Source of the DNA: Amyelois transitella
Taxonomy: Eukaryota > Arthropoda > Insecta > Lepidoptera > Pyralidae
Direction: 5' to 3'
Assembly: GCF_032362555.1 (NCBI RefSeq)
Contig: NC_083534.1
Span: forward strand, 2,260,001 to 2,324,000
DNA: 64,000 nucleotides
The translations under genes and the position numbers were made by a program. This document shows positions 1-64,000 of this stretch, one piece after another; the stretch's first letter is position 1, and each line of letters starts with the position of its first letter. The notes under the pieces were generated by a model. It ran no database searches, was not told the origin of the DNA, and saw nothing but the letters and a program-made list of their open reading frames with translations.

Positions 1-6885
<6,885 letters not shown>

Positions 6886-7347
6886 TTTAGATTAAAAAAA
6901 TTGTTAAATTTTCATTTTCATAAAAGTGGTTATCTTTCTTTTAGAATAAAAGATTGACATTTAAAAAATACGCCAAATATTTGAATTGTGAACATTTTGT
7001 TTCTTTTTTGTAATCTGCAGAAATCAGATACTAAATAATTCAACACAAAGGTTTTTAAGAATAAGTTTTTTTTAATCCACATCTGGTAAAAATACTAGAA
7101 CATGGAAAAGTTATTGTAAATAATCAAACAGTAAGACATATCAAACCTTCTTCTGTGGCACTATCAAACTCACACTGTTTTGCTTTTCATTGATTGATAA
7201 AAAATGTGACCAAACAAAAGTCACAGCTTGCTTTTGGTTCAACCACACAAAACTGCCATGACAGATCAGGTCTAATAAAAAAAATGCAATAAAACTACCA
7301 GACATTAATAAAATAAACATTTTATTTAAAAAAAATATCACTTAAAC

Positions 7348-8175
7348 CTAATTATTTTTGGCTTTTTGGTCTAACAGGTCAACGTAAGCACAATGTATGA
7401 GGTCCTCATTCTTAACTCCCAATTTATGCTGCAAATCATGTGCTATGGCTCGGCCCTCCGCAACGGTCTGTTCAGGTCGTAAAACTACTTCCAGCTCCAT
7501 GAAATGTCCGAGGTCTTGAACTGCGTCTATATGAATGCGAGTCTGTCCAACCATGTACAGTTTCCTGAAAAATTATAAAGATACATATATTTGTGGAACA
7601 AAATTTACTAAACTCAATTTCAGTGTTTAATTTTAGTATTTTTGTGTCTGTGCTATTTTATTTGGTATTTTTGTGTTTATATGTGCCACGACATTTTGCG
7701 TTAATCAAGTAACCCAAAGCAGGAAGAAGAAAGAGGATCTCTATCCCAATTTTAATCATGGTTTGCAAGATGAGGCTTATTCCCTTAGTAATTTCTCTAA
7801 AATTCATAATGTAAAAGTGGTCCTATTGTAAAAAAATATAGTAAAATATCAGCACCTTTCTTTCATCACGCGTCCCTTAGCTCCCAAACATTTCTTCAAG
7901 ACTTTATCCAGTTCCCTAGCCTTCTCAGATTCACCAACGGAAAACTGCACAAGATCGTAATCCGACTGCTTCGCTTCAGCTGTGTCCTCTCTATCGTACC
8001 TCACCAGCGTCGCCGAGGAGTCTGCATAGAATCTCATCTTCAAACGACCGGAATTCACATGGTAAAAAGTATCATCTTGTATAATTACAGTTGCCGGCCC
8101 ACCACTTAACTCCTCGGCGATGTTGCATATTTTGTCGTAGTCGGTTATTTTTGCCTTTATTTCTACGTTACGCAT
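7348..8175 (-). CDS. CYTH-domain protein, thiamine-triphosphatase / class IV adenylate cyclase-like
   Basis: Predicted 178-residue enzyme of the triphosphate tunnel (CYTH) family, which acts on triphosphorylated substrates such as thiamine triphosphate. Two exons, 7856-8175 and 7348-7564, joined at GTGCTG and TTTTTCAG in phase 2. The protein starts MRNVEIKAK, an ExKxK form of the N-terminal CYTH metal/phosphate motif, and continues with LKMRFY, TLVRYDRED, YMVGQTRIHID and FMELEVVL, the alternating charged strands of the tunnel. Length fits a single-domain CYTH protein. An AATAAA (7321-7326, reverse) lies 22 bases past the stop. The start is the first ATG of the open frame. It is about 460 bases upstream of, and codirectional with, the ATP synthase paralogue. 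Substrate cannot be told from sequence alone. Confidence 0.9.
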
Positions 8176-8323
8176 TTTGTTAAAGCAGTTGAAATCCCGA
8201 ACAAAGCGTTAGAAACTTTATGAAAATTTATCTAAAATGAAAGTTGAAACTAAAATTATTACAAACACAACAACAAACAACAACAACAAAATCAAAATAA
8301 TTTGACAATGACACAGTCAGTGA

Positions 8324-9231
8324 TAGGAATGTGAAAAAAAAATCGATTATGGAAAAAATCGATTAAAAATCGTTTTTTTTAAGTAAAAATCGATTTTTTT
8401 ACGTGATTTTTTTAAAATTAATAATCGATTAAAAATCGATTTTTATAATCATACAATAAATGCACTCCGACATTACGTTTTTGTCTTCTGGCTTGGAGCC
8501 CGGAACGCGAACTGCCAAAGAATACTATCATAGCTCCATAATATTACATTAACGCCATCTGTGCATTCTTTCTGTGCTCTTAAAACAGTTTAGATGATTA
8601 ATTTACTTTATAGACGGCCTCTGTGGCGCAGCGGTAGTACGCTTGTCTGTGACATCTGAGGTCCCGGGTTCGAATACCGGTCAGGGCATGATGAGAAAAG
8701 AACTTTTTCTGATTGGCTTGGGTCTTGGATGTTTATCTATATAAGTATTTATTAAAAAATTATAGTATCGTTGAGTTAGCATCTCGCAACACAAGTCTCG
8801 AACTTACTTCGAGGCAAACTCAATCTGTGTAATTTGTCTCGTATACATTTATATTTATTTATTTATTTAATCAAACATTCTCTAGATGGAATTAGTCGAT
8901 GAACAGTATTTTACCGACATTCGGTTGATATTTTATTCATTATTCGTTGCTGAAACATCATTTTTCAAACTTGATTGTTAAAAACTTTAATTTGTGTTGA
9001 TTATATAAGAACTTACTGTTTCTATTGTTTATTTTTAATGAATAAATCTATTGATATAATTTATATGGCGTTTATTTTGACATAAATTGAAAAATTAGGA
9101 AAAATCTATCAATATAATAAAATCGATAATTTTCTTAAGAAAAATCGATTATTTGTTAATCGATTTTTCATACTTAAAAAATAAATCGATTATATAAAAA
9201 TCGATTTTTTATCAGCAATGACACATCCCTA
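8324..9231. mobile_element. Non-autonomous hAT-type MITE, 908 bp, with 8-bp target duplication
   Basis: The ends form an imperfect inverted repeat (TAGGAATGTG at the left, CACATCCCTA at the right), directly flanked by the duplicate GTCAGTGA at 8316-8323 and 9232-9239. An 8-bp duplication and a TAGGRATG end fit the hAT superfamily. Both subterminal regions (about 8340-8450 and 9115-9210) are packed with AATCGATT motifs in both orientations. No transposase ORF is present. A SINE sits inside at 8614-8875. Confidence 0.85.
8614..8875 (+). repeat. tRNA-derived SINE nested in the hAT MITE
   Basis: Full copy: box A TGGCGCAGCGGTAG and box B GGTTCGAATACC (one mismatch to the consensus), then gcatgatgagaaaa, the body to actcaatctgtgtaatttgtc and an ATTT-repeat tail. 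Confidence 0.85.
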
Positions 9232-9755
9232 GTCAGTGACATTCAATCCTTCTGAGCATTCAATCGCACTAAAATTTTGTTCAGTTCCGTAAAAAAATTG
9301 TAAGTGTTGCCAAATTCATACTTTTTTTGGTAGACTTACCTTCTTCTACCTTTTCCATTTTAATAATAATCATCATTATAAAATAAACAGAAAAGTGCAG
9401 ATTTGCGATTCCCTTTTTATGCAAATAAAAAACAATGACAGAGAACTTTGGCGCATGGTTTACTTTTACCGTGATTGGAGACTTACAAGTAAAACTAAGT
9501 AAATAAAATCACGTCTCTTTCCTGGAGGGGTAGACGGAGACTATCTATGTATGAACATTTTTATCAATGAGATCTTAAAAGTATGCTCCAACTGTGTTAT
9601 TTTTATTTTCTACTGATTAGCTTTTTCCCTTCATACCATTTTTTTAAGTAGGCTGTCAACACTCGTTTAAAAAATAAATAAACAAATCAAAACTTTACAT
9701 GTCTGTTTATGTTTAGCCGATTATTTTTTCCCCTATCAATAGAAAGATAAATAAA

Positions 9756-12700
9756 ATGTCTGTAGAAAACTTAAAAAGCTGGATTTCGCAGCCCGACGTA
9801 TGTAGATGCTGCTTGTCCACTTGTGGAGCGTGGGATATGAATGCTCCGTACATTTCAGAAGTCGGGGTGAAAGAAGTTTTCGCGGATATGATACAGCAGT
9901 GTTATGGAATTACCGTGAGTATTGTTTTATTTTATTGTGAAGCGAAAGAAGTATGCGGGATCGTGGTTAGTGGGAAGATGCAGTCTCTGCCTATGTAGGT
10001 ACCTTTTTGGGAAAAAATATTTAAAGTCCTACCTATTCTAAATCTAGTGTAGTGTTCTGTAGCGAAGGAAGTATGCAGAGATCGTGGCAAGTGGAAAGAG
10101 GTAGTCTCTGCCTACGCCTCCGGGAAAGCATGTTTTGATGAAGGTATTCAATCTGAACTTTCCACCCAAAGTCGGGAGGAGGTGATTCCGGAGTCAAGAC
10201 ATTTAGTACTGAGAAACACAACACAAGGAGCAGAATTCCCTTAATCTATCGCTTCATCTATATTCATTGTTAAAAAAATCTACAATACATGTGTATTTAA
10301 GTGCAATGTAGTTTATTCTGCCGCTTCTTCTACACATGCGCTTTGGAAGCGATAGTAGATATAATTAGATTTAAGTGATATGACAATGTGATGATGATGT
10401 GAGTGCATCCTTGTATCCAATTTTGAAAATAAATCTATTCTATTTTAAACTTAAAAAAAAAACTAATTTTCAGATATCCCATTTATCCGAGTGGGGTCCA
10501 AGCCACATGGTCTGCAGTTTGTGTGTGGAGCACCTTAGGGGCGCTCACAGTTTCAGGGAGCAGGTGTTACAAGCAGACACACGGTTCACTGAATATTGGA
10601 GAAACAGAAATGGTTGGTTTTTTTTTTTTTCAACTGATATGCTATTAATATATTTTTATTTTTAATTCTACAAGATCTTATATAAAGTTTACAAAAGAGG
10701 AATAAAGTGAAAAAATATGGATCAAGCTGAGTTCCACATCTGAGAAAATTCGTTTTTCCCATATTTTCACTCAAAATATAGAATGGTTTTGGACTACAGT
10801 AATTTCGGCGCCAGCGGTCTGAAATTATTGATCCAGTGGTCAGAGCAATCAACTTTCATGTTGGAGTTCTTAAATTCAATCCCCAACAACATTATTATTT
10901 TTATTTTCAATATTTTTTTGTAGTATGTCCAATGTATACGGAGCACCGCTCTGTCACCCAGGTACTAGAGAATTACCCCAGCTAAATATTGTTTGAATTT
11001 TCAGAAAAAACTTCCACAGATGTGGAAATTAAAACTGATATTGAACTGGTAGAACAAAGTGTTGTAAACGGTCTAGAAGACGCCATGTTTAGCGATGGTA
11101 AGTCCAGTATGGCATCAATATAGCTCAGACGCAGTACATGTTATTAGCAAAACGTCATATGAGCAAGAAATGGTGCCGTATCATAAGCAAAAAAAGTTTT
11201 TGTATAAATTTATGTATTACTAGAGGCCGCCCGCGACTTCGTCCGCGTGGAATCAATCCCGCCGGAACTCCGGGATAAAAATTAGCCTACCTATATGTCA
11301 TTCTGGGTTTTCAGCTACCTACATACCAAATTATATCGTAATCGGTTCAGTAGTTTTTGCGTGAAAGAGTTACAAACATCCATACTAACATCCTGACATG
11401 CAAACTTTCGGATTTATAATATTAGTAGGATTGAGAGTCTGGAGACCTACATAGGATAAGTACTTTTATCTCGTTAAAAATTACAGTTCCCCGCGGAATT
11501 TGGGAAAAACCTGTATCTTTTCTAATTGGCGCTAATTTTGTGCTTGAAAGTGGCGCTAAACGCAAAAGCGAGACAGCAATTGTTTTTCGCGCATTAAAAA
11601 CGGCCTCGTGCGTGCCACGCTGGGGCAGAAAATTGTACATCACTACATAGTATAGAGCTAAATCGCTTCCCGCGTCTGTATGTATGCTTTGGTATATCTT
11701 TAAAACTACCCAACGGATATTGATAACAGTTTTTTTTAATAGATTGAGTGATTCAGGAGGAAGGTTTATATGTATAAATTCTACCCGTGCGAAGCCGGGG
11801 CGGTTCGCTAGTAACATATAATCACGTCTATATCCCTTGCGGGGTAGATAGAGCCGACAGTCATCAAAAGACTTGAACGCCACGTTCAGCTTGGCTTGGC
11901 TTAATGATAGAATTGAGATTCAAATGTGAAAGGTTGCTAGCCCATCGCCATAGAATCCCAAGTTTTTAAGCCTATCCTTTAGTCGCCTTTAACGACATCC
12001 ATGGGAAAATGATGGAGTGTACCTATTGTTATTTCTATTGGTTAAGTCAACCACACGGCACCAATAGAAAAAAGGTAAGGTAATATTAATGGTATACCTA
12101 TGGCCTCTGTGGCGTAGCGGTAGTAGTCCCGGGTTCGAATCCCGGCCAGGGCATGATGAGAAAAAAACTTTTTCTGATTTGCCTGGGTCTTGGATGTTTA
12201 TCTATATAAGTATTTATTATAAAATTTAGTATCGTAGAGTTGAGTTAGTCGTAGTGTAGTTATCTCGTAACACAAGTCTCGAACTTACTTCGAGGTTAAC
12301 TCAATCAGTGTAATTTGTCCCGTATATATTTATTATATTAATTTATATTTACCTATCTCTTTCTATTTCAGATGACTGTATATCACCGTTGAACGTAACA
12401 CATAAAGTCAAAACTAAATCAAATAAAGGGAGAGTGAGAAGAACTACAAATAAAGCGGCGCAAAAGAGGAAGCTACCAACAGCGGATGGATATGATTCTG
12501 ATGCACCCATATCATTGCTAAGAAATAAAATGAAAAATATCGCTGAGGAAAAAATAGGTTAGTATTCTATAAATTCTATATAGCTGCCGATTAAAACGAG
12601 AGGTGTAATTTGTTTGTTTGTTAACTCTTTATTGCACGTAAAAAGAAATATAACAAATGACATAACAGTTATTGGATTTAGAAGAATATGTACAACTATA

Positions 12701-13852
12701 TGGGACTAAAGCCAGGAGGAATGAACTGAGCATTATTTACTTAGCGAAGCCTAACAAGCTTTGGAATTGAATAGGAAATCTAGTCTCTACCTATTCTTAT
12801 GGGAAACAGACATAAAAATATCAGTAAAAGAGGAATCACTGCGTATGTTGCATAAAACATGTTTCTTTTCAGTGCATCCGCTCGTCAATGCAAGCGTGAA
12901 ACAAGTTTCTGAACGCAAACGCGTCATGATAACTTGTTGTACTGTTCTCACTGAGACGACGGCCTGCCCCTTCAGACACCACAAAAGCTGGTTCCAATGC
13001 TTCTTCTGCCAACAAGATTTCATGGAAATCAACCTCCTCAGAGATCACACGTCGCAAGCACACATTGACATAAAGGCGGAATTAAAAAAAATAAAACGCT
13101 ACCCGCGCTCGCTTCAAATTGAAATTTCGAATTTGGCATGCCGTGTTTGCAATTTGAATTTGGAAGACGTGGAGTCGATGCGCCGCCATCTTGTAGACGT
13201 TCACAATAAAGTTATTTATAAGGAATGCATAGCTGATTACAAAGTTGACGGTAGTCCGTTCTCTTGCCATTTATGTAAAAAGGAGTTCCACGTGTTCAGG
13301 ACACTAACTATGCATCTGAACGAGCATTACGCTAACTGCATATGCGATATATGCGGTAAATCATTTCTGAACACGAAAAGGTTGAAAATTCATAAACGTA
13401 CACACGAAAACGGCGATTTCCCTTGCAACGAGTGCGGGAAAGTATTAAAAACCAAGAGTTCGAAGGCGAATCATATGGAGAGTGCGCATTCTAAACGCCA
13501 ATTGAAATGTCATATATGTTTACAACCTATGAAACATTATAACGATAGAATTAAGCATATGTCCGAGGTACATAATATAACGCATAAGTTTGTGTGCCCG
13601 ATTTGTGACAGAGAGTATAATGTTAAGCATTATTTGGCGACCCATATGCGGCAGACTCATGGTCACAAGAATAAGAAGTGTTTAGAGTGTGGAATGGCGT
13701 TTATAACTAACTATGGCTTGAAGAAGCACATGTTGAAGCATAGCGGAGAGAAAGCATTCACATGTAATTTCTGCAGTAAGGCGTACGCTAGAAGTTACAC
13801 TCTAAAGGCACATCTGAGGTGCCATGAAAATGATAGATTCTGCTCAGAGTGA
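9756..13852 (+). CDS. ZAD-C2H2 zinc-finger protein (first plus-strand gene), five exons
   Basis: Predicted 518-residue nuclear DNA-binding protein. Exons 9756-9914, 10474-10612, 11005-11097, 12372-12557 and 12873-13852 have GT-AG borders and consistent phase (0,1,1,1). Exons 1 and 2 encode a ZAD dimerisation domain with zinc ligands Cys16, Cys19, Cys67 and Cys70. Exons 3 and 4 form an acidic then basic linker. The last exon has nine C2H2 fingers, from CFFCQQDF to CNFCSKAY, laid out like the minus-strand array at 35882-63806, including the LACRVC second finger and the NCICDICGKSF fourth finger. It stops at ENDRFCSE, where array members start a tenth finger, so the last finger seems lost. AATAAA occurs at 14030. 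ZAD proteins are usually transcription or chromatin regulators; the target is unknown. Confidence 0.9.
9935..10450 (+). repeat. Intron 1 of the ZAD gene: LINE 3'-end fragments
   Basis: Two short copies of the gcagagatcgtggcaagtgg family (about 9939-9995 and 10055-10130) are followed by a copy of the ccgcttcttctacacatgcg 3' end at about 10290-10450, which ends in aaataaatctattctatt. Confidence 0.55.
11220..11430 (-). mobile_element. Helitron-like element in intron 3 of the ZAD gene
   Basis: Minus strand reads TCCTACTAATATTATAAATC ... GGCGGCCTCTAG, the same ends as 2395-2591 and the forward copy at 43447-43661. Confidence 0.65.
11640..11811 (+). mobile_element. Helitron-like element, TCACTACATAG...CGCTAG type
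   Basis: Second copy of the element at 3682-3860, with tcactacatagtatagagct at the start and gaagccggggcggttcgctag at the end. Confidence 0.55.
11815..12345. repeat. R2 repeat followed by a tRNA-derived SINE
   Basis: 11815-12075 is an R2 copy (tcacgtctatatcccttgcg ... aaccacacggcacc). 12094-12345 is a plus-strand SINE whose head lacks the bases between box A and box B (gcgtagcggtagtagtcccgggttcgaatc region shortened), so its promoter arm is internally deleted. Confidence 0.7.
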
Positions 13853-14853
13853 TTTAAGAGGAAATGTGACATCTAGATTTAACATATACGTATGATCACG
13901 TCTATATCCCTTGCGGGCAGACAAAACCAAGTCTTGACCATTAAGCTGAACAGCTGAACGTTCAGCCGTTCAGCTTAATGGTTACTATAGTTGCATATAG
14001 TAACATATATAGGTAGGTGTATGATATGCAATAAAGATTTTAAATTAAAAAAACCTGTCCAATTCGCGATAATCACAAGGAAGTTTGTATAGGCTCTATT
14101 TGTCGGTTTCTCGCCACCACAAATGAGCGAGTTTCTCACCAGAGAAATAAGCTATCTATTTTACTTCTTATTTAAAAAAAATAATACATTTTAAGACTAA
14201 CCGATTTTAAAAACTGTAACCAACATGGCAACACACGCCGATTTTTTTTCTGTATTGGTGACTAATGTTGCCACCCAATCCGTGTAGTCACATTCTTTGA
14301 ATTTGTTAGATAATGAGGAAAAGCATGCAACTTTAGTTTGTGTTTGAATAAATGGCATTTATTTTAATTTTTGAACTCAGTCACTTAAGTACTTATATGT
14401 ACATACACAATCTTTTCAGATTGGACATGGCTTTTGTTTGTTTGTTTGTAAATACTTTATTGTACATAACAAACTTTTTGTCGTACATAAAAAGACATTA
14501 AAAATAACAATGCACAAGGCTCTTGTGATATATTGGTTAATTTATTTTTTTAACATTAATTTCTTTTGTCTATTGTTATTTAAAAAAAACACATTTATAA
14601 AAATAAATATATTTAATAATGAAATACAACAGTTTGTATCTTAAAGAATAACGAATCACCAGACAAAAATTTACATTGTATAATAATTATGTGGAATTAA
14701 AAATGTAATTACCAAAATAGCAATATAAGTCAGTAAGTACCAACAAGATTATGACTAGAAAATTAAACAAATATAATAGAAAAACCTTATACATAATTTT
14801 TTCGTTTTGCAGTGTTGTAACAACTATTATATCGTCCATTTGGAATGTTTTAT
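13853..14853. other. Intergenic, no gene seen
   Basis: Holds the likely 3' UTR of the upstream ZAD gene (AATAAA at 14030) and then very AT-rich sequence with several ATTAAA or AATAAA-like runs. No coding pattern on either strand. Confidence 0.6.
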
Positions 14854-16737
14854 TTAGTTTAACTTAGTTCCCTTTTTCAAATTAACCTTCTTTTCCGCCT
14901 TCGCAATGAATTTGTTTATTTGATAAAAGTTTTTGAATTGTATCACCTCTTCGGCCTTAACTCTGTCAGAGCGTCTCACATAAGTCTTGCCCACTTTAAT
15001 AAACGCACTCACATCCACCTTTACAACTATTTTTTGGTAACGAGAGTACACAATCTCAATGTCGCTATAAATAATATTTGGAAAAATTGTTACTTTATCA
15101 ACATGATATTTCTTTTTCTTTAAAACATATTCGGCATATTCATCAATTGTGGGATATTTTTTCGTATCTATAACGCAATGAATGAACAGCTTGTACAATC
15201 CCAAAATTTTATCAAATTCCAATGAATCGACTGTATCATAACTTATGTTAATAGTATTTGGATCATCATCGTTATTAATAACCACTTTTTTAGTAACTTC
15301 GATTAGTTTTGAATAATATGACGTATTTTCATCGATGGTGAAAAATGGACGGTATGTTTTATCGCAAATTTCAAATGTAAATTTACCATCTTCAGTCTTC
15401 CTGTGTGAATCACAGCAATGCAATACATGTACATAATTGTTTAAATGCACTTTTTCTTTGATCACATCATCGGGCAACATGCCTTTGTGATTCAATTTTA
15501 AATAGTTGAGTGTGTTCAGATTATACGGTTTGTCAATTTCACTTATAAGAAAACCGTTGACGTTCTTAAATATTCTTTCTAACAAATAATAAACTTTCTC
15601 TTGGCCATTTGGAATTCTTTTCAATATAGCTACGTGTCTTATTAAATCTCTACGTTTTTGAATTTTGTCTACATCTAAATCATAATCAAAATGGCGTAAT
15701 ATTTCGATCATAGAATCCGTGACGCCGTAAAACATTCTTAAGCGTTCATGCATAAAATTTACGGGATCATCTTTAAATAAGCTAGATGACAAATCAACGC
15801 AGTACCACAATGCAGTTAGCAATGACGTGTTCTCTTGGGGGTCTAACGGCAAAGCTGAGAGACCAATCTTACATACTGTATCACTAATACGTCTCATTAC
15901 GTACTTCTTAAAATGCTCAACAACATTTCTATCCATCCATTCTTTTTTATCACAATTCTTCCATAGTATATAATAGAATAGACCAATATTATATTTTATC
16001 TTTTTGAAATTAAAGTACGTTGCCGATATGATATAATCGTTATATCTGTCAAATTCATCTGTATCTATAATGACCAGACCACCATGGAATGGTCTTCTAT
16101 TACGAGGTTCTGTCTTAGTATCTTTCTTCAACAATTCCTTATAAACATTCAATGTATAAAAATAACCTATCGACTCGCTAATATCCGGGTCGTTCAGCAA
16201 AAACAACGGGCACTCCATAGAATTTTTAAATTTATTAAAACTGGCCGGCGACACATCATTACTTTCTTTGGTTTTATGAAAAATAATTTTGTCCAGCAAG
16301 TTGAGTTCTGTTAGTATTATAACAGGTATCCCTTTCTCGTCATCCAGAATAATGTCGGGGAATTCTATCTCTTGTTCAGCTGAAAAGTTTACATCAATTA
16401 TAGGCTCTTCTTCTATCGGCTTATCGAATTTCATATCAAATTTCAACGCGTCAAACGAATATGATTTTGTGTCGCTCACGATGTAGTTAATCAATGTAGA
16501 AATAGCTTTTTCAATGTCAACTTTCTCACTTTGCACGGAAGATGTAAGGTTTTTATACCAATCAGTGTTAGTGAATTCGCGCTGAAACACATTTCTGTCT
16601 TTGGTATCCAAATTAACTACATTCGGTGACTTTGATGACAATTCGACGAAAAGTCTGTCTCGTAATTTTTTCAATTTGTTTATTTCTTGTAGAGCTAGAG
16701 CGTCGTGTTTGAATTTATTGATGTACTTTAATTTCAC
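14854..16737 (-). pseudogene. Unrecognised long ORF (~627+ codons), no initiator ATG, probably 5'-broken
   Basis: A single uninterrupted AT-rich minus-strand frame. The first codon of the marked range is GTG; the frame stays open to about 16850 without any ATG, and the first in-frame methionine is about 100 residues in. The upstream part (about 16798-17056) looks like transposable-element sequence (cgcggcttcgcctacg, gggggcgcagctg), so the true start was probably cut away or lies on an unseen exon. The product is mostly hydrophilic with many lysines, aspartates and asparagines, no signal peptide and no membrane span; a CDKTYRPFF segment lies about two-thirds along. I do not recognise the family. 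Its long intronless frame and composition differ from the zinc-finger genes around it, which makes an acquired or endogenous viral origin possible but unproven. Confidence 0.5.
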
Positions 16738-16797
16738 GTAAGATTTCAGATTATCTTTCTCTGATGCGAAGTTTTCGACGTTTATTTTGCTATAGCT

Positions 16798-17828
16798 TTT
16801 GCCCGCGGCTTCGCCTACGTTAATTTCGCTTCCATAAAAAGATTGCTTAGATTAAGAGCCTTGCATTGACATAAACTAATATTATGCAAAAAAATAGATG
16901 TGCCTACGTGAGTGCGTGTTTGAGGATGCTATTCAATCATGCAAATTCAACTGGATAGATTTTGATGAAACTTACGTACACGGGAAGAATAATGCCTGGA
17001 ATAGAACATAACTTATTTTTCCTACAAAAGCAAAGTCCCGGGGGCGCAGCTGTTAAAAAACGAATAAATTCTAAAGACAAAAAAAGGTAAGTATAATAAT
17101 GGAAGTAAGTACTGGCGAAACTAAAATTACTTTATTAAAACTTAATTAATTAAAAATTTTGCCGGCGGCTACAATCGTGTTATTTCTTAAATTCTCATGA
17201 GGCGCCATCTCGTATCGAGTGGTCAAAAAATAAATACCTAAACCACGGGAACTAAATCAATAAACAAAGCATAATGAATTAAATCAATAAAATGCTATTT
17301 TTTTAATCATTATCATCATTTTTCATTATAATAAACATAAGAATTAATTATTTATGGTGCCGTGTGGTTCCCGGCACCAACACAAAAAAGAATAGGACCA
17401 CTCCAGCTCTTTTCCATGGATGTCGTAAAAGGCGACTAAGGGATAGGCTTACAAACTTGGGATTCTTTTTTAGGCGTTGGGTTAGCAACCTGTCACTATT
17501 TGAATGTGAATTCTATCATTAAGCCAAATAGCTGAACGTGGCCATTCAGCCTTTTTAAGACTGTTGGCTCTGTCTACCCCGCAAGGGATATAGACGTGAC
17601 CATATGTATGTATGTATGTATAATTATTTATAGCTTTTTATATCGATTCAAATCAAAAATGACGAAGTTCCATACAAACTTGCACCCCCTATTTCATCCC
17701 CTTGGGATAGAATTTCAGGATAAAAAGTAGCCTATATTCTAATCCAGGTTACTAACTATATCTGTGCCGAATTTCGTTCAGATCCGTTCGGTAGATTTTG
17801 CGTGATGCGCGTACAAACATACAGACAG

Positions 17829-17862
<34 letters not shown>

Positions 17863-17968
17863 AAAAATTCTAAAAAAAATTGTTTTGGCTTCTATTGACC
17901 CTAAAAAGACCCCTTATAATTTTTTTTCTTAAATATCTTCAATGTACAGACAAAGTTGAGTTACAGTT
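16798..17968. repeat. Repeat-filled gap between the two unrecognised ORFs
   Basis: About 16798-17056 looks like a degraded mobile element. 17353-17630 is a full R2 copy ending in gtgaccatatgtatgtatgt. 17635-17820 is a decayed Helitron-like piece containing ggataaaaagtagcctat. It runs into a GACA microsatellite. Confidence 0.6.
17821..17862. repeat. (GACA)n microsatellite
   Basis: About ten tandem ACAG/GACA units with one interruption (acgg). Confidence 0.9.
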
Positions 17969-18535
17969 TTATTGTATGTATGGATATGGATAGTCGAACT
18001 CTTCGGATATATTAATGTTATCATACAGTTCATAATTACGGTAGATAATGCAGCGGCTTTTGAAAAAGGACGCAGCCACGGAAAGATCTATTTGAGCCAA
18101 ACATTTATTGATTGCGTGGAATACGACAGTTTCGTAATGTATATTTTCATTTAGCCTAAAACATTGTTGTGTACTAGAAGATTCTATTAAGCCGTCAGTT
18201 ATTATGTAAAGCAGTTTAATATTATTGCTGTCATTGCATATGTCTTTGTTTTTTAGAAATTTAATAATACATTCTGGCTCGGTTCCCATATTACCATCGC
18301 TAAGTTGTTTGTAAGCTATAACGGTAACTTGTTCATCTACTTCGTAACACTTGTCCCCCCAATGTAAGTAAATTATTTTAGATTCCGTGACATCTCCTGC
18401 GTCTGATAGTTCCTTTTTTATTTTAGCTACATCATTTTTGAAATCCCTAAGAGTTTTTAAGCCGTTGGCGTGATAATAAGGGACATTTCCAGTTGAGCCG
18501 GAGAAGTCTTTAGCGTAAATGTAATAATTAACCAT
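17969..18535 (-). CDS. Unrecognised 188-residue protein with von Willebrand A-like pattern
   Basis: Intact ATG-to-stop frame without visible introns, AT-rich, starting MVNYYIYAKDFSGSTG. DxSGSTG near the N-terminus resembles the DxSxS metal-site motif of von Willebrand A domains, and IITDGLI about residue 110 resembles the later TDG element; hydrophobic strand-like segments (KIIYLHW, IKLLYIITDG) surround them. At 188 residues it would be about one vWA domain. No signal peptide or membrane segment is seen. It lies on the same strand as, and upstream of, the long ORF ending at 14854; apart from inserted repeats they would be close neighbours. Family assignment is inference from motifs. Both could be remnants of one acquired cassette. 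Confidence 0.5.
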   Translation of the reverse strand: MVNYYIYAKDFSGSTGNVPYYHANGLKTLRDFKNDVAKIKKELSDAGDVTESKIIYLHWGDKCYEVDEQVTVIAYKQLSDGNMGTEPECIIKFLKNKDICNDSNNIKLLYIITDGLIESSSTQQCFRLNENIHYETVVFHAINKCLAQIDLSVAASFFKSRCIIYRNYELYDNINISEEFDYPYPYIQ

Positions 18536-21500
18536 TTTGTAGAGTAGATTACCTAGTTTCGTGGCTGTCTTTAAAGACGAGTAAGGAATTGCAAGTTAAT
18601 CAACTTAAATAATCAGCGCGTCTAATATTTACCTAGGAAATAAATGTCTGTTTTGCACAATTGTCACACTTAAATAATTAAAATGTATCTATTTAATAAG
18701 TACTTTAGAAAAATCTCTCCTAAGTAAAGCTTCAAGTGAATTCCTCTTGTGCGTTTGCCTTAGATCATATACATATACAAGGACTTAATTATATATAATT
18801 AATTTCAAAAAAAGAAATGTGGGAACTCTTGATTAAACTTTAAATTAATTTCTTCTCTCTTGATTAAAAGTCACGTGAATTCCAGTTGTGTGTGTGCCGC
18901 AGACCGTGTACCGCCAAAACAAATAAGAAGGCGTATGTGTGTAGGTGCAGTTGATTCCTAGAACAAAACATACGTTAATGAGAATAGGTAGTTATCAATA
19001 AATAACTTTTAATTTTCAGCGAATCATAATAGATTCTAGCGTGGTTCCCGATACTTCTGAATAGAATCGATTTTTCTCGTGAAAGGAATCGCCGTAAAAG
19101 GGGATAGACTAAGGGAGCACATTTACATGCTTTTTTGGTAGCGAAGGTTTTTCCGTTAATGGTGTGCGCGTGCTCATTGTAAAAAACTTAAGATTCTTCT
19201 GCTTTACACAGAAATCGTAAAATTATAGATAAAAACATCGAATATTTCCGTTGTTCTACCCCTTCAACAGTCCCTACGCCTGAAGGTATGTAAATATGTT
19301 AACACTCAAAGGTATAATTTCATAGGTGTATAATACACGGTCAATTTATAGGTCCCTTTACGAGATTTTTCCCGCAGTTTCGCCCTGCAAATTTAACACC
19401 ACCTACAAAAGAATATTTACAGGTATTTCGCAAATCTCACGGAAACAACAGTTTTTACAGGGATTAAAATATGTATGTTCTTCTCCTTTATATAAAGGTA
19501 GGTACACGAAATTTCAATAAGATTAGACAAACAAATAAACTTGCTTTCGCATTTATAATATTAGTTGGAATTGTTATCGGCATTACCTTAGTACTCCACA
19601 CAACGCAAACTGCTTAAACAGCCTTCAATTCAAATTTGCCGCGATATCTCAAGGTCATCTTGGATTAGCAAAATATTTATGAACAAAAACATTTTAATGT
19701 TTGATTGATTATGTATCAAGTTTTTTATTCTTTACACTATTATTACAAATGGTCCTAATCTAATAGTTATGATCTTAATTCCGTTTTAATTCTTAGTACT
19801 TTCAATAATGTGCCGACTAAATTTACTGGCGCGTTGTTCTATTGAAGAACAATTATGTAGATAAGTAGTTATTTATAAACAGAGCAAAGATTTTATACAA
19901 AATTGGTAAAACTTACCCAACTTATAGGTATCACTCCAAAACACGTTTACTACGGCTGTATTAAATAGTTTCAAGTTTCAAATGCCTAAGTAATAAGAAA
20001 TTCGCACCGGCGAATTTTGCAAAATATAACATTAACTGTTCTTGCTTGAATCACTTAATTAAATGTTTACTAACTGCGAGACACACGTAGAATGAAATGA
20101 AATGCCGCTGTAGGTGCGAAACTGAACAACGATGGATGATGACTCAGAAATGTGAAAAAACATAACGCAACTGATATGCAATACCATATAATGGCGGCAT
20201 CCCACTATCAAATTCGCGGATATGGACTGATGCTTTCTGACATAACATTCACACACATGTTTAGTATTTTTTCCTTACAATAGACTACTTACATTATTAC
20301 AAGACTCGAAGGCCATTTAAGCTGGATGCTAGCCACATGGCTGTTTCTATTTATTTGACATTTTTAAAAGTAGCCTGTATGAGCAGTAGCATGGCAGTAG
20401 CTTTGATTTCGGATACTTATACATACATAAAATCACGCCTCTTACCCGGAGGGGTAGGCAGAGACTACCTCCCTCCACTTGCCACGATCTCTGCATATTT
20501 CCTTTGCTTCATCCACATACTTATACTATTTATTATTTCGGATACTTATCTATACTAATATTATAAAGCTGAAGAGTTTGTTTGTTTGAACGCGCTTATC
20601 TCAGGGACTGGTTCGAATTGAAAAATTCTTTTTGCGTTGATTAGACCATTCATCGAGGAACGCTTACGGCTATAATAACATCACGCTTCAACTATTAGGA
20701 GCGAAGACATAATGGAAAATGTGAAAAAACGGGGAAAATTATTCACCCTTGAGGGCTTTGATGATGCCCAAAATAACTAGGTATTCCACACGGACGGAGT
20801 CGCGGGCACCGCTAGTTAACTATAAAAGACAAAAAATTTCATCAAGGCTGTATAGCCGTGAAAACCTAACAGACAGACAGCATATAATATTAGGTACTAA
20901 CGTTTGAAATTGGCGTATTCTTGCTCTGGCCACTTTGGTAAGAAGATACTTATAGTATGGATGTTTTGTGGCACGGACGAAGCGGCGTGACCGTGGGAGG
21001 CCGGCATCACGGGTGACTCATTTGGTATAACCCGATACAAGGAAAAGCTTGTGTAAATACATCAACTTTTGATTTTATTATTTTTACGTTAAGCAATTAA
21101 TTCAAATCAATACAATAATCAATTCCATGTCAAGCCATACAGCTGAACGTGGCTTTTTGTCTATAAGAGACTGTTGCCTCTGTTTACCCCGTAAGGGATG
21201 AAAACGTGATTATACGTATGCATGTAACGTTAAGCTTTCGCCTATGGAATTGATTATGCGAACTGTTTTCATTTATTTTTGTACTATTCTTCTTTCATAC
21301 ATATCTATATTTTTGGTAACTTGAACCGTTTTCGCAGCGCACGCAACGGTAGCCCTCGAGGATAAATAATTTTCCCCGTTCTTTTTCACATTTTCAATTA
21401 TTTCTTCGCTCCTAATAGTTGTAGCGTGATGTTATATAGCCTAAAAACTTCCTCGATAAAAAATTCAACACAAAAATAATTTGAGAGATTAGCGCGTTCA

Positions 21501-22127
21501 AACAAACAAACTCTTCAGCTTTATAATATTTGTATAGAAGTATAGATAAGAACTTATTTTCCGCGTAAAGTAGTAAAGACGACTAAGGGACAGGCTTATA
21601 AACTTGGAATTCCTCTTGCAGGCTTTAGGCTAGTGTAGGGTCGTAGTCGTGTAGTCGTAGGGACCTACATGCATCTAAATACTTTTAAGCCGAATGGTTC
21701 CCGGCACCAATAAAAAAGAATAGGACCACTCCGTCGCATTCCCACGGATGTTGTAACAGGCGACTAAGGGATAGGCTTATAAGCTTGGGATCAACCTGTC
21801 ACTAAATGAACCTATTTATCAGCCCTTATAAGGCCTTTGAATATAAAGATTAAACCCTATAGCCTATGCCTGTGCCCAAATGTCAAAGACAAACTAAATG
21901 TCAAATAACTAAATCTAAAATGGCCTCGCGGACCGGACGGCTGTCTTCTCTCCGCCTGTTGTTTTCTGTTTTTGTTTAATTGTTTTCAATGCTTCTGACA
22001 TTTAGAAGTTATGGGTATATGTAACAATTTAAGACATTATGTCCTCTACGTTAAACACACATTAAGATTATTATACTAGCTATGTTATAAGTGATTACAG
22101 TGACACAGTGCTATTAAATTGAACTAT
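18536..22127. other. Intergenic, repeats only
   Basis: No coding pattern supported. A complete Helitron-like element lies at 20549-20815, a reversed copy at 21355-21545, a reversed LINE 3' end at 20430-20525, and R2 fragments at about 21120-21235 and 21685-21800. 18536-20330 shows no repeat I can name with confidence. Confidence 0.6.
20549..20815 (+). mobile_element. Helitron-like element, complete
   Basis: Starts TCTATACTAATATTATAAAG and ends gtcgcgggcaccgctag. Further copies are at 1245-1498, 23421-23682, 37318-37589 and 55640-55785, all with the same central block atttatcgaggaaggcttta or close variants. Confidence 0.7.
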
Positions 22128-25100
22128 ATGATGGCCGAAATTTGGAAGATTGAAAAAGACTTGTGCCGTTGTTGCCATTCCGAGGGGATATATCAGAAAT
22201 TATCTGATGTATTTGATGTGGGAGAGAGACAAGGAATCTTTTCAGATATAATTTGGCGAACTTTGGGTATTAGAGTAAGTAGACTAATTTTAGAGACAAT
22301 GTTTTCATCCATCCGCCAAAGTAGAGAAACTTATTTTGAGCATTTGTATTTATGCCTCATTCCATAATCTTATTCATGTTAAATAATTGCATAAGTGTTA
22401 TTCTGAATAAGATATGTCTTTCACCATACTCCACATCATATCTGCTAAATTTCATGAAGTTATATATTATATTCACCTATATTAGTAGCTATGGAGCATG
22501 AAATTATTAGAGTGATTGAAAACAAATCTTTCCCCTAGATAACTTCTGTTGAAGAGCCTCTACATTCCAGCACATACTCAATATGCGACGCCTGCATTGT
22601 GCACTTAAAAGATGCCACAGTCTTCAAGCTTCAGATCAGGGAGTGTGAGCGTATCTTCCAAGACATGTATGCAGAAGGAGCCATTATTAAAGGTAATAAA
22701 CATACAGTCACATGAAATGAGAGCCATGATTCAGCTCGACCGCCACCAAAGGGAAGATCTTCTGCCAGGCTAAGTGTGATGCCTGGGGAACCGCGCGACA
22801 GACGATGTTGTATCATAGGTTTTATATATCCTCCAATCCATGAAATCTTTGCTCGCGCGATTTAGACTCCACTGTTATTGGACGATAGCGTTGCGCGTTG
22901 GCTGTTGTGATTTGTGGTATAGAGATGTCGCCACACACACATAAACTGCCCTCTATTTACTCTTGTCTGTATGTATGCGTTAATCTTGGCAAGTTGTGGA
23001 CAGTTTTTTTATGTGGAAGGTTTATACGTGTAATTAATAACTGTGCGAAGCCAGGGTGGATCGCTAATTACATTATAAAACCCAGCTATATAGAAATAAC
23101 TACAGTGGAATGTAGGCTTTCAGTCTTTTCGAGAATGTTTTATCTGTCTACCTCATTAAGTGAATGAAGACATGAGTGTGTGTGTGGTACAAACACACAT
23201 CAAATCATCTCTCTTTTTCAGAGGGTTAGACAGAGACTACATCATTCTACTTGCCATGATCATACCTACTACTTGTCCTACATTTACACACTAACAATTT
23301 TTTTGTTTTAGCGGAAGCACACACGGAAATAAAACAGGAACCGGATACAGATGGTAAGAGCTATGTAACAATTTCATTATTAGCTTTTTAGCTAGCCATG
23401 TACGTACGTACATGTGTAAATCTATACTAATATTATAAAGCTGAAAAGTTTGTTTGTTTGAACACGCTAATCTCAGGAACTTCTGGTTCGAATTGAAAAA
23501 TTCTGTGTTGAATAAACCATTTATCGAGGAAGGCTTTAGGCTATATAACATCACGCTGCAACTATTAGGAGCTAAGAAATAAAGGAAAATGTGAAAAAAA
23601 CGGGGTAAATTATTCATCCTTGAGGACTTCAATGATGCTTAAAATAACTATTCCACGCAGATGAAGTCGCGGGCACAGCTAATAAATATATATGTGTAAA
23701 AACAAAAATATCAGCTGGATGTCGTAAAAGGCGACCAAGGGAAATGCTAATAGACTTGCGATTCTTCGTGTACGATATGGGCTCAATTCCATCATAAGTC
23801 GAATAGACAACACAAACATTTTATCTATGTATCTAATAGCTGAACGCGTGGCCTTTCAGTCTCTTCAAGACTGTTGGCTCTGTCTACTCAGCAAGGGATA
23901 TCGACAAGGTTTACGTGATGGTGATTTGATAACGGGCATGCGCGCGCGCCTCACTGAAAAGAATACGTCGCTCGCTCTCGCATTTGCGACAAAAAACAAG
24001 CAAACCGATCGCATTGATATTATAAAGATTTTGGTACTGTATGTACAATTGTACATACATACATACATATGGTCACGTCTATATCCCTTGCGGGGTGGAC
24101 AGAGCTATATGTGTACAACTGTACGTGTTACCTTTTATTCAAATAAAAGCTTTTAATTCAAATAAAGAAAAAAAGAAGAGGACCCCTTCTTCTCTTTCCC
24201 GTGGATGTCGTAAAAGGCGACTAAGGGATAAGCTTATATACTTGGGATTCTTCTTTTAGGCGATGGTATCGCAAACTTTCACTATTTGAATCTCAATTCT
24301 ATCATTAAGCCAAACAGCTGAACGTGGCCAGTCAGTATTTTTAAGACTGTTGGCTCCGTCTACCCCGCAAGGGATATAGACGTGACCATAATATGTATGT
24401 ATGTATGTATGTTCCAGAACAATCGATGGACACCGGCCATGTCGCTGATGTCTTCAACAATGATGACGATGAAGCAGCTGGCAATGATGATGTCCACGAT
24501 GATGCCCCTGGTGGTGATGAAACTGAATGCGAATTGAAAATAGATATTGGTACGTATAGGATGACATAATATATAATCACGTCTATATCCCTTGCGGGGT
24601 AGGCAGAGGTTGGCTCTGACAAGGATCTATATAGTATCCTATACTTTGCCGTGTGGTTCCCGGCACCAACAGAAAAAAAAGGGCCTTTGACTTCATCTCT
24701 TTACCATGAATGCTGTAAAAGGCGACTAAGTGATTATAAATTCAATTATATCATCAAGCCAAAAAGCTGGACGTGGCTTATCAGGCTTTTCAAGACTGTT
24801 GGCTTTGTCCACCCCGCAAGGGATATAGACGTGACTATATGTATGTATGTATTATATTTGTGTTGGCGCGTAATCGGCCGAGTCGGCATCTGCCTGAGCT
24901 ACTTAGATCTCGTTGTACAAAGTAAATTGGCGGCCTCTGTGGCGCAGCGGTAATACGCTTGTCTCTGACACCGGAGGTCCCGGGTTCGAATCCCGGCCAG
25001 GTCATGATGAGAAACGAACTTTCTCTGATTGATCTTAAATCTTGATTGGTCTTGGATGTTTATCTATATAAGTATTTATTATAAAATATAGTATCGTTGA

Positions 25101-28100
25101 GTTAGTATCTCGTAACACAAATTTCGAACTTACTTCGAGGCTAACTCAATCTGTGTAATTTGTCCCGTATATGATGTATTTATTTATTTAAATTGTCATT
25201 TGGTGATGGTGTTAAATTGTCATAGCCGTGTGGTTCCCGGCATCAATACAAAAAGAATAGGACCACTCCATCTCTTTCCCATGGATGTCGTAAAAGGCGA
25301 CTAAAGGATAGGCTTAGAAACTTGAGATTCTTTTCTAGGCGATGGGCTGGCGACCTGCCATTATTTGAATCTCAATTCTATCATTAAGCCAAATACCTGA
25401 ACATGGCCATTCAGTCTTTTCAAGACTCTTGGCTCTGTCTACCCCGCAAGGGATATAGACGTGACCATATGTATGTAAATTGTCATTTACAGAATTGTGT
25501 AATGAGCAACCGGAGGCGGAAACCAAGAGGAGGAGCGCCCGCTCCAGGAGAGCGGCGTTGAAAGATACAAAAACACAGCCGAAGATCAAATCTAAGCCAA
25601 AAGCTAAGAAAAAGAATGTGGCACTTGAGAACGGGAGTAAGAAAGGTAGGTGTCTTATTTAATTTTTTAATCTGTGGTGGTTCGATTATTGTGGAGTCTT
25701 CTGGGACTGGTTGCAGGCAATGTGAATACTATGGAGGTCCCGCGGGAGTATCGGGGAATCCTCTATGATTACGTTTTCAAATAATTCCGTATTCCCCCTT
25801 TCACTAATTCAAATTTCCCGCCAATTAGCAAATGCTACGCCATGTGCACGGAAACATACATACACATAATCACATCCCTTGCGGGGTAGACAGAGCCAAA
25901 AGTTTTGAAAATACTGAAATGCCACATTCAGCAGTTCGGCTTAATGATAGAATTGAGATTCAAATAGTGATAGGTTGCTAGCCCATCGCCCAAAAAAAGG
26001 ATTCCCAAGTATTTAAGCCTATCCCTTAGACGCCAATTAATATATTATGACGCGAGTATGTACCTACAGCGAACAACGCCGCGCATAACAAGCATATTAT
26101 AGATACAGGGTGTCTTGTAAATCGAGTTGTATATTGAAAGGAATGTAAATTTAAAAAAAAAGGGGGGTGGGGGGTGTATGCTGTTTGTGACAGCGCCTTC
26201 AATTCGGGGAAATATCGGAAGGTTTTTGATAAAATATGTACGAAAATTATTACCTTTATTGTAAACTGTGCCGTTTTCATCCCAGAAAGCTTCATAATGC
26301 ATCACCATGTACACTCGCCTGCAGAGAAACATGGCCTCTGTTTATTAAAACTTTATTGCACAGATTAAGTACTTAGGTAGACTTAAATCGAAAGACCAGA
26401 CGGAAAAATTGTAAAATATAATTTTAGATGATGATATGAAGTGTAATATTACTCTGAACACCAATACAAAATAATACGAGGTCAAGATTCTCTGCAGTCG
26501 CATTTACAATAAGGACGTATTCGGCTTATCCACAATTCGCGACTTAGTCGCCTTTTACAGACGAGACTAACTCAGAAACTTTTACTAAGTGTTTGAAGAA
26601 AAGGTCAAGTCATGAGGCCTGACCGGGAATCGAACCCGGGACCGGTGTTTCAGAGGAAAGATAAAACCACCGCGCCAACACATATATGAATTCGAATTCT
26701 GTATTAAGTACCAATTCGACGGCCTCTGTGGCGCAGCGGTAGTACGCTTGTCTGTGACACCGGAGGTCCCGGGTTCGAATCCCGGCCAGGGCATGATGAG
26801 AAAGAACTTTTTCTGATTGGCCAGGGTCCTGGGTGTTTATCTATACAAGTATTTATTGTTGTTGAGTTAGTATCTCGTAACACAAGTCTCGAACTTACTT
26901 CGATGCTAACTCAATCTGAATAATTTGTATTTATTTATTTTATAAGTTACAAAGGCCGGCGCCGAAGTAAATTTTTTTATGGCGCGAAAATATTTGAGCC
27001 AATCAGAGCGCACCATTTGAACCCCCGAACTGAACTGTTCGCTATTGGACAACTATTATGAGCGAGATAGGGGATTACTTATTGTTTTTCGATTTTCAAT
27101 TTAATACAAGTGTTATTAAGGTCGTTATTTGATTGAGTTTAAATATTGCCTAAGAAATACTTAAACGTGGTAATATTACTCGTATAATGGCAAGTTATCA
27201 ACGAAATTGTATAATTTTTAGAACTTCTGTCACTTTACATACATTTTTATAATTTTTATATTAAGTACGACAAAGTTATTAGAACAGAATAGATTTATTA
27301 TCAAAATTGGATGCAAGGAACCACTTATTAGACTTAGACTATTGATATTAGAAGAAGCGGAACAAACTACACTGCAGTATTTTCACCGGACGTCAATTTA
27401 CAAATACAGATCTTTTAAATCTACATCGTGGATGAATGCACATTGTTTACATTGAAAAATGTGAATGAATATAAAACGAATGATTACAATACGAATATTT
27501 CGTCAAATAGATATATGTAGATAAAATAAGAAAATCGCCTACAAGAAGAATCCCAAGTTTATTAGACATTCCCTTAGACGCCTTGTACGACAATTAGACA
27601 TTCCCTTAGACGCCTTGTACGACATCTATTGGAAGCTATGGAGTGGACCTATTATTAAAGTGCTGGGGAACCACACGGCAGCCTTAGTCCCAGATATTGG
27701 GCAACATAGAAGCAACAGAAAGTATAAATCAAACTTCGATAAACTATCTATGCGCAGGGCTTTTCGTAGAGTCCGACCAAAGATAGTTTTTCGTCTGAAA
27801 CCGAATGAGAGGCCGTGGTTTCTGTCACTCACGTGGACAAGTGAGGAATCTGGCACTGTCAGGCAACTAGACGTGTAACCCATAAAACTATATAATAGTA
27901 CGCTCAGTGAATAGTCAACTTCTTCTTAAATTTAAGAGCTAACTCTTGTCGGTGGAGTCAAGTGGATCTTCTTCCGTTAATCTCTTTCTCTGTACATTTC
28001 ATTTATTTTGGTATGTTGTAACGTTTATTATTTGATCAAAATATTTTATTCTTGGTCTTCCTCTACCTATCTTTCCATTAATTTATCCTTATTCTATAAT

Positions 28101-29071
28101 TTTTAAAAACTCGTCATATCGGAGTAAATGGCCTACAGCCGAGAAAAATGACATTTATATACGGACTTGAGCCATTGTGGAGTCAACTTTATCTGCCGTT
28201 GACTGTACATTTTTTTGATGTGGAAGCGGATGATGAAAACGAATGTATTTCTAATGGTAACAAACACGTAGATATACTTGCTTCATTGATTATTCATCTC
28301 AAATAGGTATAATTGATGATTATATTTTAACCAATTTTAATGGTCCATTTTTTAACTGCCAAACGTAATGGTCTCGCGATAATTTTAAAAATTCATTGAT
28401 GATATCTACCTATAAACATAATTTACAATCAAATTAATATTACAAAGAGAAATTAAAACGAACGCATTCAAATATATTGCCTTTTTCTGTCTTCAGGCAC
28501 CATGCCTGCGTTTCGCCTTACCGATGAGGATTACTGGCGCGACGGCGACGTCTACCATTGCGCCCGCTGCGACAAAACCTATACGAAATTCTTTTCACTC
28601 CGCTGCCACGTAAAAAACAAACACTACAAAATACCGCGTTTCACATGTCCCTATTGCGTTGCCAAATTCATGACGGCCGCGCCTCTGACTGTACACAAAC
28701 TGCAAGAACACAATATCGACGACAGGTTCAAATGTAACGCGTGCAAAGGAACGTTCAACACGAAAGTGCAGCTGAGGAAACACATTAACAACTTTCATAT
28801 GCTAGGCGAGAAACACAAGTGCGAGTTTTGCGACTACGAGTCATTCAGCTTCGAGGGTTTATACAAACACAAGGTTAAGCATAAAACTGTGAAAGACTAC
28901 CACTGTAGGTTCTGTAGGAAGTCGTTTTTGAGGAAAACCAATTTGGATTTGCACGAGAGGATTCACACGGGCGACAGGAGGAAGATTTGTAAAGTGTGCA
29001 GTCAGGCGTTTGTGCAGAAGGCTAGTCTGAATTATCACATGACGAAGTACCACCCTGAAGTGAATTTCTGA
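22128..29071 (+). CDS. ZAD-C2H2 zinc-finger protein (second plus-strand gene), six exons
   Basis: Predicted 400-residue nuclear DNA-binding protein. Exons 22128-22274, 22539-22692, 23312-23353, 24418-24549, 25493-25645 and 28497-29071 join in phases 0,1,1,1,1 with GT-AG borders. The start is the first of two adjacent ATGs; upstream there is only TTG in frame. Exons 1 and 2 form the ZAD with Cys13, Cys16, Cys65 and Cys68. Exon 4 is strongly acidic (many Asp), exon 5 strongly basic (Lys/Arg, possible nuclear signal). The last exon has six C2H2 fingers, from CARCDKTY to CKVCSQAF, with one GDRRK-type linker. An AATAAA follows at 30026. Exon 5 also matches in phase the zinc-finger exon at 32303-33075, so an alternative 3' end is possible. 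Introns 3 and 4 are full of R2 repeats. Confidence 0.88.
22720..22935. repeat. Interspersed repeat (tggcggtcgagctgaatc / ctcgccacaca type)
   Basis: Intron 2 of the second ZAD gene. Contains ctcgaccgccaccaaaggg, tcctccaatccatg and gatgtcgccaca blocks that recur at 39415-39590 and around 33695-34160. Family not identified. Confidence 0.55.
23421..23682 (+). mobile_element. Helitron-like element in intron 3
   Basis: TCTATACTAATATTATAAAG at the left, gcgggcacagctaa at the right (CTAA, the permitted CTRR form). Lies 67 bases after exon 3 of the ZAD gene. Confidence 0.6.
23700..24412. repeat. R2 copies filling intron 3
   Basis: Copies at about 23705-23905, 24055-24125 and 24178-24412. The last ends in gtatgtatgtatgtatgt and directly abuts the acceptor ttccag of exon 4 at 24418. 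Confidence 0.65.
24565..25480. repeat. Intron 4: R2 copies and a tRNA-derived SINE
   Basis: R2 pieces at 24565-24650, 24643-24850 and 25217-25478; a plus-strand SINE at 24929-25190 with box A TGGCGCAGCGGTAA and box B GGTTCGAATCC. The last R2 ends 14 bases before exon 5. Confidence 0.7.
26585..26940. repeat. Two divergent tRNA-derived SINE heads in intron 5
   Basis: A minus-strand head at 26590-26680 (box A TGGCGCGGTGG, box B GGTTCGATTCC) is 40 bases from a plus-strand SINE at 26719-26940 (box B GGTTCGAATCC). The two heads differ, so two SINE subfamilies are present. Confidence 0.65.
27280..27680 (-). repeat. LINE 3' end and R2 fragment
   Basis: 27280-27480 is the reverse of the aaataaatctattctattc family. 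27535-27680 holds a duplicated R2 piece: gacattcccttagacgcctt appears twice, about 47 bases apart. Confidence 0.5.
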
Positions 29072-29667
29072 GCAATTTTTTTTTTCTATAAACGAACAAT
29101 CACGTCGAGAGAGTGTCCGAATTGAACAAATTATGTCTGTCCGTTCGAAAATGGATCTTAATACTGTAATATTAAGGCACACATTCGTTCACAATGAACT
29201 GAGTTTTGTATCTGAGGATTGTGTACTTTATTGAAAAAAAAAAATAAGATTCTTTTTTAATGTCTTTTAATTTGACGTACAAAAGTGCGGTCGTCTGAGA
29301 ATCTAGTATGTATTTTGAAGGAATTCGTTTAAAATAATACGATGCAGCGACCCAAAATATTGTACCAATATTAAAATGTTACTTTTGTTTTATCGTGAAC
29401 ATATATGCTTTTAAGTTATATAAAGATATTTTATTGTAACAAAGACATTGCAATACATATGAATTATATATAAAGTAGGATATAAGTTAATTTTGTAATT
29501 TAAAAATACTTTTTTTTTTAAACATAGCAAGAGATATTAATATATCTTAAAAATTATATATTTTGATAGTTACGTTACAATAAGTTGATGTAAATGCCAT
29601 TATGTAATGTTACAAAATGTTTGAGTTTTTTTTAATGAAATTAATTGATTTTTAAGTAGCAAAAAAA

Positions 29668-29720
29668 CGAGCTAAGTGCGAGCCGGACTCGCGTACTTAG
29701 GGTTCCGCACCATCATCACA
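29668..29720. repeat. Short interspersed repeat (gcgagccggactcgcg type)
   Basis: agtgcgagccggactcgcgt followed by agggttccgcacc is a small GC-rich palindromic block typical of a widespread lepidopteran repeat, in the 3' UTR of the second ZAD gene. Confidence 0.45.
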
Positions 29721-30249
29721 TTTGTTACTTAAATTAATTTAATAGTTAATTAAAATCGACCAATAAATTGTTTAAAAATATATAGATACGCCATGCAATT
29801 ACTTGGGTTTTTATAACAACGCCATCTAGCCTAAACCGGTAGAACTACAACGCTGTCAATACATACCACGTTGCATGTCCACTCCTAATAAGTTCAGAGA
29901 AATTAAATCTCGTTTCATATCACAAAAAAATATCAGACAGGCTGACTCCTTTATATACGGGTGTAACTTTAACGTTATATCAGTAACATGTGTTTATTTG
30001 TGCAGACTGACGTTACATTTTGTAAAATAAAGTTATTGTATTAGAATTTGTATCTTGTTTTTTAAATTAGTGGGCTTGCAAAAAGCATGCCTTTGTTTTA
30101 TCGACCCTACAGCTTATTCCTACTGGCTTCAGTTCCTGCACTCTCACTTCTCTGGAGATCCTTGATTGGGTGAGTCCAGTATTTTCACGAAGCAAACCCT
30201 TATCTGAACTCCACAACCTTTGCAGGGGAAAATCTAAACCTTACCCTGG

Positions 30250-30354
30250 TTTGACATCCAGTTGCCTGAATGTGCAGGTTTCCACACGATATTTTCCCTC
30301 TAGTTTGACATTCAGTTGCCTGAATGTGCAGGTTTCCACATGATGTTTTCCCTC
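30250..30354. repeat. 54-bp tandem duplication
   Basis: tttgacatccagttgcctga ... attttccctc (30250-30300) is repeated nearly exactly at 30304-30354. Confidence 0.8.
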
Positions 30355-31195
30355 ACCGTGAGCATCGGTTAGCACTCAAACTAATGTACTTAACTGAGAA
30401 GGGTCATTTGAACCTGTGTCTCCATTCGCACTTTTCACGCGTTTCACTCGTCATGTCACCGATGCTTTAGCCGCGTTCAACAGTTCCTACTAATTTGTTG
30501 TGCGTATATTTTAGGTTCAGAATGTATATTTCCAAATGTGCTGTAAAGGACGTAAAATTATCTTGATTATGAAATAACTTTATACTCGTATCAAAGGGTA
30601 TTAAGCCCTTAATATGTTTTTCTAGTAAACATTCTCAAAATGCACCTTTTCATTTACATATTTTTTTTTGTTATAGAAATTCTTTATAGTTACATTATTA
30701 TAGAAGTGAGATATATTGTTTCTCGGAGTTTTTTTTGTAGACCCACTATATTTCTGTAGTACACTGTATACATGTATATTCTCGGGATGGTTTAGATACA
30801 CACCTGCACATTCAGGCAAGTGATGATTCACCCAATCCAAAATCCATGGTCAAAGGCATACCCCGAGCTCCTGTCTACCTAGAGTGATGAGGGTGCAACC
30901 GGGACTAAAGCCAGGAAGAAGAAGTCATTGAAATATTCAGCAGCAATCGATTTAATATAGTCCATAATGCATTCGATATTGAGCTTCAGACGTGAGAAAA
31001 TGAGGTATGCAACCAGCAGCAACATTCCTGATCTTACAGTTATGAAGCATATAGCATATAGCATGAAGGCTTGCACACTAGATGTACGTGCTGTTATTCC
31101 CTTAAGCGCTTACAACATCCGTGGGAAAGAGATGGAGTGGTCCTATTCTTAAAGAGCCGGGAACCATACGCCATATTTCTATATTCAAAGACACA

Positions 31196-31416
31196 ACCAG
31201 CTGGTTGACCGAGCGGTGCTCGGTGGACGTCAGAAAACCAAAATAAAATGTCCAGATTATACAGCCGTAGTCGGGCCGAACGTTCTGGCGCAGCACAGAG
31301 CTGAAGTACACGTATTAAATTATAGCTGTGGAGCATGTGATTACGAAAGTACGATAAGAACCATAATGGCGATACACCAAAGAAAAGTGCATTGGTATTA
31401 TTGGCAAATGTATTAG
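31196..31416 (+). pseudogene. Decayed zinc-finger fragment related to 32303-33075
   Basis: About 70 codons match part of the exon at 32303-33075: CPDYTAVVGPNVLAQHRAEVH against CPDCPAVLGPYVLARHRAEVH, then SCGACDYEST and IHQRKVH. The second zinc cysteine of the first finger is Tyr, there is no acceptor or upstream finger in frame, and it stops in TAG soon after. It is a partial, non-functional duplicate about 1.4 kb upstream of its relative. Confidence 0.8.
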
Positions 31417-31489
31417 TCTAAACCGTAAATCGCGTTACCTTATAAAAGTAAAACCTTATTTATATTGGACTACATCTGTCAATTATCAG

Positions 31490-32130
31490 ATTCTCCTAAC
31501 AACGTAAGCGGCAATGCTGAATCTATTGGAAAGTTTAGAAATATGAGTACCCAACTGCTGTTTTGCATCTAATATTTTTCCTAAAAATTTTGTATTTTCA
31601 CCAAACCCTAATTTTTGACCTTCTAGTACTATGTCAGTATTGACCTGTCTAACATTTGGAAGGGTAAATTTTATGCATTGAGTCTTATTAGCATTTGAAA
31701 TTAGATTGTTGGTTGGCCATTTTCGCTATAGCCATCCAATTTTTAATATCAAAGTTTATCAGCAAACAACACTATGTCAACCTGTTTTTCACACCATAGA
31801 AGCCATCAGCAGGTCATTGACACCAAGAAAAGGACTGGTCCTAAGATTGAGCCTTGAGTAACACCTATTCTAATGTTTGATTCGCATTACTTGACATTAT
31901 TTTAATGACTACAGTTTGTAGCACATCAGTCAAATAGAAAGCCATTAGTTCCATTGATTTGTGTTTAAGCCCATAATGACGAAGTTTTCACAAAAGTGTC
32001 TAATGATCTACGCAATCAAACGCTTTAGAGCGATCGCAAAAGAATACTGAATCCTGTGAACTCTCCCACGCGTCGTAAATTCTCTAATTTACAACGAGTG
32101 GGTGAGTTACTGTTACAAGAGTAACGAGTG
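31490..32130 (-). mobile_element. Degraded LINE reverse-transcriptase fragment
   Basis: Minus-strand translation with frame breaks shows KAFDCVDH, KLRHYGLK and GVTQGSILGPVLF, signature stretches of non-LTR retrotransposon reverse transcriptases. Stops interrupt it, so it is dead. Confidence 0.75.
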
Positions 32131-32302
32131 TTTTTTCTGTGACATAAAAGGGTGGTTGATTTTAAAACAATGTTGCATTTGTTATATCCTCAAACACCTT
32201 GCTCAAAACTGTCAAGGTCTATAATATAGTAATTTACCAACATAGCATAACATTTCTATAATTTAATATTATACTGAAGAAGATATTAAAATTGCGTTCC
32301 AG

Positions 32303-33075
32303 ATAAGATCCCGCCGGAGGTCCCGTTAGAGTTCACTAAGCACAGAACAGACGGTAGGACCACGTTCAGCTGCGACCTCTGCGACCAGAGGAGGCCGACC
32401 AAAACCGCCATCCTCAACCACATCATCACTCATCACTTGGGCAAAGCAATATTAGGATGTCCACTTTGCACGGACTCGTTCAAAAGTCGAACACCGATGC
32501 AGAGGCACTTGCTCGCCAACCATGGAATGGAGGAGGTGAAAATCAATAACAAATACGAACTGAAACCGGCCGATAAACACGTGTGCGATTTTTGTAACAA
32601 AGAGTTTTTAGGGAAAATGAAATTGAAAGGTCACATCGAGGCGAAACATAAGACGAAGAAGTGCCCTGATTGTCCAGCCGTGCTCGGGCCGTACGTTTTG
32701 GCGCGTCACAGAGCTGAAGTGCACGGGTTTATGCATAGCTGTGGTGCGTGTGATTACAAGAGTGTGATAAAAAACAACGTGTTGCTGCACCAGAGGAAAG
32801 TGCATTTGAAAGAACGCAATGTATGTTGTACGGTTTGCGGGGCGAAGTTCTTCGGAGCGCCTCAATTGAAGAATCACATGATAAGTCACAATCCAGTCAA
32901 GAAGTTCGAGTGTACGGTGTGCAAGAAGATGTATCCGAGGAAAGACGCGTTGCGGGAGCACATGAAGATTCACCTCGGCGATAAAAGGAGGGTGTGCAAA
33001 ATATGCGGCGAGAAGTTCGTGCAAACTGCCTCTTTGAGCTATCACATGGGAAAGCATCACCCGGGAGCTTGTTGA
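32303..33075 (+). CDS. C2H2 zinc-finger terminal exon, likely alternative last exon of the second ZAD gene
   Basis: Open from an acceptor (cgttccag) to TGA with 257 residues and no initiator ATG near its start, so it is an internal or terminal exon. It begins in phase 1, as does the exon at 28497, and can accept the same donor at 25645, giving a 466-residue isoform. It has eight C2H2 fingers, from CDLCDQRR to CKICGEKF; the last (KFVQTASLSYHMGKHH) resembles the last finger of the exon at 28497 (AFVQKASLNYHMTKYH). No ZAD exon is seen between 29072 and 32302. Alternatively it is the surviving last exon of a duplicated gene whose ZAD exons were lost. Confidence 0.75.
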
Positions 33076-33704
33076 ATCATATTCCGAGTTACAAGACTGC
33101 GAATGCGTGTGCAGGTGAGCGTTGTTTATTAACATAGGGTAAAAGGCATAATAAGTAGTCTTGTCCTACTATATTCCCGGTTACATCTTCACCACTCTAG
33201 AGCCCGGGGTGCGGCAATGACCATGGATCCTGGATTGGGTGTGTCAGGTTTTTATACGCAGCGACTCCCATCTGACCGTTACAACCTTAGCAACGGAACA
33301 TAAACCCATATTAGATCAGAGTAGGTTTCCTCACGATGTTTAACGTAAAAGCATCGGTTAGTATTCAAACAAATGTAATGTATGTACCTCTATTACAAAC
33401 CAAATCCTTGTTTCATTTGCAGATGAGCAGATCTTGGTCGCTGGAACTGGATGACAAAATAATAGGCATAATATGTCTAGTTTGTCGCGTGACATTGTTG
33501 CGGTAAACATCGAAGCGTATAGTTAGCTCGGTCTATTTCGACAAGTGTTAAGAGCATAAGTGCCCACTTTGTGACGTCACGATAAGTTGGTAGCAGGAGC
33601 GATAGTTCAGGTTCGACCGTCTCCAAGATTTTCTGTTGCCTTGGGAACCTTCTCCGTCGTCACTTGACAATGGTGATTCTGAGGTTGTAGGTATATATCC
33701 TCCA

Positions 33705-34078
33705 ATCCATGGACAAGGAACAGCGTGATAAGGGAATGTTGTGATGTGAAAGAAGATGTAGTTACAGGAATAGAAAAGGGTATGTTAAGATGGTTTGGTC
33801 ATGTGGAGAGGATGAATGAAAACAGGTTGACTAAGCAGATATACGAGGAGAGTGTGGAGGGAAAGGTCGGAGTGGGAAGACCTATCTTGATCAAATTAAG
33901 GACGTCCTGGTAAAGGGTTAGGTCAAAAGTACCCGAAACCACCGAGCTTGCATGAAGAGAGTTATGAATGTGGATGAAGCAAAGGAAGTGTGCAGAGATC
34001 GTGGCAAGTGGAAAGAGGTAGTCTCTGCCTGCCCCTCCGGGAAAGAGGCGTGATTTTATGAATGTATGTATCCATGGA
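33705..34078 (+). mobile_element. 5'-truncated LINE insertion with 9-bp target duplication
   Basis: Direct repeats ATCCATGGA at 33705-33713 and 34070-34078 flank a 356-bp insert. It encodes the end of an ORF2-like protein (MLRWFGHVERM, then NRLTKQIYE), followed by the 3' region seen alone at 5285, 9939, 10055, 20430 and 52437, and a TGTA tail. The host sequence is itself a copy of the repeat at 22720-22935 (tcctccaatccatg interrupted). Confidence 0.8.
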
Positions 34079-34549
34079 AATTGTGCTTGTGCGATTTAGC
34101 ATAAGCGCTGTGATTGGCTGGTGGTATGTGACGTTAGGAGATCTCGCCACAAGTCCACGTGAAAATGAAATGTAAATTGTTAATGCATCATTGTATGATA
34201 TTTCAAACATAACTTTTGGTTGCCACATTTTTTGGTTCCACAACATTGGTTGGCGTCGAATAAATCGTCACCGTCAGTGTAGAAGAAGCGGTAATAAAAT
34301 GCACTATAAAATAGAATTTTTTCAACCACATCAACTTCACAATAATCCGAACTTATAATTAGAAATGTGGATAAGGGAAAATATTTTCATATGTTGTTAT
34401 GACGAATTGATTTCATTTAAAGTAATAAAAGTTGTTGGAATGTCAAAAATGGAATGTCCAATTTAAATAAAATCTTTGTGCATACAGAGTGTAACGTATT
34501 TTGATTTATACCTACTCCTATATTCTTTACAAAAAGCTTCCATGCTCTC

Positions 34550-35445
34550 TTGTATAAGTGTATCAAGGGAAAGTCTAATAAACTTGAGATTCTTTTAGGC
34601 GATCGATAACTTACACAACGACCTGGAATCTCAATCCTATCATTAGCCATATCTACAGTTGAACGTGGCCTTTCAGACTTTTCGAGACTGTTGACTCTAT
34701 CTGCCCCGTAAGGGATATAGACGATATGTGTATATTTGTGTGTAATCAAGAAGTTTTGCGCCAAGCTCAAACCAGATGTTTTTGTCAATTAAGCCTTTTT
34801 CTTGATTTCGGTCAGGCACATCAAGAACACACTCCGGCAACCTATTATAAAGTCTTATACAATTTCCCATGAATAACTTAATAGACTTTGCTAAGCCTAT
34901 GATACGCCATGATTGATTTCTATTTATTGTGCAAATTTCATATAAGTTAGGACAATTTTTCCTAACATCCATTAAGTACATAATATACCTTAAAAATAGT
35001 CACTTATTCCGCGGGGCCCGGTTCACTGCACTAGAATAGGATCACGCCATCTCTTTACCATGGATGTCGTTAACGGTGATTAAGGGTAAGGCTATATCTA
35101 TTCATACATACATATCGTCACGTCTGTATCCCTTGCAGGGTAGACAGAGCCAACAGTCTTGAAAAGACTAAATGGCCACGTTCAGCTATTTGGCTTAATG
35201 AAAGAATTGAGATTCAAATAGTGACAGGTTGCTAGCCCATCGCCTAAAAGAAGAAACCCAAATTTTTAAGCCTATCCCTTAGTCGCCTTTTACGACATCC
35301 ATGGGAAAGAGATGGAGTGGTCCTATTCTTTTTTGTATTGGTGCCGGGAACTACACGGCACTATATCTTTACTAATATTATAAAGCTGAAGAGTTTGTTT
35401 GTTTGAACGCGCTAATCTTAGGAACTAGTGGTTCGAATTGAAAAG
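34550..35445. repeat. R2 copies and LINE ORF end
   Basis: R2 at 34550-34735 and a nearly full copy at 35100-35362. Between them, minus-strand 34760-34981 encodes a piece (KLFMGNCIRLYNRLPECV) resembling the C-terminal end of Jockey/CR1-type LINE proteins. A truncated Helitron-like start lies at 35367-35440. Confidence 0.55.
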
Positions 35446-35881
35446 AAAAAAAAAGGTGCTAGACGAAACAAGTTTATTATTAGGTACATGTTCAATATGT
35501 GTTAATTTATACCTACATTAGCGACCCGGCCGTCCCTCAGAAAAATTAAAATTTTAAACAGGATCAAAATGCGTCCACAAGTTTCCGTTATTTGCGCAGA
35601 CAGAGTAAATAGCCGACTTTATAATAAGTAGTGGCATAATCATGTCTTCCTCCCTTCGAACCTCCCGTGAACGGAGCCAAGAATGTTTTAAAGACTGAAA
35701 TACCCAGTACAGCTTTATGTATGGAAAAAATATTTTGTGTGAAAGAAGGGAGAATTATTACAAAACCGAGCACGGTACCAGGTACTTTATATAATTTTAT
35801 TAGTAAGTACCTATAGGATGTTATCTTTCTTCGAAGGTCTCTCGTCTTGCTACTGTAGGTACTATTCTTAGTGCAAGTGTT

Positions 35882-36822
35882 CTAAGGTTTCCTCTTCTCC
35901 ATCAAGTGGAACCCCTTGGTATGCATCGACAACGACCTTTGGTTCGTAAAAGTGCGCGGACAAGCTTGGCATTTCAACACTTGAGCCGCCATACCGTGGA
36001 TTTCAACTTCGTGACAATTCTTCTTAGTGTAATCTGTGAACCTCTCCGGACAAAAGCTACATTTACTCCTCTTATTAAGTAAAACATGGACCGCTCTTTC
36101 GTGAGCCTTCATTTTAACCCGAGTGTTAAAGATTTTGGAACACCGAGGACATGAGAATTCTCCTACGGCGTGCCTGTAACTGTGGACTTGTAGCATTCTG
36201 TGATTTACAAAGCCAGCGTTGCATTGTTCGCAAACAAAATTGTTATAATGCACATTCATGTGTTCTAATAATACTTTGAAACTATTAGCTGTTTTCTGGC
36301 ATACGGCACAAGATAATGAATCAGTTTCAAATTTGAAAGGGACTATATAGTTTGTTATACCAATATGGACTTGTTTGTTATGGGTTTTGAACAAATGTTC
36401 AATTAAATCGTCTATGCTATGAGCATTTTGATCACATAGTGTACATTTTAGGTCAGTAACGTCCATTTTGACGATAAAAGTAGGTAGTGTTTGGTCTTTC
36501 AAGAATTGTAATTTAGTTTTGATATCGTGGTCATGAAGTGTGTGCAGTTTTAACTTGTTAGGTTCTAGAAATTTCTCATTGCAGAAACAGCAAGCGTAGT
36601 GTGCGCCTATACGGTATTTAATAGGCGTCGCGTTAGAATTTTTCAGCATCTCCCTTATATTCTCTAAGTGTTTTAACAATATACTCTTTCGCTTGATAAG
36701 CCAAGTTTTGGTGGGTTCAGTCGAATCCTTTTCGGATTTGGGTATTTGGATGACATTTTTGTCATCGATGGAACTGTTACCTGATGTCAGCTTAATTCTG
36801 ATAATGGACTTTCGCGGTTTGC
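35882..36822 (-). CDS. Array exon 13 (most distal): C2H2 terminal exon, shortened to seven fingers
   Basis: Begins after TATGTTTCAG in phase 1 and is open for 313 codons to a stop. The lead includes SNATPIKYR, then seven C2H2 fingers from CCFCNEKF to CQACPRTF, matching slots 1-7 of the full-length array exons. It ends HLMEKRKP just where others continue HLMER into finger 8, and no finger remnants follow in 35760-35880. It is the exon farthest from the presumed common 5' exons. Finger spacing, VKMDVTDLKC before finger 2 and FKFETDSLSC before finger 3 match the array. It may be a working short isoform or a decaying end copy. Confidence 0.82.
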
Positions 36823-37792
36823 CTGAAACATAAAACAAATAGATAGAGAATAAATATCTGTTAAAACTATGTCCATTAAAGAGATTATCAACGCAGGTTT
36901 TGTTGCACTAAAGCTGTAAATTGTGCCCCATGTGCTTGTTCGGATGCAAGTGCTTATGTAAGCTATAACTGTAAAGTTTATAATTTATTTAGCATCGATC
37001 TTTAATAAAGATAAGACATAAAAAATAATAGAGACTGCTCCATTTAATACATTCAAGAGCAAGCTCAAGAAGTCTTAGTAAATAAAACATACGCCGTTAC
37101 TCTTATCTGCCCACTCTTTCTGTTTCCGCAGTTAACCAAGGGACAAGAACGTATGCTTTATCACCCGTGAATACCACGTCTAAAACGCTATCACTTTATT
37201 TATCGTAGTTCTTGATACATCTTCTACTCCGTAAGGAGAAAAGACGAAAACTGTAATTGAGATTCTCAGTGACAGGTTGCAAGCTCGCCTAAAAGAAGAT
37301 TCCTAGTTTATAAACATGTATACTAATATTATAAAGCTGAAGAGTATGTTTGTTTGTTTGAACGCGCTAATCTCACGAACTTACTGGTCCGAAGTAAAAA
37401 TATATTTTTGTGTTGAATAGACCATTTATCGAGGAAGGCTTCAGGCTATATAACATCACGCTGCAACTATTAAGAGCAAAGAAATAATGGAAAATGTTAA
37501 AAAAAAACGGGGAAAATTATTCATTCTTGAGGGCTTCAATAATGCCCAAAATAACTATTCCACGCGGACGAAGTCGCGGGCACAGCTAGTAGAATAATAT
37601 GTTTCTTTCCCTCATACGGCTTTTACAATCATTGTGTAAAGAGAAGCAGCTGACACCCGTTTAATCCGCTTCCATTGGAACCTTGTACTATTCAGATAAA
37701 AAGTACCTAGTCGTACTGCTTAGTAAAATAAAAAGCTACAATTAAAACTACAAGTTTTTATTTACTCATTCATGGCACATTTACGAACAAAA
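36823..37792. other. Spacer between array exons 13 and 12
   Basis: A Helitron-like element occupies 37318-37589 (ending cacagctag). The rest shows no exon, ZAD motif or promoter I can support. Confidence 0.6.
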
Positions 37793-38622
37793 CTATACTT
37801 GATGTACATTTTTCTTGTGTTCCACCATCTTGTGTTTCACGATGAAGGCCGTCTCGCAAAATTGACATACATAGTTCCTGAAGTGCGTCGCCACATGAGC
37901 TTCTAGGAGGTCAAATTCTTTGCACACCAACTCACAAACCCCACATTTTATCTCGCCGTCTTCAAATTTAAACGGAACGATTTGTGTTTTAATATTAGGA
38001 TGTATGGTTTCTTGATGAACATCTTTCAAATGATCGATCAAGTCTTGCACGTTATTCATTTTGGTTAGACACATCTTGCACTTAAGCGATGTTATGTCTA
38101 AAAATGTTATAAATTTCGATAGAAGCTTAATTTTGAAGCAGGATGGCTTTCCGTCTTTGTGTTTCTCTATTGAATGTGATTTCAAGTCTCTCGGGTTGAG
38201 AAATTCTCTTCGGCAATAACTGCATCCATATTTATCACCGTTCTTATATCGTACAGGCGTTACGTTAGATGTTTTTATTAATGTTTTGACATTATCTTTA
38301 TGGAAATCTAATTCGGCAAGTCGCGGTTTTCTATCGAACCTCTCTTCTGTTACTTCCATAACTGCTCTTTTAGGTTTCTTCTTTTTTGTTTTCTTTGGAT
38401 TCTTATCGACTAATGGAATAGCTTCTTTATCATCATCGTGGAAAGATATATTGTCGAACTGAGGGCTGCCTTTGCCGCTCTGATCTGGATCAATGAAATC
38501 TGGCTCGATTATTCTCCGTTTCTTTTTAACTTTGGGCTTTTGGGCACTTTCTTGGCCCCAAGGAGCAATGCTGATGATGCTAGAGAAGTTCACTTTTATA
38601 TCGAGACTGATCTTCTCTTGTT
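37793..38622 (-). CDS. Array exon 12: C2H2 terminal exon, shortened to four fingers
   Basis: Starts after TTTCTTTTCAG in phase 1; 276 codons to TGA. The longest basic/acidic lead of the group (KKKRRIIEP, KKTKKKKPKRA) precedes SNVTPVRYK. Fingers: CSYCRREF, CKMCLTKM, CGVCELVC and CQFCETAF, slots 1-4, then the frame ends KKNVHQV at the finger-4/5 boundary. The phenylalanine normally in finger 3 is Cys. No slots 5-10 follow downstream. The KKKRR cluster could serve as a nuclear signal. Truncation at a finger border suggests loss of the 3' half or an early stop retained. Confidence 0.82.
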
Positions 38623-40461
38623 CTGAAAAGAAAATATTATGGATTAATTGTAAATAGAGAAAACTATTTTATTATAGAAGCAGGTAGCAGACTTCAAATC
38701 AAGAAGGGATTTTCGGAAATTGAAACATACCGGTGATTGGGCGGGCTCGAATTTATCGGCTGAGATATCACTTTTCGTATACGGTACGAGGCTGATTTCA
38801 TAGCCGGAGCGCGCGGTCTTAGTAGGTGTGTTTGACTCATAATGGCTTGCTTTGTAAGCAGGACAAGAGTGTAGTCTTATTTTGTAATAATACTGATTTG
38901 ATCAGGCTTCCATATCTATCCATTTACGCAGACAGATAATAACTATACATATACTAAACCCCTATCGCTATGATTTTGGTTTATCTGTCGTTGATTTTAT
39001 TTTGTATTTTTTTCTCTTCTATTTATTTCAAAGCTGTTCTTACATTGAAGGTCAATATCGTGACTCCACGAACAAGTGTTTTATACATTTATGCTTATAT
39101 ACCTACTTAGTTACGCATACTCTCAAGAAGATTGGTTTAGGAGATAACGTGTGAAGGGACAAAAAACTAATAAACTTACTTTCCCATTTATAATATTAAT
39201 TGGTATTGGGATGCATTGTTCTATATATCCTGTGGTACTTCATCATCACTTTGTTCTGACCCGTTTTTATTCGAGACGAGCCTGACGTCTACTGGGTAAT
39301 TCAATTGATATATGGCGACAAGTCTACGTCACACGTTACAACAATAAAAAAAATAAAATCACGCGACGCTATCAGTCAGAAAACAGCGAAAAACCTAAAT
39401 CGCGCAAGCACGGATTGGAGTATATTTACAACCTCCGACACAACATCGTTTATCGCTCGGTTCCCCAGGTATAACACCTAGTCTGGCGGAAGATCTTCCC
39501 TTTGGTGGCGGTCGAGCTGAATCATCGCTCCCGCTACATTGGTATTTTTTTATTGTTGTGTCGTGTGGCGTAGACATGTCGCCACAAATGAAAAACAAAT
39601 TACAGGTTGCCAGCCTATCGCCTAAATATAGTCCAACTTTATAAGCCTTTTCCTAAATTGACTTTACAATCTGCGGACGAAGAGTTAACTTAGATACATA
39701 CATACATATTATCACGTCTATATTCCTTTCGGGGTAGACAGAGGCAGCAGTCTTGAAGATACTGAAAGGCCGAGTTCAGCTGTATGGCTCAATGATGCAA
39801 TCAAGATTCAAATAATGACACGTTGCTAGGCCATTTCAATTATATTTGGAATTAATAGCCTATTACGACATCAATGGGAACGATATGGAGTGCTCCTATT
39901 CTAAAGTGCTGGAACCACACGGCACGCAACAGAGTTAACTTGGCGTTCTATATTCTTATATTTATAGCGAAACTATTGTCACAATTAAAGTAAGCCTAAA
40001 ACAGGTTTTTCAAGCTAAAGAAACAAGTATCCAAAAAAGTACTTCAAACATGTGTTTATTAATATTGCACTTAAAGTTTTTACTGGGATGGGAACATACG
40101 CCTTACAAAAAGAAAGAAGTTACAATTCAGCTTTATATGCTTTAGTGGAAAGCGTTAATTTGATATGTCTGCCTTCGTTTTTCAGTTCTGTAATGGAGTA
40201 ATAAAGTGTTATCTTCCTCCAGGCTTTAGTCCGGGTCACATCACAACGTTTGCAAGGGAACCTCACCTAATTGGATCACGGTCAAAGCTGCATTAGATGA
40301 AAGTGCTTCTATTTCCTTAGTGGTCTTCTAACGACTTCCATTGAAATGAAATAGAGTGGTCCTTTTAAAGTGTCTTAAACCACAAAGCATATAAAGTTTA
40401 TCAGTAGTTTATCACATTTTTCAACAGCTCGTTCGTATTTCTTAGTAAACTGGTCGCCGTT
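38623..40461. other. Spacer between array exons 12 and 11
   Basis: 39415-39590 is a copy of the repeat also at 22720-22935 (cggtcgagctgaatcatcg). 39695-39930 is an R2 copy. The remainder has no supported coding pattern on either strand. Confidence 0.6.
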
Positions 40462-41558
40462 TTACGTAGAATGCTTCGCTCTGACGTGACTCTTTAAAGT
40501 ACAGTGCTGAACAAACGCCTGACCGCAGACGTTACAGGAAAAGCGCCTGTCATCGGCGTGAGACCTCAGGTGCTGCCTTAAAGACTTCTTAGACGCATAC
40601 CATCGGCTACAAGCGTGACATTGAAACGTTTTTGCGCCCGTATGTGCCACCATGTGGTCTTTTAATCTGTGCTTCAAGAAAAACTGCATATCGCACACCG
40701 TACACACGTGTTTTCGCTCCATCAAATGGTCCTTCTTGACGTGGCGAGTCAACGCTCTTTTCGTCACGAAAGTCCTATCGCATGCTTGGCAATTCAACGT
40801 TACTGGTGGCAGACCATGCTTCTTAACCATATGGTCGATCTTCGTCCAATAATCAGCAAATTTCTCATCACAGAATTTGCATTTGTTCTTCTTCTTCAAA
40901 CCTAAATGTATTCTTTGCTCGTGGTCTTTTCGCTTCTGGTCGCAGCTAAAGACCTTATCACAATGTCCACATTTATATGAGCCTGCAGTGTGCCTCCGCT
41001 TGTGTCCCACTAACAGACGTTTTGTTACAAACCCCGCGTTGCACACATCACAAATGAAATTTCTAAAATGTACATGCATGTGTTCTTGCAATATTTTGAA
41101 ATTACTGAACTCCGTTGCACAGACAGCACATTTAAGTACTTCCGAATCAAATTTAAAAGGGATCAACTGACTACAAATATCGGTGTACATGACTTTTTTG
41201 TGTTCTTTTTGAAGATGTGTTGTAATTTCGTTTAAATTATCACTTGGCTTATTACATAATTTACAGGTTAAATTTGTTACATCTAATTTTAGAAGGTACT
41301 GAAAGGATTTGGGTAATTTTAAGTCTTTCACGTCATTATGCTCTTCGGAGAAGTGGAGCTTTAAGTTTTCCGGCTCTGGAAACTTCTTCGGACAAAAATT
41401 GCACACATAACCATCACTATCTTTGTGCCTTATGAGTGAAGCATTTGTGCATAAAAGTATATTCTTTAAATTCTCCTGTTGTTTTCTAGATTCTTTCAAT
41501 AATGGTACTTTCTCAGTTTGTCCGTTATCATCTTCTCTTATTTTTGAGCGTGTTTGAC
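40462..41558 (-). CDS. Array exon 11: C2H2 terminal exon, ten fingers
   Basis: Follows TTCTTTGTAG, phase 1, 365 codons. Lead GQTRSKIRED then TNASLIRHK, a variant of the SNATP motif. Ten fingers in the standard order, from CNFCPKKF to CNVCGQAF; finger 7 is CQACDRTF followed by KKDHLMERKH, finger 10 carries the shared QAFVQ core (with HCTLKSH rather than KCSLKSH). Finger 9 (CHACSRWY) diverges from the SYGRKKTL type of other members. Nothing disabling was seen, so this is the first full-length exon counted from the distal end. Confidence 0.88.
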
Positions 41559-41945
41559 CTACAAAGAAAGAGATTCATCATTTAGTAATCTTTTAGTCAA
41601 CTTATTATTTCTATTATTACCAGTGGTCTATTTTATCCTCATAAAGATTGTAAAATTAATGCTTATGACGGTATAAAGATTGTGCAAATGTGGAGAAAAA
41701 TTATTTGTGATCTAGCTTTATATATCTATGTATTTATGTATCTATTAAGGATTCACCTCAATGCCGTAATAATAATTTCAGTTCAGATAAGTTTAAATGC
41801 AAGGTACCTAAGTAATATATCAACCACACCACAGTTGAGTGTAGCACGTAGTTTCTAAAGCATAACACCTAAAAAAAGGATAAATTCAAAACACCAAAAT
41901 CCCTACAAACAAATGAAAGATATGTCGTGTTCTTCTAGACACAAT

Positions 41946-43090
41946 TTATTGCTGGTTTTCTTCAGACACAGATTTTAAATCTTCTTTGTGCTTTGACGTC
42001 AAATGTATTCTTAATCGCGACTTCTGCATGAAAGACAGCTCGCATTTCATGCACTTGAACTGTCTATCCGCATGTACTCTCCTCATATGATCTTTTAAGG
42101 TCTTTAATCTCCCATAGAATTTCATACAGATTTCACACTGATGTTCCCTAGAACCCGTATGCTTCACGGCATGATCGTTGAGCTCCCTTTTGGAGAAAAA
42201 CTCCATCTCGCATTCACTACATTTATGTTGCTTCTGCATCAAATGCACCCTCTTGGTATGAAGCAACCATCCTTGCCGTGTGTCAAATGCTTTATCACAC
42301 GCTTGGCATTTGACACTAGGGCTCTTAACACCATGAACTTCAGCCAAATGCTCGTTTTTGTACCAGTTTTCTCTGAACCTCTGATTGCAGTAGCCGCATT
42401 TGTGCAAATTCATGTCACCATGTGCCGATCTAATGTGGAATTTCCGTTTTCTTACTGTCTCGAATACTAGCTGACAATGGTCGCATTTGAAGCTCCCTAT
42501 CCTATGTATTTCAGTGTGACAATAAAGTATATGTCTGTTAACAAATCCAGCGTCACATACATCGCAAACAAAATTTCTATAATGTGTATTCATATGTTCT
42601 TGAAGAACTTTGAATTTATTGAAAACGTTTAGGCACATGAAACATCTTAACGTATCACCTTCGAATTTGAAAGGCAAAATATGATTTTTTACATCAGGAA
42701 ACGTCTCATGATTATGACTAGCATTCAAATGTTCTATCATAGCTTCTACTGTGTCAATATTTTCATCACAAATTTTACATTTTAGCGCGGTAATATCTAG
42801 TTTTACAACATAACTTATCATGTCTCTTCCTTTCATGAAAGTGGACTTTTCACTGTCATCGTGTGATTCATTGGTATGCCTTTTCAAGTCTCCAGGGTCA
42901 GGAAACTGATCTTTGCAGAAGCAGCAAGCATAGCCGACACCGCCGCGGCATCGTATGGGGGTCGCGTTTGAGTACAGTATAACCTCTCTGGCATTCACGC
43001 GATGTTTCTGTAATTCGGCGCCCGGTTTTATTTTAACTTGTTTCTTCTTTTTAAGTTTCGCCTCAAGTCTTTCAGATTTTGTTTTCATAC
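41946..43090 (-). CDS. Array exon 10: C2H2 terminal exon, ten fingers
   Basis: Starts after TTTTTTGTAG in phase 1, 381 codons to TAA. Lead GMKTKSERLEAKLKKKKQVK then SNATPIRCR. Ten intact fingers, CCFCKDQF to CMKCELSF. The tenth has lost the QAFVQKCS signature (LSFMQKSRLRIH), and finger 9 is CEICMKFY, so the C-terminal pair differs most from the group here. A short acidic tail (EDLKSVSEENQQ) follows. An AATAAA overlaps the stop (CAATAAATT). It is only 387 bases from exon 11. Confidence 0.88.
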
Positions 43091-44574
43091 CTACAAAAAA
43101 CAAATTTGCGTTAATATCATTAATCTTCAGATGGTTCGAGTGACTAAGTCTGCTTAAAAATTATCTTTCGCTCGGAGCTTCTCTTGGCATTTACGAAAAT
43201 GCTTCTTCGGCAGACGTCTACGTTATTATAGCAATCTATCTATGATTATTTAAAGCAATCTGTATGCTAAAGATAACTTTCATGGTAGTCCGATAGCACA
43301 TAGTGCTAAAAAAAATTCTGTTTGGTCAGCTGGTTGACTGGTAGAGAATGCCAAACGGCGTTCAGTCCGCCTTTTGTGCATTTTTTTATGCAATAAAGTT
43401 TTAAATAAATAAATAAATAAATAGTGGGTGCGTAATTTTATGTATGTATCCTACTAATATTATAAATGCGAAACATTTGATGTCAGGATGTCAGTATGGA
43501 TGTTTGTTACTCTTTCACGCAAAAACTACTGAACCGATTACGATGAAATTTGGTATGTAGGTAGCTGAAGACCCAGAATAACATATAGGCTACTTTTTAT
43601 CCCGGAGTTCCTGCGGGATTGATAGGGTTTCCATGCGGACGAAGTTGCGGGCAGCCTCGAGTACTACATACCTATAACACACCAACATGTGTTCGTGCTT
43701 GAAAACTAGCGGGGGAAACATTTTGCGTGCCAACTGGTTGTCTTCAACGCAGATTGAAAAAAGTTGATAAGCAGGCAAAGGTCGTATATGTATACGTCAG
43801 ACAGGAGTTAATTCGTTAATTCCTTACACCCAAATCAGGATCGTGGTCACAGGCGAACTCTGGGTTTCCCTCCAAATAAGTGAGGACGCAACCAGAACTA
43901 ACACTAGTTCCTTCCACCCAAAGGTTGACTGGAAGAGATTGCATTAGCGATAAGTCCGCCTTTGTACCATCTCTATCTGCTTTGTGCTGTTTTGTATGTT
44001 TTAATCTTCTGGTGCAATAATTAACTAGATAAACGTCGATTAGAGACAGATAAAGAGACGTGTTTTGTAATGTTATTGAAACAAATTTAATATAAGTAAG
44101 TATATTTTCCTAAATTAATCGGTACTAATAAAAATAATACAACGATGACCATTTATTAAGTAACAACAATCGTTTTCCGTTCTCTTCCGTAATAATAATT
44201 TGTTCTTTGAATATGGCTACAATAGATCTTTATTATCTAGGTACAGTTTGTATGCACACATATTGTACCTCTCAAGACGTCGGAGATATATACGAGTTTA
44301 TTAAAATAAGCAGCGTATGAGAAATAAAGGCTCTGTCTAATTACGATCATTATGTCAATATATCATTATCATATAATAACAATAATAATAACGAGATTTA
44401 TAAATTGTCAAATTATAAAATGAAATAAAAAATATAAATAAATAAAATTAAACAAAAATTTTAAATACTTTATTAGAATTAATTAAAATTTCTAAATAAG
44501 TAAACAAGTTCAGCATTTATATTATTGTTGTTCTGCATTTATATGTCTTCACATCATAAATACTTATAATGCCA
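43091..44574. other. Spacer between array exons 10 and 9
   Basis: 43447-43661 is a Helitron-like copy in plus orientation (TCCTACTAATATTATAAATG ... gcagcctcgag, with CGAG instead of CTAG at the end). 44220-44560 is very AT-rich. An AATAAA (reverse, near 44470) could serve exon 9. Confidence 0.6.
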
Positions 44575-45731
44575 CTATCCGTCTATATCCCGATGCTTCG
44601 ACCTCATGTGGCCGGCCCAGCTGCACTTCTGCACAAACGCCTGACCACAATATTCGCACTTAAACCTCCTATCATTCGCGTGTATTCTCATATGCTCGGT
44701 CAGCGTCTTTCTCCTACCGTAAGACTTCAAGCACACGTTGCATTGAAAGTTCCTTTCGCCGCTATGCTTAACTTTATGTTCTGTCAACTCGTGTTTCGAA
44801 AAGAACCTCATGTCGCAATCTGGACACTTGTGATGCCTTTCCATCAAGTGATCCCTTTTAGTGTGAATCCTCAATTCGTTCATACTGTTGAACACTTTAT
44901 CGCAAGCCCGGCATTTCACTGTGACTTTCTTCACTCCGTGAACAGCCGTCATATGATCAGCTTTGCTCTTCGTACCGGTAAATTTTTCATTACAAAAAGC
45001 GCATTTGTGCAACAGATTCAAATATATGTGCACAGCTTTCTCGTGCAGTTTCTTTTTACGGTATGTGTTGAATGATTTTGGGCAGAAATCGCATTTGAAC
45101 TCCCCAAGTTTGTGACAACTTCTGTGGGATAATAACTTACGTTTGTTAATGAAACCAGAGTCACAGTCTTCGCAGATATAATTTCTACAGTGTGCATTCA
45201 TATGCTCTAAGAGAATCTTGAATTTATTGAAAACGTTTGAGCATATATAGCATTTGAGCACATCGCCATCAAACTTGATCGGCACACAGTGATTATTTAT
45301 ATCTGTATGTATTTTCATCTTATGAATTATTTGGAAATGATCTAAAAGCAGTTCTATAGTATCCAATTCTGATTCGCATAAAGTACATTTCAGATTTGTG
45401 ATATCCATTTTAACATAAAATCTATTCAATTGTTCCTTTTCTGGTATCAGTTTAGATTTTTCATTATCATCGTGTGTGTCTAACGTATGTTTCTTCAGAT
45501 CAGCTGGATTTAAATAATTTTTGCGACAGTAACAGCATGAATACCCGAGGCCAGTGTTGTTATATATGGGCGTAGCGTTCGAATGGAGCAGTATTTCTGT
45601 AATGTTTCTCCTATGTTTACTCATCAAATCGTTTTTAATCAATATAAGCTTGGCTTTATCTTCCTCTATTTTTAATCTTAGAAGAGGTTTCTTTCTTACT
45701 TTTTCTTGTTGCATGCCGGACCGTAGGCCAC
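44575..45731 (-). CDS. Array exon 9: C2H2 terminal exon, ten fingers
   Basis: Follows TTTCTTTGTAG, phase 1, 385 codons. Lead GGLRSGMQQEKVRKK then SNATPIYNNTGLGYSC. Ten intact fingers, CCYCRKNY to CEYCGQAF; fingers 9 and 10 are the typical SYGRRKTLTEHMRIH and AFVQKCSWAGHMRSKH. Its lead and finger order match the neighbour at 47238-48370 more closely than any other (GGQRSG lead, NSTGLGYTC, HCRNYIC in finger 3-4), so the two are probably a recent tandem duplication. ATG in the lead is not needed as a start because the acceptor lies upstream. Confidence 0.9.
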
Positions 45732-47237
45732 CTACAAAGAAAAGTTTACCTTAGAAACTTAACAAATAGGAATTTACCTCTTGCGTGTTCAACTTACATA
45801 GATACGAGAAATCATTAGTATCTAGTAAGATTAATTAATGTTATGTCATATTATTAATGTTATGTCATATCATTGTTAGTATGGAATTCTTACTAATATT
45901 TATCAAATAGGGTTCATTTTGTGTGCTTTCCGGCACTAACAAACAAAAGAATAGCACTACTCCATCTCTTTCCTATGGATGTCGTAAAAGGCGAAGGTAT
46001 AGGTAGGTAGGTATAGGCTTATAAACTTAAGATTTTTCTTTAAGGCGATGGGCTAGCAACTTGTCACTATTTAAATCCCAACTCTATCATTAAGCCCAAC
46101 AGCTAAACGTGGCCCATCAGTCTTTTCAAGACTGTTGGCTCTGTTTACCGCAAGGAATATAGACGTGATTATATGTGTGTAGGGTTAATTTAGGTACTAG
46201 ATAATATTTTTTTAAGTAGTATAATATTAAGTTGACTTCAAGTGACCCCAAGCCCTGAAGCATAGCGGCGGAGTGCAACCAGGAATAGGAACGCGCAAAG
46301 ATGAGAGATAACCTTATTTCTCTGTACTGAGAACCTATATTCTACAATCTAAATATCTTTAATCTACAAAGTAACAAAAAGATTTGCAAACACTCGCATG
46401 TATAATATTAGTACTCCTCTCCAAATAATTTTATAAATGCGAATGTTAGGATCGTTGTATACGTATGTTTGTTACTCTTTCACGCAAGCTCAAATTCCGT
46501 TCATAATTTGAGAGTTCAAAAATTTAGTACACAGGTAGAATATACCCAAATACCCATGGGCGCGAAGCCCCGGGGAGCTTCTTAGTACTTACACAAATTT
46601 AATAATGCATATTTCTCTGATTTCGATATTATGTTGAGCGTTAGGTACCTTCATTTAATATAGCATTTAAAGAAGAGGCTTGAAAAATAAGTATTACACC
46701 TGAACGGTTAAAAATTAAATAAAACCAAGAAAATAAAGATTGATATAAGTTTATTATTTAAACCTCGTTTAAACAAAAAAGAGCCTTGGCCCATTACGTC
46801 CGTAAGGCCGAAACACATCGTTTGACCCGCCGCCGAACGGAACACTCAGGGAGCGCTGACTGTCGTTGTTTTCTCAAGCGATACTGACATAGGAATATTG
46901 CACTCACGTTACTATTCGTAAAATAGAAAACTTTGAGACGAAAATCTGTAGTTAAATAGTTAATAAGAACAGAAAAACCCTAGCCAGTGCGCATTTTTTT
47001 ATCGGACTCTTGGTGTGAGATAACGCTGGGTAAATAGCAGAGGTCGATCTTCGGAAGTCAATGTTACAAATTCGGCTATGAAAAATATAAATCTGCAATT
47101 ACAGGTGTTTTTGCTTATAGCAAAAGTAAACTTCGTCTTTCTCCGTCAAGCTGATCTCGGATAAAGTTCAAATTATTTTACATCGAAAATACGCGGCGGT
47201 TTGCGTGACCTTCTGATGTGAAGAGTCCCAAAAAACA
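45732..47237. other. Spacer between array exons 9 and 8
   Basis: 45905-46180 is an R2 copy; 46425-46585 is a decayed Helitron-like piece (aaatgcgaatgttaggat). 46735-47235 has no recognisable repeat or exon. AATAAA on the minus strand near 46750. Confidence 0.55.
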
Positions 47238-48370
47238 CTAAAGTAAATCATTGTGCTTCGATTTCAAGTGACTTTTTAAAGTGCACTGGTACGCGAACTT
47301 CTGATCACAGTACTCGCATTTGAATCTTTTATTACTCGTGTGGATCCTCATATGTTGCTTCAAATTAAACTTCCTTCCAAAGCGCTTTAAGCATACATCA
47401 CACTTAAAATTCTTTTCCTTACTGTGCTTGAGTGTGTGATCAGATAATTCAGTTTTAGTGAAAAAATTGCTTTCGCAATCGGGACATTGGTAATTCCGCT
47501 CCAATAAATGATCCCTTTTTATATGTACCCTCAAACTCCTCGTATTAGCAAACTCCTTGTCACAAGCCACGCATTTCGCTTTATTCTTTATCACGCCATG
47601 AACAGCAGCCATATGATTATCTTTGCTTATCATAGTCGTGAACTTTTTATCACAAATATTACACTTATGGCATAAATTTAAAAGTACATGCACCTGCTTT
47701 ACATGCATATTCTTCTTGTGTAACGTGTCAAAACTTTTGCAGCATACTTCGCAATCTAAGCTGCCGCTTCCTAACTCGTGACACTTTTTATGGCTTACTA
47801 ACTTCCTTTGATTTATAAATCCCGCATCACACACGTCGCATATATAATTTCTGCAGTGAGTATTCATGTGTTCAAGTAAAATTTTGAATGCATGGAAAAC
47901 ACTGGAACATTTGTGACATTTCAGTTCATCACCCTCGAATTTTAATGGGAGGCAATGATTTTTGATATCCGTATGGATTTTAATGTCATGATCTGAATGG
48001 AGATGTTCCAAAAGCGACTCTATATCATCGACTGCAGAGTCACATATGGTACATTGCAGGTCTGTTATATCCATTTTAACATAAAATTTATTCCAATTGT
48101 CCTTCTCTACCAGTTTAGATTTCTCAACATCATTATGCGTCTTCAATGTATGTTTTTTTAGATCACTTGGATTCATATAATTTTCCCTACAATAACTACA
48201 AGTGTATCCAAGACCGGTGCTGTTAAATATAGGTGTTGCATTAGAATTGAGTAATATTTGTGTAACATTGTTTTTTTGTTTACGCATAATATCTTTCAAA
48301 ACAAGCCTGTTTACTTGCTGTGTTTTATTAGTGCTCAATTTTTCTTCCACGTTACCGCTCCGTTGGCCAC
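47238..48370 (-). CDS. Array exon 8: C2H2 terminal exon, ten fingers
   Basis: Follows TTTCTTTATAG, phase 1, 377 codons. Lead GGQRSGNVEEKL then SNATPIFNSTGLGYTC. Ten intact fingers from CSYCRENY to CEYCDQKF. Finger 5 is CEVCCKSF after a longer GSGSLD linker. Finger 10 keeps Gln and Cys in the helix but reads KFAYQCTLKSHLKSKH, so its DNA contacts should differ from the AFVQKCSW group. Close paralogue of exon 9. Confidence 0.9.
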
Positions 48371-48972
48371 CTATAAAGAAAATATGAAATTTATTCTAAC
48401 CATTGGTACTTTGTACTGCGAATACATTTTGTTTTTCAATTAACCAGCATTTAGAAGATCGAAAAAAAAATTGTTTTTAATGCTCGCTATAGTTTTTTAT
48501 TGAGTGTTTGTTATTTAGTGCACACATGAATGAATATTTCTTTCTCTCCCGTTAGTCCCGAGAGGATACTGAAGTGAAGCGAATCTCGTCTCACCACCGC
48601 AATTATGCTAGGGAACCTAAACAATACTACATAATATTTACGCCACCAGTGATGGAATAATCTGGCAAACACAGAAAAACTGAAGGAGTATGGGCTTCAG
48701 AACAGAAGGCGATCAGCGGAACATAACAGGCTAAAAAAATGTACATTTACTGATGTATTTAATTATAAATTCTCAGCAGGTATTGATCAAGAGAAAGGGC
48801 GTAAAATTTCAATTTAAGGTCCATCGGCGACAAGTAAGTCAAAATTAAATAAACCATTTTTAAAAAACAATTTTATTGTTACTTAAATTGCATTTGTTTA
48901 CTATCATTAAGGGGAAATAATCATGTCCTAAAATGAAGTTCTTGCAGATAAAAAGATTGTCTTTTAAGTATT
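48371..48972. other. Spacer between array exons 8 and 7
   Basis: About 600 bases. A minus-strand AATAAA around 48867-48880 (from caattttattgttac) sits about 100 bases past the stop of exon 7. No ZAD or other exon seen. Confidence 0.55.
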
Positions 48973-50123
48973 TTAGACCAATGCCCCATGCTTCGCTCGC
49001 ATGTGACTCTTCCAACTGCACTTCTGCACAAACGCCTGTTCGCAATGTTCGCATTTAAACCGCCTATCATCAGCATGAATCCTCATATGCTCCGTCAGAG
49101 TGTATTTCCTCCCGTAAGACTTATTACACACATCACAATGATATTCCTTCACACCTGTATGCGATAGCCTGTGATCCTTCAACTGAGATGCTGAAAAAAA
49201 AGATTTCTCACAGTCGCTACAAGCGTGCGTTCTCTCCATTAGATGATCTCTCTTTGTGTGGTAATACAACCTCTTTAAAGAAACAAATTCTTTCTCGCAA
49301 GCTTGGCATTTGAACGGTGACGTCTTAATACCGTGAACCGATGATATATGTTCTTCTTTAATACGTAACAACGAAAATCTTTCACTGCAGTATCCACATT
49401 TAAACATTTTCCTATATTTATGTACTGCTTTTTCATGCCCCTGTTGTTTTGCCAACTTGTCGAATGTTTTGGCGCAAAAGTATGAGCCAGTGATATGAAG
49501 TGTCTTATGAAGAGCTAACTGCCGCAAATTAACGAAGCCTGCGTTGCAAATCGCGCAAAAATAATTACTATAATGAGAATTCATGTGTTCTAGCAGAGTC
49601 TTGAACTTGTTAAAAACATTTAAACACATGAAACACTGCAGACTTTCCGTCTCAAACTTGAACGGCAATATGCGACTTTTAATATCTAAAAACACTTTAA
49701 TATCGTGTTTCTCATTTAGGTGTTTGAGAAAAATTTCAACATTCTCTATAGAATCGTTACAGATTTTACATTTAAGCCGGGTGATGTCTAGTCTAACATT
49801 ATATTCGAATAACCTCTTTCTTTGCATAAAGCATGCTTTTGAGATATCATTATGTTCGTTAATACTATGTTTTTTGAGATCAGCAGGATCGGGGAACTGC
49901 TCCGGGCAGTAGCAGCAAGTGTAGCCGATCCCGCCACGACTCTTAATAGGTGTGGCGTTAGAATTTTTCATAATCTCATTTATATTAACGTAATGTTTTT
50001 TTAGCTCGTCAGCATTTGCCAATTTCTTGTCTGTCTTCAACTTTGTCATTAAACTTCTATTTTCGGTCTCATTAAGGATTTTCATTGAAGTTTTCACGAG
50101 TTTTGCGTCAATCCGACGACTAC
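48973..50123 (-). CDS. Array exon 7: C2H2 terminal exon with one broken finger
   Basis: Follows TTTTGTTTGTAG, phase 1, 383 codons. Lead GSRRIDAKLVKT then SNATPIKSRGGIGYTC. Nine intact fingers, CCYCPEQF to CEHCEQAF. In slot 5 the usual C-x-x-C is lost: GSYFCAKTFDKLAKQQGHEK reads three residues short of its homologues, removing one zinc cysteine while the frame is kept. The rest, including SYGRKYTLTEHMRIH and AFVQKCSWKSHMRAKH, is normal. The break turns the adjoining fingers into a spaced pair instead of a continuous row. Confidence 0.9.
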
Positions 50124-50841
50124 CTACAAACAAAAGGATTTCATTTAGTAATCATTCGCCTTTTCTTTTGTCATGAACATAACACCTTTTAATGGAAGTA
50201 TCGTTTATAGCCCATAATATTATCGCGACGTTTATCCGTTCACCTTAACTTTCGCAATGACTTTGAACTTGTGCATTAGAGAAACACAGTTTAATAAAAA
50301 TTCTACTTGGCTTGTTTTACTCTGCCTCACCAACTGTCCAGTGGGGCAAAGTGAAACGCCTATTTTCTCAGTAGAAACTATTTTCTCAATAAAATCGTTT
50401 TAAATTCATTCACTAAAGTTCTTTTAAATGAAATTGATCTAGTAAAATGTGCCCCAACATTCTACTTGATATATTTGTGGTACTCGTTTTATGCCATATT
50501 AGTTCGATCCTTGGCCCTGTTAAATTTTGTTTATTTGGTGTACTCATATTGTCGATTGAAATTATTGGTCATAAATTTTGTGTTCAATGAAACAAAATAA
50601 ATTTTTAGGAAATTATAATTCGCTTTCTGAATGACAAATAACTAAAACATAACGAAATTAATTTAAAATTACGCGTACAATAATAACGTATATCTACATA
50701 TCCAGAAAAAGTGTACCTATAGTTATAAAAGCGCTTCAAAGCTATCAACTCGTTCATAGTGCAATTGCCGATTTTGTTGCGAAACAGTATATTTTCATGT
50801 CGATAACGTTAGTTCGAAACAACATATATGATTTTAAGACA
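50124..50841. other. Spacer between array exons 7 and 6
   Basis: About 720 bases, AT-rich, no named repeat and no exon seen. Confidence 0.5.
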
Positions 50842-52034
50842 TTACAGGGTCTCATCATGCTTGGATCTCATGTGGCTTCTCCAGCTGCATTTTTGCACGA
50901 ACGCCTGTCCACAGTGCTCGCATTTGAACCGCCTGTCGTTATTGTGTATCCGCATGTGCTCCGTCAGCGTCTTCTTTCTCGGGTACGCCTTCAAGCACAC
51001 CTCACATTTGAAAGACCGCACGCCAGTATGCGACACCATGTGATTTTTCAATTCAGTTGTCGTGGAGAACTTCATATCGCATCGAACGCACGCGTGAGGT
51101 TTGTGCATCAAATGATCTCTTTTCTGATGGATCGTGTAACTCGAACGAGTTGAAAACGTCCTGTCACAAGCGTGACATTTCAATCCACTGGATTTCACCC
51201 CGTGCACGTCGGCCAAATGCTTTTCTTTAGTTTGAAACCATTTGAAGGTCTCTCTGCAGTATCCACATTTGAACAGTTTATTTTTATTACTATGCGCCAG
51301 TTTTTCATGCATAGTTTTCGCCGATTTTGTTTTGTATATTTTCGGACATAGGTCACATTTGAATGATCCGATTTGATGGGATATCTTGTGACCTTTCAAA
51401 TTACGGAGATTGACGAATCCGGCTTCACAGACGTCGCAAATGTAATTCCTAAAGTGTGATGTGTAAACGTGTGATAAGAGCGTTTTAAATTTGTTGAAAG
51501 CATTGAAACAGATGCAGCACTGAAGACATTCGGTGTCAAATTTGAACGGCAAAAAGCGATTTGTAACGCCCTTATAAACTTTAATACAGTGTTCTTCAGC
51601 CAAATGATTTATCAATCCATCTATTGTGTCTATATTTCCATCGCAAATGTTACAATGTAAACCAGTTATATCCAGTTTAACATAAAAATCGAAAAGTGTC
51701 TCTTTCATGAAGTAAGCTTTAGAAATATCAGGATGGTTTAATGATGTATGGGTCTTTAGATTTGCTGGATCTGGGAATTGTTCCGGGCAGAAACTGCACA
51801 CATAACCTATCCCAGCGTGACCTCTTATGGGCGTTGCATTCGAGTTCATTATTATTTCCTTTATATTAGTTTTGTGTTTGTGGATTTCATTAATTGCTAT
51901 CATCTCAATTGATTTCTCATCATCACTATTCCTTCGTAATTTATTATTCACCATTTCGTTTTTAGGTAATCTGTTTTGCCAAGTGCTTTTCTTAACCTCA
52001 ATCTTTTCAACTTTGATTGTTATCCCGTGGTGAC
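50842..52034 (-). CDS. Array exon 6: C2H2 terminal exon, ten fingers
   Basis: Follows TTTTTGTTTGTAG, phase 1, 397 codons. Lead GHHGITIKVEKIEVKK then SNATPIRGHAGIGYVC. Ten fingers, CSFCPEQF to CEHCGQAF. Finger 3 is CCICFNAF with an extended VYTSH spacing before the FRNYIC join (one residue more than in other exons). Fingers 9 and 10, AYPRKKTLTEHMRIH and AFVQKCSWRSHMRSKH, are typical. Best-preserved member together with exon 5. Confidence 0.9.
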
Positions 52035-53586
52035 CTACAAACAAAAAAAGATCATTCACTTTTTGCTCTCGTTGCTGTATGATTTCCGTTTTTAGATATA
52101 ATGAATAACAGGTTAGGTCACGATATTAATCAGGTAAGAAAAACTAAAAAGAATGCAGGGCGTTACACATATTCTAGCGATAAGAGCCAGTTCTGGTAAT
52201 AGTTTGAGCTGCCTCCGTTTCCTTGCGGAACTTTCTAGAAAGTCCAAGTTTTCCCGTAGTCAACTCATCGGGTAATGTAGGGAGAACGAATGATTTATAA
52301 TTAAAAACAATAGAATTCATCACATACGTGCTAAAGTACGATCTTCGGAGGAGAGGTAATTAGTGTTGAAAAAATATTTTTTAACACTAGTACATTTTTT
52401 GTACAATAAAGTTTTTAAAAAATTAATAAATATGTAGGGATTCTGGCAAGTGGAAAGATTATGTCTCTGCCTAAGCCTCCGGAAAAGCTGCGCATTTTTT
52501 TTTTATTGAATAATGTATTACGATGAAGACATTACATACGACGACAAGACAGAAATAAGGGCAACACAATGAAACAAATATATGCACATTTATATAATTT
52601 GTATTCTGAAATAATTTATATTTATCCTATTCACCGCGGAGCAAGTTTGTTATTTCGAATTACTACAATTAGATAAATTAAATTCATAGATAATAAATAA
52701 ACATACTAAACCCATGAATCGTTACAGAATAGACAGAGACAAACAAAACTTTCAGTAACAGGTTACTTTTTTTTAATTTTCACAGATGATAAGCCTCGCG
52801 CAAAATCTAGCATTTACAACGTAAAATTAAAACAACATTTGTATAAAGGTTTCAAAATAACATTTACACATCTTGCATAATTATTCTCATCAACAACACA
52901 ATTCAACGTTATTAGGTACTCATTCACAGATAAAATTTTAACATTTTCGGTATGAAGATTAACCAATTCATTGTTTAATATTCGTAGAGATTCCTTATTT
53001 ATACGCAGTCTTGGTTTGTATTTAGTTTAGTTTTATTAAGTAAAATGCTAAGTGGTTTATCTTATTTTGTTTTGGGAACCACTACAACTACGAACCTACG
53101 ACACGAAGCTGTCACCACCCCACATGAAGTTACCCTGCATAGAACTCTATGACGCGGTAATAAAGACGAATTTTGGTAAATGTGATATGCTGTTGCCTGT
53201 ACGATTCGAGGCTTAGTGTTTCGGAGCAGAAGAGCAATTTATTTCACACGTGCACATCAGTTCTGGAATTTTCCAGCTAGCTGCACAATCCACTCGCACG
53301 CATCAGTCAGTTTTTGGAAGTGATACCAAGCAATACAAGAAAACCGAATGGCAACCGAGGCGACCTAAGCGAGGACAAAGGACTCCAAAGTCTTCTTTGA
53401 ATAGATTTGAACTCTGGAACTCTCTAAACTTGAATAGAACGACACCGAGCTCTTTGTAAAAATACGCTTTGCCTTTGCCTTTGTACATCACTACTTTGGA
53501 GTGTACCTAGTGGTCAATTTTGGCGAGTTTAAACTAAGTTTTGTCCTCTATATATCCGAAATGCATGTTATATATTCATCTCCCCT
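52035..53586. other. Spacer between array exons 6 and 5
   Basis: A short LINE 3' end fragment (gggattctggcaagtggaaa, about 52437-52490) and AT-rich sequence. Plus-strand open stretch at 53250-53459 has no recognisable protein pattern and is not called. Confidence 0.5.
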
Positions 53587-54743
53587 TCATAGCGTTAACC
53601 CGTGCTTTGAACTCAAATGTCCTTTCAAACTGCACTTCTGTATAAACGCTTGCCCACAATGTTCACATTTAAATCTCCGATCATCGTTATGGATTCTCAT
53701 GTGCTCCCTCAATGTCTTCTTCCTTCCGTAAGACTTCTTGCAGACTTCACATTTGAACAACTTCAGCCCCGTATGCGTCAGCATGTGGTTTGACAATGTG
53801 AAAGAACTAGAGAAACTCTTGTCGCACTGTGAACACTTATGAGGTCTCTCTAGCAAATGATCACGTTTCATATGTACAGTGAACATCCTTCTACTCGTGA
53901 ACACTTTTTCACAAGCCTGGCATTTAATCTTCAGCTCTGGCACTCCATGTGCTTCGACCAAATGCTTCTGCTTCGAGAGGTAAGACTTGAAAGTTTGATT
54001 ACAACAGCCGCAGCGATTCATATTTTTTGATATGACGCTGTGCACCGCCTTTTCGTGCAACTTTTTCTTCCTGTCCGTGTCGTAAACTTTGTCACAAAAA
54101 CTGCAGTTGAACGTCCCTAAGATGTGACACTCCTTGTGCGTCAGCAGGTGTCTCTCATTAACAAAGCCGGCGTCACAAATATCGCACACGAAATTTCTGT
54201 AATGCGCGTTCATGTGTTCTTGTAATTTTTTGAATTTCGTGAACATGTTGGAACAAACATGACATTTTAGCTCCTCAGTATCGAATTTAAAGGCAAGGAT
54301 ATAATCTTTCAGATTCATATATATTTTCTTATCATGTACTGAATTCAAATGATCCATAAGTGTTTTTATATCTTCAACATTTTGCTGGCATAATTTGCAT
54401 CGAAGCGCTGTTATATCTAACTTAACAAAGTAATCACCCAAACCCCTTTTCTTGAACTGGAGATTATGTACAGTAGAGTGCGTGCCATCTGTGTGTTTTT
54501 TCAAATCAGCTGGTTTTGGAAACTGCTGATCGCAGAAGAAACAGGAGTACCCTAGTCCTCCATAGCACCGTATGGGTGTTGCGTTCGAAAATTGCAGTAT
54601 CATTTTCAAGTTCATATGATGCTTCTTTAACTCCTCTCTTTTAGCCTTTTTTTCGCTTAGAGTTTCTTTGAAAGGTGATCTTATTTCTCCTTCTTTGACT
54701 TCGTTTTGAAATCTGTCTCTTTCTTTTTTAACACGTCGACCAC
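53587..54743 (-). CDS. Array exon 5: C2H2 terminal exon, ten fingers
   Basis: Follows GTTTTCTTCGTAG, phase 1, 385 codons. Very basic lead (GGRRVKKERDRFQ ... KKAKREELKKHH-like) then SNATPIRCYGGLGYSC. Ten intact fingers, CFFCDQQF to CEHCGQAF, with SYGRKKTLREHMRIH and AFIQKCSLKGHLSSKH at the end. The first ATG in the frame lies about 40 codons in; since the frame is open back to the acceptor that ATG is not evidence of an independent gene. Confidence 0.9.
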
Positions 54744-55787
54744 CTACGAAGAAAACGATATCTGTATGAAAATCTGTATGCTACAGAACACTTATATTAA
54801 ACACTTTCATTAATAACCGTGGATATTCAGCTTTTCTTAAATGATACGATGAACACTTAACTTCGCGCAAGGTTCGAAATAGCACAGCCGATAAATCTGT
54901 GATGTTCCTTAACTACACTGATAAATATCAACAAGAGGAAATAACATTTAATATTTTATTTCGGACTTTAGGTCCTTGTATAAGTCTATCGATAATCATC
55001 TTTCAAACCACAAACCAAGCCCACAATGGCGAGGTGAACCTGTTTTTTCCCGGAAATATGCATACAGATGAAAATACATTTTAGGTCATCCATATAAGTT
55101 ACAGTCTTATGACGATCATCTCAATTTCCCCTCTATTGCAAAAGACTTATCAGGCATAATTAAATAAACGTGGCTTCCACGCCGGTCTGGTTGCGAAAAA
55201 AACATAAGTGTGTTCTAGTTGCTCTCTTAACATGCAGATTTGTAAAAGACAATAAAAGGAAAGGTTAATTAACGGAATTTTTCTTTTAAGCGATGGGTTA
55301 GCAACCTGTTACTATTTGGATCTCAATTCCATCATTAAGTCATACAGCTGAATGTGGCCTCACAGTCTTCTCAGGACCGTTGGCTCTTCGTGCCCCGTAA
55401 GGGGTTAAGACGTGAATAGATGTAAGTATGAGCGAATCACTAGGTCTCTTCTTTGTGTCATAGAGGGTGGCTTAAACACAATAAAAAATGATTTAGAATA
55501 CTTAGTTTATTTTTTTCTTCATTCCCTGCACGAATAATTCATGTTTAAAAACAATATTTCTATAATAGATATAATATTTTTTTTAATTTTGGGTGAAAAT
55601 TATTTATTCCATAAAAAAGTTATTATATAATACAATTCTTCGTGTTGAATAGACCATTTATCGAGGAAGGCTTTAGGCTATATAACATCATGCTGCAAAA
55701 AAACGGGCTAAATTATTCATCCTTGATGGCTTCAATGATGCCCAAAATAACTATTCCACGGGGACGAATTTGCGGGCGCAGCTAGTT
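54744..55787. other. Spacer between array exons 5 and 4
   Basis: R2 copy at about 55270-55425, then a Helitron-like fragment at 55640-55785 whose gcgggcgcagctag end is two bases from the stop of exon 4. It supplies the immediate 3' sequence of that exon. Confidence 0.6.
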
Positions 55788-56950
55788 TCACATAATAACG
55801 TTGTGCTTGGTTTTCAAATGCAACTTAAGACTACATTTCTGAACAAACGCCTGCAGGCAGTGCTCACACTTCCATCTCCTATCATCATTGTGTATCTTCA
55901 TGTGCTGTTTAATACTTTTCTTGGTCGTATAGGACTTTTTACACAGCTCACATTGGAACATCTTCATTGGCAAATGCGTCAACCTATGATTCTCTAAACC
56001 GACTTTAGCCGAGAAATTTTTAGGACACTCCATGCATTGAAATGGCCTTTCCAGTAAGTGATCACGTCTCATGTGGAGATTAAAACTCACTTTCCTTGTG
56101 AACACCTTATCGCAAGCGTTGCAAGGGAACTCCTCAGGAGTATATCCATGTTTCTCTACCAAATGTTTCTTCTTGTAATGATGTTCCTTGAAAGTTTCGT
56201 CGCAATATCTGCACCGGTGTTTATGAATCATTTTATGTACATGAGCCTCGTGCTGCCTCCATTTACCCAAAGTGTCGAAAACTTTCGAGCACGTGTCACA
56301 TTTAAAAGTGCCTGTTTCATGTATTATTTTATGCTTGCTCAGTCTCGAATGGTTGACGAACCCTTCATCGCAAATATTACAAACGAAATTCCTATTATGC
56401 GAGTTCATGTGCACCATTAGAATTTTAAAAGATTTGAATTTCTTCGAGCAAATCGCGCATTTTAGTTCGTCGGTATCAAATTTGAACGACATGAGGTAAT
56501 TTTTCAAGCCCACGTACAAGTTATATTCGTGTACCGCTTTCAGATGTTGCATAAGCGTCTCAACTGTATCGATATTCAGATCGCAAAGTTTACAACGCAA
56601 CTCGGTTATGTCCAATTTGACAAGATAGTTTCTTAGCGAAATTTTAGCGAAATTAATTTTTGGATTGATATGGTCTTTCATATTGTGATTTTTAAGATCG
56701 GCCGGGTCACTAAAGCGCTGTTCGCAGAAGAAACAGCTGTACCCGGCCTCTGTGCAGCTTTGAAGGATAGTAGCATTGGAATATCTCAATATCTTCTTTA
56801 AATTCAACAGGTGAAGCTGCAATTCGCACATGGACTCTGCCTTAGAATTGCGAAACAGTTTTATCAAATCCTTACTGTCCTTCGAGGTTTTCGTGAAAGC
56901 CGGATCGGAGTCCAAAAGATGGAAAACTTTACCGCCCTTATCGTAGTCAC
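55788..56950 (-). CDS. Array exon 4: C2H2 terminal exon, ten fingers
   Basis: Follows TTTTTGTCGTAG, phase 1, 387 codons. Lead GDYDKGGKVFHLL then SNATILQSCTEAGYSC (Thr-Ile instead of Thr-Pro). Ten fingers from CFFCEQRF to CEHCLQAF. Linker before finger 2 is VKLDITELRC; finger 9 reads SYTTKKSIKQHMKIH and finger 10 AFVQKCSLKLHLKTKH. A transposable element begins immediately after the stop, so its own 3' UTR and poly(A) site may be replaced. Coding sequence is undamaged. Confidence 0.9.
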
Positions 56951-57818
56951 CTACGACAAAAATAATAACGTTACACACGAATGAACCGATAAAGTTTGAA
57001 CGACTCAAAATATAACTCCGCAAAAATAAGTAGCAAAATATGCATCTTGACACTTATCATGACTTTTACTAGGAAACAGGCTCAAGACTCGAAGGCCACA
57101 TTTAGGATCAAAGGTATTTAATATTTATCGAGCTAAGCATCGATGAAGATTTTTAGTTACTTGAAGATTTAATAAAACCGAACGAGACAGTTATAATAAA
57201 AAGTACTAGAGTAAGAACGGTGTAAGGAACTGTAACTTAGCCTCTGTAAATAAGTGATGAGTTTTATGTGTATCAATATCATCCCACCCATAACATTCTG
57301 TAAAAAACTAGCCAAGTTTCGATGGAGCTGCTTGTTTATCTCTAAAAAGTTATGAAATCTAGACAAAGTCGTGCCAAGTCTAAGGCTCATAACTGCGATT
57401 TCTTATTTATTAAAGTCAATAAAATATGGCTGGCCGTTGAATAGTTTTTATACGTTAGTGGGTACAAGTCAACGGCCAGCAGGGTAGACAGAGCCACCTG
57501 TCTTAAAAAGACTAAAAGGCGACGAGCACTTGGTTTAACAACCATTATTCTGACCCTGTTAATAAGTTTCCCTTAAGGTCATGAAGATCAGAGGTACACG
57601 ACATGATATCTACTGGTTATCAGCGGACCCCGGATATTCCTATGTATATAGACAAAGAAACGAGTTTACTTCAGTCCACTAATGCAAAAAAAAATATTAT
57701 TTCTAAACAGGGTGACCAACCAAAAAACATAGATAAATAATACCTCCTCATCGTTAGCAGGCATTTATTGAATAAGAATTACAGAATCAGAATAGTTTAT
57801 GCCTTGTTAATAAATAAT
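56951..57818. other. Spacer between array exons 4 and 3
   Basis: No named repeat except a weak R2-like piece near 57480-57540 (gggtagacagagccacctgt). Minus-strand AATAAA near 57765 may serve exon 3. Confidence 0.5.
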
Positions 57819-59083
57819 TTACAATGTTTCACCATGCTTTGACCGCATATGGTTTTGCCAACTACACTTGTAAATAAACGTGTGTCCACATTTCGCGCAC
57901 TCGTATCTTCTGTCATTTAAATGAATACGCAAATGCTCTCTGAGGGTGAAGCTTCTTGCGAACTCCTTTGCGCAAAACTCGCACTTGAATTGTTTCTCAC
58001 TCGTGTGTTTAAGCTTATGTTGCTTCAGCCCCTTCGAACTGAAGAACTTCGCGTTACACTCTGTGCATTCATAATTCCTCTCCAGCAAATGATCTCGCTT
58101 TGTGTGTACCCTTAATTGAACTTTAGAACTAAACACCTTTTCACATGAGAGACAATTTAGTGTGACCGGCTCGGCGCCATGCTCCTCGACCATATGTTTT
58201 TTCCTAGTATAATAATCGACGAACTTCGCCGGACAATGTGGACATTTGTTCTTCAATCGATTTCCTATGTGCACGTGATTCTCGTGAGTACACCTTTTCC
58301 CATTACTGCTGAAAACCTTTTCACAGTAGCTGCATTTGTAAGCACCTTGCTCGTGCCGTTTCATATGACATTTATAGGCATGCATATTGACGAAAGGTTT
58401 ACTACAATCATCGCACACATAATTACTATAATGCGCGTTCATATGTTCCTGAATTTGCTTAAAACTCAAATAAACATTCGAACAGATGACGCAAGTTGAT
58501 ATAATATTATTATCTTTACTCTTTGAAAATTTAAAGGGAAGAATGTGATCCTCAATGTCGGTAAAGAATTTTTTATCGTGATCATCGCGTAGATGATTGA
58601 GAAGTTCTTTTAGATTTTCCATTGCAGTATGACATATATAGCATTTAAGGTCTGTGACATCTAACTTGGCTACGTAGTTTATCATTGGAGAACCTTGCAT
58701 AAACGTCGTTTTCTCCGATTCGTCGTGTTTGTCTAATGTGTGTCCTTTCAAATCCGCTGGGTCAGTAAAGCATTCGGCGCAAAAGGAGCAGAGGTAGCCT
58801 GAAGAGAGGTAAGATTTAATTGGAGTAGCATTAGAGTAGAGGAGGATCTCTCTGATGTTGTGTAAATGTTTTGCCATCAATGACTTGGGAGAGCCTATTT
58901 TTGAACGTGTTTTTCGGGATCCTGATTTCTTTCTGGGCTCATTATTAATTTCCGTTTTAGTAAAAGTAGTAGAAATGTCTTGGTCTATGTTTTTCGTGAG
59001 ATTATCAATTTTCATTAGATTTATTTTTGAATTACTTACATCTGGCTCATTTGCCTGTTTATTAGTGGCTTCGCTGCCGTAAC
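57819..59083 (-). CDS. Array exon 3: C2H2 terminal exon, ten fingers, longest lead
   Basis: Follows CTTTTGTTCGTAG, phase 1, 421 codons. Lead of about 90 residues (GYGSEATNKQANEPD ..., with KKSGSRKTRSK) before SNATPIKSYLSSGYLC. Ten intact fingers, CSFCAECF to CAKCGHTF. The linker before finger 3 has an insertion (SKSKDNNIIST) not seen elsewhere, which lengthens the gap between fingers 2 and 3. Finger 10, TFIYKCSWQNHMRSKH, keeps the KCSW helix core. Finger 6 (CPHCPAKFVDYY) resembles that of exon 1 at 62557. Confidence 0.9.
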
Positions 59084-60225
59084 CTACGAACAAAAGTAGC
59101 GAATTAACAATTTAATTTTTTTACACTATGATACTAATATTATAAAGTGTAAAGATTTGTATTTCTTTTTTCTTTGTAAGTATTTAGAGATGGTAAAGTA
59201 TTTGAATGATTTTTATTTGATGAAATTTGGACAGACATGAACTAGACCTTCAAGATCGGCTACCTTTATTTCTAGGAAGCGAAGCCTTAGGCAAAACCTA
59301 GTTGAAAACAAATTGTTGCTTCTAGTGTTTTGTTCATATTTAATCATCTGTTCGTGCAATCCTGTCACCTGTACCTTGCCTATCACATCATTTTTTTAGA
59401 TATCGCGATCGCTTTTTTATCGAGCTTTTGATCCTTTTGTTTATATTGACTTTGAAATTCTTTTGAAGACACATTTACCAAATCTATAAGATGGGACTGC
59501 CACCCCAGACTTAAGTGGGTAACTGAATTGGTTTCCGTGGGATATAATTATCGTATGGGAGACACGATACGGAGTTTGAGAAAATCAAGATAAAACTAAT
59601 TTTATTATCAAATCATCACCAACAAAGCCCCGCCACATCGCAAGAATTGATTAATTTCTTGCAATTAGCCTTCCGCCAACTTTCAGTCATGATAGATCAT
59701 CATCGTCGAGAGGATCTTGCCTCTGTCATACATTAGAGACACAAAGGTATTAGGTAGGTAATAGTGATGACCTTTAGCGACTTATTCTAATCCAACTAAT
59801 ACGGCCTCTGTGGCGCAGCGGTAGTGCGCTTGTCTGTGTCACCGGAGGTCCCGGGTTCGAATCCCGGCCAGGGCATGATGAGAAACGAACTTTCTCTGAT
59901 TGGCCGGGGTCTTGGATGTTTATCTATATACGTATTTATGATAAAATATAGTATCGTTGAGTTAGTATCTCGTAACACAAGTTTCGAACTTACATCGAGG
60001 CTAACTCAATCTGTGTAATTTGTCCCGTATATATTTATTTATATTTAATAATCTGATGTAAACTCTTACACTCCACATTTTCCCCTCCAATCAAAATATT
60101 CTGCCATTTCTTTCTCTATCTCAATAACCAATGATGTATTTAATAAAAATCAATCAACTCATTTCACAAGATACCTATATATTATAACAAATAGGTGACA
60201 GAATATAAATGCGTACAACTATGTA
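59084..60225. other. Spacer between array exons 3 and 2, containing a tRNA-derived SINE
   Basis: 59800-60050 is a plus-strand SINE with box A TGGCGCAGCGGTAG, box B GGTTCGAATCC and the ATTT tail; it is one of the best-kept copies. 59125-59310 is a decayed Helitron-like piece. No exon seen. Confidence 0.65.
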
Positions 60226-61331
60226 CTATTGAGTATTCGACATGCATTTGGGAACAGTCTGGGCCATCATTGAACTCTTTGAGATTCCGTGGTTCTTCTT
60301 CATGTGCTTCCCTTTGCTATTCTGAGTCGCGTACGCTTTCCCACAAACCTCACACTTGTACTTCCTCTCGTTAGTGTGCGTCGCCAAGTAGTGCCCCAGC
60401 ATATGCCGCTTCACGAAGAAGCCCATACTGCAAACCGAGCACTCGTAAGGTCTCTCTTTCAAATGCACACCGCGCATGTGCAACATCAAATTTGATTTCA
60501 GATGGAATTTCTTCTCACACATATCACATTTGATACCTTCAGCGTTATGCACCTGAATCATGTGGCGTGTTTTTTGATAATAATTCTTAAACCTAGCTTT
60601 GCAGATCTGACAAACGCTGTCTCCAGCAATGCCTTTATGCTCCGTGTAAACATGCGCCTTCCGTTTAGACTCGGCAGCGAAGACTTGCTCGCAATGTTTG
60701 CACGGGAAGCTGGATTTCTTCTTTTCATGCGTCGTCTCATGTCTGTTCAAACGGAAACTATTCACGAAACCAGCGCCGCACACCGTACAGATGAAATTCC
60801 TATAATGCTTATTCATATGCTGCATCAATAGCTTCATGTTGTGGAAAACTTCCGTGCAAAGGCAGCAGTTGAGTTGCTGTTCATTCGTCAACTTGAACGG
60901 CTGGAAATAATCTGTTATTCCTTCGTAGAACTGCTTATCGTGAACCCTGACTAGGTGTTCCGTCAGGACGTTCAGTGTTTCCATAGGTTGATTACATAAT
61001 GTACATTTCAGATCTACTATATCTAACATGGCCACGAAACTGGCTATTCCACTGCCCGCTTTGTACGACGGTTTGTCTCTGTCGTGATCGTTATGCGTGT
61101 GACACCTCAGAATCTGTGCATCAGGGAAGGTTTTGTAGCAGTATGCGCATATATATCCTGCGTCGTTTCTATCTTTGAAAGGAGTGGCGTTAGAGTATTT
61201 TAGTAGTAGATTGAGGTTATGCCACTGCTTCTTCATCTCGGGCACGTGTTTCTCACGGTAAACTACGTCAAGCAACTCTGTCTCACCTTCCTCCTTAATC
61301 GCTTTTCGTTTTTTTGACGCCCTCGTTTTAC
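60226..61331 (-). CDS. Array exon 2: C2H2 terminal exon, nine fingers, finger 10 replaced by a tail
   Basis: Follows TTTTCTTTTATAG, phase 1, 368 codons. Lead GKTRASKKRKAIKEE (possible nuclear signal) then SNATPFKDRNDAGYIC. Nine fingers, CAYCYKTF to CEVCGKAY; finger 9 is followed by a serine/methionine-rich end (GISKSSMMAQTV) rather than finger 10. Finger 8 has an HYLATH spacing. Finger 5 has a longer KKKSSF linker. Loss of finger 10 with a clean new end looks like a stable variant, but a past frameshift is also possible. Confidence 0.88.
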
Positions 61332-62556
61332 CTATAAAAGAAAAATAATCGTTCACGCGACGTTTAGTCTTCTTAATTTATAAACAGTACATCTGAGGAT
61401 ATGAAGCTTTGCACAGCCAACAACTCTAAGCATGCCACACTCTTCTTTACATTTTCTTCTATAGAATCTTTTTCATCTTCCAAATGTCAATAGCATAACT
61501 TTTAAGCCTTTTATAAAGTCTAGTCTTTCATGAGTATTTCTTTAGAAATTATTATTAATTTGTACAAAAATAACTTTAGAAATGGTCGTAGTGCAGAGCA
61601 TTTTTAGGGGTAATGAGTTTACATAAACATTAAATTTAAGTTAGGTCAGAGCTTCGATGACCGTACGGTTAACATTTTTTAATACCTTCAGCGTAATGCA
61701 ACTCTACTTTAAGGTCTTAAACCAAACGTGATTCGCAATTTCTAATCCTATCGTAGTCATGCACCACATTTCGTCACATTCTATTCTAAGTTTGGATACT
61801 TGTGAAATTGACGTTGTTGAAGAAAATGCTGCATTGCAGTTTGTTACCGCTTCTTCTGCACTGACGCCTTGGAAGCGGTAGTAAACTTAGTTTTTAAGTA
61901 ATTTATTTGACGTCAACCAATGTTGTGAAACTAAAAGTTTTGACGATCATTAAGCGATATGAAGTATCCTATAATAATGAATAAAAAATTTGAATTTGAA
62001 TAATTTCTTTGTTAAAGTGACAACGAAGAGGTTATCTTTAACTTTTTAAATAATATTTTCTTCGTTCAAGTACAAAGAGATATTTTTGTCATGAGCGTGT
62101 GTGATAGAATGAGTAAGAAAATACGGCATTATTTCTGAAATTATTAAAGAAGAGTGGCTTTGTTTATTAGTGTCTATGGCTATCCGTACAGCGAGACAAA
62201 TATTTGCTTAAAAATAAAACGAAGTATTTATAGGTATACATAATATTTTATTCTATTATCTATTTTTCTCAATATAATTATAAAAATTGCGTTAAAAACG
62301 TGGCGTGTATAGTAAAATAATTTTTACAACATTATTATAGTTAAAGTAAACCTTGTGTTTGTAATAAATAAAGTTGTAAATACATTTTTAATAAACCTAC
62401 CGGTTGTAGGTGTATGTAATGGTACATGATGCAGCATCACTACTAATGAACTTGGGGCAGAAACACATTTTTTCACAAACTTAGTGTAAAATAAAACGAT
62501 AATCTAATGGCGATTCTCTCAACATAAAATATCTGTGTAATGTATTGTTGAGTTTA
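61332..62556. other. Spacer between array exons 2 and 1
   Basis: 61800-62000 is a degraded LINE 3' end (accgcttcttctgcactgac ... aatgaataaaaaattt). 62220-62550 is AT-rich; a minus-strand AATAAA overlaps the stop of exon 1 (GTTAATAAAC) and another lies near 62245. Confidence 0.5.
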
Positions 62557-63806
62557 TTAACATCCTTCCATCTGACCAGTAAAGTCATTCTTCATCTTCT
62601 CTGCTTGCTCTTTCCTCCTACTTTCCGCTGCTATCTCTTTCAGCGTCAACTCTCTATTGTCAATTAAATGTTTAACATCATCGAACTCTTTGAAAATGTC
62701 TAGATCGTCCTGATGCAGTCTTACATGGCTTTTCAAGCTGCATTTCTGCATGAATGTCTTCTTGCAGATCTCGCACTGATATCTCTTGTCGTCCTCGTGC
62801 AATTTCATGTGTTCCTTCAGGGTTCTCGGTCGGGAAAACGTCTTCCCGCAAACATCACAAGTGCAGACCTCCCCACCCGTGTGTCTCGATATGTGATCCA
62901 CCAGTCCGCGCTTCGAAAAGAATTTAGCGTTACACTTATCGCACATAAAGCTGCGCTGCTGCAAATGATGATGCTTTATATGCCTGTTCAGTTCGAATTT
63001 CTTCTTGTAGGTCTTGTTGCAAGCATTACACGGATACACTATCGGCGTTTCGTTATGAACCCTAACTAGATGTTCGCTCCTGTCGTAATAGCTCACGAAA
63101 ATTTCCGGACAATGTGGACATTTATTCCTTAACCAACCACCCGTGTGGACTCCTTTCTCGTGGTTGCGTTTCTTTGTCAAAGACGTGTAGGATTTCTCGC
63201 AATATGCACAGGGGAATATGCCCTGCGCGTGCGTCTTTCTGTGCTTCCTCAAGGCTGCTATAGTTATGTATCCGGCACCGCACTTCTTACAACAATAGTT
63301 CCTGTAATGACTGCTCATGTGGTGATACAAATTCTTGAACGACACATGAATGGCGGAGCAAATTTCGCATGTGAAGTTCGAGCCGTTCTCCAATCGGAAC
63401 GGTAGAATTATGTCTTTTATGTGCTTGTGTATAATTTTATTGTGAATACTGATCAAGTGGTCCTTCAGATCGATCAGATCCCTCAACGGCAGATCGCAGA
63501 CTGTGCATTTGAGATTGGTGATGTCCAACTTTATGGGGTTATAACTGAGTTTGTAGTCTATCATCGAGTTAAGTTTCTCTTTTTCTGATTGGAGCGCCGT
63601 GTGGGACCTGAGTTCGTCTATATTTTGGAAGGATTTAGCGCAATACAGGCAGGAGAAGCCACGTATGGTCTTGTCTCGGAACGGACTGGCGTTGGAATAC
63701 TGCAGTATGGCAGTAAGGTTCACCCTGTGCTCTACGCGCTCCGGTGTCGCGCTAACGTCCCCCTTTTTTTTCTTTTTCTTTCGCTTGGGCGCGTCGCCGT
63801 CCGTTC
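62557..63806 (-). CDS. Array exon 1 (most proximal): C2H2 terminal exon, nine intact fingers plus tail
   Basis: Follows TTTCTTGTTATAG, phase 1, 416 codons. Lead GTDGDAPKRKKKKKKGD contains a run of six lysines, then SNASPFRDKTIRGFSC. Slot 1 (CLYCAKSFQNIDELRSHTAL) lacks the second zinc histidine, so nine fingers should fold, ending CEICKKTFMQKCSLKSHVRLH. A 50-residue charged tail, rich in Glu and Lys, follows and is unique in the array. The upstream ATGs near 63870 lie in the intron before the acceptor and give no ZAD. Common 5' exons must therefore be to the right of the window. Confidence 0.88.
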
Positions 63807-64000
63807 CTATAACAAGAAACGATCGTTCATTATCTTGATGGCTTGTTGTCTTCATGCCAACGGTATTCATTCCGATTTGAAAATCATGTCAGGTCGCGAG
63901 GCGGTTTTAGTGGGTAACTCTAACACGGTAAAGAGCATTTCTTGATATTCCTCCTCAATCGATAAAGAGGCCGTAACTAACACGAATGTGAAAATTTTTC
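63807..64000. other. Intron upstream of array exon 1, no exon seen
   Basis: Only the acceptor of exon 1 is visible on the minus strand; no donor-flanked coding segment or ZAD Cys pattern appears before the window ends. Confidence 0.5.

What the first reader, a model, noticed from the sequence alone, without database searches (positions are those of the whole stretch)
35882..63806. Thirteen tandem, phase-1, self-terminating zinc-finger exons: a candidate alternative-terminal-exon locus
Seen: thirteen homologous minus-strand exons, each with its own acceptor, all in phase 1 and each with its own stop; none has a credible start codon and no ZAD exon, donor or promoter is visible between them. 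Known: lola and mod(mdg4) join a common 5' part to alternative 3' zinc-finger exons; insect ZAD proteins have phase-1 joins like those in the two plus-strand genes here. Inference: one upstream ZAD-type module beyond 64000 is joined to one of thirteen DNA-binding ends, giving many proteins with the same dimerisation domain and different DNA targets.
Basis: partly seen in the sequence, partly recalled or inferred. Interest (0 to 1): 0.9.

Follow-up and report, generated by a model that had tools for sequence, protein, structure and literature searches.

The report
One dimerisation module, thirteen DNA-binding ends
In a moth or butterfly chromosome, single start modules of an insect transcription factor (the ZAD domain) are each followed by a long row of interchangeable zinc-finger end exons (13 here, 11 and at least 25 in two sister loci), so one gene could plausibly make many factors with the same partner-binding domain but different DNA targets; RNA data are still needed to show it.

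Summary
In detail: all 13 minus-strand zinc-finger (ZF) exons are there, each with an acceptor at the stated base, phase 1, and its own stop. Beyond the window lies one two-exon ZAD module on the same strand, coding 73089-72952 and 72640-72499, ending in a phase-1 donor. Spliced in silico it passes Pfam's zf-AD cut-off (E 2.7e-11). Three searches found no other ZAD among the 13 exons.

The chromosome carries two sister loci: one ZAD with 11 ZF exons, and one ZAD with at least 25. Best acceptors there are phase 1 in 11 of 11 and 24 of 25 exons. ZAD first exons were found in 0 of 46 array gaps, against 6 of 7 stand-alone ZF exons of the family. In the sister loci 11 of 33 measured gaps are under 260 bp; in this array the shortest is 387 bp.

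Best reading: a lola-like alternative-terminal-exon locus built on ZAD instead of BTB. No transcript evidence was available; cis versus trans splicing is open.

The parts
62557..63806 (-). terminal ZF exon 1 (nearest the ZAD), phase-1 acceptor, own stop; no in-frame ATG before finger 1. The shared ZAD exons lie beyond the window at continued coordinates 73089-72952 (C30:2332952-2333089) and 72640-72499 (C30:2332499-2332640), minus strand
   Evidence: ZAD exons:
60226..61331 (-). terminal ZF exon 2
57819..59083 (-). terminal ZF exon 3
55788..56950 (-). terminal ZF exon 4
53587..54743 (-). terminal ZF exon 5
50842..52034 (-). terminal ZF exon 6
48973..50123 (-). terminal ZF exon 7
47238..48370 (-). 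terminal ZF exon 8
44575..45731 (-). terminal ZF exon 9
41946..43090 (-). terminal ZF exon 10
40462..41558 (-). terminal ZF exon 11; no in-frame ATG before finger 1
37793..38622 (-). terminal ZF exon 12, shortened (4 fingers)
35882..36822 (-). terminal ZF exon 13 (most distal), shortened (7 fingers)

Best explanation
The 13 exons are alternative last coding exons of one ZAD zinc-finger gene about 37 kb long (window 73089 down to 35882). A promoter upstream of about 73.1 kb makes a transcript whose first two coding exons encode one ZAD. The single phase-1 donor after ZAD exon 2 is spliced, mainly in cis, to one of 13 phase-1 acceptors, and each choice brings its own linker, 4-10 C2H2 fingers, stop and 3' end. 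The result is a family of proteins with an identical ZAD and different DNA-binding ends, able in principle to form mixed dimers. Shown: the exon anatomy, the phases, one ZAD found per array, and recurrence in two sister loci. Inferred: the splicing choice itself, cis rather than purely trans joining, ZAD dimerisation (known for the family; recalled) and the different targets.
For: One ZAD pair per array: two genome-wide homology searches list, inside arrays A (window), B and C, no ZAD half other than the single pair at each upstream end. Around the window one search recovered all 8 ZAD pairs that I know of, one search recovered 7 of 8. A motif-plus-donor scan gives 0 of 46 inter-exon gaps against 6 of 7 stand-alone ZF exons of the family. 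The three array ZADs pass the zf-AD cut-off after in-silico splicing (E 2.7e-11, 1e-8, 3.3e-9). All six ZAD second exons measured are 3n+1 long, hence phase-1 donors, matching best acceptors of phase 1 in 13 of 13 (training set), 11 of 11 and 24 of 25 ZF exons. Acceptors persist although silent sites are saturated (pS 0.77-0.94 in 21 listed pairs; pN below pS in 78 of 78 pairs in A and 55 of 55 in B), so splicing into these exons has been kept over a long time. Stop-to-next-acceptor gaps in B and C go down to 67-68 bp and are under 260 bp in 11 of 33 measured, against about 590-1600 bp for the three array ZAD pairs. ZF exons duplicate alone: identity falls with rank distance (r -0.40, -0.40, -0.49; permutation p 0.0018, 0.0008, 0.0002), and group labels need 6 changes on the tree against 27.3 shuffled. 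All 49 ends fetched lie on the ZAD's strand. Fingerprints are distinct in 13 of 13, 11 of 11 and 25 of 25.
Against: No RNA evidence of any kind. 11 of 13 exons hold an in-frame ATG before finger 1, so internal starts are not excluded. In array A itself 11 of 12 gaps are longer than its ZAD pair (602-1839 bp), so the lack-of-room argument comes from B and C. AATAAA within 400 nt of the stop: 17 of 26 minus-strand exons against 0.525 at random gap positions, not convincing. Introns are long (8.7 kb to the first exon, about 36 kb to the last). Donors of the B and C ZADs are non-consensus (GTTTGT, GTTAGT), as are stand-alone ones (GTTGGT, GTGACA, GTACTT). A first exon unrelated to ZAD in each gap cannot be excluded; the ZAD-N pattern was shaped on stand-alone loci, so its 6 of 7 is partly built in. 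Phase 1 is also the best phase in 6 of 7 stand-alone exons, so it does not by itself show sharing. -1/2/3/6 residues diverge little or no more than other exposed positions (identity 0.277 v 0.289 in A, 0.208 v 0.270 in B, 0.192 v 0.213 in C). On the best tree two stand-alone exons (77438+, 81636-) fall inside array A and array C needs 4 changes, though strongly supported branches do not rule out one origin for either.
Confidence: 0.8

Rival explanations
1. Purely trans-splicing, as at mod(mdg4): the ZAD transcript and separately promoted ZF transcripts are joined between RNA molecules.
For: In Drosophila mod(mdg4) all isoforms, and in lola some, arise this way (PMC12692577 and PMC1947980, passages); gaps in array A are 387-1839 bp, room for promoters.
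Against: All 49 array ends fetched lie downstream on the ZAD's own strand, no opposite-strand tandem C2H2, whereas mod(mdg4) acceptor exons lie partly on opposing strands. Gaps of 67-68 bp in sister arrays leave little room for promoters. No element was shared by the first 600 nt after the three array ZAD donors.
Confidence: 0.12
2. Thirteen separate ZAD-less ZF genes, each with its own promoter and a start codon inside the exon or in an unseen small first exon; the ZAD at 73 kb serves only the nearest exon.
For: 11 of 13 exons have an in-frame ATG before finger 1; room for promoters in array A gaps; tandem ZAD-ZNF gene clusters are ordinary in Drosophila, though there each gene has its ZAD (PMC9810180, passages).
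Against: Best acceptors are phase 1 in 48 of 49 array exons (13 of them the training set) despite saturated silent sites, which private internal starts would not need; Met positions are not shared (at most 4 of 13); two exons have no ATG before finger 1; gaps as small as 67 bp in sister arrays.
Confidence: 0.07
3. Partly decayed array (compatible with the best explanation, so its odds overlap): the ZAD joins the proximal exons, and the distal ones (35.9 kb, 37.8 kb) are truncated relics.
For: The two most distal exons lack C-terminal fingers; 37796 has the longest end branch of array A (0.95), while 35885 (0.52) is not unusual.
Against: Both keep an acceptor, an open frame and N-terminal fingers; pN 0.43 against pS 0.83 between them.
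Confidence: 0.15

Closest known systems
lola (longitudinals lacking), Drosophila
   Same: A common N-terminal BTB region joined to one of about 20 unique C-terminal exons, most with zinc fingers, by cis- and trans-splicing (PMC1947980, passages; PMC11426971, passages).
   Different: lola's common part is BTB and most ends carry one or a few fingers (finger number recalled); here the common part is ZAD, the ends are mutual paralogues with up to 10 fingers in this array (16 in four exons of array B), and three such loci sit on one chromosome. Joining not shown here.
mod(mdg4), Drosophila
   Same: More than 30 isoforms from one common 5' part and alternative 3' exons (PMC12692577, passages).
   Different: BTB plus mostly FLYWCH ends (PMC11426971, passages); exclusively trans-spliced, acceptor exons partly on the opposite strand; here all ends fetched are on one strand.
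ZAD-ZNF gene clusters (M1BP, odj, CG14711 and others), Drosophila
   Same: ZAD plus C2H2 genes expanded by tandem duplication with shared intron positions (PMC9810180, passages).
   Different: There whole genes were duplicated; here the terminal ZF exon was duplicated behind one ZAD.
cucoid, culicine mosquitoes
   Same: A ZF gene orthologous to Drosophila ZAD-ZNF genes, with three transcripts that differ in their 3' ends / alternative last exons (PMC6783274, PMC9810180, passages).
   Different: Three 3' ends, of which the A form is called non-truncated, not a row of full paralogous finger arrays.

Membership tests
ZAD-ZNF (zf-AD, PF07776) transcription factors | N-terminal zf-AD domain over the curated cut-off | tested here: met
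   Spliced ZAD 44.0 bits against cut-off 28, E 2.7e-11
ZAD-ZNF (zf-AD, PF07776) transcription factors | C-terminal C2H2 finger array | tested here: met
   C2H2 families over cut-off in 5 of 5 exons scanned (5 of 13 given); 4-10 fingers each by pattern in 13 of 13
ZAD-ZNF (zf-AD, PF07776) transcription factors | ZAD homodimerisation | not testable with these tools
   Recalled for the family; no PDB chain matched the sister (array B) ZAD by sequence at E<=1
lola / mod(mdg4)-type alternative-terminal-exon locus | One common 5' coding part, many same-phase alternative 3' coding exons with own stops | tested here: met
   By DNA anatomy:
lola / mod(mdg4)-type alternative-terminal-exon locus | mRNAs that join the common part to each end | not testable with these tools
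lola / mod(mdg4)-type alternative-terminal-exon locus | Common part is a TTK-group BTB domain | tested here: not met
   Common part is zf-AD, the only Pfam family reported for it at E<=0.001
mod(mdg4) trans-splicing | Acceptor exons on both strands | tested here: not met
   0 tandem C2H2 on the opposite strand in the three arrays
Ordinary tandem ZAD-ZNF gene cluster | Each ZF exon has its own ZAD exons | tested here: not met
   0 of 46 array gaps v 6 of 7 stand-alone ZF exons; searches agree

The most novel reading that the evidence does not exclude
Three ZAD genes on one lepidopteran chromosome act as many-ended cassettes (13, 11 and at least 25 ends; a 26th by protein hit only), evolving by duplicating just the terminal DNA-binding exon behind a fixed dimerisation module: about 50 transcription factors from three promoters, potentially combining within and between loci, a ZAD counterpart of lola and perhaps an economical insect answer to KRAB-ZNF gene clusters.
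Probability: 0.5. Interest if true: 0.82.

Novelty: new variant of a known kind. Interest (0 to 1): 0.68.

Why it matters
If true, insect zinc-finger repertoires can grow by adding terminal exons, without whole-gene duplication, under one promoter and one dimerisation domain. Automated annotation might split such loci into many ZAD-less genes and mis-state gene counts; the silkworm survey that assigned 56 C2H2 genes to chromosome 24 and 50 to chromosome 11 (PMC6613534, passages) would be worth re-reading in that light (my inference, not tested). It also gives a countable system for asking how splicing picks one of 13 to 25 similar acceptors.

Tried and rejected
Poly(A) signals as proof of terminal exons: AATAAA within 400 nt in 17 of 26 minus-strand exons against 0.525 at random gap positions; uninformative. 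A hand-made acceptor score chose in-exon AGs for several exons; replaced by a matrix. The ZAD first-exon scan listed no real one, that only three (22164, 74137, 154653); one search found eight, the array ones included. The whole-genome Pfam search missed the plus-strand ZAD at 22.2-22.6 kb, which one search found. dN/dS: silent sites saturated, so only pN<pS is reported. Faster evolution of DNA-contact residues: not clearly seen. Shared intron element after array ZAD donors: none. PDB relatives of the ZAD by sequence: none. Structure prediction was not tried because a spliced protein is not letter-for-letter in the DNA. Lola of this genome as a positive control was not tried.
Full report
Setting. 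The window is C30:2260001-2324000 of a 327-Mb, 33-contig genome. Chorion_1 matches over the cut-off at 16 places, 15 on C28 and 14 of those within 1.51-1.58 Mb, indicate a lepidopteran (that the family is lepidopteran is recalled). To follow the finding I fetched C30:2180001-2444000 around the window and C30:1599001-1658800.

Observation. All 13 ZF exons exist as described: minus strand, AG acceptor exactly at each stated base, phase 1, own stop (13 of 13). They align with a consensus leader motif (SNATPI) before finger 1 and 4-10 fingers. The claim that none has a start codon is softened: 11 of 13 have some in-frame ATG before finger 1, at positions shared by at most 4; two have none.

The predicted module. 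Beyond the window's end, on the same strand, lies one ZAD encoded in two exons: coding 73089-72952 (window coordinates continued, = C30:2332952-2333089; ATG, CRCC..., donor GTAAGT) and 72640-72499 (= C30:2332499-2332640; phase-0 start, phase-1 donor GTAAGT). Pfam's zf-AD model independently hits the second exon at C30:2332524-2332643 (E 0.00124), a sister ZAD hits both exons, and the spliced protein scores 44 bits against a cut-off of 28.

Is there another ZAD among the exons? Three tests found none. The whole-genome zf-AD search with E<=10 lists minus-strand hits in C30:2180001-2444000 only at window 72.5, 85.2, 114.6 and 152.8 kb; its sensitivity is limited (it missed the plus-strand ZAD at 22 kb, and the 85.2-kb hit has E 0.63). 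A search with the array-B ZAD recovered all 8 ZAD pairs of the region and, inside the three arrays, only the one pair at each upstream end. A scan for C.CC followed by a GT donor 36-38 codons later has a ZAD first exon for 6 of 7 stand-alone ZF exons but in 0 of 46 array gaps (12+10+24; my tally from the list); other pattern matches there were a zinc finger inside an exon (54012) and five copies of a tandem repeat 20-21 kb below the window. The pattern was shaped on the stand-alone loci, so its sensitivity there is partly built in.

Sister loci. Array B: ZAD at 115427-114526 (window coordinates continued), followed by 11 ZF exons (109801 down to 87815). Array C: ZAD at C30:1658043-1656441, followed by 25 ZF exons in the fetched stretch; a further family hit at 1597959-1598405 lies outside it and was not read. 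Stand-alone units with one ZAD and one ZF exon are at 81636-, 142554-, 12755+, 77438+ and 121650+. A plus-strand ZAD at 22.2-22.7 kb precedes two ZF exons, 28457 and 32290. The family is nearly confined to C30: 70 of 73 matches to a 206-residue exon piece lie there (which scored 150 of 226 candidates; some exons match twice).

Splice logic. The second ZAD exon is 3n+1 nucleotides long in all six loci measured. With an acceptor matrix trained on array A, the best AG is phase 1 in 11 of 11 exons of B (some weak, 102067 weakest) and 24 of 25 of C, and in 6 of 7 stand-alone exons. Phase 1 is therefore a family trait, not in itself proof of sharing; the weight rests on the 1:13, 1:11 and 1:25 ratios. 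Gaps from one stop to the next acceptor are as short as 67 (B) and 68 bp (C), and under 260 bp in 11 of 33 measured (one gap of C was left out because its acceptor is ambiguous); in A the range is 387-1839 bp. Counted from the ATG, the ZAD pairs of A, B and C span 591, 902 and 1603 bp (one search printed 594, 911 and 1609 because a few bases too many were taken). In A only one gap is shorter than its ZAD pair, so for the window itself the case rests on the searches, not on lack of room.

Evolution. On a tree of 56 ZF exons, group labels need 6 changes against a shuffled mean of 27.3; B is one side of a branch (93/95); A needs 2 changes because two stand-alone neighbours fall inside it, C needs 4, and strongly supported branches do not rule out one origin for either. 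Within each array identity falls with distance in rank (Mantel p 0.0018, 0.0008, 0.0002), and the best match is a physical neighbour for 6 of 13, 8 of 11 and 17 of 25 exons. The terminal exon therefore appears to have duplicated locally without the ZAD. Silent sites are saturated, while pN<pS holds for 78 of 78 pairs in A and 55 of 55 in B (8 pairs looked at in C): old, constrained exons. Finger fingerprints (-1, 2, 3, 6) are all distinct, but these positions diverge little or no more than other exposed ones (lower identity in 6 of 10, 6 of 9 and 6 of 10 fingers); different targets are likely but not shown.

Mechanism. Most likely one promoter above 73.1 kb, a constant ZAD, and a choice among 13 last exons with coupled 3'-end formation. 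In B and C, where gaps are very short, the 3' end of one isoform may overlap the acceptor region of the next, which would couple cleavage and splice choice (inference). Trans-splicing, known at mod(mdg4) and lola (passages), is not excluded, but all ends fetched share the ZAD's strand and no common element was found in 600 nt after the array donors. Poly(A) signals did not help.

Known and new. The logic is that of lola and mod(mdg4) (passages), but with ZAD in place of BTB and with mutually paralogous multi-finger ends. In Drosophila, expansion of the cucoid clade of ZAD-ZNF genes is described as tandem gene duplication (PMC9810180, passages), and turnover by gene gain and loss is described for ZAD-ZNF genes generally (PMC7655104, passages). 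Seven searches of the open-licence library, of whose hits I saw the first 6 to 20 each, listed no paper on a ZAD locus with many ZF ends; subscription papers, preprints, supplements and database annotations were not searched, so others may have annotated such isoforms. I file it as a new variant of a known kind: by anatomy it works like lola, but it is not a BTB gene, and transcript joining is untested.

Noticed in passing
C30:1599900-1658043 (L029-L034): A larger sister locus: one ZAD pair followed by 25 same-strand ZF exons (a 26th hit lies outside the fetched DNA).
   Followed up: partly
window coordinates continued 87812-115427 (L011-L014): A second sister locus: one ZAD pair followed by 11 ZF exons, four of them with 16 fingers; the stop of exon 102067 and the acceptor of exon 100153 are only 67 bp apart.
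   Followed up: yes
window 22152-33072, plus strand: One ZAD pair (22.2-22.7 kb) precedes two ZF exons (28457, 32290), with what looks by eye like a partial copy between them at 31153-31413: perhaps a small two-ended version with a decaying third end.
   Followed up: partly
C30:2487167-2498046, plus strand: One ZAD pair followed by three family ZF hits on the same strand; sequence not fetched.
   Followed up: no
window 14854-16851 and 17969-18595, minus strand: Long open frames (665 and 208 aa) of unknown kind; the 665-aa frame has no Pfam match at E<=0.001, the 208-aa one was not scanned. The copy-number search stayed unanswered.
   Followed up: partly
C30 position 2432501-2437500 (window coordinate 172501-177500): A run of exactly 5000 N, an assembly gap or withheld stretch.
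   Followed up: no
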